Of a DNA stretch of 64,000 bases, positions 1 through 64,000 are shown piece by piece (within the stretch, counting starts at the first letter, position 1; each line of letters begins with the position of its first letter). This DNA is from Isoetes taiwanensis. Taxonomy: Eukaryota > Streptophyta > Lycopodiopsida > Isoetales > Isoetaceae. The stretch spans positions 1,612,001 through 1,676,000 of the forward strand of contig JAJEKV010000064.1 of the NCBI GenBank assembly GCA_021234155.1, in the 5' to 3' direction. The notes beneath the pieces are model-generated. The model worked only from the letters and a program-made list of their open reading frames with translations. It was not told the DNA's origin and ran no database searches. Made by a program: the position numbers and the translations under genes.

Positions 1-300
1 CGGTGACATTCTTTGGCTTACACACTAATGCAGAGTGTCTTGTGTTGCATTTACGGCAAAAACATGGTAATCCAACCCCTAAGCTGCAGGCTAATTTGCT
101 TTCCATAGAAGTCAATTAAAGGCACAGAGGTAAGCACAGTCTTGGAAATGTCAATTTGAACAAAGCATTTGGGAGGCTTGTAAGGACAATATTCAGTGGC
201 CATATAGGTTCCAATAAAATTAAAAATATCTTTAAAGCAATCTTCAATCAACTGATTATTCAGTTATTTTAGACAAGAATCTTCCATTTTCTGTGCAAGC
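1..300 (-). pseudogene. adenylate kinase-derived fragment, copy at left edge
   Basis: This stretch repeats, almost base for base, the segments at about 4809-5060 and 19569-19830. Those longer copies continue into a recognisable adenylate kinase LID region, so this is taken as part of the same decayed fragment. Read on the minus strand it gives a 66-residue open frame containing CPYKPPKC and IDFYGKQ. These may be worn versions of the LPPPEC and EDFYRCQGK segments of the intact kinase at 5955-6878, but that link is weak. The window cuts the fragment at its 3' side. Confidence 0.4.
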
Positions 301-1983
301 TTTATTTGATAAATGGGTTCATTAACAAGTCACCAATAGTATTAATTTTTACTCTACATGTTAACCTCCTGCAAATTCCATAAAATAGAGTTGAAAATGC
401 TACATAAGTTGTTTATCGAAGCTGAATGAGTATCCGTCAATAAACTACCATCGTATCTGTCAAAGCTCATGCTATAGCTCACAGCCAAGATCCAATAGCA
501 CATATGTTCATTGCCGAAGACCTTTATATTCCATAAAATTTTGGACCTTGTTTTTTAATGAAAACCTTGAGAAGAAGTCTATACACTTACCAGGCTCGTT
601 AGAGAAGGACATAGATGTCGTATGCGAGTTCATGAGGACACTCGCGATTAAAACTAACTTTTGTTGGATCAAGACTCTAAAGAAGAATTTGTAGTATTGC
701 AAATTTGTGGTAGTTTTGATGTGTGCAGATCATACAGTACTGACAGGAGATGGTTCAGCATCCCAAGTCCATTCCCATTGTACACTATGAGCTCAGTTAC
801 CATTGACTTATGCATTAGTTCTTGCATATAAAAGTGGGGCAGTAAATCCTTCTTGTGGATGATTGTTATCATGATTAGCAGGGATTGCAATGGTCATGCA
901 TAGGATGCCCCTGCAAAGAATTGACTATCTTATTGATGAACTGCTCATATGTGTGCTAAGGAAACCCTCAAATACAGCTTAAAAGTTTTATAGGTCTAGC
1001 TTATGGGATTCTCAAACTTATGCATGCATGCCTATTTCCTGAATAGGATATGATTTCTACTCTTTCTTGCAAGCCAATGGCTCTGCCATCAGCATCATTC
1101 TGCAGTGAATTGAGTGCTTTGGCATGAAACTTTCTTGGCCTATTGGTGGCAGCTACGGATGACCTATCTGTTCAATGGTCAAAACAGAGGTGTTCCTTCA
1201 TGTGTCTAGAGAAGGCTAACAGAACAAGCCAGAAAACTTTCCTATAAATATTGGAGGAGGATAATCAGGTGGTCTAAAGAAGTGATTCAGTTCAATTCCT
1301 AGTGGAAACAGTGCTTGGTTTGTTAGTTTCAATTCAGGGATTTGATGTTATTGTGTTGCCATACAATGTTGTATATCTTGTTTGCATGAACAATATTTGA
1401 CTCTATAGTGACAATGCTTGAAGGGTGCTATAGCATCATCCATACTTTGCATGTTTGTAAAATGTTAGATATTGTCCCTACCAACGAAGAAACTTTGGTG
1501 AGAAAAACAACAAGAGTTCAAAAACAAGCATGATTATAGACTTGCAGAAACTGCCTAGACTTGATGATGCTTTTTATTTGATTACTGCGAAAAATTTAGA
1601 CACGGTCCCACTTATTCTAAACCTCTAAAACAACATAGCTGAAAGGGCTGCAATTTGCAGAATTTTTCAAGTAATAGACTTTGTGCCTGGTGGAGGCAAT
1701 ATACTTTCGGATCGTGTCTTCCTCTATTATCGAGATATTCACTTTTGCTCAGGTTCTAGTCAATGCCTGGTTGGAATTTTTAGAGTATAGAATTGAATAG
1801 GCAAAGAAGTATAGCACAAAGGAGCTCATTCATAACTAGATTAGCATTCCATCTGTTCTTGTAGACAATGTTAAAACGGAAGGCGAACCTCCGAATGTTG
1901 TAATGCAATATAAATCTAGAGTCCAAAGTGGTCGGTCAGCAACCTCTTGAGTACGATTTTGTTTTCTAAATCCCTTGAAGAAA
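301..1983. other. no gene seen; partial repeat of the 4.3-4.6 kb segment
   Basis: I see no convincing coding region. The part at about 1490-1715 (from 'gaaactttggtgag' to 'caatatactttcgg') recurs near 4310-4560 and 19090-19320, so it is an older, more diverged copy of part of the duplicated unit. The rest is AT-rich and without recognisable structure. Confidence 0.5.
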
Positions 1984-2927
1984 ATAAGACAAAAACAATA
2001 CTTTATATAAGCTTGTTATTACGTGCAAAACACAAAGCAATGTCCACATTCAATTGAACCACAACCCCTTTCATATGTACAAAAACTCAATTTTGCGTTG
2101 GCTTCTCAAGGCCAAAGGCTAGTTCTTATGTGGGTTCATACATGAGTCCTCTTACCACATTGGTTTTACACGTCAAGACATAAATAATACTCTCTTTACC
2201 ACAGATAATACTCTCTTTACAATGTACGTTCTGTATAGGGTTATGACGTTGGACTGATAGGCAAATTCTGGATAATGCAAAATTGATAATTATGGATAGT
2301 CAAATTATGGATAATTACCCTTGACAACCATTGCAACTAGATACATCTGTCGTTAACGTGGCCATGTCTTCTTGCCAGACATCCTTGGCATATGCTTATT
2401 CAGAACTTCACACTCACATCCATCATCAACAATTAAAAACGTGAACCCAATTAGGAACACGTCCACGCTCCACAAGTATCATCCCTTCTATGGTCTCTCC
2501 CTTCCAAGCAAATACCTTATTCAAGATCTGTACCCCATTGCCAACCATGATTCAAAGTAGCTGTGGATTGAAAGTGCAACCAACTACCAATTTCCATCCA
2601 AGGTCTCCTCTGTCATTTGTCCGTGTTGTAAAAAACAACTTCGCCCCAACCTTGATTTCCAACACCACCAAATATTTTGATTTTTGAAAGAAGGAATGAG
2701 GATGATGGAAGAAAGAAGGAAAGAAGAGAATGTAGTGGTGACGGGAAGCAAAGGCTGGATTTTGGCATGCCAGGCAAATTTCTACACATTTTCTAATTTT
2801 TCTAGCCACAAGATTAGAAAATAAAGAATCCAATGGATTGTCTTAAAACTAGTTTACGTGGCGCTAGCACATGGATAAGCTAGAATTTTATAAATTCTTA
2901 TAGGGAAGGTTAGACAAGCCTGCTAAA

Positions 2928-3125
2928 AATATCTTTAAAGCAATCTTCAATCCAATATATGGGACTGAGCTCACTCATTGAAACAGAGACAATGCATAAT
3001 GTTGAGCTCACTCTACAACGTTGAATGTTTTGCCACATTCTTGACAAAACCTCCACCTCAAACACTTGGCTACCCGTGTGTTTTACCTGTGTGTTATTCA
3101 TATGGGTATATGTAAGTTTAAAGTT
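2928..3125 (-). pseudogene. adenylate kinase LID-region fragment
   Basis: On the minus strand the reading VAKCLRWRFCQECGKTFNV can be followed across roughly 3010-3080. It matches the LID segment of the intact kinase (VAKCLGRRTCGQCGKTFNV), with the CxxC pair kept. In-frame stops follow at once, and no P-loop or other kinase motif is attached, so it is a dead fragment. Its counterpart in the second duplication copy is near 17750-17895. Confidence 0.6.
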
Positions 3126-4811
3126 CAAAAAAACCCTTTTACATCACGAGCATTAGTTGTATGTTCAATATTATGTGAACCCGCCTTGGGATTCCCCCTC
3201 AATATGCACCAGACTCAATTTTGCGTTGGCTTCTCATAGCCAAAGGCTCGTTCTTATATGGGTTCATATTCAATTGATTCACAACCCCTTTCATATGTAC
3301 AAAGACAAAGCTCTCCTGGCCAACTTCCCCGTACAGACTGTGTATAAGGCACTCCAAGCCTACGACGTGTGTTCTTCATACAGGTATATATAAGTTTAAA
3401 GTTCAAAAAAACCTTTTTACGTCATGAGCATTAGTTGTATGTTCAACATTATGTGAACCCGCCTTGGGATTCCCTCTCAATATGCACTAGACTCAATGTT
3501 GCATTGGCTTCTCAGGGTCAAAGGCTAGTTCTTATGTGGGTTCATACACGACTCCTCATACCACATTCATTTTACACGTCAAGCCATAGATAATACTCTC
3601 TTTACCATAGATAATACTCTCTTTACAATGTACGTTCTGTCTAGGTTTATGATGTTGGACTGATAGGCGAATTACGATGGATAATGCAAAATTGATACAT
3701 AAATCCCTTCCTATTCAAGCAAAAGAACTTAATTCCATCCTTGCTAGCTTTTATCAGTGCATCGTATGTAATGTGCTCTCATGAGCATGATTTAAATTGT
3801 CATGAGCACAATTCACTATCCTTTTATATTTGGATTTGTTGCAAATGTAGTTCAAAACATTATTGCAAACTATGGAATATAGCCCTTGTTTAAAATTTCA
3901 ACTTACATCTGAGAGTTAGAAATTGTAGAAAAGTTTGACTTGTCAGTTACTTCTTTCTCTGCAAGCGCATTCTGCTGAGATAATGTTTTCTTTCTCTGTA
4001 ACCTTTTATAACTTCCATTGACTCTTTTCCATGAACTAACATGTTGTATGTCTGCTGCATGTGTCTTTGAGAAGTAGCAAATGTCAATATCTGACTTATT
4101 AATATCTCTTGTACTCTGATCAATTTCTTCAGTAGTGGTGACATTCAACCCAGGGATTTGATGTTATTGTGTTGCCATATAAGGTTGTATATCCTCTTTG
4201 CATTAACAATATTTATCTCTATAGTTACAGTAGTTGGAGGGTACTATAGCATCATCCATATTTTGCATATTTGGAAAATGTGGAGTTCAGATATTATCTC
4301 TACCAATAAAGAAACCTTGATGAGAAGACGGCGAAGGCAATAAAACAACAAGAGCCCAAAAAACAAGCATGCTTATAGACTTGCAGAAACTACCTATAGT
4401 TGATGATGCTTTTTGTTTGATTACTGCAAAAAAATCAGACATGGTCCCATTTATTCTAAACCTTTAAAACACCATACCTGAAAAGGCTGCAATTTGCAGA
4501 ATCTCTCAAGTATTTATATAGACTTTGCGCCTGGTGGAGGCAATATACTTTCGGAGCCCTTATGTAAAATTTCAACTTACATTTGAGAGTTCGAAATTGT
4601 AGAAAGTTGGACTTGTTAGTTACTTCTTTTTTTGCAAGCGCGTTCTGCTGAGATAATGCTTTCCTCCTCTGTAACCTTTTATAACTTCCATTGACTCTTT
4701 TCCATGAACTAGCATGCTGTATGTCTGCTGCATGTTGTCTTTGAGAAGTACCAATGTCAATATCTGACTTATTAATATCTCTTGTATTCTGATCAACTTC
4801 TTCAGCAGTGG

Positions 4812-5190
4812 TGACATTCTTTGGCTTACACACTAATGCAGAGTGTTTTGTGTTGCATTGACGGCAAAAATATGGTAATCCAACCCCTAAGCTGCAGGCT
4901 AATTTGCTTTCCATAGAAATCAATTAAAGGCACAGAGGTAAGCACAGTCTTGGAAATGTCAATTTGAACAAAGCATTTGGGAGGCTTGTAAGGACAATAT
5001 TCAGTAGCCATATAGGTTCCAATAAAATAAAAAATATCTTTAAAGCAATCTTCAATCCAATATATGGGACTGAGCTCAAAATTCTGCATTGCCTCTGTTG
5101 AATGTTTTGCCACATTCTTGACAAAACCTCCACCTCAAACACTTGGATACCAATGCATTCTCTTTCATTTTCATGTTCCTACCAATACAA
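4812..5190 (-). pseudogene. adenylate kinase fragment (LID to C-terminal part)
   Basis: Minus-strand reading from about 5185 gives NMKMKENALVSKCLRWRFC followed by QECGKTFN. The intact gene has NMNMRDDALVAKC and GQCGKTFN at the same place. After a frame change the text continues with CPYKPPKC and IDFYGKQ, possibly the worn LPPPEC and EDFYRCQGK segments. No P-loop is present. The fragment lies about 0.8 kb beyond the stop of the intact kinase on the same strand, which suggests an old local duplication. Confidence 0.55.
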
Positions 5191-5443
5191 TTTCATCTAA
5201 TGATGTTTTTCAATATTTGGCATAAGCTTCTTTTGAGTCTTTTAAATACTTTATTTTATGCCTGATTGGATCTTGTATAGTTGATCTCTCACAATTTACT
5301 TGCAAGTTTAAGTTTCAATGCCCAAGTCAATGTGTCGCTCACATGAAAACTACCATTTACCTTATTGGAAATAATGTATGTTCTGTCTACATTTATGATG
5401 TTGGACTGATAGGAAAATTATGGATAATGCAAAATTGATACAT

Positions 5444-5694
5444 AAAGCCCTTCCAAATCAAACAGAAGAACTTAATTCCATCCATGCTAGTTTTGATCAG
5501 CAGGAGTGCTACATGTGCTCTCGTAAGCATAATTTAAATCGTCATGAGCACAATTTACTATCCTTTCATATTTCAATTTGTTGCAAATATGGTTAAAGTA
5601 CTCATATCTCTATCTGAATTTTATTTAGCAAAAGCTTCAACCTGCAACCATTCAAATTTGTCAATACCCACAATTAATGAAGTGTATACAAATG
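5444..5694. other. no gene seen
   Basis: AT-rich sequence between the end of the duplicated unit and the T-run. The first part ('cttccaaatcaaacagaagaacttaattcc') resembles 3706-3740, so it is another diverged copy of a segment within the unit. Confidence 0.4.
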
Positions 5695-5709
5695 TTTTTT
5701 TTTTTTTTT
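5695..5709 (-). other. poly-A tract downstream of the adenylate kinase ORF
   Basis: A run of 15 T on the plus strand is a run of A on the coding strand, about 245 bp past the stop codon. Together with the absence of introns this fits a retroposed mRNA copy, although simple A-runs are common in this AT-rich sequence. I did not find a matching target-site duplication upstream of the gene. Confidence 0.4.
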
Positions 5710-5835
5710 GGAATGATATGTACATCATCAATATATATACATCAAGCATATATGCTTCCCATGTGATGAGCAATTCTCATACAAGCATGGTTTTTAATGT
5801 CTTGAAATGGTGGACCATAAGTGGTAAGAATCTCC

Positions 5836-5985
5836 TCCTTGGTCTTTAACAAAATTGACCAATTCTTTTTGAGCACTACATGTTTATTACATGTGAAGTA
5901 AAGGGTGCTGCTTTGGTCTTTAACAAAGTTGACCATTTCTTTTTGAGCACGTACCTATGATAGTGCAAGTTTATTACATGTAAAG
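5836..5985 (-). repeat. tandem duplication of the adenylate kinase 3' end
   Basis: The segment with 'ttggtctttaacaaa', 'ttgacca', 'ttctttttgagcac' and 'tttattacatgt' occurs twice, about 5836-5897 and 5913-5983. The second copy includes the last codons and stop of the kinase ORF; the first is a truncated echo in the 3' flank. Both contain AATAAA on the minus strand. Confidence 0.7.
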
Positions 5986-6878
5986 CTTTGTTCTGTCGCT
6001 TGTGCTTCCTTTTCTTCTAAGTGTAACATCTTCAACAAATTTGACCATGTTTGAGACACTCCAGACACAACATTAACATCCATCACCTTGCCTTGGCACC
6101 TGTAGAAATCCTCCACATCTTTACATTGTTCCTCGTATACCCTCAATCTCTTCTTGACACTTTCCTCGTTATCATCGATCCGAATTACCATCTTAGAAGC
6201 ACATTCTGGTGGAGGCAAAAGCTTAGGCATAGAAATCTTGGTGCCATCTTCAAGTTCTAAATTAACGTCAGCGACATTGAAGGTTTTGCCGCATTGGCCG
6301 CATGTTCTTCTTCCCAAACACTTGGCAACCAATGCATCGTCTCTCATATTCATATTAACCACAACATCAATATCTGTAAGCTGCTCCAAAATCAAAGCCT
6401 GTTTTACATTCCTAGGGAAACCATCCAGAATAAATCCTTTTTCTCCAACAGCCTTGCCTTGTTGGAGTCTTTTCTGAAGCAAAGCCAAGACTAGGTCGTC
6501 ACTGATAAGCTTACCCTGTGCAATTGAAGCCGAAATTTGGCGAGCCAATTCTCCTGCTGTGCCGGATTTGGAGTTCAATTCGTGGCGGATAAGATCCCCT
6601 GTTGAGATATGGGGAAGATTTGTAAAAGCGCCCAGTTTGGAGGCAATAGTTCCTTTGCCTACACCTGGTTTTCCCAAAAAGACCCAATGCTTGAAAGGGA
6701 TTTTATCTTCCGTTTTGCAGTCGACCGCCATCTCTTTTGAAACCTGAAGCATGCCCAATGCAGGGCTTATGCTCTTCTCCAGGTCTAGATGTCCTAATAC
6801 TTTTGCCGATTGCGCTGTTCTCATCGCCATAGCTGCCATTTCTTCTTCCTTCTTTGCTTCAGATGTAAGAAATGCCAA
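5955..6878 (-). CDS. adenylate kinase, plant organelle type, intronless
   Basis: A 307-residue ORF for a nucleoside monophosphate kinase (ATP + AMP to 2 ADP). Visible motifs are the P-loop GKPGVGKGT at residues 69-77, the NMP-binding segment ISTGDLIRHEL at 91-101, LDGFPR at 151-156, and a long LID with CLGRRTCGQCGKTF at 187-200 and PPPEC at 222-226. The C-terminal IRIDDNEESVKKRL is also typical. It resembles the plant chloroplast/mitochondrial adenylate kinases of the Arabidopsis At2g37250 type. The first ATG is followed by an acidic stretch (EAKKEEE); the Met at residue 14 (MAAMAMRTAQSAKV) would give a more usual transit peptide and may be the real start. Plant family members normally have several introns; this ORF has none, which with the downstream A-tract suggests a retrocopy that kept its frame. 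Its last codons are duplicated in the 3' flank, and dead fragments of the same gene lie around it. Confidence 0.9.
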   Translation of the reverse strand: MAFLTSEAKKEEEMAAMAMRTAQSAKVLGHLDLEKSISPALGMLQVSKEMAVDCKTEDKIPFKHWVFLGKPGVGKGTIASKLGAFTNLPHISTGDLIRHELNSKSGTAGELARQISASIAQGKLISDDLVLALLQKRLQQGKAVGEKGFILDGFPRNVKQALILEQLTDIDVVVNMNMRDDALVAKCLGRRTCGQCGKTFNVADVNLELEDGTKISMPKLLPPPECASKMVIRIDDNEESVKKRLRVYEEQCKDVEDFYRCQGKVMDVNVVSGVSQTWSNLLKMLHLEEKEAQATEQSFTCNKLALS

Positions 6879-6928
6879 TGCTTAAATAGGTCAATAGAAG
6901 ATTCCTGGCTGTCGTATGCTGCCTAAAA

Positions 6929-6942
6929 GGGTAAAAGTATGC
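6929..6942 (+). other. isolated match to the E2 transposon end
   Basis: GGGTAAAAGTATGC here is identical to the first 14 bases of the right terminal repeat of E2 (read inward from 60253). The match stops after 14 bases, apart from a weak 'GTG' further in. It sits about 50 bp upstream of the kinase ORF start. I found no partner end nearby. It could be a solo end of a relative or chance. Confidence 0.3.
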
Positions 6943-8344
6943 GCGTGCTTTAAACAGGTAAAGGAGGTCATTTCCACTTTGCTTCGCATTTTCCACTTTA
7001 CATCTTAAACGAGGTCATTTCGCCAAAGGTTGGTTCCTGGGCAAGGGCAGTCATGCTCGTCGGAGACAGGTCCAGCTCTATCTCAAGGTATTGCGGGTAT
7101 GTGAGCTCTATCTCTGATTCACGTTAACTTATCTTTGCATGTCTTTCATTCCTTCAATGCATGAGTTTTTCTTCAAAACTATGAGTGCGATGGAGCTATA
7201 GTAGGAAGGAGAGTCATAGTAGGTTTATAAACTACACGATTAACTAGGAGTTTGTCAGAGAATGCCATCGAGAGTGCTTTTATAGTGTATGCCATTCTTC
7301 TATTCCAGAAGTTATTAGAGGATGCCATCGAGAGTGCTTCTATATTGTGTATGCCATTCTATCCTCTCAAACGTGGCATTTGCTGGAATCCTCCTCCCAC
7401 TTATGCTAACTTTTGTTATATTCTTCATCTATTTACCAGAAAAGCTCATCAACGAAGCAATACTCAATTATGGAATTGTCATTGCATTGAGATGGGATGT
7501 GCATATCGTAGGGAAATTGCCTTATTGCTTAATTCAAATAGGAAATCCTGTTTCCCATGGCCAGTTGGAGGCAACAAGTTTGTAACATTCTTCTCTTGCA
7601 GTTTTAATTAACTGCTTCAATCTCCTTTCTTCTGCAGGTTAATACAGACTTTTTGGATTTATTTTGTATATGTTACACTTCTCTGGCTGAAGAGCAGGGA
7701 CGTGTGAAATAACCGTTTAAAATATTAGAAACGACAATACTATCTCGCTACGTCATCGTTTCCAGGTTAGAATGTGTCAAAGGTCTGGCTTTATCATGCT
7801 AATTCACTATGCGTTTCTCGCTATCAATATATGCCAGAAGCACTAGTTTAACGGTTATACAAGATTATGAAGCAGAAATAGTCTATAGATTATGTTTTGT
7901 GAAGTCTCATGTGCACAGTTTTTCTCAATTGCTGAATCATCATTTGCACTTTTTGCATTTCTCGACCAAATTGGAAGCCGAATCAAAAGCACAGTTTTTC
8001 TCAATTCTGTCCGTTGTCCCAAGTAACTGAGAAAATTCTGATTTTTGCATCTCTATGATGAATAATTTGATGATGATTATTGGAAAGCAGTCAAAATGAT
8101 TGGAAAGCTTGTAATGATGGCACAAAATAGGCACGCTAGATATTGATGAATTCAATCTATGTGGATGATATTCTGTTATGCCATTGATCGTTTTTTGAGC
8201 TTGTATGCATATCTCTCTCAACTGTCTGATGAAGCATATCTTACGAGTAGTCGAAAAGACTGCCCTGCCTGTACAGTGTTTTCTGCTAGTTTAGTAGTAG
8301 TTGGAAAGACTGGCCTGCCTGTACAATATTCCCTTTTGCCCTTG

Positions 8345-8475
8345 GTAGCCACCTGAAGCATGTCCATTACAGGTCTCTAATCCTAAGGCTTTTCAATGCG
8401 CTGCTCTAACCGCCATAGCTGCATTTCTGTTTGAGACTGCGCAATGGCCTAAATAGGCAAAGCAGAAGATTTGAG
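8345..8475 (-). pseudogene. adenylate kinase 5'-end fragment
   Basis: Plus-strand text 'cacctgaagcatgtcc', 'gctgctctaaccgccatagctgc' and 'gcctaaataggcaaagcagaagatt' parallels 'aacctgaagcatgccc', 'gctgttctcatcgccatagctgcc' and 'gcttaaataggtcaatagaagatt' at the start of the intact kinase. It covers only the N-terminal leader and 5' flank. Because the match runs past the ATG into the 5' flank, the copy came from genomic DNA or from a transcript starting upstream. Confidence 0.6.
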
Positions 8476-9752
8476 CCAAACTCTTGTTTTTGTGGTGAGT
8501 GTGAGAAGGTTTACCTGTTGTCTGCAATTTGCAGGTCAACCATGGGAATTACCAATAATTGTGGGCAACAAGGTATCGAAATAAAGGGGAGTATCGAATA
8601 GCACATCTCAGCCTTTGCCTCTTTGAGTGCTATTTAGGCGGAAGGTAAGCCATATTTCTGCATTGTTTATTACTTGCAGTGGAGATTCATACTAGCTTAA
8701 GAGATGGAAAAGTAAGAGGGTATTTTTTCAAGGGATCAGGTAAGTAGAAGAGCTCCAGATATGGGGTAAAGGAAACTCATATTTGCACTCATGTTTCCAG
8801 GAGCAACACAGACTATGATTGTTACTGTATACTTAAAATATACTTACTGCTAACTAGCATCTTAACTATCTTGTTGCTAATGGCAGCTTCTAAAGTAACA
8901 GGAGTGGAAATCACAGCTTTGGAATGTGAAATTGTTGCTCTATCATTGCAGCATCATGGAAGTCTCTAGAATACACATTCAAGACACACATGATAGCACA
9001 AAATTATTGATCTATATACTATTTGTTTTCAATTTGTGTCAATGATTTACTCATTTTTAAGATGCTGCATACGCATCTTTCTATCCACCAGTGCACCATT
9101 GGCAGAATGTTTATCATCTAGTGGGTGAACTACACACATCTGTCTCATCAGCAAGACAGTTAAACTCGTATATCATGGGTGAACTTCAGTATATCTTGGC
9201 ACTTCTATAACTTTAAAAGTAAGCTTACCATAGCCATTATGTTGGTAGATTTGCAGATAATCATGGTTTGTAATAGGCTATAATAATTCAATTTTAGCTC
9301 ATGAAGTGCCTTCAAATAGGAATTCCATTATTGTCTTAGAGAAAGAACAAATTTAATTATCGTCTTAGAGAAAGAACAAATTTATTTGCAACTTAACGAT
9401 CCTTATTTCACTTATTTATCGATCACGGGTTTTTACTAAAGGGGATCTCTATGTCCCTTGCAAACCAACACGAATTAGCATTCTAGAGATAACAAGGTGT
9501 TGTCGCACAAAGTGTTGCCCTCATGGAGGGGCATAGAGGAAACGAGATTTAGCAATAAAATCATGTTCTTATATGGATGGCACGTTAACAGCCGAAACAC
9601 CACTCTTCTCATACATCATGCAATCTTTTCAACTATCATATCATTGCACTTAAATTAAATGGCATTTCTATCAATTTATGGACAACTAATGGGGGCTTTC
9701 CAATCAGTAAGTGCAGCGTGACAATATTCAAAGCATATATGTTTGACTGCAT

Positions 9753-10016
9753 ATGAAGTGTTGTTGTGCTATGGATCAAGGTAAGCAAATGCATGCACTG
9801 GGATTGTGCCTTATGTCTATGAACAACATATTTCTTGACAATGCTTTTGAGAATCTTGCTACAGGAGTCGTATCGCACCTGAAGGATTCTCAGTCTTCTA
9901 TCATGTATGGAGTTGATGTCGTATTTTATTTATTGGAAGGCTTTGGGAACTACTCTACCCTAGAGAAACTGCTTCTTGTTTTGCATAGCTATTGTTTGTG
10001 CAATTTTGTTTATTGA
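9753..10016 (+). pseudogene. possible PPR-repeat remnant
   Basis: An 87-residue frame includes AMDQGKQMHALGLCLM and NNIFLDNAFENLA. This resembles the 'GKxxHA...N/F/VxNAL' pattern of one plant pentatricopeptide repeat motif. Only one repeat can be recognised and the frame ends quickly on both sides, so at best it is a scrap of a PPR gene. Chance resemblance is possible. Confidence 0.2.
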
Positions 10017-10580
10017 TTGGAAAATGCCTAATGCCGTGAACTTGCTTAAGTTCTGCTCCTTAGAGCATAGCATCTATGTTCTCATGTAATTGTATACTCT
10101 CCCGAGTAAGACCTTTCCTAATTTCATGAACATGGATTAACTCCCAGCACAAAATAGAAAAATAGTTTTAGATCCAACTGCTTCAAAGAGATCAAGCTAA
10201 AAACATAGGGTTAGCTAAGGATGCATATACAAAATCAATACAACTAGCTCTGTTAGAAAATCAATATAACTATACCAACAACAAGTACACACAACCAATA
10301 CTACAATATTTAATTCCTTCCAATTCTATCAAACCAATAGCACAAGATTTATGTCAATGATTTACTGATTTAAGATGCTGCATATGCATAACTTTCTATC
10401 CGCCTGCGTGGACCTTGTTCTTTTGACTCTATAGCCATGATATGCTACCCAGATACAATCATCAGCCTCATCTCTGCTAATCGAAATACTCTTAATTTTA
10501 TTCCCTTTGGGCTTATTATTCTGGGAATAAACTTCTGTTGTTTGTTGCCGCTTGATCTCCGGTGCACCCACCCATTCCTT

Positions 10581-10802
10581 TTCTTGCATGCCTTTTTTCC
10601 TCTTGTGCAAGGCTAGAATAAATTTTTCGCCGGTTTTTCCCTTATTCTGTCTTGACGACTCTGATTCCGCGTCTAACCCGTTGTTGTGTTTGTGTTTCTT
10701 GCATGCTTTTTTTCCTCTTGTGCAAGGCTAGAATAAATTTTTCGCTAGTTTTTCCCTTATTCTGCCTTGACGACTCTGATTCCGCGTCTAACCCGTTGTT
10801 CA
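10581..10802. repeat. 115-bp tandem duplication at the head of the DIRS-like unit
   Basis: 'ttcttgcatgc...tttttcctcttgtgcaagg...ccgcgtctaacccgttgtt' occurs at 10581-10695 and again at 10696-10802 with few differences. It lies directly before the DIRS-like remnant. The downstream half ('gactctgattccgcgtctaaccc') recurs at 13537, where the second unit begins. Confidence 0.8.
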
Positions 10803-11360
10803 TCCTCATCTAGGAGTTTGCTGGCGTGATTGTTCTCGCCGTGTTTTCTCAGCTGTTGTAGCAGCGATTGATTATCTTGGAGCCACTTTGCTATTCGATT
10901 GGAATTTTCTACGAAGCCTTTTCCAACCTTGCGGGCTGCTTTTGGATTTGGGCGGTGGAGCACTTTTTGTTCTCAGAAGGCTCTGCTATTGGTCGATTTT
11001 TGTGTGGCAATTCTTACAGTGGAAAACCATTTCCCTTCCTCCTCTCGGCTTCTACTCCGTTTGTTGCTATTTCTCCCTGTTTCCAATTCCCTGCAGAGCC
11101 CGCAAGGTTGTTTTCGATGCCATCCTTTTTGCTAGAGTGAAGCAAGCTTGGCAGTGTCGATCGGAGTTTTCCGAGTGCCTTCCTTTTGCCAACACGAACT
11201 CAGTCTAATAGCCAGCGTGAATCAGGTTGGTCTTTGTTAAGATTTGCTTTGGTTCCAAGTTTCTCTGCAACCTTCTCTGGTCTGTGCGCCTAAGGACTGG
11301 TCTGTGGCCCTAAGAAGAACTTTTATTCTTTCGAGTTTGCGCCGTATTTTCCTCTGTATC

Positions 11361-12115
11361 ATGCCTATAGGTTCTGCTGCTAAGACAATGACCGTCAAGG
11401 CTGCAGCGGCTAAGGCTGCATCCGTCAGATTGGGAAAGCGTCCCGTGGGAGAGTGCTCTGGTCTGGAGGATAGTTTGCTAGATGTTACATGATCAGGTTC
11501 AAGATCAGACCCGTGCCCCAGTTTGGGCAAGAGGCATGGAGCAGAGGCTTACTGCTCACAAGGACGATAAGCTGGGCAAGCTAGATGCAAGAATTTCAGC
11601 TTTGCAGCTTGAGATTGAGCGGAAGAGCAAGAAGACATGCACACTAGCATTTAGATTTGAGGGAAATGTACGGCAGTTTGATTTCCTCAACGAGATGGAG
11701 GATGTCTTTGCAGATATCAAAAGTAAGCTGAGGCTATAGAAGCACTTGATCCCTTCCGTTCAACAGAGCATTGACATAGGTAACACTCTTTTGGATAATA
11801 GAAAATAAGTAGTAATTATAAGGGATAGGGATGATCCGAAGGTGGCCCAGTGATTTGAGCTAGGAGCTTTCAGTTCTGATTATGGTAAGAGACTGCGACA
11901 AGCTCGTAAGTTAGCTCTTGAATGGGGTTCTAGCCAGGGTAGACAGAAGCGGCCTTATGCTATGTCGGGTTTATGTTTTCTTTGTCAGAGGCCTGGTCAT
12001 AAGGCTGTGCAATGTCCTGCTAGAGCTTTGGTCTCTCCTGCCCCCAACAGCTGCATCTCGTGATGGCTACAAATGCTAATGCTGCCTTCTACAATAACAA
12101 TAGGTCGTAATTTAA
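11361..12115 (+). pseudogene. DIRS-like gag, unit A
   Basis: From ATG at 11361 the frame reads MPIGSAAKTMTVKAAAAKAA, then after frame changes the conserved core FEGNVRQFDFLNEMEDVFAD, a segment on IRDRDDPKVAQ, and ends with a CCHC-like knuckle (CFLCQRPGHKAVQCPA). Similar 'DRGN...DRDG' and basic 'RLRQARKLA' stretches are typical of DIRS/Ngaro gag-like proteins. At least two frame breaks and an in-frame stop interrupt it. Three more copies follow in units B, C and D. Confidence 0.55.
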
Positions 12116-12459
12116 CGCTCCAATATTTTTCTGCAGTTGCTAATGTGCTAATTTACATTTGCTATATCAATGTACGCATTTTTCTTTTCTAACATGATCA
12201 CTTGGTGCCTTCATTTTACGTTTGAATTTTGTTTTGTTCAAGGTGTATTTTTCCTTCTTATGGTGGTGGTTCTAAGATGTTTTAATGTGGTGCTGTTGTT
12301 CTTCAGATGAAAACCTTGTCTCTACTACTCCTACCCATTCCCTTAGCAGCCGTTTAAAGTTGCATTTCTCCTTTTGGCAAATTTTTGTAATAGTGCCATG
12401 GTGTTGGATTACTCCTCTGCTATGGTTACATGGTCCTCTGGTTAGGTGCCCCAATGGTT

Positions 12460-13300
12460 TCCTTATCTTATGATGCTAGTGGCTCAGGTTGGGGTGTTTA
12501 GGTACATGACTTTTCTATGTGCAATTCTTTTAATGGGTCTATTGATGAGTTAGATCAGTCTTCTTCTTCTACCGCTCGTGAACTACTAGCCTTAGCCCAT
12601 TCTGACTCCATAATTTTCTTAAACTCCATGCTGAGGATTTCAGTGGCAAATGCATTCTTGCCTATGGGGATTCTATAAATTCTTATTACATTTTGACTAA
12701 ACGCAGCTCCCAAGTCTCGATTCTCCACAGTTTGTCCTCAAAATTTTCACTCTTTGTCTTCGTCTAGTATTGTCCTCAAACCTGCATGGGTTCTCCATAG
12801 TCTCAATCAATGGGCCAATTACCTATCTAAGCTTAAGGATTTTGATGATTATGGTTTGACACCTGAAGTTTTTCGAATCATTGACCTAGCTTGGGGCCCT
12901 CATGACTGGGACCGCTTTGCTAATTTGAGTAACCATTTGCTTCCTAAATTTAATTGTTGGCATCCTATTTTGGGAGACCCTTGTCCACCTGATGCTTTTG
13001 CCTAGTCTTGGCATGGTACTAATAGCTATTGTTTTCCCCCTCTTGCTTTGGTTTTCAAAGCCTTCTCTTTTGCTAAGGCCTGCCGAGCCGATTGTACCTT
13101 GATAATTTTCCACTGGGAGTCAGCCCCGTGGTGGCCTTCGCTATGCAATGATGCCGGAGAGTGGGATGCAACTGTTGTGGATCACTTGTACTTTCCTGCA
13201 GGCGGGCAAGGCCTTACGATGAGTCATTCTCCCAAGCTTTTGTGTCACAAACCAACCAGTCCTGTTATTGCTTTGCGGATCGTCAATACTAACTAGGTGA
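12460..13300 (+). pseudogene. DIRS-type RNase H domain remnant
   Basis: Readable in one main frame with a few stops: DASGSGWGV, then SSTARELLALAHSDSIIF, DDYGLTPEVFRIIDLAWGPH, DWDRFANLSNHLLPKFNCW and the tail with FPPLALVFKAFSFAKACRA. The 'LTP..F..id..WGPH..DRFA...N' signature is the C-terminal part of RNase H in DIRS, PAT and Ngaro elements. No reverse transcriptase precedes it. Confidence 0.65.
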
Positions 13301-13346
13301 GCTTTTATTTCATGTAGAGGTTTTTTGTTCAGAGTTTTGGAATGAT

Positions 13347-13535
13347 TTGGATGGTGATATTGATATACTTGATTTGAAGGTTGCTTTCCAGAAGTTTTTG
13401 ATGCGTTCTAGGTCTGACAGCACTTTAAGGAGTTATCAGCATGCTTGGTCCCTCTTCAAAAACTGGTGCATAGTTAAGGGACGTGATTTCCTCTCTACTA
13501 GTCCTCCTACCTTATTCTGCCTTATTTTGCCTTAG
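13347..13535 (+). pseudogene. tyrosine recombinase N-terminal (core-binding) fragment
   Basis: Sixty-two codons with LKVAFQKFLMRSRSDSTLRS, then YQHAWSLFKNWCIVKGRDF. This is the SAM-like core-binding domain seen at the N-terminus of phage-integrase-type recombinases ('S.sTlrsY...w..F..WC'). The catalytic domain with R-H-R-Y is absent because unit B starts here. Position directly after RNase H fits a DIRS-like element. Confidence 0.6.
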
Positions 13536-14820
13536 CGACTCTGATTTCGCATCTAACCCATCGCTGTGTTTGTGTTGCTCGGTCTCCATTTTTTCTGTGA
13601 TTGTTCATCCTCATCTAGGAGTCTACTGGCATGATTGTTCTCGTCGTGTTTCCTTGGCTGTTGTAGCAGTGATTGATTATCTTGGAGCCACTTTGCTATT
13701 CGAATGGGATTTTCTACGAAGCCTTTTCCAACCCTGCGATCTGCTTTTGGATTTGGGCGATGGAGCACTTTTTATTCTCAGAAGGCTCTGCTAGTTGGTC
13801 AGTTTTAGTGTGGCAATGCTTACAGTGGAAAACCGTTTCCCTTCTCCTCTCGGCTTCTACTTTGTTTGTTGCTACTCCTCCCCGTTTCCAATTCCGTGCA
13901 GAGCCCACAAGGTTGTTTTCAATGCCATTCTTTTTGCTAGAGTGAAGCAAATTTGGCAGTGTCGATCGGAGTTTTCTGAGTGCCTTCCTTTTGCTAGCAT
14001 GAACTCAGTCTGAGAGCCAGCATGAATGAGGTTGGTCTTTGTTTAGAGTTGCTTTGGTTCCACAATTCTCCACAATCTTCTTTGATCTGTGCGCCTAAGG
14101 ACTGGTCTGTGGCCCTAAGAAGAACTTTTATTCCTTCGAGTTTGCACCGTATTTTCCTTTGTATAATGCCTAAAGGTTCTGCTGCTAAGACATCAGCTGC
14201 CAAGGCTGCAACGGCTAAGGCTGCGTCCGTCAGATTAGGGAAGCACCCCTTGGGATAGTGCTCTAGTTTGGAGGATAATAGATGTTTTGCAGGAACATGA
14301 TTAGGTTCAAGATTAGACACGTCCCCCAGCTTGGGCATGGAACAGAGGCTTGCTGCTCACAAGGATGATAAGCTGGGCGAGTTAGATGCAAGAATTTCAT
14401 CTTTGCAGCTTGAGATTGAGCGGAGGAGCAAGAAGACGCGCACACAAGTGTTTAGATTTGAGGGAAATGTACAGCAGTTCGATTTTCTCAACGAGATGGA
14501 GGATGTCTTTGCAGATATCAAAAGTAAGCTGAGGCTAGAGAAGCACCTACCCCTTCCGTTCATCAATGCATTGACAGAGGTAACATTCTTTTGGATAACG
14601 GATAACAAGTAGTAATTATAAGGGATAGGGATGGTCTGAAGGTAGCCGAGTGCTTTGAGCTAGGGGCCTTTAGTTCTGATTATGATAAGAGACTGCAACA
14701 AGCTCGTAAGTTAGCTCTTGAATGGTGTTCCAGCCAGGGTCGATAGAAGCAACCTTATGCTATGTCGGGTTTATGTTTTGTTTGTCAGAGACCAAGTCAT
14801 ATGGTTGCGCAGTAGAACTG
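13513..14820 (+). mobile_element. DIRS-like tandem unit B (leader plus gag)
   Basis: Repeats 10760-12000 of unit A: 'gactctgatttcgcatctaaccc', the stretch with 'tttctacgaagccttttccaacc', 'gttgttttcaatgccattctttttgctagagtgaagca', and the gag-like frame from ATG 14166 (MPKGSAAKTSAAKAATAKAA). The FEGNVQQFDFLNEMEDVFAD core is intact over about 60 codons. It ends at 'gttgcgcagt', inside the region just after the zinc knuckle, where unit C begins. Confidence 0.7.
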
Positions 14821-15768
14821 GTCCGTGCAGAGCCTAGATGGTTGTTTTCGATGCCATTCTTTTTGCTAGAGTGAAGCAGATTTGGCAGTGTCGATCGAGT
14901 TTTTACGAAAGTGCCTTCCTTTTGCCGGTAGCGAACTTCGGTCGGCGGCCCAAAGATGAATCAGGTTGGTCTTTGTTTAGATTTGCTTTGGTTCCACAAT
15001 TCTCCATTACCTTCTTTTTAGTGCAGGCCCTAAGGACCGGTGCGTGGCCCTAAAAGAACTTTTTATTCCTTCGAGTTTATACGTAGTAGTATTTTCCTTT
15101 ATATAATGCCTAAAGGTTACTTTGCTAAGACAACAGTACCAAAGGCTGCAGCCTAAAGGTCGTAAGATCCATCGATTGGGGAAGCACCCCTTGGGAGAGT
15201 GCTCTGGTCTGGAGGATAGTTTGATAGATGTTTTGCAGGAACATGATCAGGTTCAAGATCAGACACGTGCCCCAGCTTGGGCATGGAACAGAGGCTTGCT
15301 GCTTACAAGGACGATAAGCTGGGTGAGTTAGATGCAAGAATTTCATCTTTTCAGCTTGAGATTGAGCAGAAGAGCAAGAAGACGCGCACACCAGTGTTTA
15401 GATTTGAGGGAAATGTACGGCAGTTCGATTTTTCTCAACGAGATGGAGGATGTCTTTGCAGATATCAAAAGTAAGCTGAGGCTAGAGAAGCACCTGACCC
15501 CTTCCGTTCAGCAACGCATTGACAGGGGTAACATTCTTTTGGATAACGGGTAACAAGTAGTAATTATAAGGGATAGGGATGGTCTGAAGGTGGCCGAGTG
15601 CTTTGAGCTAGGGGCCTTTAGTTCTGATCATGATAAGAGACTGCAGCAAGCTCGTAAGTTAGCTCTTGAATGGGGTTCCAGCCAGGGTCAATAGAAGCGA
15701 CCTTATGCTATGTCGGGTTTATGTTTTGTTTGTCAGAGGCCAAATCATATGGTTACGCAGTAGGACTA
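14821..15768 (+). mobile_element. DIRS-like tandem unit C (gag)
   Basis: Starts at 'gtccgtgcagagcc' and repeats the gag part of unit B. The frame from ATG 15106 is broken early, but FEGNVRQFDF and a downstream stretch ending LLDNG are clear. Compared with A and B it lacks the leader, so the repeat unit here is about 948 bp. The stop after LLDNG is shared with unit D, so the frame was lost before the units multiplied. Confidence 0.7.
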
Positions 15769-16807
15769 GTCCGTGCAGAGTCCACAGGGTTGTTTTCGAT
15801 GCCATTCTTTTTGCTAGAGTGAAGCAGATTTGGCAGTGTTGATCGGAGTTTTCTGAGTGCCTTCCTTTTGCCAGCACGAACTCAGTCTGACAGCCAGCAT
15901 GAATCAGGTTGGTCTTTGTTTAGAGTTGCTTTGGTTCCACAATTCTCCACAACCTTCTTTGATGCAGGCGCCTAAGGACTGGTCTGCGGGGCCTAAGAAG
16001 AACTTTTATTCCTTCGAGTTTGCACCGTATTTTCCTTTGTATAATGCCTAAAGGTTCTGCTGCTAAGACAGCAGCTGCCAAGGCTGCAACGGCTAAGGCT
16101 GCATCCGTCAGATTGCAAAGCACCCCTTGGGAGAGTGCTCTGGTCTGGAGGATAGTTTGATAGATGTTTTGCAGGAACATGATCAAGTTCAAGATCAGAC
16201 ATGTGCCCCAACTTGGGCATAGAACCGAGGCTTGCTGCTCACAAGGACGATAAGCTGGGCGAGTTCAAGAATTTCAGCTTTGCAGCTTGAGATTGAGCGG
16301 AAGAGCAAGAAGACGTGCACACCAGTGTTTAGATTTGAGGAAAATGTACGGCAGTTCGATTTTCTCAACGAGATGGAGGATGTCTTTGCAGATATCAAAA
16401 GTAAGCTGAGGCTAGAGAAGCACCTGACCCCTTCCGTTCAGCAAAGCATTGACAGAGGTAACATTCTTTTGGATAACGGGTAACAAGTAGTAATTATAAG
16501 GGATAGGGATGGTTTGAAGGTGGCCGAGTGCTTTGAGCCAGAGGCCTTTAGTTCTGATCATGATAAGAGACTGTAGCAAGCTCGTAAGTTAGCTCTTGAA
16601 TGGGGTTCCATCCAGGGTCCATAGAAGCGACCTTATGCTATGTCGGATTTATGTTTTGTTTGTCAGAGGTCAAGTCAATGGTTGCGCAGTGTCCTGCTAG
16701 AGCTTTGGTCTCTCCTGCCCCCCAACAGCTGCATCTCCCGATGGCTACAAATGCTAATGATGCCTTCTACAATAACAATAGGTCTTATTTTCAGTTAAAA
16801 TAGCAAC
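15769..16807 (+). mobile_element. DIRS-like tandem unit D (gag), abuts duplication copy 2
   Basis: Starts at 'gtccgtgcagag' like unit C and repeats it, then runs further than B and C to the zinc-knuckle region and 'gctacaaatgctaatgatgcc', as unit A does at 12065. ATG 16044 opens MPKGSAAKTAAAKAATAKAA. It ends at 16807, exactly where the second copy of the 3.4 kb duplication starts. Confidence 0.7.
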
Positions 16808-17273
16808 ATAAGACAAAAACAATACTTTATATAAGCTTGTTATTACCTGCAAAACACAAAGCAATGTCCACATTCAATTGATCCACAACCCCTTTCATAT
16901 GTACAAAAACTCAATTTTGGGTTGGCTCCTCAAGGCCAAAGGCTAGTTCTTATGTGGGTTCATACATGAGTCCTCTTACCACATTGGTTTTACGCGTCAA
17001 GACATAGATAATACTCTCTTTACCACAGATAATACTCTCTTTACAATGTACGTTCTATCTAGGGTTATGATGTTGGACTGATAGGCAAATTCTGGATAAT
17101 GCAAAATTGATAATTATGGATAGGCAAATTATGGATAATTACCCTTGACAACCATTGCAACTAGATACATCTGACGTTAACGTGGCCATGTCTTCTTGCC
17201 AACATCCTTGGCATATGCTTATTCAGAACTTCACACTCACATCCATCATCAACAATTAAAAACGTGAACCCAA

Positions 17274-17654
17274 TTAGGAACACGTTCCACGCTCCACAAT
17301 TATCATCTCTTCTGTGGTCTCTCCCTTCCAAGCAAATACCTTATTCATGATCTGTACCCCATTGCCAACCATGATTCGAAGTAGCTGTGAATTGAAAGTG
17401 CAACCAACTACCAATTTCCATCCAAGGTCTCCTATGTCATTTGTCCGTGTTGTAAAAAACTTCGCCCCAACCTTGATTTCCAACACCGCCAAATATTTTG
17501 ATTCTTGAAATAAGGAATGAGGATGAAGGAAGAAAGAAGGAAAGAAGAGAATGTAGTGGTGACGGGAAGCAAAGGCTGGATTTTGGCAAGCCAGGCAAAT
17601 TTCTACACATTTTCTAATTTTTCGAGCCACAAGATTCGAAAATAAAGAATCCAA
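17274..17654 (-). CDS. unrecognised 126-codon ORF inside the duplication
   Basis: The frame reads MDSLFSNLVARKIRKCVEIC and later EIKVGAKFFTTRTNDIGDLG, WKLVVGCTFNSQLLRIMVGN and VFAWKGETTEEMIIVERG. In copy 1 the corresponding frame (2552-2833) is cut at about 93 codons by a stop in place of the arginine codon after NPQLL. I do not recognise the family. The composition looks coding-like, but there is no other support, so it may be a remnant carried by the repeat. Confidence 0.25.
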   Translation of the reverse strand: MDSLFSNLVARKIRKCVEICLACQNPAFASRHHYILFFPSFFLHPHSLFQESKYLAVLEIKVGAKFFTTRTNDIGDLGWKLVVGCTFNSQLLRIMVGNGVQIMNKVFAWKGETTEEMIIVERGTCS

Positions 17655-17749
17655 CGGATTGTATTAAAACTGGTTTACGTGGCAGTGCACGTGGATAAGC
17701 TAGAATTCTAGGAATTCTTGTAGGGAGGGTTAGACAAGCCTGCTAAAAA

Positions 17750-17895
17750 TATCTTTAAAGCAATCATTCAATCCAATATATGGGACTGAGCTCACTCATT
17801 GAAATAGAGACAATGCATAATGTTGAGCTCACTCTACAACGTTGAATGTTTTGCCACATTCTTGACAAAACCTCCACCTCAAACACTTGGCTACC
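17750..17895 (-). pseudogene. adenylate kinase LID-region fragment, duplication copy 2
   Basis: Second copy of the fragment at 2928-3125. The minus strand again gives VAKCLRWRFCQECGKTFNV across about 17838-17893, followed by stops. Confidence 0.55.
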
Positions 17896-19574
17896 CGTAT
17901 GTTTTACCTGTGTGTTATTCATACGGGTATATGTAAGTTTAAAGTTCAAAAAAGCCCGTTTACATCACGAGCATTAGTTGTATGTTCAATATTATGTGAA
18001 CCCGCCTTCGGATTCCCCCTCAATATGCACCAGACTCAATTTTGCGTTGGCTTCTTAGAGCCAAAGGCTCATTCTTATATGGGTTCATATTCGCTTGATC
18101 CACAACCCCTTTCATATGTACAAAGACAAAGCTCTCCTGGCCAACTTCCCTTTACAGACTGTGTATAAGGCACTCCAAGCCTACGATGTGTGTTCTTCAT
18201 ACATGTATATATAAGTTTAAAGTTCAAAAAAACCTTTTTATGTCATGAGCATTAGTTGTATATTCAACATTATGTGAACCCGCCTTGGGATTCCCTCTCA
18301 ATATGCACTAGACTCAATGTTGCATTGGCTTCTCAGGGCCAAAGGCTAGTTCTTATGTGGGTTCATACACGACTCCTCTTACCACATTCATTTTACACGT
18401 CAAGCCATAGATAATACTCTCTTTACCATAGATAATACTCTCTTTACAATGTACGTTCTGTCTAGGTTTATGACGTTGGACTGATAGGCGAATTACGATG
18501 GATAATGCAAAATTGATACATAAATCCCTTCCTATTCAAGCAAAAGAACTTAATTCCATCCATGCTAGTTTTTATCAGTAGGAGTAACATGGATAAAAAT
18601 GCATCGCATGTAATGTGCTCTCATGAGCATGATTTAAATCGTCATGAGCACAATTCACTATCCTTTTATATTTTGATTTGTTGCAAATGTAGTTCAAAAC
18701 GTTATTGCAAACTGTGGAATATAGCCTTTGTTTAAAATTTCAACTTACACCTGAGAGTTAGAAATTGTAGAAAAGTTTGACTTGTCAGTTACTTCTTTCT
18801 CTGCAAGCGCATTCTGCTGAGATAATGTTTTCTTTCTCTGTAACCTTTTATAACTTCTATTGACTCTTTTCCATGAACTAACATGTTGTCTGTCTACTGC
18901 ATATTGTCTTTGAGAAGTAGCAATGTCAATATCTGACTTATTAATATCTCTTGTACTCTGATCAAGTTCTTCAGCAGTGGCGACATTCAACCCAGGGATT
19001 TGATGTTATTGTGTTGCCATATAAGGTTGTATATCCTCTTTGCATTAACAATATTTATCTCTATAGTGACAATACTTGAAGGGTACTATAGCGAAGGCAA
19101 TAAAACAACAAGAGCCCAAAAAACAAGCATGCTTATAGACTTGCAGAAACTGCCTAGAGTTGATGATGCTTTTTGTTTGATTACTGCAAAAAAATCAGAC
19201 ATGGTCCCATTTATTCTAAACCTTTAAAACACCATATCTGAAAAGGCTGCAATTTGCAAAATCTCTCAAGTATTTATATAGACTTTGCGCCTAGTGGAGG
19301 CAATATACTTTCGGAGCCCTTGTTTAAAATTTCAACTTACATCTGAGAGTTAGAAATTGTAGAAAGTTTGACTTATTAGTTACTTCTTTCTTTGCAAGCG
19401 CGTTCTGCTGAGATAATGCTTTCCTTCTCTTTAACCTTTTATAACTTCCATTGACTCTTTTCCATGAACTAGCATGCTGTATGTCTGCTGCATGTTGTCT
19501 TTGAGAAGTACTAATGTCAATATTTGACTTATTAATATCTCTTGTATTCTGATCAAGTTCTTCAGCAGTGGTGA

Positions 19575-19945
19575 CATTCTTTAGCTTACACACTAATGCA
19601 GAGTGTCTTGTGTTGCATTTACGCCAAAAATATGGTAATCCAACCCCTAAGCTGCAGGCTAATTTGCTTTCCATAGAAGTCAATTAAAGGCACAGAGGTA
19701 AGCACAGTCTTGGAAATGTCAATTTGAACAAAGCATTTGGGAGGCTTGTAAGGACAATATTCAGTAGCCATATAGGTTCCAATAAAATAAAAAATATCTT
19801 TAAAGCAATCTTCAATCCAATATATGGGACTGAGCTCAAAATTCTGCACTGCCTCTGTTGAATGTTTTGCCACATTCTTGACAAAACCTCCACCTCAAAC
19901 ACTTGGCTACCAATGCATTCTCTTTCATTTTCATGTTCCTACCAA
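19575..19945 (-). pseudogene. adenylate kinase fragment (LID to C-terminal part), copy 2
   Basis: Counterpart of 4812-5190. Reading from about 19942 gives NMKMKENALVAKCLRWRFC and QECGKTFN, here keeping the VAKC of the intact gene where copy 1 has VSKC. The rest matches copy 1. Confidence 0.55.
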
Positions 19946-20203
19946 TACAATTTCCTCTAATGATGTTTTACAATATTTGGCATAAGCTTCTTTTGAGTCT
20001 TTTAAATACTTTATTTTATGCCTAATTGGATCTTGTATAGTTGATCTCTCACAACTTACTTGCAAGTTTAAGTTTCAATGCCCAAGTCAATGTATCGATC
20101 ACATGAAAACTACCATTTACCTTATTAGGAATAATGTACGTTCTGTCTACATTTATGATGTTGGACTGATAGGAAAATTATGGATAATGCAAAATTGATA
20201 CAT

Positions 20204-21260
20204 CTGTAATTTGGCCCTAGCATCCTCATCAAAAGTGGGAGTATGCGCAGTCTTCTGTGGGATAGAGGTTTTAGCAGTAGATGGAATAGCAACAACAGAG
20301 AGGGCGGAAGAGACAACATAAGCTAAAGGGGACACAATAGAGGTAGAAGGCACAAAGGAAGAAGAGACCATTGCAGGGTGATCTCTCTTAGCACGAAAAT
20401 TTGCAAATAAATCAAGTTGAGAAAAGAAGTTAGCAAGCTGAGGACCATTGTAAAATTTCAACGCATACTTCAGAAAGATAGGGCCACTTTTCACAAATAT
20501 ACAGTCAGGAAGACCGCGACTAGAAGGAAGAGAGACACAAATTTTAGCTCCATCAACAATAGAATGAGCCAGATGAATACCCAGACCATTAACAATACTG
20601 ATAAGAAACTCTGACACCAAGAGATCAAGAGGAAGATTAGGAATAGAAAACCAACATGACATCTTAAGAGCACGATCCGTACCAGGAGCAAATTTAGGCG
20701 AGTACGGCTGATACAAAATATAATCACTCCATATTGGGTCCACACCACGTGCCACCAGTTGCTCAACAACAATGGCATCATAAAAAAAATCAAGAAGAAC
20801 TTTCTATCCAGCATCTTTAAAGTTCAATAATGTGATAGCCATATTCTCCAAAGATGGCCAGTCAACTAATAATCAAGCTTTCTAGTATCAAAAAATGCTC
20901 CAGTATATTGACCCACCACACTAAACAACATAAAATTACCAATACATTTTTTGTGCAAATCATGATCAATCTCAACCACATTGTACTCAGACGCTTGAAG
21001 AGTATTTTTTACACATTTCAGGCCGATAAAAGACTTCAACATGAGGTAACTGAAGCTCCAACTGTGTCTCCTTTGCCCTTAACTCACCCAAGAGATTACT
21101 GAGATCTTTTTTATTATCTTGAATCATTACATTAATAACTGTAGCAAGGAGTTGACCTTCCACTTGAATAAGCAACCTCCTTGCAGTCAAAATGACTTCA
21201 GTGCAGTTGCTGGTGCATCTTGTTTCTCTCCTGTCTAGCCTTTTATTCAATCACCTGATC
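20204..21260 (-). pseudogene. LINE ORF1-like (DUF4283-type) remnant
   Basis: A 200-codon frame (20755-20153) includes MSCWFSIPNLPLDLLVSEFL, NGLGIHLAHSIVDGAKICVS and FAPGTDRALK. The 'W..iPnLPldLl...i...vN.lG' pattern is that of the DUF4283-type domain found in plant L1 ORF1 proteins. Upstream on the same strand (21250-20987) lies a charged stretch, KKDLSNLLGELRAKETQLEL, possibly its N-terminal coiled coil. A stop (LLNFKDAG then TAG) separates the pieces. The 3' end is replaced by the duplication copy, so reverse transcriptase is absent. Confidence 0.55.
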
Positions 21261-24200
21261 AGCTTCTCCTAACTACAAAGCATGAGAAGGTTGAATTCAT
21301 TTTCGTCTTCTTTCTGCCGAATGACTGCATCATTCCTCTTTATCAGATCATCTTTCAACTTCTTTACTAGAACACCCAAAACAATGTCTAAAGTTGCAAA
21401 GTTGGTCACGACAAAGTCGCCTTCTATAGGAAGGTTGTAACAATTAGTATGTTCTTATAGATCGCGAATTAGAAGTTCTGGAGTTGGGCGTTCTCGTTTC
21501 TCAGTTGTGGTGGACGAGGAGGCCATAGATTCGAGATGTAATGAAAGGAAGGACGGTAGTATTCTATCCCGAGTAAGGAACATGATTCAAAGAGTTATGA
21601 AAGACCCTAATTTATACACATCAAATCTTGATTATATTGAGTACAATCGACAACTTCTACATGTCAAGAGCGGACCATTGTCTGGTAAGATTCTATAGAC
21701 ATTATACATAGAAGACATTTTTCATGGAAGAAGGTTAGTATACACATATTGTCCTCTTGAGGAATGTATGCATTTCATGTGCAATCTTTGTGTTAATCAC
21801 ACCATGCGAAATCTTCACACACATTTTAAAAGCAAGTGACGAGCTTCTCTTTCTGTGATCTTTCTATCATGGTAGACCTAATTAAAAAAATAAATAAGAA
21901 AGAAAATAAAGATTGTTCATATGTTTCTAATTTCTTTTTTCATTACAAAATTGAAATATGTACAAGCATAGAGAGAGAAAAAAGAAAGAAGAAAAAAGTC
22001 AGCTCCTCTAGGAGTTGAAAGAGGAACCGGATGCTCGTGAATACGAGTATGAGCATAGGGCCGAGTAAACTCTCCATGGTAGGCGGTAATGGTTCTATCT
22101 TGTTCCTTCAACAAGATTGCCTGCCCGAAAACCATGTATTCATACTCTGTTACCTTTTTTCTCTGGCTCATCGAGTTAGGCATGGACTGCATTGCACGCT
22201 TCGATAGTTGCTCGCAATCATCATGCTTTTCTTGGAGGAACTGGGTTTGCTCCTTTACTTGTGCCCGAATGTTTTTCATTTCTTGCACAAGCACTTTGGA
22301 CAAGATCTTAGTAGGAATGGAGGTGGAGCTGGAGGCAACAGGAAAAGATTTGTAGAATGGTGAAGGAAGAGATACACAAGAATTTGAGAAAGCAGATAGA
22401 CGCAATGTTTTGATACAAGAATGCTAATCTTTGGCATCCAATGCTTTATGTAGGAGATTTCTGTGGCTCCTATTACTGAGAAAGATGGGATAATAAAATC
22501 ATATGAACCAAAATGATAGCATGCACATAGGCAACAATATCCTAGTTTTCGTATCATGAGAGCTGTTTGATAGCTGTGACCATTTATTTGAGTCAAAACA
22601 TACAATTTGCAGATCACTAATTCTGGCAATCAGAGCGTATAATCTTCAAATCCATCTCATCAATCGCTAGGTCGTACAATTTCTGGCATCACTATGATAG
22701 CGGTACGCAAATGCCATGCCATCTACTTTTGATAGCTTAGTATAATGTTCCGTACGAATAGACATTAGGTACTCCGTTGATTGAGCATATATCCCATGTT
22801 TAACTTACTAATCGGGAATAAAGACTCGATAAAAAGAATGGATTTAATCATTTTGGATTGTATCTTTATTAGTTCCTTACAACTCATGTGGTTATCCATT
22901 TGCTTCTCTTCCAGAAAACTTGTAAGTCCCAGACAAAATTCAGGCTTCAAACACCTGGAAGCAACTATAGATCTGATCTTGGACCTGAAATAGAAATAAT
23001 CAATATACGTATTTTCCATAATGTTAGAATTAAATTTTGTTGTAGCCACCGTCCAAGAAAACAGTATTTCATTACCTTTCTAAAAGCCAATAAAAAAAGA
23101 AGACCTCCCGAGAAAATATAATCTTCGTAATTAGTAGTTACCATGCATATAAGAATCCGCATGCAAAAAAAAAAAAAGTCGGAATTGGGAGTCTTTGGAT
23201 TGTTTTTCTGACTAATAATTTTCTTTTTGATAAATTGGTTCTACAGGTCCACATTTTTTAGAGTGAAAAGTTAAGATCATATTCATCAGCACAATTGAAA
23301 ATGACACTTTCAGTAACAAATAGATCCAACTCTTTCAAGAGGAGGACAGCATCGGAGATGTTGCTGATTTCCTCATCATTTAGCATCTCCCACAAAGTGT
23401 ACTGTAGAAGCTTTTATCATCATATAGTTTCACTAAGTTTGTGCTCGTTGCTAGTCATACTAGTAAAAGAAGTGTGAAAGTCTTTTACAACTAAGGAATA
23501 TTACATTATGAATAAGGCTACATGCTTCACTTAAGTTCTTTGATTATTTTGTGTTGTTTGTCTTTCATCTTAGTACATTATCTGAAACAACACATAAATA
23601 ATTCTTGGATGCAAATCATGGAAAAAAAAAATGTTTAGATGCATTAGTAGGTAGGTGCATGATCTGCTACAATGCTTAATGGCTAATGAGACTATTATTC
23701 AGCCGTATAATGCAAATAAAGATAAAATAGTAGAAGGAATGATGACGGTAATATCTGGATATATCACAATGTTAATGCTGCTGCTACAGCAAAATGAAGA
23801 TAGCCCCATAGATGGCAACAGATGGCAAGGGTTACCTTTATGCTCATTTTGTACTCAAGGAGAAAAAGTGAGCTGAGTGGGAAGATATAGGAAGTTATAT
23901 TCAGGTGCACAAGTCCTACTAGACATCCAAGCCCTGCCAGAATAATGCCACTTGATCCATTTGAAGCACCATGAGCTTTATAGAATCTGGGGCATCAGGT
24001 TAGTAAGTGAGATGCCCCCATTTGGCCAGACTATAAGAAAGTCCATTTCTGCCAAGAGCTTAAGTGTTGAAGCATTACCGTATGAAGTTCAAAAGACAAT
24101 CTGGAATGACCCCTGTCATCAAGTTGTATGACATCTTTAGGGAGATTATTCTTGCGAATAAGCATATCGCTTTTGACACATATTTCGTAATCAGGTTATA

Positions 24201-24326
24201 ACTAAGATCCATGTATCAAAAGATCATTCAATATCTAGTGCATGGTCACATATCCAACTGAGCAATGTAGTGTGGTGTGTGGTCACATGTCCAGTTGGAT
24301 GCTGCCTAGTAACATGATGTTAAAAC
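21261..24326. other. no clear gene; AT-rich
   Basis: Only short frames. The best is 22405-21917 on the minus strand: about 130 plausible residues with a charged heptad-like part (LVQEMKNIRAQVKEQTQFLQ) and then TRPYAHTRIHEHPVPLSTPR, running into low complexity. I do not recognise it. A plus-strand frame at 21507-21698 (SILSRVRNMIQRVMKDPNLY) is likewise unassigned. Confidence 0.4.
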
Positions 24327-24373
24327 ATCTATCTATCTATTTATCTATCCATCCATCCATCCATCCATCCATC
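24327..24373. repeat. (TATC)n/(CATC)n microsatellite
   Basis: Tetranucleotide repeat changing from ATCT units to ATCC units, about 200 bp left of E1. Confidence 0.9.
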
Positions 24374-24570
24374 TGAATGAGGGATGTCACTACTTGCTTT
24401 CCATAAGTGGAACGGTTGATTTTATCACTTTCTAGCTACTTTTAAACCATAATGGTGGTGATCTATTTTCTCAATATTTTGTAGAAACAAATTAGTAAAT
24501 AAAGGATATGCTTATTACATAATTAACATCTCCTACTTTCGGCAAATTTCGTACAATTAGGATGCAATGT

Positions 24571-24574
24571 TATC
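24571..24574. repeat. TATC target-site duplication, left of E1
   Basis: The four bases TATC directly precede GGGTGAAAG. The same four bases directly follow CTTTCACCC at 34760-34763. Confidence 0.8.
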
Positions 24575-24599
24575 GGGTGAAAGCATGTTGTAGTGGAAC
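24575..24599 (+). repeat. E1 left terminal inverted repeat
   Basis: GGGTGAAAGCATGTTGTAGT followed by GGAAC; exact inverse of 34735-34759. Confidence 0.9.
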
Positions 24600-25684
24600 A
24601 CCCTGGGTGTCCCCCCTGTCCTCCTAAAAATGTGGTGGGAGATATCAAATTTGTGGTGCGATTTTAAATGTTTGTTTGGCGCCTAGTGCATGTACTGCCC
24701 CGATTCAATCATTTCTTGAACTGCAACAACCCGATTCCTACGCCACCCGTCCCATTCCAATTTCCTACGCCACCCGGCCCCATTCCAATCTCCACCGAAC
24801 CGATTTCTAAACCCACGACCCACCCGCCTTTCCTGGAGCACACGGCTATGGCGCTTTAATCCGTTGTGGATCAATCCGTTCATACCTTCAATCATTTAAT
24901 TTGGAAGCAAATCTGCCTAAAAATCTCAAACCGGAGCACATGTAAGAGAAAGAGAACTCCGTAACAAGAACGGGATCATAAAAAGACGCCAAAGGAAAAG
25001 ACAAAGGGAAGCTAAAGAAGAATCAGCATAAATTGCAACAAATAGAGGGAGGATCCACTGTAAACGGCCTCTACCAAAGGATGGTATTAAAATTGTTATC
25101 TTCATTTCATAGCACCACTAAAGGCTTGTCTAACAAATGATAAGAAAGAGGTTTTACTAGATTATCTCAGGATGACACAATGGACAAATGCATTTGGCTA
25201 AGAGCTGAAAGATTTGCAAGCCAAGAGCATTGTGGTCAGCAACCTCGTGGCTTCCATTCAACTTGTGAAGAAGTCTAACAAAGAATGGCGCTTTAGCAGC
25301 CAAGAGTAGTTGCCTTGCTATGGCCGTAAGAGGAAGCATTAATACCGAAAGTGCTAATCCCGCCGCTGTTCGGGGTTTTGGTAAACCGCAAGGTGTTCAT
25401 CCTAGGAATCTTACCAAAGCAAAATTGAAGAGGGAAGAGATAGATTGCAAAAGGGGGAAATGGGTTTTGTACAAAAGAGTTAGAAGAGCAGATGCAATTC
25501 CCAATTCGTCATAGAACTTGTGCAGCAATTTTGGACCCAAAACAAAAGGGGGTCTCTCAAATGCAAAGGGTGTTAAGTTCTGGGAAGATTGGAACTAAAT
25601 GTAAGAGAGGATCATGCCACTCACTATCCGGAAGAATCACGTGTTATTTCATTTCTTCATCTTCACCACATTTTTATTGTTAAT

Positions 25685-26165
25685 GTGGTATGTGGTTAGT
25701 GATTGCTTGTGATATGTGGTTGCCGTGGTTAGTGATTGCTTGTGGTGTGTGGTGTCTATTAATCTTTGTGATATATGATATGTCTTTGCCTAGTGTGGTG
25801 AGGCACGTGGTGTGAAATAAATGTCGTCAATATATGCTTTGTGGTGCCTAGTGTGGTGAATAACATGGTGTAAAAATACATCTTTGTAATATATGCTATG
25901 TGGTGCCTAGTGTGGTGAAAAATATGGTGTAAAATAAATGCTCTAAATATAACGCTTTGTGGTGCCTAGTGTGGTGAATAATATGGTGTAAAATAAATGC
26001 TGTAATATATGCTATGTGGTCCCTAGTGTGGTGAATAACATGGTGTGGTGTCTAGTGTGGTGCCTAGTGTGGTGCCTAGTGTGGTTAAAAATATGGTGTA
26101 AAATAAATGCTGTAATATATTCTATGTGGTGCCTAGTGTGGTGAATAACGAGGTGTAAGATGAAT
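25685..26165. repeat. TGTGGTG-rich satellite-like array in E1
   Basis: Irregular tandem units built from 'gtggtgcctagtgtggtgaata', 'acatggtgtaaaataaatg' and 'ctgtaatatatgctat', roughly 60-70 bp each. Shorter sub-repeats of 'gtgtggtgcctagt' lie near 26040-26085. The core TGTGGTG is the motif that recurs just inside both E1 ends. Confidence 0.8.
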
Positions 26166-26212
26166 GTCTGTAATATATGCTATGTTTAATAGAAATCTCA
26201 CTGTTTAATTGA

Positions 26213-26918
26213 CAGGGTGAAAGTGACACACAAAAAAATTACATTAAGGATGGACAGAATGGGACAGAGAATCATTGGAAATCTGTCACATCAAATGCAA
26301 GGTCAATCATTCAAAAGCTGGCTGTGCAGGAAGCATTGGGGGAAAACCATAAATCTAGTTTTGCATGCAGACATTGGCTTATCACAATCCAGCTATGGCG
26401 GAAGAAAATGAAGGAGAACACGAGCACAAACAATTTCACCAGGTTCAAATGCAACAGATCCGGTAGGACCTATCTTTGGAGCAAATAAACCCAGGAACAG
26501 AGGCGGATATTAGGGGAGCGGAGGACCCATGAATTCGAGGTATTCTAGGCTTAAAACATAGGTTAATTCCCGATGGGCTTAAAGAATTAGAAGCCAAAGG
26601 CGTTGATAGGCGGTTGCCTTTCTTTGTAGTAGATGTTGTTTTACACGGATGATGTTGTTTACACGTGCGGTCGAGAGACTTAACAGAGCCGGGTGCAGCC
26701 GCCGGGTGGTTCTGGGGGTGGTGTATGATTCCGAGGATGAATTCTCAGCTCTCTTGAGGAAGGAAGAGGATATGTTCATCCAACTAAAGCAGGAAATGAT
26801 CCATGCTTCAGCCATTAAAAAGTGCTCGACAGGCCGGATGCATGGAGACACAACAACTGAGACAATACTTTATGAATCAGATCATAAGTGGGAGCGGCTT
26901 GAGAAGCTCATGTTTTAG
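26213..26918 (+). pseudogene. unrecognised coding-like fragments in E1
   Basis: Two stretches look translated. From about 26214 one frame gives YIKDGQNGTENHWKSVTSNA then RSIIQKLAVQEALGENHKSS and LITIQLWRKKMKENTS. From 26649 another gives VVLGVVYDSEDEFSALLRKE and DMFIQLKQEMIHASAIKKCS. A stretch between them reads GLIPDGLKELEAKGVDRRLP. Position and strand are where a transposase would be expected if E1 mirrors E2, but none of the E2 transposase motifs is present and I cannot name a family. Confidence 0.25.
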
Positions 26919-27504
26919 TGTTGTGGATTACACCAACTATTCAACGTAAACACTTGATGAAGTCTTGAACATTTGGAAGAAGAAGAAGAGTTACGATCTC
27001 ACAATGCGGGGATCGATTGAGGCACTGAATTGTATGTCATCTCTAATGCATTTTGATAATACTAGAAGCTTCGGGGTTATAGTTTTCCCTCGATTTTTCT
27101 CGCATACTTCATTTCATAAGAAGTATGAACTATTCTACCTGGGTATGGTAGATTTCCATATGTATTTTTCTCCCTTTGAAATATAAAAACAACGTTTGCA
27201 TCACCACCACGCTTTTCACCACGGCTTTCACCACATTTCACCATAATCAGCCGGGGGCATTGACCATTTTTTGACCCTCGAGGAAAATGGAATGGCTCTC
27301 AATTCTGATAGTATCTTGACTGATTTTGGTGACGGCAATATATGGATCCCAAATTAGGTCCCCGAATTGATATGAAAGTATTAGGAAAATCCACTTCATC
27401 AGAGCAATTGTGTAAAGGGTAATCGTGATAGATACTTTTATGAATATAAAGAAGTTTACATTTTGCATTCTCATTTTTTATGCTTGATTCTGAGAAATTT
27501 GTAC

Positions 27505-27945
27505 TTAGGCACTAAGGCACAGTGGTATCTGTTTTTAGAAACAGGGCACGTGGTAAAATGTAATTAGAAATTTACACAAGGCACAAATTTACACAAGACA
27601 CAAAGCCATTACAAACTATTTTCTGGATTAAACAAAAGGCACAAGGCACGGATTACGGTCGACACAAGGCCATCATATGTTAAAAACGTAAGATACCGTA
27701 ATACTTCGTAATTAGAAATTTACACAAGGTTCAAAAAGGCACAAGGCCATTATATATTCAAAAGGCACTAAAGGCCATCATATATTACAAAGAGGCACTA
27801 AGGCCCAGATCACAAGGGTGAGTTCACAAGGGGTGAGATCAAATGAAGGCACTAAGGCCTATATACCATCCGCTTTTTCAAAAATACAAAGGCACAAAAG
27901 GCCCACAGAGACTAACTTGATCAAAAAAAAAAAAAAGTGGCACAA
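27505..27945. repeat. AAGGCAC-motif degenerate repeat in E1
   Basis: 'aaggcac', 'ggcacaa' and 'cactaaggcc' occur many times in varied spacing over about 440 bp. There is no fixed period. Confidence 0.6.
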
Positions 27946-28635
27946 AGGGACTTCAAGCTTCATCTGTAAGAAAAAAGTGAAGAAAAATTAGTTTAGAATA
28001 CAAGAAAGCAAAAATTTAATGCATGCATGCTACTTACTCAGAGAAAATTTTGGAGTTCTAAAAAACTTCATGTTCTTCTTCGCCTCTTCTACCTCTTCTT
28101 CTTCTTCTTCTTGGTTACGGTCTTCGCCGATTAGGATTATCGAAATCTTGGGAATCAAATTGATCATCAAGAAGCTTCATCGAGGAATCGAATTAGAGGA
28201 GGATTCCACCTCTTCCGAAAGCTCGAAAGATCTTGAGCTTTAAGAGGTGGAATCAGCTCGAGCTCTCGTGCCTCGGGGCTCTCGCACTTGGGCTCGTGTT
28301 CTTGCTCCAAAGAAATGGTAATTTGGCCAAGATCCTATTTCATAACCGCCATCACCCGCGCCAAAGGAATTGAAAGCGGTTTCAGGCTTAGGGGGGGAGG
28401 CGAGAGAGCGAGAGGGAGAGGGAGAGGCAGAGAGGGAGAGCTGGCGGCAAAGCTCGACATTCTCATTGGAAGGAATTGGACGATGCTTCTCCTTCACGAC
28501 CAGTCATGCGAAATTAATTTCGTAGGCTACGATTTTAGGATTTCGTACCATTAGCATCTTTATTCCTAAAGATTTAGTAGGCAACTAATAATAACCTCGA
28601 AAGGACCATTATTTTATTTTCTAAAAAACATAAAA

Positions 28636-28638
<3 letters not shown>

Positions 28639-28692
<54 letters not shown>
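28639..28692. repeat. (AT)n microsatellite
   Basis: About 26 uninterrupted AT units, directly left of the minisatellite. Confidence 0.95.
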
Positions 28693-28694
<2 letters not shown>

Positions 28695-28719
28695 ATCCTG
28701 AATTGGCCATTCATGAATA

Positions 28720-29385
28720 GCTCCAACATGCCACCTACGATGCACCACATGATTCACCAAATGCACCACATGATTCACCACATGCACCATTTGCATCACC
28801 AAACATGTTGGTCAATGAAAGTCAAACATGTAACAAAGGTCATGTAAAGGCTCAAGCATGCCAAGGTGGCTCAAATATGCCACCTAGGCTCCAACATGCC
28901 AAGGTGGCTCAAACATGCCACGTAAGCTCCAACATGCCACCTACGATGCACCACATGATTCACCACATGATTCACCAAATGCACCTCATGATTCACCACA
29001 TGCACCATTTGCATCACCAAACATGTTGGTCAATGAAAGTCAAACATGTAACAAAGGTCATGTAAAGGCTCAAGCATGCCAAGGTGGCTCAAATATGCCA
29101 CCTAGGCTCCAACATGCCAAGGTGGCTCAAACATGCCACGTAAGCTCCAACATGCCACCCACGATGCACCACATGATTCACCACATGATTCACCAAATGC
29201 ACCTCATGATTCACCACATGCACCATTTGCATCACCAAACATGTTGGTCAATGAAAGTCAAACATGCCACGTAAGCTCCAACATGCCACCTACGATTCAC
29301 CACATGATTCACCACATGGTTCACCAAATGCACCGCATGATTCACCACATGCACCATTTGCATCACCACATCTATCACGACATGT
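28720..29385. repeat. ~210-bp minisatellite, four units
   Basis: Units start at 28720, 28926, 29144 and 29274, each with 'gctccaacatgccacc'. The first two are 206 and 218 bp, the third is 130 bp (inner part deleted) and the last is partial. Inside, 'caccacatgattcaccacatg' is repeated, again carrying CACCACA (TGTGGTG inverted). Long frames rich in Met and His cross this array in several phases; they reflect the repeat, not a gene. Confidence 0.9.
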
Positions 29386-29699
29386 AACACCACATTGTCA
29401 TGAATCTTTGAATACATCAATTTCTTCTGGAGATTTGAACTCCACCAGAGTGTTGCTCTGGTCACCCAGAGAAAAGTCTATTGTATACAATAGTATACAA
29501 CAATGTACATTAGAGTGTCAATGAAAGAATAGGTTACAAGAATAACCTCTTTGGTTACAATAATACAAACATGTGATTACAAGTAAAGATCTATTGATCT
29601 GTCAACCTCGACTTCATTACTACAAAGAATCGTGGCTTCACAACATCAATCATCATTACCGTGTCCAACCAACAAACAAGAACTAGAAATTGGTACACC

Positions 29700-30470
29700 A
29701 CGCAACAAACATATCGGGCCTCACATTGGATGAGTAATACCTTCAAATTCTGAACTCACCTTGCATTGGGATAGTATGTCCAAGTCTCAGACATCTTGCA
29801 GCCACAACTTTCTTTACAAAGACACATATAGCGGGACCACCACGACCAAGAATCGACCGAGTGGGGAACTTGTAATTTTCTTGTGACGCAGCTTTATGGT
29901 GCTTGGGAATTTTGTGTTTGCATCCTCAACAAAACTCATGACAAAGTCGGAGCCCTTGTACATTTCTAGGTTTTGTCAAAATGGTACACACACAGGCGGG
30001 TCGACATTTAACCGGGTGACCTCCAAGATAGCGATAACATCTTTGGCGAGAATGGTACATTCCGAAATTGCAAGTTGAGGGTGCAAATGAGTTTTGTCCT
30101 TTGAAGCAAGCTCATTCGACGGTAATGTGTAAATGAGCGGATCTATGAAATGGAACCTCTGTTCCATGTCATGCTTGATCTTGAGAATTGGTGCATACAC
30201 ACGCCAAAGTCCAAGGTCCGGTAAAACAAGATGATTTAAGAAACAACGAAAGACTTCAAATCTGAGTTGTTTATATTAAATTACTAACCTCATGAAGAAA
30301 TGGACTATCCTCCACCGAACCAATCCCTACTTTTCTCCAATATTACGATTGCCTCTTGATCAAGCACAAGAGGCTCTGCAATCCTTTAAACACTTCAAGT
30401 GGCAAGTGTTCTGGTCGGATGTGCGCTCTTAACACTGCAGTCCTCGTGCTGGTGGTGTAAGTTTACATTC
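29700..30470 (-). pseudogene. unrecognised coding-like exons in E1
   Basis: Read leftward, the pieces are HIRPEHLPLEVFKGLQSLLC (about 30430-30370), then YAPILKIKHDMEQRFHFIDP and AISECTILAKDVIAILEVTR (30200-29976), then NLEMYKGSDFVMSFVEDANT (about 29970-29910), and after a frame change RSILGRGGPAICVFVKKVVA with ARCLRLGHTIPMQ ending at a GTGAG donor-like site. They look like exons or a frameshifted single gene on the same strand as, and downstream of, the FCP1-like gene. I do not recognise the family. Confidence 0.3.
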
Positions 30471-30653
30471 AACAAATGGAAGATCATTGAAAACCTTGAG
30501 GAACATTGAAATAGCCAAGAAATGAACAATTGAAGTAAAACTTTGTTTATATTAAAAAGTCAAGAGAGGTTACATCATATACACAATAATACTATTTCTA
30601 GGCTTTAGTTCTATGTTTTTTCATCATATTAATACAAATTTGACTCTCGATTG

Positions 30654-31253
30654 TCAAACATATTCAAGATTTTGTTGCTTTTCGACATAACTTTGCACAT
30701 TCCACGCCTTCAAAGAACCCCCAAGCCAAACCTTTAGATCATTCATGAGGAAATTGCCATCTACTCTGTCAGGGCTCCAGCTGTTTGGACAGATCATGGT
30801 GTTTGGCGCATTGAGGTACCCTTTGTATCTGCTGTCATCAATGAGAAGCACGTTCTCTTTTGTGAAACCTGGAAATTCGTCGTAGACCTTTTTCAGGTGC
30901 TTCAAAAAAATTGGCTTTTTACTGTTAAATAAATTTGTGTTGGTACAGTGATCCTGACTCCATATGAACTTGAATTTGTCCTTGTGTTTCATCAATGCTC
31001 CCTTAACTATGACTCTCAAGTTTTGAGCCTGCAGGCTGGACCAAAGTGCTATATGAAAATTCTGACTGCACCAATCTATGAACTCGGCCCAGCCTGGTCT
31101 AGTTACTACCCACTTGGTTCTGTTAAGTGTGATCAACTTAACATCATCTTCTTTGGCAGTGGGTATGGACTCACTCTTGTCATAGCTTCTACCCAGAACT
31201 CCATTGTAGTAAAAAACAAGCAGGATTGGGCTTAACCTTGTAGTCTTCTGCAT
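30654..31253 (-). CDS. FCP1/NIF-like phosphatase domain, C-terminal exon of the E1 gene
   Basis: A 199-codon open stretch matching the FCP1 homology (HAD-type) domain used by CTD phosphatases and TIM50-like proteins. Motifs in order: VVTRPGWAEFIDWC at 49-62, ALWSS at 69-73 (motif II), KKPIFLKHLKKV at 112-123 (motif III lysine) and LLIDDSRYKGYLNAPNT at 136-152 (motif IV double Asp). The expected nucleophile motif, D-x-(D/N)-G, reads FYYNGVL at 14-20: the first Asp is Tyr15 (TAC, one base from GAC) and the second position is Asn17. As written it is probably a pseudo-phosphatase. The ATG at 31253 may not be the start, because upstream segments on the same strand belong to the same gene by comparison with E2. 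Confidence 0.75.
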   Translation of the reverse strand: MQKTTRLSPILLVFYYNGVLGRSYDKSESIPTAKEDDVKLITLNRTKWVVTRPGWAEFIDWCSQNFHIALWSSLQAQNLRVIVKGALMKHKDKFKFIWSQDHCTNTNLFNSKKPIFLKHLKKVYDEFPGFTKENVLLIDDSRYKGYLNAPNTMICPNSWSPDRVDGNFLMNDLKVWLGGSLKAWNVQSYVEKQQNLEYV

Positions 31254-31467
31254 GGACAGAGTTGGTGCAGGGCTGGAAACTTCTGCTTCAGCATTTCTTG
31301 GTGCAGGGCTGGAAACTTCGCTTCAAAGATCTATTCGATGCGGGGATGGAAACTTCTGCTTCAGAATGTCTTGGAGGTGTCTTTTGCTTGGAATTCTGCT
31401 CTTGCTTTTTCTCTGAGACACTTCCAGCTGCAAAAATTTAACAGATTCGGTAACTATATGGGTCAAA

Positions 31468-31992
31468 TTAAAAAGAAGACAGGCACAAAAGGTTGGAAGT
31501 TACCTTGTGACTTACATTCCGCAACGATTTGTTCAGATCATAACCCCGATGCATCTGCTGATTTGGCGATTGGTGTGGAGCATGACTTAATGCATCCGTT
31601 GATCCGGCGATTCTTGTCCGCTTGGAGCACCCCATCAAGCTTGACTTGATGCACCCTCTTGATTTGTTGACATCTACTGATTTGTCCGACTTCCTGTAAC
31701 CTGATGCATCTTCTGATTTGCCCGAGTTTCTATCTGTGTCTAATGCTTTCGAAGGGGTGTGAGTGTCTTGTCCCCCTAACTGACCACATTGTACATCTAT
31801 ATCTACAAAGTAGGGATGAAGAAGTAAGCTACATATCCCAATTGCATCAAACAAGACTTGGTTACCTTTGAGGGTAGAAAATAATTCCCTTTTTGGTGTG
31901 CTAGATGGACTCACATAGTCATTGCCACCAGTATGAACAGTTAGACTCGAATTAGTAAACGGCACCATGCTCGCAAACTGGAATTGAATCAC
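31468..31992 (-). CDS. low-complexity linker region of the E1 FCP1-like gene
   Basis: A 174-codon frame rich in Ser, Asp, Lys and Asn (SGKSEDASGYRKSDKSVDVN, then SSLMGCSKRTRIAGSTDALS). It lies between the zinc-type exon and the FCP1-like exon on the same strand, where E2 also has a low-complexity segment. No domain is visible. Whether all of it is translated is uncertain. Confidence 0.35.
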   Translation of the reverse strand: MIQFQFASMVPFTNSSLTVHTGGNDYVSPSSTPKRELFSTLKGNQVLFDAIGICSLLLHPYFVDIDVQCGQLGGQDTHTPSKALDTDRNSGKSEDASGYRKSDKSVDVNKSRGCIKSSLMGCSKRTRIAGSTDALSHAPHQSPNQQMHRGYDLNKSLRNVSHKVTSNLLCLSSF

Positions 31993-32491
31993 AATTGATT
32001 GTAACTATGCTTTGGTTTTTAACTAAGCTCCGGACTTTTTTACTCTCTTTTACGATGTTCCTATTTTTATATATCTAAAGTATCCCCTAAAATGAGCGAA
32101 ATCTCTCATCCTGAGGGGCACTTTAGATACACAAAACAGAGAAGCAAAAGAGACTAAGCCAGCCAGATCTTGTTTTATGTCGGGGCTTACTCCTTTTCGA
32201 AGTTTCTGCTTGAGGTATCTAATTAAGCCACCGAGTGGCGATGTCATCCTAGGGGCAAATTAGATACGATAAACAAAAACGAAGGAGACTAAGCCAGGCT
32301 TACTCTCTTTTGAGCTACCTATAAGTGCTCACCGTAAGTGCCTCGTTAGCTTGAAGTTGCTTTTGATCCTCCCTACTCACACCTAAGGCTTGTACCCATC
32401 TTTGTAGAAACTTCATGACAAAGAATTCTCAATGCAACTTGATGATTACAAATCCAGCAAAGTGAACATAAATTTGTCAATGAGAATACAA

Positions 32492-32692
32492 TTATACTAA
32501 GCACTTCAGGAATTTTGTTATGAAGTACCTCAAGAGGCTGAGCAGACATGGAAGATGGTATTGGTGACTGCATTCAACAATCAAAGTTGGTAGTGGTTTT
32601 CCCATCCACTGGAGGATCTTGCCACAGAATGGACAGCCACTACCATAATCTTCAACCTTTATCAAGCTCTGGAAGTAGTGGATCCAAGACAA
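32492..32692 (-). CDS. zinc-type (RING-like) exon of the E1 FCP1-like gene
   Basis: The frame contains GCPFCGKILQWMGKPLPTLI then VECSHQYHLPCLLSLL. CxxC followed after about 18 residues by C-x-H-x2-H-x2-C looks like part of a RING or PHD-like zinc cluster, though a full set of eight ligands cannot be counted here. The matching part of E2 reads CGHHYHVSC. Fusing a zinc cluster to an FCP1-like domain is unusual to my knowledge. Confidence 0.45.
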   Translation of the reverse strand: MSWIHYFQSLIKVEDYGSGCPFCGKILQWMGKPLPTLIVECSHQYHLPCLLSLLRYFITKFLKCLV

Positions 32693-32813
32693 ATAAAGGA
32701 AGACGGTCCTTGCAAGACAGAAACCTCTCTAACCTTGGTTCCAAAGACTTTCAATGTCAAGCAGTTCCGCCTTCCACCGGCGGCCAGATTAAGCTCCTCG
32801 ATTTTTGTGCCGC

Positions 32814-33140
32814 TCAAGTTACGGTAATAGTTCCTTCCGGCTCAGACCTCGTATCTTGGCATATAGCCCGAATACCGTCTGCACGACTTGGTTTATCCTT
32901 AATCATTCCTTCCCATTTTTTTAAATCTTTATTCATCTTCTCGGTCTGGAACTCAAGTTGTTGAACCTTCATTTGTAGCACCTGCAGGCTTTGATCACAA
33001 GTTTGCAACCTTGCCTTACACTGAATCACTTCTGATCTTGTAGAGTTGATCCATTCTCCCAGTGTCCTGTTGAATTCATCTGGAAAGTAATCCAAGGTTA
33101 GTACCACATGACACAACAGGCACCACTTTACACACCACAA
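32814..33140 (-). CDS. coiled-coil exon of the E1 FCP1-like gene
   Basis: Over about 90 codons the text is EFNRTLGEWINSTRSEVIQC, then QSLQVLQMKVQQLEFQTEKM and NKDLKKWEGMIKDKPSRADG. Hydrophobic residues recur at heptad spacing, which predicts a coiled coil. The first 20 or so codons of the open frame run into the CACCACA-rich array and are probably intron. Confidence 0.45.
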   Translation of the reverse strand: MWCVKWCLLCHVVLTLDYFPDEFNRTLGEWINSTRSEVIQCKARLQTCDQSLQVLQMKVQQLEFQTEKMNKDLKKWEGMIKDKPSRADGIRAICQDTRSEPEGTITVT

Positions 33141-33500
33141 ATTCCATCATGACAAACTTTGCACCACAAATGGCGTCATATTCACCACATGTGGTGTGGC
33201 ATGTGGCACCAAACTGGTGCCACATGCCACACCACATATGGCACCACAATGCACCCAAGGCACCACATATGGCAATCCATTACTTCGCACCACAAATGGC
33301 GTCAAAGACACCACATGTGGTGCAAAATGTGGATCCATAGTGGTGCCACATTAGACACCACATGTGGCACCACAATGCACAGAAGGCACCACATCCGGCA
33401 GGCATCCACCACCCCATATGTGGCAGATAGCGTGGTGCAATATTTAGCGCAGCAGTTGGCACCACATATGGCAGACAATCCACCATTCACAAGTATCACC
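33085..33500. repeat. CACCACA/TGTGGTG palindromic array in an E1 intron
   Basis: The short units 'caccacatatggc', 'ccacatgtggtg' and 'gcaccacaa' alternate in both orientations over about 400 bp, between the coiled-coil and N-terminal exons. Many units are self-complementary. Confidence 0.8.
33192..33234. repeat. perfect 20-bp stem hairpin
   Basis: TGGTGTGGCATGTGGCACCA, a three-base loop AAC, then the exact inverse. With one mismatch the stem extends about seven more bases outward. In RNA or single-stranded DNA this would form a strong hairpin. Confidence 0.9.
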
Positions 33501-33833
33501 ATATCTAACATCACATATGTATGACACTAAGTATAGAAACATATGGAAGCCAATTCACTATTCAGAAAAGGTACCACGTTTGGTACTATATGTGACACTA
33601 CATATACTACAAACTACATTATTAACATATAATTGGCACCATATGACCGTCCCAGAACACATTTGGAGCTACATACTCATGAACTGAAATTATCCACCAC
33701 AACTCGAAACTAGCAAAGACAAATTTCCTACACATAACTTACAACACACCCAAATGAAGAAGTAAGTGGTGTACACGATTGTTCAAGCTTGCTAGACCTT
33801 GCTGGAAAATAACAGTTCCAATATTAAATTGCA

Positions 33834-34411
33834 TCATATGGTGGTTCCAGAAGAAGAGGGTTGAAAAGTACCTATTTTTTCAGTGATTTTCCCCGAGATT
33901 CTTCTTACAGCTTTAGGAGGCTTGAATTGTGGCCTAGTCATTTCAAGAGAGGAAGCATCATCTGTGGCATGTTGCTCTGCTTCCTCACTATTTGAAATGC
34001 TTGCATTCTTCCTCTTACGTTGGGACGGAGAGGCTTGGACTCTTTTTCTCTTAATCAAGGCCGAGAAACTCAACCCGGTTTATTTCTTTTCCTTTTGTGT
34101 GAAGGTAATACTTGACCATAGTCTGTGAGGCCATGCCTCCCCAGGCACACTTCCTGCCTGTGATTTTTTTGTAAAGGCACATATATTCATTATACCTCTC
34201 CTTGCTCAGATTCTTCAACCTGCATGATGAAACAAAACAATATTCTAAACAACAGAGAATCATGGGCATCCCCGAATCTAGAATGCAACTCACCGTAAGT
34301 GGATTTTCCTAATACTTTCGGTCCCCAAACGGATTTCGATTTCTTCTTGTGTGGCGTAATGCTTTTCTTTGCCTCGTACATTTCCTTGTAGGTGTATCCC
34401 GTGGCATTCAA
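33834..34411 (-). CDS. N-terminal region of the E1 FCP1-like gene
   Basis: Three adjoining frames on the minus strand: YTYKEMYEAKKSITPHKKKS with VWGPKVLGKSTYGELHSRFG (34411-34250), KNLSKERYNEYMCLYKKITG then RKCAWGGMASQTMVKYYLHT (34214-34080), and a basic, serine-rich stretch SALIKRKRVQASPSQRKRKN that ends with KAVRRISGKITEKIG before a GTACTT donor-like site. Frame changes between pieces mean short introns or decay. The basic clusters look like nuclear localisation signals. E2 has a comparable N-terminal region with ARYNEV where E1 has ERYNEY, a weak but suggestive match. Confidence 0.4.
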
Positions 34412-34460
34412 GTCCGGTATGATCGAGCCATTTAGTGATCGATCTTCTTGCCGAAATCAG

Positions 34461-34573
34461 AAATGGTCTTGCGGATTAAGGGGCGTGTCGAGTTTTTGAG
34501 GGAAAATGAAAATTGAGAATCGAAATGGTCTTGCGGATTAAGGGAGCGTGATCGAGTTTTTGAGGGAAAATGA
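34461..34573. repeat. 62-bp tandem duplication near the E1 right end
   Basis: 'aaatggtcttgcggattaa', 'gcgtg', 'tcgagtttttgagggaaaatga' occurs at 34461-34509 and again at 34523-34573. It lies between the N-terminal exon and the terminal repeat, where the gene's promoter would be. Confidence 0.85.
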
Positions 34574-34734
34574 TCGTGTACGTTGCTGAATAAGCCTGAA
34601 TAAGACTGAAAGGACAAAATTTTGAATAAGTAATCATGTGTATTTCTGAAAAAATAACTCCCTCTCCCACTACAAATTCGGTAGTTCCCACCACACTTAG
34701 CACCCAAAAATGTGGTGCTAAAATGCACGTTTTT

Positions 34735-34759
34735 GTTCCACTACAACATGCTTTCACCC
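34735..34759 (-). repeat. E1 right terminal inverted repeat
   Basis: Exact inverse of 24575-24599; followed by the TATC duplication at 34760-34763. Confidence 0.9.
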
Positions 34760-36004
34760 TATCAAATTTTGGCGATTTTTCTTTTGAGCTTATGCATTAT
34801 ACTAAACCATCGAATCCAAAATTTAAAGGTTGGTAATAAAAATATAGCAAATTTACAAAATTTCACACCTTAAGTGATCACTCGAATGGACATCATTTGA
34901 TCATGCCATAATTAGAGCATTATAGATCATCTGATTATTCTAGAATTGGAGCATCATAGATCATTTGATTATGCCAGAATTGGAGCATTGTAGTTGTAAT
35001 ATTAGCTGTACTTTGACCTTCTTGGAATGGCAAAATCGTGAATCTACCATATGTATATGCAATCTCATGGTGCCTGTTGTATTGTAGAATCTATGTTGTT
35101 TCATATTCAAGAAATGTTCCCAGATAATGCTACGCCATATGTTTTGCTTTCCAAAAAATGTAATATTGAAGTGTACAGTGGTGTAACTAAAGAACTTGCA
35201 TGGAGTTTACAGGTACTTCCTTATTATAAGAGATCTAATATATGGTGTCCTGGTGAATGTACAGAATCTAATTGAGAATGAATGCTCATACTTGGATGCC
35301 ACTACTTTGTTTCGACAAGTGGCTATCGATCCATATTTGTAACCATGTAACCAACCAGATCATCCTGTATTTACAGCTAGGTATATAGCTATTAGCTATT
35401 ATTGCCCGTTTTAAATCCTTATTTAGTTTTGGAGGTTATGGAAAGAGGAATGAAAGTTCCTCTATCCATCCTTAATTGCCTATCCTGCAGGTCATGATCC
35501 CCTGACTTCTGCAGAATCAGATTCTCTGCTCAAGGCTCTGGCAGATTTATATATGTTGTGCACCGAGATGGCATTTAATGTAGTTACTAGAAGTAGTGCA
35601 TTATCACTAAACCAAACACCCAGACGCTACTAAATGTTAACCTTTAAGAAGTCTCGTTGGGCATATACAGCAATTATGCAATTTCAAGAAGCAATATAAT
35701 AGCAAAAAATTGTAAAACTTCTTTGAGCTGTCCTTGTTGTCGATAAGCTGAAACTATATATTCCATGAAGCAACATTCTTTGTTGCCCTTCATGAGCATA
35801 TGTTGCAATCATGGCAATCTATGCTTTGGGGCGTTTCTTGAAACATTTACATAACCTTTTTAGAATGGCCTTTCTTGCAGGACACTACGAATTGCAAGCA
35901 AGATCAACTCTAAACAAACAAAGAGCTACCTCAATGATTTTGCTTCCTAAAATCTGAGAAATAGAACCATACGCAAGAACTGCATTAGCGGTGTCAGTGC
36001 TCAG

Positions 36005-36230
36005 AGGAGTATTTCGAAATGGTTGTAACACTCTTTTCTAAGGAACAACCCGGCCACTCTCTTTTTTTTAGCACGCCAGCCTAACCAAGTGTGCAACCCT
36101 CCTTGCAATTCTAGGCTATCCACGTAGCAGTTCCAAGTAAGCAAAACATGAGGTGGCATGTTCTGCACCTTTAGATGCTCTCTTTTACGAATCAATGGCC
36201 GAGAAAATTAGAAAAATGGCTAAAAATGGC
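36005..36230. repeat. dispersed ~200-bp repeat, copy
   Basis: Shares 'ccttgcaattctaggctatccacgt', 'gaggtggcatgtt' and 'gaaaattagaaaa' in the same order with about 41205-41370. Its central part, inverted, also matches 2846-2930 and 17675-17755 ('gtggataagctagaatt...gttagacaagcctgctaaaaa'). The flank 'atggttgtaacactcttt' recurs at 42020. I see no terminal structure that names it. Confidence 0.6.
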
Positions 36231-37252
36231 ACGGAGACGGAGAAGGTCGCGAAATAACTCCCTTCCTCCATCGAGCCTATATTTTTTATGCTTTCGCTCG
36301 TCAATTGCTTCTTTCTGTGTCAATCCGGAAGTTACATACTGTACCGATTATTACCGATTATTGACGTTGAGGTGATTTCTTGTTTCTTTTTTTTAATTCT
36401 GTGTTGGATAGGAGGGCTTCGTCGTTGCTTCTAATTCCAAAACCGAGATCGTGCATTTCCATTTGTACAGAGATCGTCAATTACGTTTGCAAGTTTGTAG
36501 TTTTTGACACTAACTAAAGAAGCTGCATTTGAGTTTGCAGAGTTTGATTGGGAATACATTTATGTTCGGTTTTTGCTCTTACATTTCTTCCTCTCATCAT
36601 ACTAACAAAGCCAAAGGATTCCTATCTGGTAAGAACCCTATATGGGGTTCGTTGTTGCTTCTAAATCCAAAACCGGTAATGTGCCTTTGATATTTCTATT
36701 TTGTTGCTGAGTTTAGTGATTCAATTAGCGGTTTTCATAGTCCTTTCGTATTAAACATTTCTTGTTTTTGTAGGTGCATTCATCCAAGTGTTTGATTTGT
36801 AGACGATTTCTTCAAGGAATAGGAAAACGTATTCTTCCGTAAGTTTTGTGATGCTTTTTTTTCGTTGCAACTCTAGAAATATGATTTAATTTATCTTGCT
36901 ATAATCAGTGACATGTATTCCCATGGAATTTATCTGTACTTGAAAACCATCCGTGATGGCTTAGATATCAATGAACAAAATCAGAGCAACAGTCCAAGCC
37001 ATGCCAAATATAATGTACAAGCCATGCCAAATATTTCCTGCCTGAGCATATTTTGTTAGCTGCTTATCATAACTGTTTAGATCACATGGATTAGTCTGGG
37101 AAATAAGGTCCAAAGCCTTATTCAAATTGATCCTTGGACACAAGAACTGTCACTGTGTTCATTGCTTCTAATTGCAAAAACCGAGATCTTTTGAGACGTA
37201 TTTGGCACGGCTTTTTGACACATTATCAGGTACCTTTTCGGAACTAGATCTT

Positions 37253-37869
37253 TCAAAACAGAGAACAGGCATCAACTTTTCTCCTCTCAATCAGCACACT
37301 GGTATTAACAAGAGGAATGGATGTAACCATCTCAACTTCTTTCATGAAACAAGCTTGTGGAATCTGCATGTGTACCCAGATTCCAGGGTCTATGTCTTGT
37401 TTCACATCACCTTCAATTCCACCTTCTAGTTCATCCTCGTATGTTTCAATACATCTACCAGCTAACTTTCCATCTTCTATTGGAATACATCTACCTGCAG
37501 CATAAGTCAGACTGTTTAGCAGGTTCATGTCCAGGTTTATGCCTTTCCATTATGCCCAGGCTGCCATTTATAGGACAATGCATCCGCTGCAGTACCAACG
37601 CTTGCATCTACATGCTCGTATCTCTTTGAAGTATTTAGAGGCGTTACGCTATTGTTTGTCGAGGCTTTTAGCATTATTTTCGCGCATCTACATGCATCTA
37701 CATGCTCGCATCTCTTTGAAGTATTTAGGAACCTTAAGCATGTATTTGCCGGCCCTTGTTCAAAACTCATAAAGTTCGACAAGCTTTCAAAATATAAACC
37801 ACAGTAATGGCATCTCCAGTTATCCCCGTAAGTTTCATCTGTTGATGACATTTTAATGCCTTTCAACAA
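37253..37869 (-). pseudogene. possible transposon-derived zinc-finger fragment
   Basis: Two adjoining frames. The upper starts MLKGIKMSSTDETYGDNWRC then HYCGLYFESLSNF, reminiscent of the 'W.C.yC...f' start of a BED-type finger in hAT-like proteins, but the histidine part is missing. It contains a duplicated NTSKRCEHVDAC / NTSKRYEHVDAS segment, caused by a direct repeat at about 37605-37640 and 37693-37728. No transposase core is visible. Confidence 0.25.
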
Positions 37870-40724
37870 AGCGCACAGCCGACATTAGTGACGTTAGTCT
37901 CATGCACTACTGTTTGGGCATTAGACATTTGTGTATACTGTCATTAGACATCAAAGATGAGTGTAGATGCACCTCCTTGTCATTAAAATTTGTCTGATTG
38001 GAAGGCAGCCATAAGTCTACTAGTGTCTTTTAGCATCCTAATTCAAGCTGCAGTCAGATCTCTGGTAGAGACCAGATGGTGATAGTAAATTCGATATAAT
38101 TTACAAGCGATAAATACGTATTTGCAGTATATATTTACTTCTCAGCAGTACCATGCCAATAGATAAAACGTGCACTGTGTTCTTGTGTTCTGTATAAACA
38201 TGGGTTTCTTTTGCTAGTCTAAAAGTAGATTCATCAATGGCTCAGAGAAAAACATCTTGTGGAAGAAAAGAGTCTGGGAAATTAGCTACTTACGATAATC
38301 GAACAGCTTTGTTACGGAGAGTTGAAGCAACCAGACCCAGCCCATCAAAGAACCTGAGCTCCCCAAGGATCCGTTGCGTTATCTTTATGTCAATTTCCTC
38401 AGAGCTGAGCTTTGGAATTGGATGATCAGAAGCCTATCAAAATGCATCAATTCTTGGGTCATACATAACATAGCCATGTTTAAATGACCAATATTCTTAG
38501 AAGCATATCTTACCATGACCCAGCCCCATGTGTCTACATATGATGGTACATGGGTTGCATAAGCAACCACATCTGCTCAAGCATATTGCCAGGTTTAAAA
38601 TCAGACACTTTTCAGGAATGACTCTGCCAAAGACTTGAGCTTGGATTGAAGGTTGAGCTAGAGGGCATATCCTGTGTACTGAGCTTTTTGGACCAGCTAT
38701 CTTGTGTGGCTCATGTATTATGATTTATTTGACTCATTTGTACTATGAATTTGAAAAACATGTACCTAGCATCTTTTGTAGGCTATTCTCTAAGCTTTCC
38801 AATGCATGCTCATGTTTAAGAAATGGAGCTTCCTTGTTGAAGTTACAATTCCATTTTCCAGTTAGGGTTTGGATCCCTGATCTTGATTCTGCCGCAGTTT
38901 TGCGACGCCGGAAGAAAATTTCCTGTTGAAGCTTCCCAGTACCACGATTTACAGTGATACACGATTTACACTGAAGCAAAATGGTTTTCGAATTTATATG
39001 AGGATTTTTAAGGGTAACAAACATGGTTCTCGAGGATTTCCTCGCCTCTTGGCATGATTCCCTCCAAATTTGAATGATTTTCATGCATTTGGTGCTTATT
39101 TGGCATGGTCTAAGCTGCAAGTCCTCAGGATCCTTGACATGGCCAGTTCTGAACATTTGATCTTTCTTTCTTTGCTTGCAATGCAAGTATAAATAGATTG
39201 CATGGCCCCTTTCGAAGTTCATGCTTCCTCCTGTATCCTTTTATGGTGACTGTTATGAGTCTCCAGCTTCTGTTTGTGGCATTAGGAGAAGAGGTAAGCT
39301 CTCAAACTTTTAGTCTAAACAAATGCTGTAAAAACAAAAGTTGGCCGTATTTTGAGCAGTGGAAGGTAGAGGTAAAGCTTCAGAGATTTTTTTTTTTCAA
39401 TATTAATATGGAATTCAGGCTTAAATGCATGCATTCTGATGCTGCTCTCTGATGCATGCAGGGCTGAGAGAGCTGAGTTCATGCTTATTCTTTTATCTAT
39501 CTACTAGTAAGTTTGGTAGTTGCTTTTTCATTTTCTGCTTCTTGATTGGGTGCATGATACTATTGCATATGCTGCATGTCTATATTCATTGGTTCCTCTT
39601 CATATTCATTCATTCCTTTGGGAAATTCTGATTAACTCTTTTATCTAAATGTTCCTGTTTATGTTCTTTTATTTTCATTCCTAAATGGATTTGAGAAACA
39701 CGACTTTTCAATGACTGCACAACTATCAAAGATAGATGGTTTTGCTTCCATTTGGGAATGAAATTTGGCTTGTTCAAGATGGAACACGATACAGTTTTGC
39801 CGTAGATTCTGTAGTAGATTTTCATCTACCAAAAAATGCCCATAAATGCACCCTGTTTGATATCGGATGTTAAGGTTGTATTCAGGCCTTCTGTTTTCAA
39901 AGACTCTTGTTTTATCTAATTGATAGCTTATTGTGCAGGTCTGCAATGTTCCTAACTTCAACTGAAAGCAATATTGAAGCCGTCTCTATTTCCTGTGATT
40001 GGCATGCCTTATGAGCCAACTGATTTTGTACACTCATGTGCAAATTGCATGGTAATTGTGGACTCCCTTTTATGAAGATTGCAGGCAGAAAATCTTAACA
40101 ATGTGATCTTTGAAACCAAATCATTTGTGCACAATATAAAATTGTGCTTATAGAAATCATTTTTGCACAATATGAAATTGTGTTTTAGCAATTTGTAGTG
40201 TTGTCCTCTGAATTGAGGCATATGTTAGGTTACTTAATGTTGAAGCTTAGTTCATTTTGTTTATCATTATTCTTTGAACTTTGGAACTTTGAAATGGTGG
40301 TAGAACCAATTGACACATTTGAGTACCTAAATGGTGATAGTACATATCTTACAAAATTAAAGGATTTCTTGTATACACTTGTATACACTTACCTAGGAAC
40401 TACTTGATTATTACTTGGATCATGACTTAGGAGAAATTGAACCCCTATTGACCAGATTACTAGCGAATTGCCATCGTCTGCTTGCATCTGTAGGCTCCCG
40501 AAACTCTTTCATAGAATTCGAAAAGTGTTAATCAAAATATAATGCTTCGTGTTATGATCAACAAGATTGCCTCCAAAGTTTTGAATCATCGTGGATGCTT
40601 TGAAAGTGTTGTGTCGACTTTTACCTTGTCTTCTTCAAACACAGACATTACAACCAACAAAAATGTACTGTTTGCCACAGACTCCCATATGCACTTCATT
40701 TCTATATTGCTCTTTCCTCACGTA

Positions 40725-40803
40725 AAGTCCTGTTTTGCATCCCCACTTGTGCATGTTTCCAAATAAGTCCTGTTTTTCATCCCCACGTGCATGTTTCCAA
40801 ATC
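40725..40803. repeat. ~41-bp tandem duplication
   Basis: 'aagtcctgtttt.catccccac.tgtgcatgtttccaaat' occurs twice in a row. Confidence 0.85.
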
Positions 40804-41204
40804 ATTTGCTATACGGGTTTGCTGCATATAAAACGGATTCCTACTGCAGGCCCACCATCTCTCCCGTGCACAATTGGAACCATTAGGCCATATCTTATGT
40901 CTTCGATGATGTAGATCTACTACATCATAGTTTGTCTTATTGCATGCCAAAGGTGTAGGATGTTAATATTATGACAATCCTCCACCTCATCTATTAGCCA
41001 CGCAATCTTGTGACATGGCAGTCATCTGTTCACGTCGAGTCTTGTATAGTTACCAGGAACGTCGTTCCCAACTAGGACGTGTTTCCAAGGGTTCGGCGTT
41101 CTCTATGTTTTCAAATAGGCTGTTATCCGAACCATGTTTCCATCTTTATGAAGGATAAGGTTTTCGAGAAAAATAAAAAAACAATGGTTTTATTTCAATT
41201 TTAG

Positions 41205-41370
41205 CATGCCAACCCAACCAAGTCTACAACTTTCCTTGCAATTCTAGCCTATCCACGTCGCTATCCACATTGTGCCTCCACGTCGCACTAATTTGAGGTG
41301 GCATGTTGATTAGCGGTTAGATTCTCTTGTTTCACCATCGATTGTCCTCGAAATTAGAAAAGACTAAAAA
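41205..41370. repeat. dispersed ~200-bp repeat, second copy
   Basis: Same orientation as the copy at 36005-36230: 'ccttgcaattctagcctatccacgt', 'gaggtggcatgttga', 'gaaattagaaaagactaaaaa'. Confidence 0.6.
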
Positions 41371-42207
41371 TTTGCATGAGCCCCTTGTCTTTTCTTGTAT
41401 CTTTCTTTCCACTCAACAATGCTCTGGTTTGCATTTTTCTTATTTCCTCTCCTTTCGATGCATCTTTTTCCATTCAGCAATTCCGGAGATAAATAGAACG
41501 GGTAGGATAATATCAGGAAAGAAAGACGAGCTTGAGAGGTCTAAAAAAATGTATTAGGGTTGTAGATTAATTCGGCCTTGCCTTGCAAAAATCGTTTACT
41601 TTGTGGTATCCTTGCAGACACAAATTCTCAACATTTATTTGCCACAAATAACATCTCGATCCCCAAAAATGTTGGATGCTTCAAAGAAGGGTAATATATA
41701 TAAATTGATATATTCGGCATCAAGTTAATCAAAGATTTTGCATAATAATTGATCTCCTTTTGCAAGAGAGCTGAAATGAATTGTGTGAACACAATTCACA
41801 AATAAAAAAAGCAAGAAACATTTTCATGCTTCAAAATGATCAAATGCGATAAATCTGCCATTCAATAGATCCAACATTTCTTTCTATCGCATTAACCACA
41901 ATAAGTACAATTTAATTTATACTACTTTGCTCTAATTTTCTATAGCCTCTGGCGTGCCTTTTTGCTAGTTTTTTTTTTTTTTTTTTTTTTTTTTTTGGAG
42001 GGGGGGACTATGAAGAAGCAATGGTTGTAACATTCTTTTTGAAAGAGCAACGGAGTGGACCTATGTAAGATACAACAATTGAACACCATGCTATAATCTA
42101 AAAAAATGATTTATACCAAGGTACAGTCTAAAAAAAAATTTTTTTTTTTTTTTTTTAGGGCAAAATAAGTTTTCTGATGGGCCAAAGGATTTTTAGGTGT
42201 TCAAAAA

Positions 42208-42625
42208 GCTAAAAACCTTAGGCTTACATTTATATGGAAAAAATACAAAATATTTTCCACTGCCAGAAATACAACCAGTAATTATGACCATCAGATCATA
42301 AGATATACACAGAATATGCCTCAAGATGCCCAAACCCAACCTCTCTCTAACGAATCGCTTCTTAAGAGGGGGCAATCTAAAAAACAAAGAATGATTGGAC
42401 AATTTTTTCGATTGCCGTAAAAAACGTTTGTCATCTAAAAACCAAAAACCATAGGCCCATATTCATATGGGAAAATACAAAAATGTTTTTCACTGCCAGA
42501 AAAACAATTAGTAATAATGGCCGTCAGATTATGAGATAGGCCTATAATATACCTTGAGATACCCAAACCCACTCTCCCCCCTCATGAATTGCCCCTTTCC
42601 AGTGAGCAATCCCAAAAAAAAAAGG
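42208..42625. repeat. tandem duplication of a ~190-bp unit
   Basis: 'aaaaacc.taggc...atatgg.aaaatacaaaa...cactgccagaaa' to 'caatc..aaaaaa' is present at about 42208-42395 and again at 42438-42625. The copies have clearly diverged. Confidence 0.75.
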
Positions 42626-43269
42626 GATACGAAGAGAGAGAATAGCCAACATGTAATAATCATATCAACATTTGCCCTTTCTAGAATGCTCGGCATCACC
42701 AGACATCCTTGTACTAATCTAAGCAAGATAACAGAAAATTGCTGATGGGTAATTGAAGAGTTTGAGGAGTAGACGATGGTTACCAATATTGAACCATAGT
42801 CCAATATTAGACCATGATAAATGGATCAAATTATTCCGTAGTAGATTAACACAAAATTATTGTCTCAATTTAAACCATTGAATGGTGGGTGAAAAAACTG
42901 AATTCAATCTTGATGATCTAATCTTGATCGTTACTATTTATAGATAGGCGCATTTTATGAAAGATCTCATGGGCTATATGTACCCAACGTTTTCCAAGAA
43001 AAATATCCCATCGGGCGGTTTGTTGGTTTCATGCGAGTCCCATTCTAGAATGTGTAATACCTCAAATCGAGAGCTTTTAAACCATATAATTTAATCAGCA
43101 AAGCATTTCTATTTTTCAGGCTTCCTCCCAAATAAGCACGATTTCGTTAATTAGAGAAATTTGGTTTTCTCAATCGACAACGAAATAGGTCGCAATACCC
43201 TCCTGGAAAGGGAAAATTTGTTATTGTCAAGCAAATTGCAATGGTACTATACATTGTTGAATAGGTGAT

Positions 43270-43560
43270 TCACTCATCATCAACACCTGCTGAGGTGATC
43301 CCATTTATCTCATAGCTATTGCGCTCAGGAAGCCAAATAAGATGGATCATAACACGAGTTAGCCCGGGGCAACGAATCTCAGCACCATTAGCTTTGGATT
43401 GCAGGTAGGGATCAAGAAGAATACCCCTTATTTGGCAACCGACAAGATCAATGTAGCTCATTGAGCACTTGATCGCCTCGATGTGGTGCACAGGAGTAGG
43501 CGAATAATCCATGGGAGATGAATGACCTCTACCACCGAATGGAGCTGCTTTTATAGTCAA
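43270..43560 (-). CDS. small ORF, weakly jacalin-lectin-like
   Basis: A 96-codon frame begins MTIKAAPFGGRGHSSPMDYS and continues HHIEAIKCSMSYIDLVGCQI. The 'FGG.G...D......I..I.......ID.i' pattern is reminiscent of the first strands of a jacalin-like lectin domain, which would usually be about 140 residues. The second half (CPGLTRVMIHLIWLPERNSY) does not follow the family. No promoter element is obvious. It may be a truncated relative or chance. Confidence 0.25.
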   Translation of the reverse strand: MTIKAAPFGGRGHSSPMDYSPTPVHHIEAIKCSMSYIDLVGCQIRGILLDPYLQSKANGAEIRCPGLTRVMIHLIWLPERNSYEINGITSAGVDDE

Positions 43561-44834
43561 GTAAAATTATTGATGTGAATTATTGGTGTACATTGTAGTG
43601 CCATTATTGAGCGTGTACAAGTATCATGTATACGTACAAGTATAATGCATCATGTATCATGTGACCTCATGTATCCTGGGCTCAAGAAGTAGGTGAAAGT
43701 ATTTGTGCTTGAGCAAATTAGCTCTGCTTGAAATTCTCAAAATTGTGTTATTCTCTCCAATTAATGAAATCATGCTTAAATCGTGGCCAAGTGTGGCCAA
43801 ATGAGTTCTTTCGACTTGACATAATTTAGTACCCGGATTGAACATGACATATAGGACGAGGAGAAAAAACCAAGCAAAAAAGGCATTGTCATGTTCGAGA
43901 GAACTTGACTTAAAACAACGTGGAGTGAGGGGCACATCATCTGTTTGGGGTCAAATAACAATTGACTATAAGCAAGATTATAGCACAAACATGAATAGGA
44001 TAGAATAGAATAGTTTTTATCTTCCAAAGAGGCAAATGATAATTTAACTACAGTTTTCGCACAACCATAGTTGTCCGATAAGCCATTGTTTTAGTTCTTT
44101 CTTATGTCTTGTGATTTTAACAGGCAAGCAGTTCTTGGAAAATGGTCTTGTTAATCTATTATACATACATGCTATGGAATTTGTATTTCATAAGCATGTG
44201 AGAGATAATTTAATGTCCAACCAAATGTCAAGATAGGAGAAAGGATAAGCAAGTATTAGTTCAGAAACAAACTAAGGTTTTCGGTCAATTATTGCTAAAA
44301 TAACCTTATGCTAGTATGGTTTTTCATTGTTAGAGTTACCAGCAGGGTCGTAGCTGCAAACAGATGGCATTAAATCTACTTCGGGATGTGGACCAGGAAA
44401 CATGTCTGGGTTAACCACTACTGCTCAGTTTCAAGCTCAAAATACAACGGTTTTTGCATGTTTTTTCACTGATCTTACTTGACCAGTGCTCAATTCTCCT
44501 GCTCTCTTGAGAGAATGAGGTTTTTAGGAGCTGGCAAGGCGATTCCAATGGTGTTTGAACCGGATTAAACCGTTCAAGGAGCCGATTATAGACTCTATTC
44601 AAAGATCAGCATGCTAAAACACAGTCCTACGCTCAATTCATCGCGTGGTTATCCTGGCCAAAAAATAGTGGTTTGCTCGGACAAAAGAGTGGTTAGTTAA
44701 AATGGACTCTTGACATCGCATGTTATCTCACCACCCAACCACGAGCCCTCAGTCAAAACACAGCTGCCCCAAAGCTCTCCCCCGAGCAACTATATAGCAT
44801 GCACGCCCCTTTGGTCCCTCTTTGGACCAAAGCC

Positions 44835-46875
44835 TCCTTTGGAGGGGCTGCAGGCCGAGCTGTTGAAATGGGGTGGCCCATCTGTGGTAGGGGCCCTGAC
44901 GGTGATCATTAACCAGGCTCTGAGGGAGGGGCTCCCCCAGGAGTGGATGGTTAGTAAGGTTGTTCCTGTTCATAAAGCTGGTAATACGGATGAGCCTACG
45001 AATTACCGATGCTTATGGTAAGCTCATTTGCTTGCAAAGCTCCCCGGCAGGGGTGGTGGAGAAGAAAGTCACTAAGTGGGCCGAGGAGGCAGGGTGCGGG
45101 CAATTGGCCAGCAAGCTTCGCCCACCTCACTCCACGGCGACCATATCTTCACTTTGAGAGTGTTGATGGAGGCAAGCTTAATGCGACAGGACTTGTATTG
45201 TTTGCTTTGTAGATTTTAAGATCGCATATGATACCGCCCCCCGAGACATGCCGTGGGCGAGAGGTTGCAAGAATTGCGAAGTTCCACGGGAGTTGCGTAA
45301 TGTGGTGCACCGGCTTTTATGATGGGATTTATGCCGCACCGCCTTATGAAGATAGGGCGGGTAGCTAGCACTATGGGAGTTAAGCGGGGCTGCCCGTTGT
45401 CTCCAACGCTCTTTGGGTTGTACATTGATAGCTTGGAGACGTGGATGCAAACCACCATGGGGAGCCGGGTGCAATTATCCGCTTGTGAGCCGCTTACTAT
45501 ATGCGGATGATGTAGGTTTGCTAGCCCACACGGCCAGCGATGCAAGAAGATTTGGATGCCCTCGATGGGTTCTCGTGGGGGCAACGGGAATGACAAAGAA
45601 CTTGCACAAAACTAAGCTTCTCGTGATCCCGTCTTCGCAACACCCTATCCCTGAGTTATATTACGGGGGACGGAAGTGGAGATGGTGCGGAGCTTCAAGT
45701 ATCCGGGAATTGATTCATCTTTGTGGGATGAGTGTGTGGAGAGGAGAGCCGCGGTCAGGCCGGAAGGCTCTATATGCAATGCAAAACGCGTGTTGCCGGA
45801 TAGATCTCTGGCGGATCGAGGAGAGCACACATGTTTAGGGCTTTGGTCGAGCCAGTGCTTTGCTATATGGGGTGGAGGTTTGGGGCCCAAAGAAGTTAGC
45901 AAAAACACGGGGATAGGTTGGAAAGGGTGCGAAAAGCTTTCTTGACATATAGCTTGGGGAGTGAAGGACACCGTCATCAGACGATTTTGTTGTATGAGAC
46001 GGGGTTCGCCTTTACAACGATTCGCTATCTTGCGGCATCTTACTTGCTTCCATAAGGTGGATGGGATGGATGAGCATCGCTTTGCCTCCACAGCCCGTGT
46101 TGTTAACGCTAGGCCCCCCAAATGGAAAGAGGGTATGGCACGAGCAAATCGTAAGGGGATGGTTTATGAGGTGGTCTATGGATTACCAACGATGGTGGCA
46201 CCGGCGCATTCCGGTCGACGCAATGGGCAATTGATCGCGGCTATGCTGCCACTCTGGGGATGCCTCTACTCTTCGCGGCCCAAGACAGAGCACATCACGC
46301 CACATTAATCCCCTACCTTGAGCATGGACCCCATCGGTTTGAAAGCACACATCTCGGTGAAGAAACGGAGAGCTATTGTCGCCATAAGGACGGGTTCCCA
46401 TTACCTCGAATTGAAACAGTCATTTGGGGGTGAATGGCGGGCACGGATCCCCGGGGAGGAGAGGATATGTCGGTGTTGTGAGATGCACGTGATAGAGGAT
46501 GAGCACCATGCCCTCCAATGCCCGGCAAAGATATGCCCATGTCCGAAAAGTGGCACATTGATCTTAGATGCTCGACACACCGCTACATCGATTACTCGCA
46601 TCACCTATGGTAGCGCTTGGGGAGCTTACATCCCGCAGATTTCTACCGTCGGACTTGCTCTTCTGGGGGCATGGTATTTGAGAGCCCTATCATTAGGGTT
46701 TTTCCTCCCAAGTGGGGGTTTTTTCATCCCGGTAGTAGGGATCTACTGTACAGTTACATTGTTTGTTTTTGGTGTTGGGGTTTTTGGCTTTTTGCCTGTG
46801 CTCTGCATGTACCGTCTCATAGGCCTCTGGCCTCCGTGGACGTTAAAATAAACTTCCTTCCTTCCTTCCTTCCTT
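44835..46875 (+). mobile_element. 5'-truncated, decayed LINE retrotransposon
   Basis: Reverse transcriptase can be followed through several frame breaks: PPLEGLQAELLKWGG and NYR at the start, FKIAYDT, VKRGCPLSPTLFGLYIDSLE, and RLLYADDVGLLAHT with the catalytic YADD still intact. Downstream is ERICRCCEMHVIEDEHHALQ, ending CPAKICP, a C-C-H-C type cluster often found at the end of LINE ORF2. No endonuclease domain precedes it, and the element begins where RT begins, as 5'-truncated insertions do. The 3' end is 'ggacgttaaaataaa' plus a CTTC microsatellite. A candidate target duplication is tttggacc/aaagcc (44821) versus tttggacaatagcc (46874), 12 of 14 bases. Confidence 0.75.
46853..46875 (+). 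repeat. (CTTC)n tail of the LINE
   Basis: Five to six CTTC/TTCC units directly after the conserved 3' end. Confidence 0.85.
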
Positions 46876-46879
46876 TGGA

Positions 46880-48150
46880 CAATAGCCCAAAGGCTCAAAG
46901 GCCCACATAGGCCAAAAATAAAGCCTTTTGCCACGTCCTCCTTGGCATATATCATTAGCTCGGACAAAACAGTGGTTAATCTGCACGTGTATCCGGGTTA
47001 ACCACACCCGGAGTAGATTTACAGTGTTCCGCTACAAACAACCAAGGTATTAAGCACAACCAAGGTAGAGGGAAATAGGCTCAAAGATGCATCCGGGGCT
47101 CCCAGACGCCCTGTTGAACAGGTGCCTGTTATGATCTATCACAGAGCTTAGATCATCGGCAGGGATTTCTTTGATTAGAAAGCCTGTCGGATAAGATTTT
47201 GATCATACTTTTTTGCTAGTTTTATAGTCTCAGAGAGTTCTGTAACAGGACTAGCTATATGCCTGTTTCACTCTGGACAAGTTCTTTTTTACTGAATAAC
47301 TCCTCATACCCTGAAGACAATTGGGATATTTGCATGTTATTATCCACAAGATTAGAGCACAGAATCCACAAGCAAGTTGCCTTTGCTGTCTTAGACAAAG
47401 GACAGACACAAAAAGCATTGTGATTTTTGGAGGCTCGTTCAAGCTTACGTCTATAAACTTGACTCAATATCAACAACGTGGAGTGCGGGGCAAAGCATGC
47501 ATTTTGGCCAGACAAAATATGATGCAGTTTCATTGCTGGTAGGGAGCTGTTTTCTGATCAGTAGTGAAGCCACTAACAGTACAGTGATGAGTTTCTGCAA
47601 GCTCATAACACAGCCAGGGCAGACACATAGTTCATATTACCTGCAGCTATGACCCTCCTGGTAACTCTAATGGTGGAAAACTTTTTTAGTTTAAGTGCTC
47701 AAGTAAACATAATGAGCAGGAACCCTGCCTTGCATGGATTAAATACGTGCGTCCTTTTTTTAAAAACTTGGCACAAGATAGAGAGGAAGTTTAATTAATA
47801 TAATTCAAGGTCAAACATCAGGATGTGCAACTAGAAAAAATAACCACAGGGTCTTATGACCTGTGTGTTCCAAGAATGAGGAAGTTATGTTTTCATCCAT
47901 GCAGTTTCAATTGTATTACATATGATATGATTCAGATCTTTACGTAGAAATGTCAATTCAATTCTATATTTATCTTAACAACACCCATGCATCATGCACC
48001 TTATGATGAGGGGCAGGGTTAAGTAAAGTATTAGAAGTCATATTTCTAACAATTTCTGCGTTAGAAATGCTACGCTCCTCTCTCTATACAAATGCGTGGA
48101 CATTACAATTGTTTCTAGCTATCTATCTATTATATAAATGCTCTATATAC
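46880..48150. other. no gene seen
   Basis: AT-rich spacer between the LINE tail and the first PR-1 gene. It includes 'gctcggacaaaacagtggttaat' at 46958-46980, which repeats 44675-44697 before the LINE with few differences. A fragment near 47645-47680 ('ctgcagctatgaccctcctggtaactctaatggtggaaaa') resembles the last codons of the PR-1 genes (Cys-Ser-Tyr-Gly-Pro-Pro-Gly-Asn), probably a third, dead PR-1 copy on the plus strand. Confidence 0.5.
47640..47690 (+). pseudogene. PR-1 3'-end scrap
   Basis: 'tgcagctatgaccctcctggtaactctaatggtggaaaac' parallels 'tgtagctatggccctcctggtaactatattggccaaaaac' at the end of the plus-strand PR-1 gene (50720-50762). It would read CSYDPPGNSNGGK. Nothing upstream resembles the rest of the gene. 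Confidence 0.6.
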
Positions 48151-48155
48151 TTCAG

Positions 48156-48641
48156 CTAGTATGGTTTCTGGCCAATGTAATTACCAGGAGGGCCATAACT
48201 ACAAATGATATAAACAGTGGGCCTGTTATCACACCTAAATTTAGCACAACCAAGGTTGACAGAATTACGCCAAACAACCTGAGTATAGTGCCCACATTGC
48301 TGACCATAAGCGCATGTGTTAGTATTATAGTTATAATACTTTTTCTCAGAAACCCAAGCCTGGACTGCATCAGTAGGACTCCAATTCATTCCAGAACCCC
48401 AGAACAAATTCTCACCATATGGTCCTCCTGAATGCACAAGCCTGCCATTTATGCAGTTATTGACTTGCATTTTAGCATAAGTGAGCGCATAACTGTAAAG
48501 GTTTGTGCTCCATTGCATTGAAGGAAGGCCCAGTTGTGCCCTTGCTGAATTGTGGGCTGTCAGAAACTCATCTTTCTCAGCTCCCAAAACATACACAATA
48601 TACAAGCACAGAACTAAAAAAGCTACAGAGAATTTTGCCAT
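48156..48641 (-). CDS. PR-1: pathogenesis-related protein 1 (CAP/SCP domain), secreted
   Basis: A 161-residue intronless CAP-domain protein. The start is placed at the ATG at 48641 because it opens a clean signal peptide (MAKFSVAFLVLCLYIVYVLGA); the longer in-frame start at 48713 lies upstream of the TATA box. The mature part begins EKDEFLTAHNSARAQLG. Family marks are WSTNLYSYALTYAKMQ, GPYGENLFWGSG, CGHYTQVVWRNSVNLGCAKF (CAP1) and CSYGPPGNYIG (CAP2), with the six conserved cysteines. The last eleven residues, PPGNYIGQKPY, fit the CAPE defence-peptide pattern PxGNxxxxxPY; the preceding CNYx cleavage motif is CSYG here. PR-1 proteins act outside the cell in pathogen responses and bind sterols. 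It is paired head-to-head with the gene at 50285. Confidence 0.95.
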   Translation of the reverse strand: MAKFSVAFLVLCLYIVYVLGAEKDEFLTAHNSARAQLGLPSMQWSTNLYSYALTYAKMQVNNCINGRLVHSGGPYGENLFWGSGMNWSPTDAVQAWVSEKKYYNYNTNTCAYGQQCGHYTQVVWRNSVNLGCAKFRCDNRPTVYIICSYGPPGNYIGQKPY

Positions 48642-48692
48642 TCTGTGTGTTGTGACCAAAAGCTGATAATTGCTGCGCGGTATGTGAGATGG

Positions 48693-48699
48693 TTTTATA
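48693..48699 (-). promoter_or_regulatory. TATA box of the minus-strand PR-1 gene
   Basis: TATAAAA on the minus strand about 52 bp before the ATG, inside TGCAGCCTATAAAACCA, a 17-base string also present at the other PR-1 gene. Confidence 0.75.
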
Positions 48700-48712
48700 G
48701 GCTGCATTGACA

Positions 48713-48731
48713 AGTGGGTCCGCCAATAATT
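48713..48731 (-). promoter_or_regulatory. shared PR-1 upstream element
   Basis: AATTATTGGCGGACCCACT on the minus strand, identical over 19 bases to 50181-50199. It contains GGACCCAC, which fits the TCP-factor consensus GGNCCCAC. Here it is about 14 bp from the TATA box; at the other gene about 33 bp. Confidence 0.6.
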
Positions 48732-50180
48732 CGAGGAATCTAAGAATGTACGATATAGTTGGTTAAACAGTTGATAGATTAGTTGATAAGTTGGAAAAGT
48801 CTACTGCAACATCGTGCTTGCATGAACGTGCCATGTTAAATGCGGGTTTGGCGAGAAAGGTTTTTGACATTGCAAGCTAGTTGTTTGGGAATGAGAGTCA
48901 TTTCTTGAAGCAGTAGTTGCTTTAGAGCGTCAGCCATGTGAAGCTGCCGTTTTGACATCAGTTTTTTAGTTATAGTCACGTTGTATAATATATGTTTAAA
49001 TTCCAAAAGTGGTTGATGCAAAAGGAACACTCAAAGATCAAGCTATTAGTGGTCCCAATGAATAGGGTCTTTAAAAAAATGCAAGTGGCCAACTTGCACT
49101 CTGGAAAATAGTCTTTTTGCCACAAATTTGGTCTGATAGTTAGTTAGTCTTTCGGTTGATTGCAAGTCTTATGCTTTGTATGTTGTTATAAACTAAAACC
49201 TTAAAATATTCTTGTTTGAGGATGAGATGGTGTGTGATGCGTAATTTCACAAGTATTTTGTAAAACCTTATCTACTTTAATAACTCTCTGCCACTGAATC
49301 ATTCCCTTCTTATATTGTGCTTCTTTTTACAGCTCCAAAGGTGTGAAATGTTGCCTTAACCCAGAGGACTTTTCTCTCTTGAACAATATGATTGGTTTAT
49401 TTCAGCAATTCTCCAAGTTTTCAATGTGGATTATTCTAATGGTTGAATACTTTGCTCCTCAAGTTAACCCACAAAGCTCCGCATGCTGCTACAAGCACAT
49501 GTTTGAAACATCTTCTTTTCACATTCACTAGCATATGTGTATCCGAAAGTGAGCCAGAATTTTGGGATTTCTTATTTTTGCTGAGTTCATAAGACTTTCT
49601 CACTCAATGGGTACGATGCAAAAAGCTTGCTAAATTTTAAGTAGTCTTTGACTTCTCTACATTTCCTTTTTCTTTCTCATACAAAACCCAGCTTCTAAGG
49701 AAAGATAAATATCAGTTTAAGATATTTAACGAGACCCAAATCAGGTCAATCTGTTTGCAGGTCTTCTTCGCTTGATAATGGATTGTGACATCTTTTCTGG
49801 AAAGAAAGACGCCAATTAGTTTTGTTAATCAAAGGGCCTGTACTGTTACATGACGCTAAGAATCTAGAGAAAAATCCAAACAGAAACACAAAAAGTACAA
49901 CAACGTGTTGTCTACATTTTCTTAACGTGGGATGAACCGACTAAAAAACGACGTCAAAAAGGCAGGCTCACATGGCTGACGATCCAAAACAATAACACTG
50001 ATTTAAACAATAACACTGACGTGCAATCTCAAACATCCATCTGCAAAATTGGATATATAACATGGGCACGTTCATGCACAATATGCCAAATCATCCACGT
50101 TGTAGTAGACTTTACCCAATTTCTCAACTTAATTTATCACCTGTTTCACCAACTAGACTTGCATTCTTGCACAAAACTAA
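48732..50180. other. intergenic region between the divergent PR-1 genes
   Basis: About 1.4 kb with no coding region. Apart from the shared elements at its two ends I see no further strong similarity between its halves. Confidence 0.6.
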
Positions 50181-50199
50181 AATTATTGGCGGACCCACT
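50181..50199 (+). promoter_or_regulatory. shared PR-1 upstream element
   Basis: AATTATTGGCGGACCCACT, the same 19 bases as upstream of the minus-strand gene; contains GGACCCAC. Confidence 0.6.
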
Positions 50200-50232
50200 A
50201 AGTAACTGTTAAAACGCCAAAGCATTGCAGCC

Positions 50233-50239
50233 TATAAAA
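50233..50239 (+). promoter_or_regulatory. TATA box of the plus-strand PR-1 gene
   Basis: TATAAAA within TGCAGCCTATAAAACCA, 46 bp before the ATG at 50285. Its position rules out the in-frame ATG at 50225 as a start. Confidence 0.75.
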
Positions 50240-50284
50240 CCAGCAGAGATGCTGCTAGAATTCTATCAGCCTGTGATTTCAGGA

Positions 50285-50770
50285 ATGGCAAAATTATTCG
50301 CATCATCTTTTGTTCTGTGCTTGTTTATAGGGCATGCGTTGGCTTCTGACAAAGCTGATTTTTTGAGAGCTCACAATTCGGCAAGGGCACAGTTGGGTCT
50401 TCCTGCAATGAGATGGAGCAAAACCCTGTACAATTATGCTTTCACTTATGCAAAAATGCAGGTTAACAACTGCATAAATGGCAGGCTGGTGCATTCTGGA
50501 GGGCCATATGGGGAGAATTTGTTCTGGGGTTCTGGCAAGGATTGGAGCCCGAATGATGCAGTCCAGGCTTGGGTTTCTGAAAAACAGTATTATAACTATA
50601 ATACTAACACATGCGTTTATGGCCAGCAATGTGGGCACTATACTCAGGTTGTTTGGCGTAGCTCTGTCAAACTTGGCTGTGCTAAGTTTAGATGTGATAA
50701 CAGACCTACTGTTTACATCATTTGTAGCTATGGCCCTCCTGGTAACTATATTGGCCAAAAACCTTACTAG
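50285..50770 (+). CDS. PR-1: pathogenesis-related protein 1 (CAP/SCP domain), secreted
   Basis: A 161-residue intronless paralogue of the gene at 48156-48641, of equal length and with no gap by eye. The signal peptide is MAKLFASSFVLCLFIGHALA; the mature part begins SDKADFLRAHNSARAQLG. It keeps GPYGENLFWGSG, CGHYTQVVWRSSVKLGCAKF, the six cysteines and the C-terminal PPGNYIGQKPY (CAPE-like, preceded by CSYG). Differences from its partner cluster in the signal peptide; the domain itself is strongly conserved, which suggests both are functional. The two genes are divergently arranged about 1.6 kb apart and share promoter sequence, so an inverted duplication including the promoter is likely. Confidence 0.95.
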   Translation: MAKLFASSFVLCLFIGHALASDKADFLRAHNSARAQLGLPAMRWSKTLYNYAFTYAKMQVNNCINGRLVHSGGPYGENLFWGSGKDWSPNDAVQAWVSEKQYYNYNTNTCVYGQQCGHYTQVVWRSSVKLGCAKFRCDNRPTVYIICSYGPPGNYIGQKPY

Positions 50771-52488
50771 CTACAATTTTAGGAATTACACACCTTTAGC
50801 ATATTCTCGCATAGAATTTCCACCTTGTATACCTATAACCATTTGTGAGTTTTGCATCCATCATCAATGCCATCGTTATCAAGATGCATTCTTCGATGGG
50901 ATGTCAATCAAAAACATATAGTCCATTTGAATTGATCTTATCTTGTGAATTGCCTTGAAGTGAGTTGCATTCTTCAGATTTCGAAGCCAATTATAAAGGA
51001 GTATTATAAGAAAATTCTAGAGTCAAAGAACATGCAACCCTATGGTTTGATGCACAATAGAAATAATCCTCAAACCATCTCTACAAATGTGCATGCCATA
51101 ACATACATGGTAATAACATTTTTCTTTGAGACTTTCTATCAATCCTAAACAAGTCTATATAGATGTATGGACTTGTTTACGATTGATCTTTGAAGAGTAT
51201 TTAGATATGCACTCTTATGCTTAGGTAAGTTGCTTCACTCAGTGGGTCTCTGCTTATCCGTTGAGATTGTATTCCTGTATTTGCACTTATACTTGTATTT
51301 GACTCTTTGATTAAATAAAGTCTGACGTCCTTCAACAACAACAAAAAAAGTTCATATAGATGTGCCAGCCATGGTAACATCATTTTTCTTTCAGTAGTTT
51401 TGTCAATCTGTAGCAAGTCCAAACAAAATTGCTTACTATGGTGATTCTTACTACTTTCTTCACTTATTTGAACAAGTTATTTGATCGGGCTTTGTCCCCT
51501 TGGGCTCCATGCCCATTACATTGTCCTATGTCTCAATGGACATTACAATGTTTGTGCATGGATCCTCAAATTCTCAATTATGCAACTCACTTTAGATATT
51601 ATTTCGCTAGAAAAGAAAAACATTAATCTATAAGTTAAAAATTAGTATACTAATTTCGCAAATGATATAACATTATGAGGCCCGTCAGAACAAAATAATC
51701 CAAAAGAGTAAAAAGTTCTCCTGCATGATTGCAATTTGTTTTTACTATTCAATATGTTCCATTATCTTGTTAGAATGCTATAGAGATTTTAACATATGTA
51801 AATTTATATCGCAACAACAGCCTTAATTCCAAACTTGTGCACTTGGACCCACTTTGCTCATTTCAGGATTTGCATCAGTTCGGAACAGTACAAAAAATGT
51901 TCTCGAACATGCGAGATTTGAACTTTTGATGCCCATAGAATACATGGCATGCTGTTTGTGACAACTATGGATTGCCACTGTGGAGCTCTATTCTCTATAC
52001 AACTCCAAACCCTTAAATCCTTGTTCTTCTTTTATTCTTTCTCCTATTGGTCCATCAACCTAGTGGGGTTTGAACCTAGATAAAGACAAAGAAAATGTGG
52101 TCACAATACGCTAGGCATTTGATATTCCTATATTGATTCTTTCTTTTTAGACCTTCTATATTGCTCATTCCCTCATAAGTGCTCGTCCTTAAGGTTACCA
52201 CTGCTTTACTTATTCTTCTATGTTGCAAAGTAGACTACATAGTCGATGGTATTCAAGAAATGCACTTTTTATTTCCTTTGAATGTGTTGCAAACTAGACT
52301 ACATAGTCTAAGGTTGAAAAAACTTCACCAAAGAATTGCTACTTTACCGTTAATGATGTGTCCGAGAAACTTAGGCCTGAGGCCCGTTTACCATTCATAC
52401 ATTTTTGGTCCGAAAGCATAATCACATATAGCAAAGGCCTATAAGCACATCTTTTCCTCAAAGTTGTTAATCTGTTAAAGCGCTCGAA
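50771..52488. other. no gene seen
   Basis: AT-rich spacer between the PR-1 gene and E2. A short direct repeat, 'aactagactacatagtc' versus 'aagtagactacatagtc' (52228 and 52291), is the only structure noted. Confidence 0.5.
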
Positions 52489-52492
52489 GGCA
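52489..52492. repeat. GGCA target-site duplication, left of E2
   Basis: GGCA directly precedes GGGTGAAAG; the same four bases follow CTTTTACCC at 60254-60257. Confidence 0.75.
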
Positions 52493-52520
52493 GGGTGAAA
52501 GTATGCTGGTGGGTATCAAA
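52493..52520 (+). repeat. E2 left terminal inverted repeat
   Basis: GGGTGAAAGTATGCTGGTGG then GTATCAAA; inverse of 60226-60253 with one mismatch. Confidence 0.9.
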
Positions 52521-52813
52521 TAAACGCGGTTCAGCACCCAGCACCAGCACCCTTCATACTATTTTTTCCACCCTTCACCAATTGAAGTGTAACCTATGCT
52601 ATGCCCGTCACTTCACATAGGGCGTACTGCTTCAATCATAACCCGCTAATACCCACCGTTGAACTAATGACCTGCGGACCGAAGGGTAGCGAATTTTGAA
52701 TTTGTAATTTGCAACCGTGCTCCCCACCTTTTGCTACTCCGGCCAAATAGCCCGCGGAGAAGAAGCTCGAGAATTTCCGCATTCACTCTAGTATTCCAAA
52801 ACTCAAACGCACT

Positions 52814-53345
52814 ATGGTGAAGAAGGTTGTTAATCCGCCGGCTCAGCCAGCAATTCCAATGGATGCCATGCGCAGGGTAAGCAAAATGCACTGCCAATTT
52901 TGATGGCTTACGATGCCCTGTTAATTTGTTTTTCTTGCTTTCTTTCAGCCCGTAAGAAACGCGTGCCTCTAAGACCGGGACCGGCCGATTGCCGAACCGA
53001 GGAGGACTTCCATGCTTATCTTGGTCTATCAAACGAGGGTGTACATCCCTCTCAATTTCTCGAACGGATGTGATATCTGCAGCCCGATATAATGAGGTTT
53101 GGGACACCAATGGTGTCATTCCCAACAAGACATCCATCGACAAAGTAAGGCCAGAGCATGAAGAAGCTCTAATTGAGCTGTTGAGCAAGATATACCCAGA
53201 AGGGTTGAAGAATAGAGAAGTAAGGAAGACGGTTTCCTTTTTATTTGCATTCAACAACTGCCAGAGGGCCAAGCAGGATCCAGAAAATTTCAAGGTTAAT
53301 TGGGCGGCGATGGCGGCAAAAGCGAGCCTATTCGAGCAAGGTCAA
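52814..53345 (+). CDS. N-terminal exons of the E2 FCP1-like gene
   Basis: Exon 1 from ATG 52814 reads MVKKVVNPPAQPAIPMDAMR and ends at a good donor (AGG/GTAAGC, about 52876). An acceptor (CTTTCTTTCAG, about 52948) opens exon 2: RKKRVPLRPGPADCRTEEDF, HAYLGLSNEGVHPSQFLER, then after a one-base shift near 53065 TDVISAARYNEVWDTNGVIP and EEALIELLSKIYPEGLKNRE. The exon 1-2 join does not keep frame as written, so at least two small indels are present. The family is unknown; the EEALIELLSKIYPEGLKNRE part looks like a helical, possibly DNA-binding domain. Confidence 0.5.
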
Positions 53346-53804
53346 GAGTGAACCCCAAAGACCGGCCTCCCCAGGAGCACAAAGCCAGAGCCCAAAAAAT
53401 CACAAAGCAGACAACAAAGACTGAAAAGCATAGCGAGAAAGGCCCGCCTCAGCAGAATCACTTAGCCAGAAAATTAGAAGGGAGGTTGTCATTCGTGAGT
53501 ATTGAATGTGTCCAAAGAAGATTCTCAAATTTTATGGGGAAAATATTTCCGTCTGAAAGCATGATCCAAGATATGCAGAAGCCCTAAAAATGCAAAGCAG
53601 AGTGACCTAGTGTCAAAGAAGGAACAGTCGCACAATCTCGTGCAAAGGGCACCTTCTTCTACCACCGCAGAGGGGAAGTTGAAGACCATAAAGGATAATA
53701 TTGCACGCCTTCAAGCACTACCGATCCTAATGCAAAAATCTCTCGAGATTCATTCTTTGGAGGGGAGAAAGATATGGCGTAATATATGTCAAGTCCCTAC
53801 TTGA
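53346..53804 (+). CDS. charged middle region of the E2 FCP1-like gene
   Basis: Two frames follow: basic and Gln/Lys-rich (KARAQKITKQTTKTEKHSEK, ending near 53585 at a stop) and TTAEGKLKTIKDNIARLQAL with LMQKSLEIHSLEGRKIWRN to 53804. The second looks helical and occupies the place of the coiled-coil exon of E1. Confidence 0.35.
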
Positions 53805-53984
53805 AATGGGGGTGGGCCAATAGATCAAACCTGTAGTAAAAAAGGTGGCTGCACTAATCTGGCGAGATTGCCAACAACGAGTCCCTCCTTGCAAAAGCCC
53901 AAAGAAGACTTACGAGAATGTCACCAGCCGAGGGAGCCGACCAAGAGAAATGATCACCGGGTCGAAGATCACTCCAATACCATT

Positions 53985-54175
53985 CGATTGCCAATTGGAG
54001 ATGAGGAGAGATGCTCCACCGTGGTCTTGCATTCCGTGATGATTACACCCTCGACTGCGGGATGAAATGTGGACATCATTATCACGTTAGCTGCACCCGG
54101 TTTGCTCATGGAAAAAGGATGTCGCCGAGTGCCGCAGAGACCATTCCTCTGAGGGTTAGTGCGGGAAATAGGTAA
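53985..54175 (+). CDS. zinc-type segment of the E2 FCP1-like gene
   Basis: One frame reads DDYTLDCGMKCGHHYHVSCT then RFAHGKRMSPSAAETIPLRV. C-x-H-x2-H-x2-C (CGHHYHVSC) matches CSHQYHLPC at the same relative place in E1. A CxxC partner upstream is not clear in the same frame. It was found by reading all frames; no long ORF covers it. Confidence 0.4.
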
Positions 54176-55625
54176 GCTTAATACAATGAAAGGGAAGTGT
54201 TGCATCTTTGGAACATCTCACAAAACCGAGAAGAAGATAATTGATGTTGATGAGCATGTAGCCACAACTCCCCGAGCAGCGGGGAAAAGGAAACAGTCAA
54301 CACACCAAAAGTAAAAGGACCCCGTGGATCAGCCAAGCACAAGTCCACAAGGGTTCACACTCCACAGCCAAGACATGGGAAAAAAGGTGCATGCCTATTT
54401 TCAGGGTCTCATTTTGAATTGGCAAAGATTAGAAGGTGCTTGTAGACATTGGACAACAAACTACCGGCCATCTTGAAAGACATCGCAAAGACTGGCAAAG
54501 CACGCACAGTCTTTGGAGACACCAAAGCATGCAGAATCCAAGGGAGATTCAAGTAGTACTGATGGTGCCAACAATTATATTGTAGTTCCAAATTCTGCAG
54601 CTGCCTCTACAAAGGCCTCCTGTAACATCATTCTTGTCTGCGAGGGAAGGAAAACGATGGCGAAGATGTCGGCAATCGATTCGCATCGTTAAGCGGTGAG
54701 CAGTTGACAAGGTCAAGGGCCGTGAAGGTTGTGGAAGAAGAAAGTGAGGGTGAGTCGAAAATGACCTTGATGAGGGCGTCCCCTATAGAAGTATCATTTG
54801 GAAAAAAAAAACAAAGCTAATATAATTTTGCCTTATGTATTTCAGGCAAGCAAACCTTGATTTTGCAAGACAACCCTAAACCATCAGCCAAAAGGTTTTT
54901 GTTCAAACAATTAATATATTTGATCCATGTTTTATTCCACCTTTAATGTGCAAATTTTGGTTTGGATTATTCATTCAACTTAGGCTTCTGTAAAAACTTG
55001 TCTGCAGAAAAAGAAGGCAGCCAATGGTTATACTTAGTGAATCTGATGAAGAAGACAATACAGATAAAGAAGTGCCAGCACAAACTCTAACATACAAAAG
55101 GTGCCTGTTATCCTGTTACATTTCAGAATATGTATTCTCTACAAATTTCAGTTGTTAATTGGAGCTCATCCTTGCATGCAGGAGAACAAGACAGGTCGTG
55201 AATGAAGAACCCGAGGACAAAGGCACTGCAAGGGTTACTGATAGCCAGGAAACACCCATACATTGGGGGCAGGGAGATACTAATAAGGATGTATCTAACT
55301 ATGGCTATCAGCACTCTCCATCATCTGGTAGCAAAGATAAAGCGAGTCCAAAGAATTCGCAAAGAAGGTCCAAAGACTCGATAGCACTTCCCAACAGAGT
55401 CCGGACACATCGCAGGCGGGGACAAGCACGATGCAAAGACACATCGACGGTGGTTGCAAACGCCGAGGGATGGACACCCGTGACGGAAGTTGATGGTGCT
55501 TGACACCGCACGCATACACCTGCAGAGAGAATGAACGGGAAAATCTTGCCTCCACCACAAACGAACCATGTTGTAAAAGAAACAAGTAAGTACCTCATTT
55601 GCGGACCCGGTATCATGAGTTTGTG
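54176..55625 (+). other. low-complexity linker of the E2 FCP1-like gene, with introns
   Basis: The region contains Ser-, Lys- and Asp-rich scraps (LTRSRAVKVVEEESEGESKM near 54700; RTRQVVNEEPEDKGTARVTD near 55190; KDKASPKNSQRRSKDSIALP near 55340), separated by AT-rich, intron-like sequence with AGGCAAG/GTGCCTG junctions. No domain is recognised. Just before 55625 a different frame reads RYHEFVEWGNRRG, which corresponds to RPGWAEFIDWC of the E1 FCP1-like domain. Confidence 0.35.
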
Positions 55626-56197
55626 GAGTGGGGCAATCGCAGAGGTTTGATATTGTGATTTGGAGTGCTTCTCTACTTCGGAATACAAGGGATATGGTGG
55701 ATGCATTGTTCCCTGATTTGCAGACCAGATTCTTGAAGGTATATGGTCAAGAGCATTGCTATGCATGCGAGCATTCAACCAGCACAGAAAAGCAACTTTT
55801 TTTCAAGGAGTTGAAGGTTGTACTTGAGGATTTCCCTCAGTATCATGGTATGATTTTCTTGGTTGATGACAGCCTGCACAAAGGGTTTCTAAACCCTGCA
55901 TACACAACCGTTCTTGTTATGCCTTTCAAGGGGCAAGAAGAGGACAACTTTTTGCCCAAGTTTGTGTGTCCAGCTTTGGAATACTTGTCTTCTCATACAG
56001 TACAGGAAACGATCTCACAAATTGACATCACTGATGCATGGTTGGAAAAGGAGACAGTTGCAGTGCTGGATTACTGCCTCAACAACTATCTTGTCTCGGC
56101 CTACTATATCCTCAATGCTCCATTACAAGTACAAAGGCAGCTGCTGGGCACCCTTCCTGGCGACCAGCATGACTCTGAAGACTTCGATGACTCATGA
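55626..56197 (+). CDS. FCP1/NIF-like domain, C-terminal exon of the E2 gene
   Basis: About 188 codons to the stop at 56197. It begins in frame with QRFDIVIWSASLLRN (motif II), then KQLFFKELKVVLEDFPQYHG (motif III lysine) and IFLVDDSLHKGFLNPAYTTV (motif IV double Asp), and ends in an acidic tail, DQHDSEDFDDS. There is no ATG at the left edge (the frame opens with GTG), so this is an exon end, not a start. The preceding motif (RYHEFVEW) is in another phase, and the nucleophile motif DxDG was not found in the 500 bases before. It therefore lacks a visible catalytic Asp, as in E1. Confidence 0.65.
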
Positions 56198-56628
56198 AGT
56201 AACCATTGTACACTCCTTTTTTGTAATATATATGTATGATTGCTTTGTGTTATCTTGAGTATTGAGTGATCTTGAGTGATGTCTCTAATCTTGAGTGTAC
56301 AATTTTCTGTAATATATATCAAGCTTACTCTCCAATACTACAAGCATTGTTTCCAATACTAAAATACTCCAATACAGCAGTCCAATACTACAAACATTGT
56401 CTCACAAGCATTGTCTCCAATACAATGATCAAAATTTGAGACAAGTACACAAGTAACTACAGACCTGTTACAATGATAAAACAACTAGGTCAAAGCATAT
56501 TCAACCTTCATATGGCAGACTGTCAAGGATCATCTGGTGAGTAGCCTGTTCAAGGGAAAATCTGTTGGTGCCAGGAATCTGATTCATCTCAAATTTGATA
56601 GCTGATACGTGATGACTGTACTGGAAGG
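56198..56628. other. spacer between the convergent E2 genes
   Basis: AT-rich. 'cttgagtgat' and 'ccaatac' are repeated several times (56258-56310 and 56333-56425). It presumably holds both 3' ends. Confidence 0.5.
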
Positions 56629-59600
56629 TCAGGCCTTTGTCTCAAGTAGCTCCCAACTACCATCGGGCTGGACAGCATAGTACAAACCAGCCAACACGTG
56701 TTCATCCACATTGAAGGTCTGACCCCAGCTATCCTTGACAAGGACATGCCTCGGCTTAACATATTTGACAACATAGAAATCTGCATTCTCCTGATTTCCC
56801 TCCTCGGCTACAACAGCAAAGTTATCACATTCCTCTATGTTTCCACTAAGCCATTCTCCATCACCTTCAAAAAATGCCTCATCGATTTCGTCTTCAGTAC
56901 CTTCACCAGTAGACTTTTCTGGCTTTAGTGTAACATATTTCCAATTCTTCAACCTATGCTTGTTCACACAAGATGACCAGTTTCCTTTCAAACAGTTACC
57001 ACAGAAACAACTTAAACCTCTATGAGCCACCCTTGTGCTTGATTTGGCCAAGTATGTCCTGGATCTTTGTGTATTTGCTTGGTCCCTTCCACCTCGCATG
57101 ATCCGGTAATGGTCTGTCCTATCAACATCATCCTTTCCATTACCGGAAGTACACTGCAAGGAGACAACAAGTATTGTAGCTCACAGACAAAGATAATCAA
57201 AGACTACTCATCACATTACAAATAGCTTCACGACAAAGACTTAAAGCGGATGAAAGCACTACTCAAAGACATTCAAAGCCGGTTCTGAAAAAGACTACTC
57301 AACGTAATCTGGCGGATGAAAGCATAATACCTTTTGATGTCCCCGTTGTTGGTACCTTCATTCCAACGAGTTGCGAATTCACAAGCATCAAGAACACCCT
57401 AAATCTCACCCCATCATACTTGAGTCGCTCTCTAGTGAATGCCCCTTTAAGGACTGCCCCTTGCCCATTGTGCTCTCCCTTACCATGGGCTGTCCCAAAG
57501 AAATTCCATACTATTTCCTTCCCTAGCTCATGGTGATATCTTGGTAGGAAATAGAATGGCCGGGCAGATTTGAATTGGCTAGAACAACCATCGACCAAAC
57601 TATATGCCCGAGAAATCTACACCATTTGATACAAGCCATGAATTGTGCTTTCTAAGACAGTGCTGCACAAAAAGAGTGTCATGAATCTTGTCATCACTCA
57701 AGTAAAAATGGGTTTCCTTCAATAGTTTTCTGATCCTAGAACTGATGTCCATCCTATACGTGATGTGGACGAGAATTGTTATCTGGTCATTGTGCCAATG
57801 CTGGCTTTGAACCTCCCTTTGTATTTTTATGTTGTAATTCTCTGCAAAATCAATTACAGAAACAATGGTGCCATCTTGGATATTGTCCAGGCAACTCCTG
57901 AATTGGATGGCCTGCCATCTAGCCCTGTAATTGTATGGCACGAATATCTTCAATGTGGAACACAAATATGAAATGAAATCCTTCACTGCCGTTCTCTTGT
58001 AAGACAATCTAAGGACTGGCTTTGGTCCTTTCTTTTTTTTCCCCTTGCCATTTGAGGTCTCGTCTTGTGCTGCAGCTTCAGACTGTAACCCACCAGCTTC
58101 CTTGGATTTCTTACTTTTGTTTCCCTTCTTCTCAACTTGTGCTGCAGCTTCAGGCTGTGTCCCACCAGCTACCTTGGATTTCTTACTTTTGTTTCCCTTC
58201 TTCTCAACTTGTGCTGCAGCTTCAGGCTGTGTCCCACCAGCTACCTTGGATTTCTTACTTTTGTTTCCCTTCTTGGTGGCATTGGCTCTTTTCTTTCTCT
58301 GCCACTTGGCACCTCCTTGGTAACGCATGCCTCGCAACTCCACCAACTTCTTCCTATCTCCACCGGAATCAGTAACAAGGTCCAGAGCATAAAAATGAAG
58401 AAGATTAGCGCAAGTTAAAAGCACAAAAGCGATTCACGGATGACCGGACATATCAAAGATGTTTCAAAGATGCAATAAAGAGAGTATTACCTTTTCAAAC
58501 GTCTTCCATTCAAGCAAGAACTCATGATTCTCTCTTTCTCTTGGACATATAGGAAGACTTTTTATGCCACACTTCTGACATTGTTGCATCAAGCAGTCAT
58601 GTTTATACCATTCTTCACCCTCGCTCTTGTTGCAAACCACATCCCTCCAGAGCTCGCTGGTTGAGTCATACGTATGTTGGCTGGCCAGACACTTCTCACC
58701 AGGTCCACAGACCTCGCAAGTGCACTTGCACTCTTCACCATGAAATCCAGTTTTCGCTGACCTTAATGCATTCAAGGCTACCCTGGCATACTCCAACTTC
58801 ATATGGTATATGCAACAACAGGTTTCCCTTTCTGATACTTTCTTTACATAAATAGGCTTCAACTTCTCGAAAGCCTTTAAGCAAACATGGTGTTCAGGAT
58901 GTGCCTTTTTGTATTGTTGAAATAGTTGCAGCTGAATGGTGGCCGTTGGTTAGAAATATTTATGCAATAATAGCAAAAAAAAAAATTGTATGGAAACTTA
59001 TACCTGTGTGACCTCCATAAGGTGCAAGGGATAAGAAATTCGGAAGCCTGACTCTCCAACAGTGTTCACAACATCTTTCTTGCAAGGAGAGACTCGGCTA
59101 TTTTGTTTCCAGAATTCAGTTATGCTTTGCTTGCAAGCAGGGGTGAGAGAATCGCACCTCAACCTCCTTTGGAAGCAAGACCACGGACCATTTCCAAGGA
59201 CGGCTTCCGATTTTCTTAATGCAGCAGTTGCAATTGTTGACCTCGTGCAACCTATCATAAGAAATATTGCACATTAATCAATGAACATATCCCAGCCAGC
59301 ATCACTCAGCAGATACAAGCACTTAAAAGTATAAAGAAGCACAGGCATGAAAGCAAGAATTAGATGTACCTAACAGCCCAGCCATAGTGGAATTGCATCT
59401 AGATTTTGTGGAAGAAGCCATCACCAGTGTCGAGGTTCTGGCTCTCCAAATATCATGGTTCCTTTGCCTCTTTGTGGTTGCCATTGTCTGTTTCAAGTTG
59501 TTGAGCAACACCCCCGCTGCCTTGCACTCCTTTGGATTTGGCAAAATTCCAGTATCTGAGATTTCCATTTCGTGGTGATGAACCACCCTCTTCATCACAT

Positions 59601-59919
59601 CGGCCTTGAGTTCGGGTGAATGCTTTTTGGTGAGCTTGTTGAAGTAATCAACTACAAGCTTGGCTATTTCTTGCCTGCGTCTCGTGCTCAGATCCTCCCG
59701 TTCAACCGCTGCTTTCCTCATCTTATTCCGTAATCTGTATTCTCTCTTTCTCTCTGCATCCAATTTCTTGTAAATTGCAGAGGAAACTGTATCTTCACGC
59801 GATATTTCCTGTGTTGCATTGACATCCAACAAATCTGGAACACTGTTTTGGAATTCATCAGGCCGAAAGTTCAATGCTAAACGTGTGATTGCCTCCAGGC
59901 CGGCATCAAGGAGCGCCAT
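56629..59919 (-). CDS. transposase-like gene of E2, multi-exon, decayed
   Basis: Exons by eye: 59919-59370, 59251-59004, 58931-58491, about 58424-57600, 57598-57330 and 57153-56629, most with GT/AG borders. Order of parts: a basic helix-rich N-terminus (KLDAERKREYRLRNKMRKAA); a Cys-rich region (ETCCCIYHMKLEYARVALNA, CKCTCEVCGPGEKC, CLMQQCQKCG); a Lys-rich repeat linker; then the likely catalytic core VIDFAENYNIKIQREVQSQH, HDTLFVQHCL, DGCSSQFKSARPFYF and FFGTAHGKGEHNGQGAVLKG; finally CFCGNC and a C-terminal module, FYVVKYVKPRHVLVKDSWGQ. The spaced acidic residues (D of DFAEN, D of DGCSS) suggest a DDE-type fold. The family resembles, from memory, multi-copy uncharacterised proteins of invertebrates. 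A stop and a one-base shift lie just before DGCSSQFK (57600), and no AG precedes exon 4. It is probably inactive. Confidence 0.6.
58069..58278 (-). repeat. 69-bp tandem repeat encoding a Lys-rich linker
   Basis: Three in-frame units coding KKGNKSKKSKVAGGTQPEA and AAQVE, the first (58069-58140) more diverged. The period is a multiple of three, so the frame is kept. It joins the Cys-rich region to the catalytic-like core and may also act as a nuclear localisation signal. Confidence 0.85.
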
Positions 59920-60202
59920 GAAATTCCTGAGAGAGGGAGAATAAGTGAATTGGAGGGAGAATTTTCGCGGGCCATGAGGTCGAGGTAGTTGTGTGCTCGA
60001 TCGAATTTGCAACGTACTACCACTCGCGCGAAAATCCAGCCAAAATCCCACAATCATTTTCCTAACGGTTCGTTGGTGAGGTGGACGTGCGAGTACATGA
60101 AGGGCGTCAAAAAAATGACGGGCAGTTACGCCCACCAGCACCCAAATTAAGCAAAAGCAGGGGTGCTTTAAGCGGGCTAAACCCCTGCTATAAGCATGCT
60201 AT
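59920..60202. other. E2 right sub-terminal region
   Basis: Contains the probable promoter and leader of the transposase-like gene. The open frame extends upstream of 59919 (through SLQFTYSPSLRNF), so the true start may be further right. 'gcaggggtgctttaagcgggctaaacccctgc' is an imperfect inverted repeat at 60156-60187. Confidence 0.5.
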
Positions 60203-60226
60203 AAGCATGCGTCCGGACGCATGCTT
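60203..60226. repeat. 24-bp perfect palindrome abutting the E2 right TIR
   Basis: AAGCATGCGTCC followed by its exact complement GGACGCATGCTT. It touches the inner edge of the terminal repeat. The left end has no such palindrome. Confidence 0.9.
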
Positions 60227-60253
60227 TTGATACCCACCAGCATACTTTTACCC
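60226..60253 (-). repeat. E2 right terminal inverted repeat
   Basis: Inverse of 52493-52520 with A instead of G at the fifth base; followed by GGCA at 60254-60257. Confidence 0.9.
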
Positions 60254-60496
60254 GGCACTGAAAAGTCAAAGGAAGCTTTTGTCATAGTGCTATTGGGGGT
60301 GGTGGGGTCAACCTAGACCTGAATTGGAACTTAATGTTGTAGAATAGAACAAAAGTAGACTGATTAGTACACATGCACAAGCTAAATGAGACAAAAGGAA
60401 ATTAAACAACTATTCAGAAAACCCTTACTCTTCTTCATTTCTATCGCGAGCCAAGCTTTCAGCTCCTAGAGGTCTCTTTCCTCTACAGGATCATAA

Positions 60497-60682
60497 TCAT
60501 CTGGATTTGCAATGGGGACGCTTCGAACTTCTTCTTCACTTTCACTGGACATCTTGGCTTGTTTTGTTTATCATGCATCTTCTTGACCTCATCAATCGGC
60601 ATCCCTGATTGCTCTTCCTCCTCAAAACTAATTCCAAGAGATGGAGTTCTAGGATTAGGGAGTGTAGCAAGATCAGAGGTTT
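60497..60682 (-). pseudogene. coding-like fragment, unrecognised
   Basis: One frame reads TSDLATLPNPRTPSLGISFE, EEEQSGMPIDEVKKMHDKQN and KPRCPVKVKKKFEASPLQIQ before a stop. A second frame over the same end reads MSSESEEEVRSVPIANPDDY and DPVEERDL. A single-base shift would join them. The composition is strongly coding-like, but I cannot name a family. It lies just outside E2. Confidence 0.3.
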
Positions 60683-63600
60683 AATCCGTTGTTCCTAAAC
60701 ACTCTAGATGTCAAAATTGCACTTGGTCATTGTAATTCTCGCTACTGCATGCCTCTCCTTATAGGGAGTTTCGCGCCAAGGCAACTAAGGGATGTTAAAT
60801 TTACAGAATATTTTTGTGTTTTATTAGTTGGCAATTCAAATTTATTTCACACATTTTTCTGACACCACATTATCTAATGAGAAAATGGAGACGAGACATT
60901 TCCGGCCAAAATAGTAGTAGCACTCGATTAAAGAAGATACTCGCCCAAACTATTATTAATTTCTATATTTATTGCAGTCATAATAGCTCTAATCTAAGCA
61001 AGTTAGTCATTAAAATCCCATATGAGGAAATCAATATCCCCTTGAGGGAAATTATCTACGAGTGTAATCCAAGCTTGCTATGCAGGAATGTTTCTCTTCT
61101 TGTATTGTTTACCTACTAGCTTCTTCTGCATTGGTCTACATATGCAATATTTTTTATTGTATGGGGTGTCTTAAACCTACCCTGAAGCAATTTCAAGAAT
61201 TTATGGACCAAGCAAAAGTCCATAATTAATAGATACTAGTAACAGTGCCCGGCGCTGCCGGGCCTAAGCAACTATTTTTTCAGAAATATGAGTCTTCTAG
61301 TAATTTAAAGATCAAGGAAAGGAAGCACAATGATTGAGGAATTTTATATAATGGGGGTCGAGATCCATGTGGATCAATCACAAACGACAGGAGACCATTA
61401 TGGATACACCCCTCATTGCCATAAACATTGGCATACAAATCTTTGGCTACATGCCTATTCTTCAAGTTACAATTAAGCCACATATGATTAAATGAGACTC
61501 AAATTGCAGTATAGTGTGTAAAACACACTGCAGGTGTGGATAAGAGTCGAATGAAGGATACTAAACTTATTTAGCATATTTAGGGTATGGATAGACAGGC
61601 TTAGGATCCCAAAACAAAACATTGCAATCTAAATTATGTTGCATAACTAAGTTTATGGGGGTAGTGGATGAGTTCTCACTCTAAGGCCCGTACGTGGGCT
61701 TAAATTTTGCGACACATTAACCTGCATTGTCAATATTTAGACTTTCCAAACATAAGGGTTAACATTCTTCTATGTAACCATATTTAATAACATACATCCA
61801 TCACATGTTTGTAACATGTCAAAATCTCATTAAGCCTCAATCCTCTATTTCTAGAGATAATTGCCTTCTGTGGCGGTATTTGTTTAGTATGCATGCAAGC
61901 TTTTACTATTGCCTCTGGAAAATGGTTTTATTTTGAGTTTTGAGTTTATAGTATGCTTTCTAAACAATCTCAAACATCTCAAAAACCTGTAGAAGGTGAA
62001 AATTGTTGCTAGACAAATCAGAGGAAGATAGTTGCATACATCCTTGTCATTTGACTTAATTTGCAACACATGCCTCATACATCTCCTAGTTGACAATGAG
62101 CACATAGCTAATGTCCATGCATGCATATCTCACCGAACCACAACAACTTTGTGTCTCTCCATCTAGTCGACCTTGTTAATATGACTGGAAAACAAATAGC
62201 AAATTTCGTTTATGGGTAATCCCAATTTAAAAAGTAAGATTCCATAATACCAATATAGACGTCGCTGGCCATTTTGAAGATGATAATACTATTTCCTATT
62301 CACTCTCTGGTGCTGAGATTATACTATTTTCTATTTATTCTCTGGTTCTCAGCAGTCTACTGGTGCTAGCCAACCCAGGGATGTTTGAAAGCGACCTTTA
62401 TTAGGTCTGCAATTATAGCAATACATACAGACAAAAATGTGCATATTCATTATGTGATCTATAGTTTTATTCATAACATAAACAGACCTTGTCTGTCCTC
62501 TATATTCAAGTATCAGTTGGCAGTCCTCAACTGCATTGATCACAACTACAATCATTAAGATTTCATCTGCGAGAAGTTAAATTCCTATGCAATAAATTTA
62601 GTGCACGATTAAGATACATGCAGATGGGTTCAAAGAGATATCAGCTTAAAAACATTATAGCATTTCAGGCCATGGCAGCTCCAATATTCTGATCATCATG
62701 ATCTAATGCCATTGTTTGACTCAGCCATCCACATGTCTTTTTAGTTAAATTATATGTTGGCAGAATGTGATAACAATCCTGTCTAAAATTTCAATGAGAC
62801 ATAGGAGCGGCTAACAGTGCAAGTTGATTCCAGTATTTTTCGCCCTTCGCATATAATTTGAGGCCGATAAAACAATATATGGAACATCTAAAACTCAGTA
62901 AAGATACATCAAGGAGAACAAAATGCGGAGTGCTTATGGCTCTAAGAGGTCAACATGTACAATGGTTAATGAGCTGAGCAGATGCTTGGACATTGAAGTT
63001 ACACATGCAATTGTACAATGGCTAATGAGCTGTGCAGATGCTTGGACATTGAAGTTACACATGCATTGCAATCAAGGCAATGGAACTTTGCTTTCAAGAA
63101 ATAAAAAAGCAATGAGACGAATGTAACAACTTGAACTTAATCAGCTAAGTGTTCCTATAAATATGTAGAACTCAATACATTCCTACAGCAATTGATATGA
63201 GACCTCATGTTGAAAGAAAGCATGCAATCAAATGCTTGAAAATCCTCTCATAAAGGACAGAATGTTGGGCAAACTGCATACCTTCAATAGCATTCAGGAA
63301 TGAAAGTTAACCACAAAGATTTCAACCTAGCTGTTAGCTACGGATCTCCTTAGTAATCAATGACCAATTTGCTTGCCATATTTGTTTTGCTCAAGAGTTG
63401 CATTCGTATGTTATATTTAAATGACATAAATATAACATCGCAGAAGATCAATAAGAACCCTGGATCAATAATCTAGATGTCAACATTATAAGAACTCTTG
63501 TATTACACAAAGCCAGGTAATACCTTGGACATTCTTTGGGCTGCATGCGTCCTCAGTATATTCTCCTAATGGGCGCTGATTTCAATTTCCTCAGTCATCT

Positions 63601-63944
63601 CTGCAGATCAAAGTAAAACTTACATTCATGGATATAATTGCACTGTGCTAGTACCAAAATCATTTTCAAATATATCTTCATCCGGTCAAAAAAAAGGCCA
63701 ATATTTCAAAGGGCATTCAAATATAGTTTTAATCAAGCATCCTATATAGATATAGAGATAAAACAGCAAAAATGACCCACCTTTAAAATTTGCGAAGAAT
63801 TTTTTGATGGTGTGAAGCTATCAACAAAGAACTGGCCATTTTCTAAGCATTGAAAACATGGCCTCAACGTTTTGCAACACCTGAAATAAACTGTTAACAT
63901 AAGAAAGGCTCCCAATTCTTATCGCATACCATAAAAATTTCAGC
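60683..63944. other. no gene seen
   Basis: AT-rich sequence with only short frames. 'actatttcctattcactctctggt' recurs as 'actattttctatttattctctggt' (62288 and 62325). The tandem repeat at 62956 is listed separately. Confidence 0.5.
62956..63067. repeat. 56-bp tandem duplication
   Basis: 'tgtacaatggttaatgagct' with the following 36 bases is repeated at 63012 with three differences, so it is recent. Confidence 0.9.
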
Positions 63945-63947
63945 TAG

Positions 63948-64000
63948 GAATAGAATAGAATAGAATTTTTAACGTCCGCGGAAACCAATAGGTCATGGGA
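63948..64000 (-). mobile_element. 3' end of a second LINE, cut by the window edge
   Basis: On the minus strand the text 'cctattggtttccgcggacgttaaaa' followed by ATTCT repeats parallels 'cctctggcctccgtggacgttaaaat' plus CTTC repeats at the 3' end of the LINE at 46826-46875. The body would lie to the right of the window. The two tails use different microsatellites. Confidence 0.55.

Follow-up and report, generated by a model that had tools for sequence, protein, structure and literature searches.

The window, a 64,000-nucleotide stretch of the Isoetes taiwanensis genome, contains two transposons that differ greatly in sequence and carry what had been described as the same FCP1-like gene, which raises the question of whether this gene belongs to the elements and what it might do for them. 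The first, E1 (24575-34759, no strand assigned), spans 10,185 bp between terminal inverted repeats (TIRs) identical at 26 of 26 bp, with TATC on both flanks. The second, E2 (52493-60253, likewise without strand), spans 7,761 bp, its TIRs matching at 27 of 28 bp with GGCA on both flanks. These ends uphold the reading of both as TIR transposons with separate 4-bp target site duplications (TSDs), made in a preliminary description from the letters alone. An alignment count by eye likewise bears out the relatedness of the left ends, which agree at 18 of 25 positions, the first nine being identical. The DNA of E1 and E2 is as diverged as described, with no similarity detected by blastn (E<=1e-3, low-complexity filter on), and open frames are broken in both window copies. 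Long genome copies of E1 were found at C499 and C554 (about 87-93% identity in pieces), and copies of E2 at C1044 (93%), C927 (88-94%) and C1019 (81%). The suggestion to look for further copies in "related ferns" does not fit the host, which is a lycophyte.

Allowing up to two mismatches, we found 789 E1-type ends (402+387) and 909 E2-type ends (445+464) in the genome; since the reversed-pattern control gave 0 matches, these end patterns are non-random. Perfect 4-bp TSDs flanked 10 out of 10 sampled TIR pairs, and others were seen by eye at C499, C927 and C1044. Among pairs read blind to their content, NIF DNA was present at the predicted place in seven out of 10 E1 pairs and inside all three E2 pairs, while the accessory gene was absent from its predicted places in the other three E1 pairs. 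Among the pairs read, copies with these ends thus mostly contain the gene, rather than mostly lacking it as chance capture had been expected to show. Additional pairs with the gene, known beforehand from match lists or earlier reading, are C306, C499, C790 and C554 for E1, and the window copy, C927, C1018 and C13 for E2.

The accessory protein begins with an N-terminal domain, which is followed by a coiled coil, a RING-H2, a linker and the NIF. In E1 this order is seen on the minus strand, namely an N-terminal exon (34054-34308; 57-59% to the E3 N-terminal domain of L020/L021), a coiled-coil exon (32814-33146; weak Pfam matches only, all below cut-off and for the most part to coiled-coil models), a RING-like cluster, CPFCG...CSHQYHLPC (32495-32728; 62% to the L020 RING and 43% to that of L097), and a NIF/FCP1-like domain (30654-31322; PF03031, E=5.8e-13, 49.3 bits) with the motif FYYNGVLG, in which the nucleophile Asp has become Tyr. 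The plus-strand gene of E2 consists of an N-terminal domain region with broken frames (52956-53351), a coiled-coil region recognized by eye (53565-53801; a relative of L023 6729-7649), a decayed RING region, also by eye (54005-54172; CGMKCGHHYHVSC), and a NIF/FCP1-like domain whose start lies in another frame here (55619-56197; PF03031, E=2.5e-10, 40.7 bits). Both NIF scores exceed the PF03031 cut-off of 21.8 bits, and the L022 counterpart ORF of the E2 N-terminal region is similar to the N-terminal domain of E4 (E=3e-18, with 37% over 120 aa). The domain order earlier claimed for both elements therefore stands in E1, and in E2 though with frame breaks; it is plainer in the copies L023 and L097, where the cluster lies within the RING-H2 pattern. 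With 32% over 108 aa between the E1 and E2 NIF proteins (E=1e-11), the two are indeed diverged families with a common accessory gene.

RING-H2 domains are defined by eight metal ligands, CxxC..CxHxxHxxC..CxxC, all of which are present in L023 (E2 type). The RING of L097 (E4) has N at the first H, that of L125 (E6) ends in Cx3C, and just the first six ligand positions were seen in the E1 and E3 rows. The RINGs of E1, E2, E3, E4 and E6 are similar to one another, some of the matches being weak (E up to 0.001 in a set of 8 sequences). No Pfam RING profile scored above its cut-off, the best being zf-RING_2 with 20.8 bits (E=0.00048) against 27.3.

A transposase gene, not mentioned in the earlier description, was found in E2, running convergent with the accessory gene from about 59919 down to 56632. 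Its parts, all on the minus strand, are N-terminal exon 1 (59323-59919; an open frame with the start MALLDAGLEAI picked by eye), N-terminal exon 2 (59001-59273; an open frame, with a similar exon in L127 by eye), a Cys-rich exon (58467-58949; aligned with L097 and L126), a basic-repeat exon that also encodes the first segment of the catalytic core, VIDFAENY (57603-58433; at least 159 genome matches, the core being kept in E4, E5 and E6), the second part of the core, DGCSSQFK and HGKGEHNG (57302-57616; in another frame in the window copy), and a C-terminal region (56632-57180; aligned with L023, L097 and L125). The transposase exons received no Pfam name, a PDB sequence-profile search gave 0 matches at E<=5, a PHROGs search gave no result, and no confirmed relatives occurred in viral_contigs or genome_contigs. 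Acidic residues are invariant in five rows at IDFAENY, WSDG and HGKGEHDG, and because the core model is poor (pLDDT 46), the putative DDD/E assignment rests on these conserved residues. The fold search with this model, in which residues about 465-579 are the well-modelled part, leaves room for families beyond those listed. The modelled transposase C-terminus of L125 is BAH/Tudor/chromo-barrel-like (Z about 4). No clear transposase was found in E1; a possible remnant of its N-terminal exon lies at 25437-25687 on the plus strand, where the L127 (E=0.005) and L097 (E=0.028) exons matched weakly at the same place by tblastn.

The pairing of the two genes recurs throughout the genome. A transposase match was located within 5 kb of 58 out of 150 typed E2 NIF matches, counted without the short second pieces that end the transposase-exon match list; all 58 were on the opposite strand and 57 downstream, i.e. 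convergent, mostly at about 2 kb (chance per match about 0.0009). Using all 150 listed transposase matches, the same held for 14 of the 32 E4-like NIF rows, which were assigned by profile span and not by alignment, with 14 out of 14 on the opposite strand and downstream. This regular neighborhood, together with the position inside TIR pairs, supports the view that the gene belongs to the elements. The transposon group carrying it is also larger than first noted. E4 has verified ends (a 30-bp TIR, TSD CAAA) and the same two genes, and E3 (L021), E5 (L127) and E6 (L125) carry the accessory gene, judged by gene content; in E2 to E6, it faces one kind of transposase. Ends were verified in E1, E2 and E4 only, and it is for these three that the inverted ends, fixed-length TSDs and many copies typical of cut-and-paste TIR transposons were found. 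The E6 copy was a candidate for lacking the NIF, as the E1 NIF query gave 0 matches there; this was rejected when all 16 NIF rows were used as queries and the first part of a truncated NIF was found at about 1386-1454(+).

What, then, might the NIF do? In the structural comparison with FCP1, SCP and TIM50 that had been proposed, the modelled L022 domain, of E2 type (pLDDT 82), matched SCP2 (2q5e) with Z 20.0 and rmsd 2.1 over 162 aligned positions, SCP1 likewise with Z 20, and Fcp1 and Tim50 with Z about 17; SCP1/SCP2, CTDNEP1, FCP1, UBLCP1 and TIM50 all share the predicted fold (Z 16-20), and the NIF profile matches UBLCP1 at 8e-12. Such a fold, and a nucleophile Asp retained in 14 out of 14 E2-type loci showing the motif, would suit an active phosphatase that dephosphorylates the RNA polymerase II tail and favors element expression, a role put forward in the preliminary description. 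Active HAD CTD phosphatases, however, carry both Asp of a DxDx(T/V) motif. In the copies compared, i.e. high-scoring and mostly open ones, the second Asp is Asn in 16 out of 16 aligned rows (13 from the element families and three from group X), and the nucleophile is Tyr in all 17 E1 loci. The known NIF/FCP1 family thus has DxD where the elements have DxN, or YxN in E1, and differs also in that the element NIF is transposon-borne with a RING in the same gene. Owing to these replacements the proposed polymerase-tail activity is not borne out, and such a phosphatase seems unlikely, with little probability left for it; binding without catalysis is possible. Host-type NIF genes are numerous in the Isoetes genome, and the element copies could be members of a host family merely lying near transposons. 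Their location within TIR/TSD pairs and the split of element NIFs plus group X from the DxDxT host genes, with 100/100 tree support, make this by far the least probable explanation. No confirmed NIF relatives were found in viral_contigs, and the PHROGs search was without result.

Uncalibrated dN/dS values were 0.73 for E1, 0.31 for E2 and 0.35 for E3, and were rejected as a measure of constraint, since much of it vanished after correction by the non-coding mutation spectrum. Calibrated on that spectrum, which was taken from three E1 copies only, the observed/expected ratio was 1.02 for recent E1 changes, 0.73 for E2 (p=0.026) and 0.61 for E3 (p=0.018); L005, L010, L023 and L075 were left out of both tests and L066 of the calibrated one. 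Over a longer distance, L022 versus L066 (dN 0.175, dS 0.965) indicates long-term constraint. Purifying selection is hence apparent in the older divergence, whereas recent E1 changes look neutral. Neutrality in E1, the three E1 pairs in which the gene was not found where predicted, the truncated NIF of E6 and the capture of genes by plant transposons, as described in the accessible part of PMC13317346, would fit a captured host gene spread by hitchhiking, with no role for the element. This is improbable given the constraint in E2, in E3 and between L022 and L066, and given that E2 and E4 share one two-gene layout despite their different ends, with gene content showing it in E3, E5 and E6 as well. 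Second proteins of other plant transposons bind element ends or transposase. An accessory protein of this kind, with the RING and NIF serving as protein contacts and involving neither ubiquitin transfer nor escape from silencing, is a tentative alternative of some weight. It would account for the regular convergent pairing, the coiled coil and conserved N-terminal domain, and the retention of the gene in E1, which itself needs mobilization in trans; yet the spread of E1 coincided with neutral drift of its NIF, and no DNA-binding domain was recognized.

Our best guess is that the accessory product is a phosphoprotein-docking adaptor with a RING. Predictions from sequence and models suggest that E1 and E2 are members of a single clan in the Isoetes genome, with 4-bp TSDs, a GGGTG start and two genes facing each other, one encoding a transposase whose core is DDD/E-like, the other being the accessory gene. 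In the accessory protein, the N-terminal domain, coiled coil and RING-H2 would be followed by a basic, disordered linker and then by a NIF of SCP/FCP1 fold that no longer dephosphorylates, its fold being kept to dock some nuclear phosphoprotein, whether the RNA polymerase II tail or a different factor. The RING would bring ubiquitin ligation to the docked protein, whereby element expression may be shielded from silencing or the amount of transposase tuned. E1 would be a derivative that has lost its own transposase but not the accessory gene, and its mobilization would presumably occur in trans. We give this explanation as a whole, clan and adaptor jointly, a probability of roughly 0.4. A bolder version, in which a RING ubiquitin ligase with a dead SCP/FCP1 substrate dock and a transposase ending in a BAH/Tudor-like domain would jointly achieve silencing escape in a plant transposon clan of superfamily scale, is rather doubtful.

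Among described transposons, Sola elements (Sola1/2/3) are similar to the clan in having 4-bp TSDs and TIRs, in elements of mostly 2-9 kb; their transposase is of DDD type, which the putative DDD/E core of the clan may resemble, and they occur in a moss but are uncommon in flowering plants, according to the accessible parts of PMC10741241 and PMC3627910. Sola2 families are there given AT-rich TSDs (PMC3627910), whereas those of the clan vary. The likeness to Sola was drawn from published descriptions, and our literature searches turned up no RING-NIF gene in Sola elements. Another parallel is offered by elements with Ulp1, a SUMO protease. These Ulp1-carrying VANDAL/Mutator-like elements (Kaonashi, KIU), with VANC anti-silencing proteins, likewise have a captured host domain in an accessory gene, as far as the accessible text of PMC13317346 describes them. 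They are, however, non-TIR MULEs with Ulp1 in place of RING plus phosphatase fold, and the accessible part of PMC10741241 gives Mutator TSDs of 7-12 bp, as opposed to the 4 bp of the clan. Fungal DNA transposons with a TET/JBP dioxygenase similarly comprise several lineages with one epigenetics-related accessory gene (PMC12730594, as far as accessible), but with a different enzyme and across several superfamilies, compared to one transposase clan plus group X here. In the limited library searched, we found no report of NIF or CTD phosphatases with transposase or TIRs, nor of an FCP1 plus RING DNA transposon.

That several families keep a RING-SCP/FCP1 gene lacking catalytic residues links transposon biology to ubiquitin and polymerase-tail recognition, and suggests that a regulatory domain of the host would have been co-opted by jumping genes. 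The clan, of high copy number and with no prior description found, is a testable candidate for how the transposons in one seed-free plant may regulate their expression. It occurs in a genome where LTR elements are reported as the commonest repeats, according to the accessible part of PMC8566536.

The two TIR transposons of the window, E1 (24575-34759; inverted ends agreeing at 26/26 bp, TSD TATC) and E2 (52493-60253; 27/28 bp, TSD GGCA), have left ends that are the same at 18 of 25 positions, including all of the first nine, and the preliminary description of related ends with separate target site duplications was thus confirmed. The strong DNA divergence claimed for the pair also stood, as a blastn comparison of the two elements gave no match at E<=1e-3. 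Both carry an FCP1/NIF domain (PF03031, here NIF) scoring above the Pfam cut-off, and the two NIF proteins are 32% identical over 108 amino acids. By searching the Isoetes taiwanensis assembly (1,658,258,908 bases in 1,110 contigs, labeled C plus a number), we found 402+387 E1-type and 445+464 E2-type ends with at most two mismatches, the controls giving 0. The relatives had been expected in ferns, but the host quillwort is a lycophyte. Perfect 4-bp TSDs of varied sequence were present in all 10 sampled pairs (six E1, four E2). Long E1 copies, approximately 87-93% identical to E1 across most of its length, occur in C499 and C554; these also have the internal repeats of E1 (28720-29370 and 33156-33400), with many CACCACATG-like words. 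In C357 (203356-214747), an E1 TIR pair ends directly beside an E2-type NIF match, and by coordinates this E1 copy seems to be inserted into an E2 element.

A majority of copies lacking the gene had been named as evidence against its serving the element; instead, NIF was confirmed in 11 of 18 E1 pairs and in all seven E2 copies considered. The E1 pairs, i.e. exact facing ends 8-16 kb apart, were counted by eye among the ends listed, and 10 were read, at two predicted places only. NIF DNA, 91-95% identical, was found in seven of these (C30, partial; C33, 95 bp only; C64, C67, C118, C501 and C674) and was absent at the two places in C357, C590 and C645, where displacement is possible. Another four pairs have NIF by coordinates (C306, C499, C790) or by DNA similarity covering the gene (C554), and the remaining four (C88, C151, C297, C300) lay outside the reading. 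Six E2 pairs at 6.5-8.5 kb were found among the ends listed, the window copy being the seventh; NIF DNA was present in all three pairs read (C28, C70, partial, and C146; 82-86% identical), and in C927, C1018 and C13 according to the genome match listing. Among the matches listed, at least 58 of 150 typed E2 NIF matches had an E2 transposase match within 5 kb, as compared to a chance linkage of about 0.0009 per match. The transposase was on the opposite strand in 58/58 and downstream in 57/58 of the linked cases, mostly about 2 kb away. Similarly, 14 of 32 E4-like NIF matches, assigned by our own judgement to the family E4 described below, were linked to an E4-type transposase match (150 listed), always downstream and on the opposite strand (14/14).

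Four further related families were recognized in the same genome. E4 (locus L097, C1051) has TIRs of 30/30 bp beginning GGGTGTAAATATGG, the TSD CAAA, and a NIF gene convergent with a transposase that is 51% identical to that of E2. The same convergent arrangement is seen in E5 (L127, C1019), whose transposase is 59% identical to that of E4, and in E6 (L125, C970), where a RING gene faces a transposase 58% identical to the E4 one and the NIF between them is reduced to its first part (IVLDLNGVLVKT). E3 (L021, C985) combines a NIF about 50% identical to that of E1 with the remnant of a transposase gene encoded on the other strand. Ends were seen in none of the stretches read at L127, L125 and L021. 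No clear transposase was found in E1; weak matches to two transposase exons at the same place (25437-25687; E=0.005 and 0.028) may represent a remnant. The transposase core, aligned in five rows, has invariant residues including IDFAENY, WSDGC and HGKGEHDG; the transposase gave no Pfam match above the cut-off and no PDB or PHROG match. The structural model of the core is poor. In the L125 transposase (1430-3211, minus strand), C-terminal residues ~465-579 show a resemblance, which we take as a hint only, to BAH, Tudor and chromo-barrel domains (Z ~4; Met1, EBS, ZMET2, MSL3, UHRF1). Mutator was ruled out because of the TSD length (4 bp here). Sola is a candidate superfamily: compared by published description only (PMC10741241, PMC3627910), its elements fit in 4-bp TSD, TIR, size and seed-free plant host.

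The accessory protein has the order N-terminal domain, coiled coil, RING, linker and NIF, distributed over several open frames in L023 and L097. The N-terminal domains of the E2-type and E4 proteins are 37% identical over 120 amino acids (E=3e-18), and the RING regions of E1, E2, E3, E4 and E6 are mutually similar (weakest pairs E ~0.001 in an eight-sequence set). All eight RING-H2 ligands are present in L023; every score against the Pfam RING models was under the cut-off, and the L125 RING frame had no match at E<=0.1. The AlphaFold2 model of NIF (pLDDT 82) matched SCP2 (Z 20.0), SCP1 (19.9), Tim50 (17.1) and Fcp1 (16.8); the closest solved relative by sequence profile is UBLCP1 (8e-12). The two Asp positions of the DxDxT motif are what we take to be the nucleophile and general acid of SCP1. 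The second is Asn in 16/16 rows (13 rows from element families and three from group X, another multicopy NIF gene group), whereas the host-type NIF genes read keep DxD. The first is Tyr in 17/17 distinct E1 loci, all of them high-scoring relatives of the window copy, and remains Asp in 6/8 E3 loci and in 14/14 E2-type loci with a visible motif (L007, L010 and L024 have none in the frame listed).

The purifying selection test proposed earlier gave a divided answer. The neutral baseline was derived from non-coding DNA of E1, and the set consisted of mostly open copies, which biases the result somewhat. For 16 E1 loci, the ratio of observed to expected non-synonymous changes was 1.02 (p=0.58), for 11 E2 loci it was 0.73 (p=0.026) and for eight E3 loci 0.61 (p=0.018). 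With only the changes common to at least two copies, the ratios were 1.82, 0.71 (p=0.086) and 0.60 (p=0.19), respectively, and the signal of within-family constraint is therefore modest. Over the longer distance between L022 and L066, dN was 0.175 and dS 0.965. We read this as long-run constraint on NIF that is weak within E2 and E3 and undetectable in the recent burst of E1. A tree of 27 rows separated element and group X NIFs from the host DxDxT genes with 100/100 support; the element NIFs alone do not form one side of a branch (two changes), and the inner branching order is unsafe because of long branches.

Beyond the observed architecture, linkage, copy number, predicted fold and catalytic-residue change, a mechanism may be envisaged in which the non-catalytic NIF fold would dock a phosphoprotein and the RING would carry out ubiquitin ligation, so that the element might evade silencing or regulate its transposase. 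Of the described plant systems found, the closest parallel is that of the Ulp1-bearing VANDAL/KIU elements with VANC anti-silencing (PMC13317346), and a fungal one is provided by transposons bearing TET/JBP (PMC12730594).

Group X (motif DMNGVLLKC) is represented by L098 (3832-4839, minus strand), L099 (3682-4608, minus strand), L071, L073, L074 and L076, and may be a further mobile family that carries NIF; the stretches read showed no convincing TIRs. Its NIF lies downstream of ORFs resembling ParB and methyltransferase by eye, without Pfam support, and L098 has a further ORF with a DUF7869 match under the cut-off (E=0.00048). Host-type NIF genes, with DxD in those read, form clusters at C1018:22.9-26.8 Mb, C1060:3.38 Mb and C1084:1.88 Mb, and have apparently expanded in this genome. 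Elsewhere in the window, ORFs at 44701-46851 resemble by eye pieces of a non-LTR reverse transcriptase, and two closely similar ORFs in opposite orientation (48156-48800, minus strand, and 50213-50770, plus strand) appear PR-1/CAP-like by eye.
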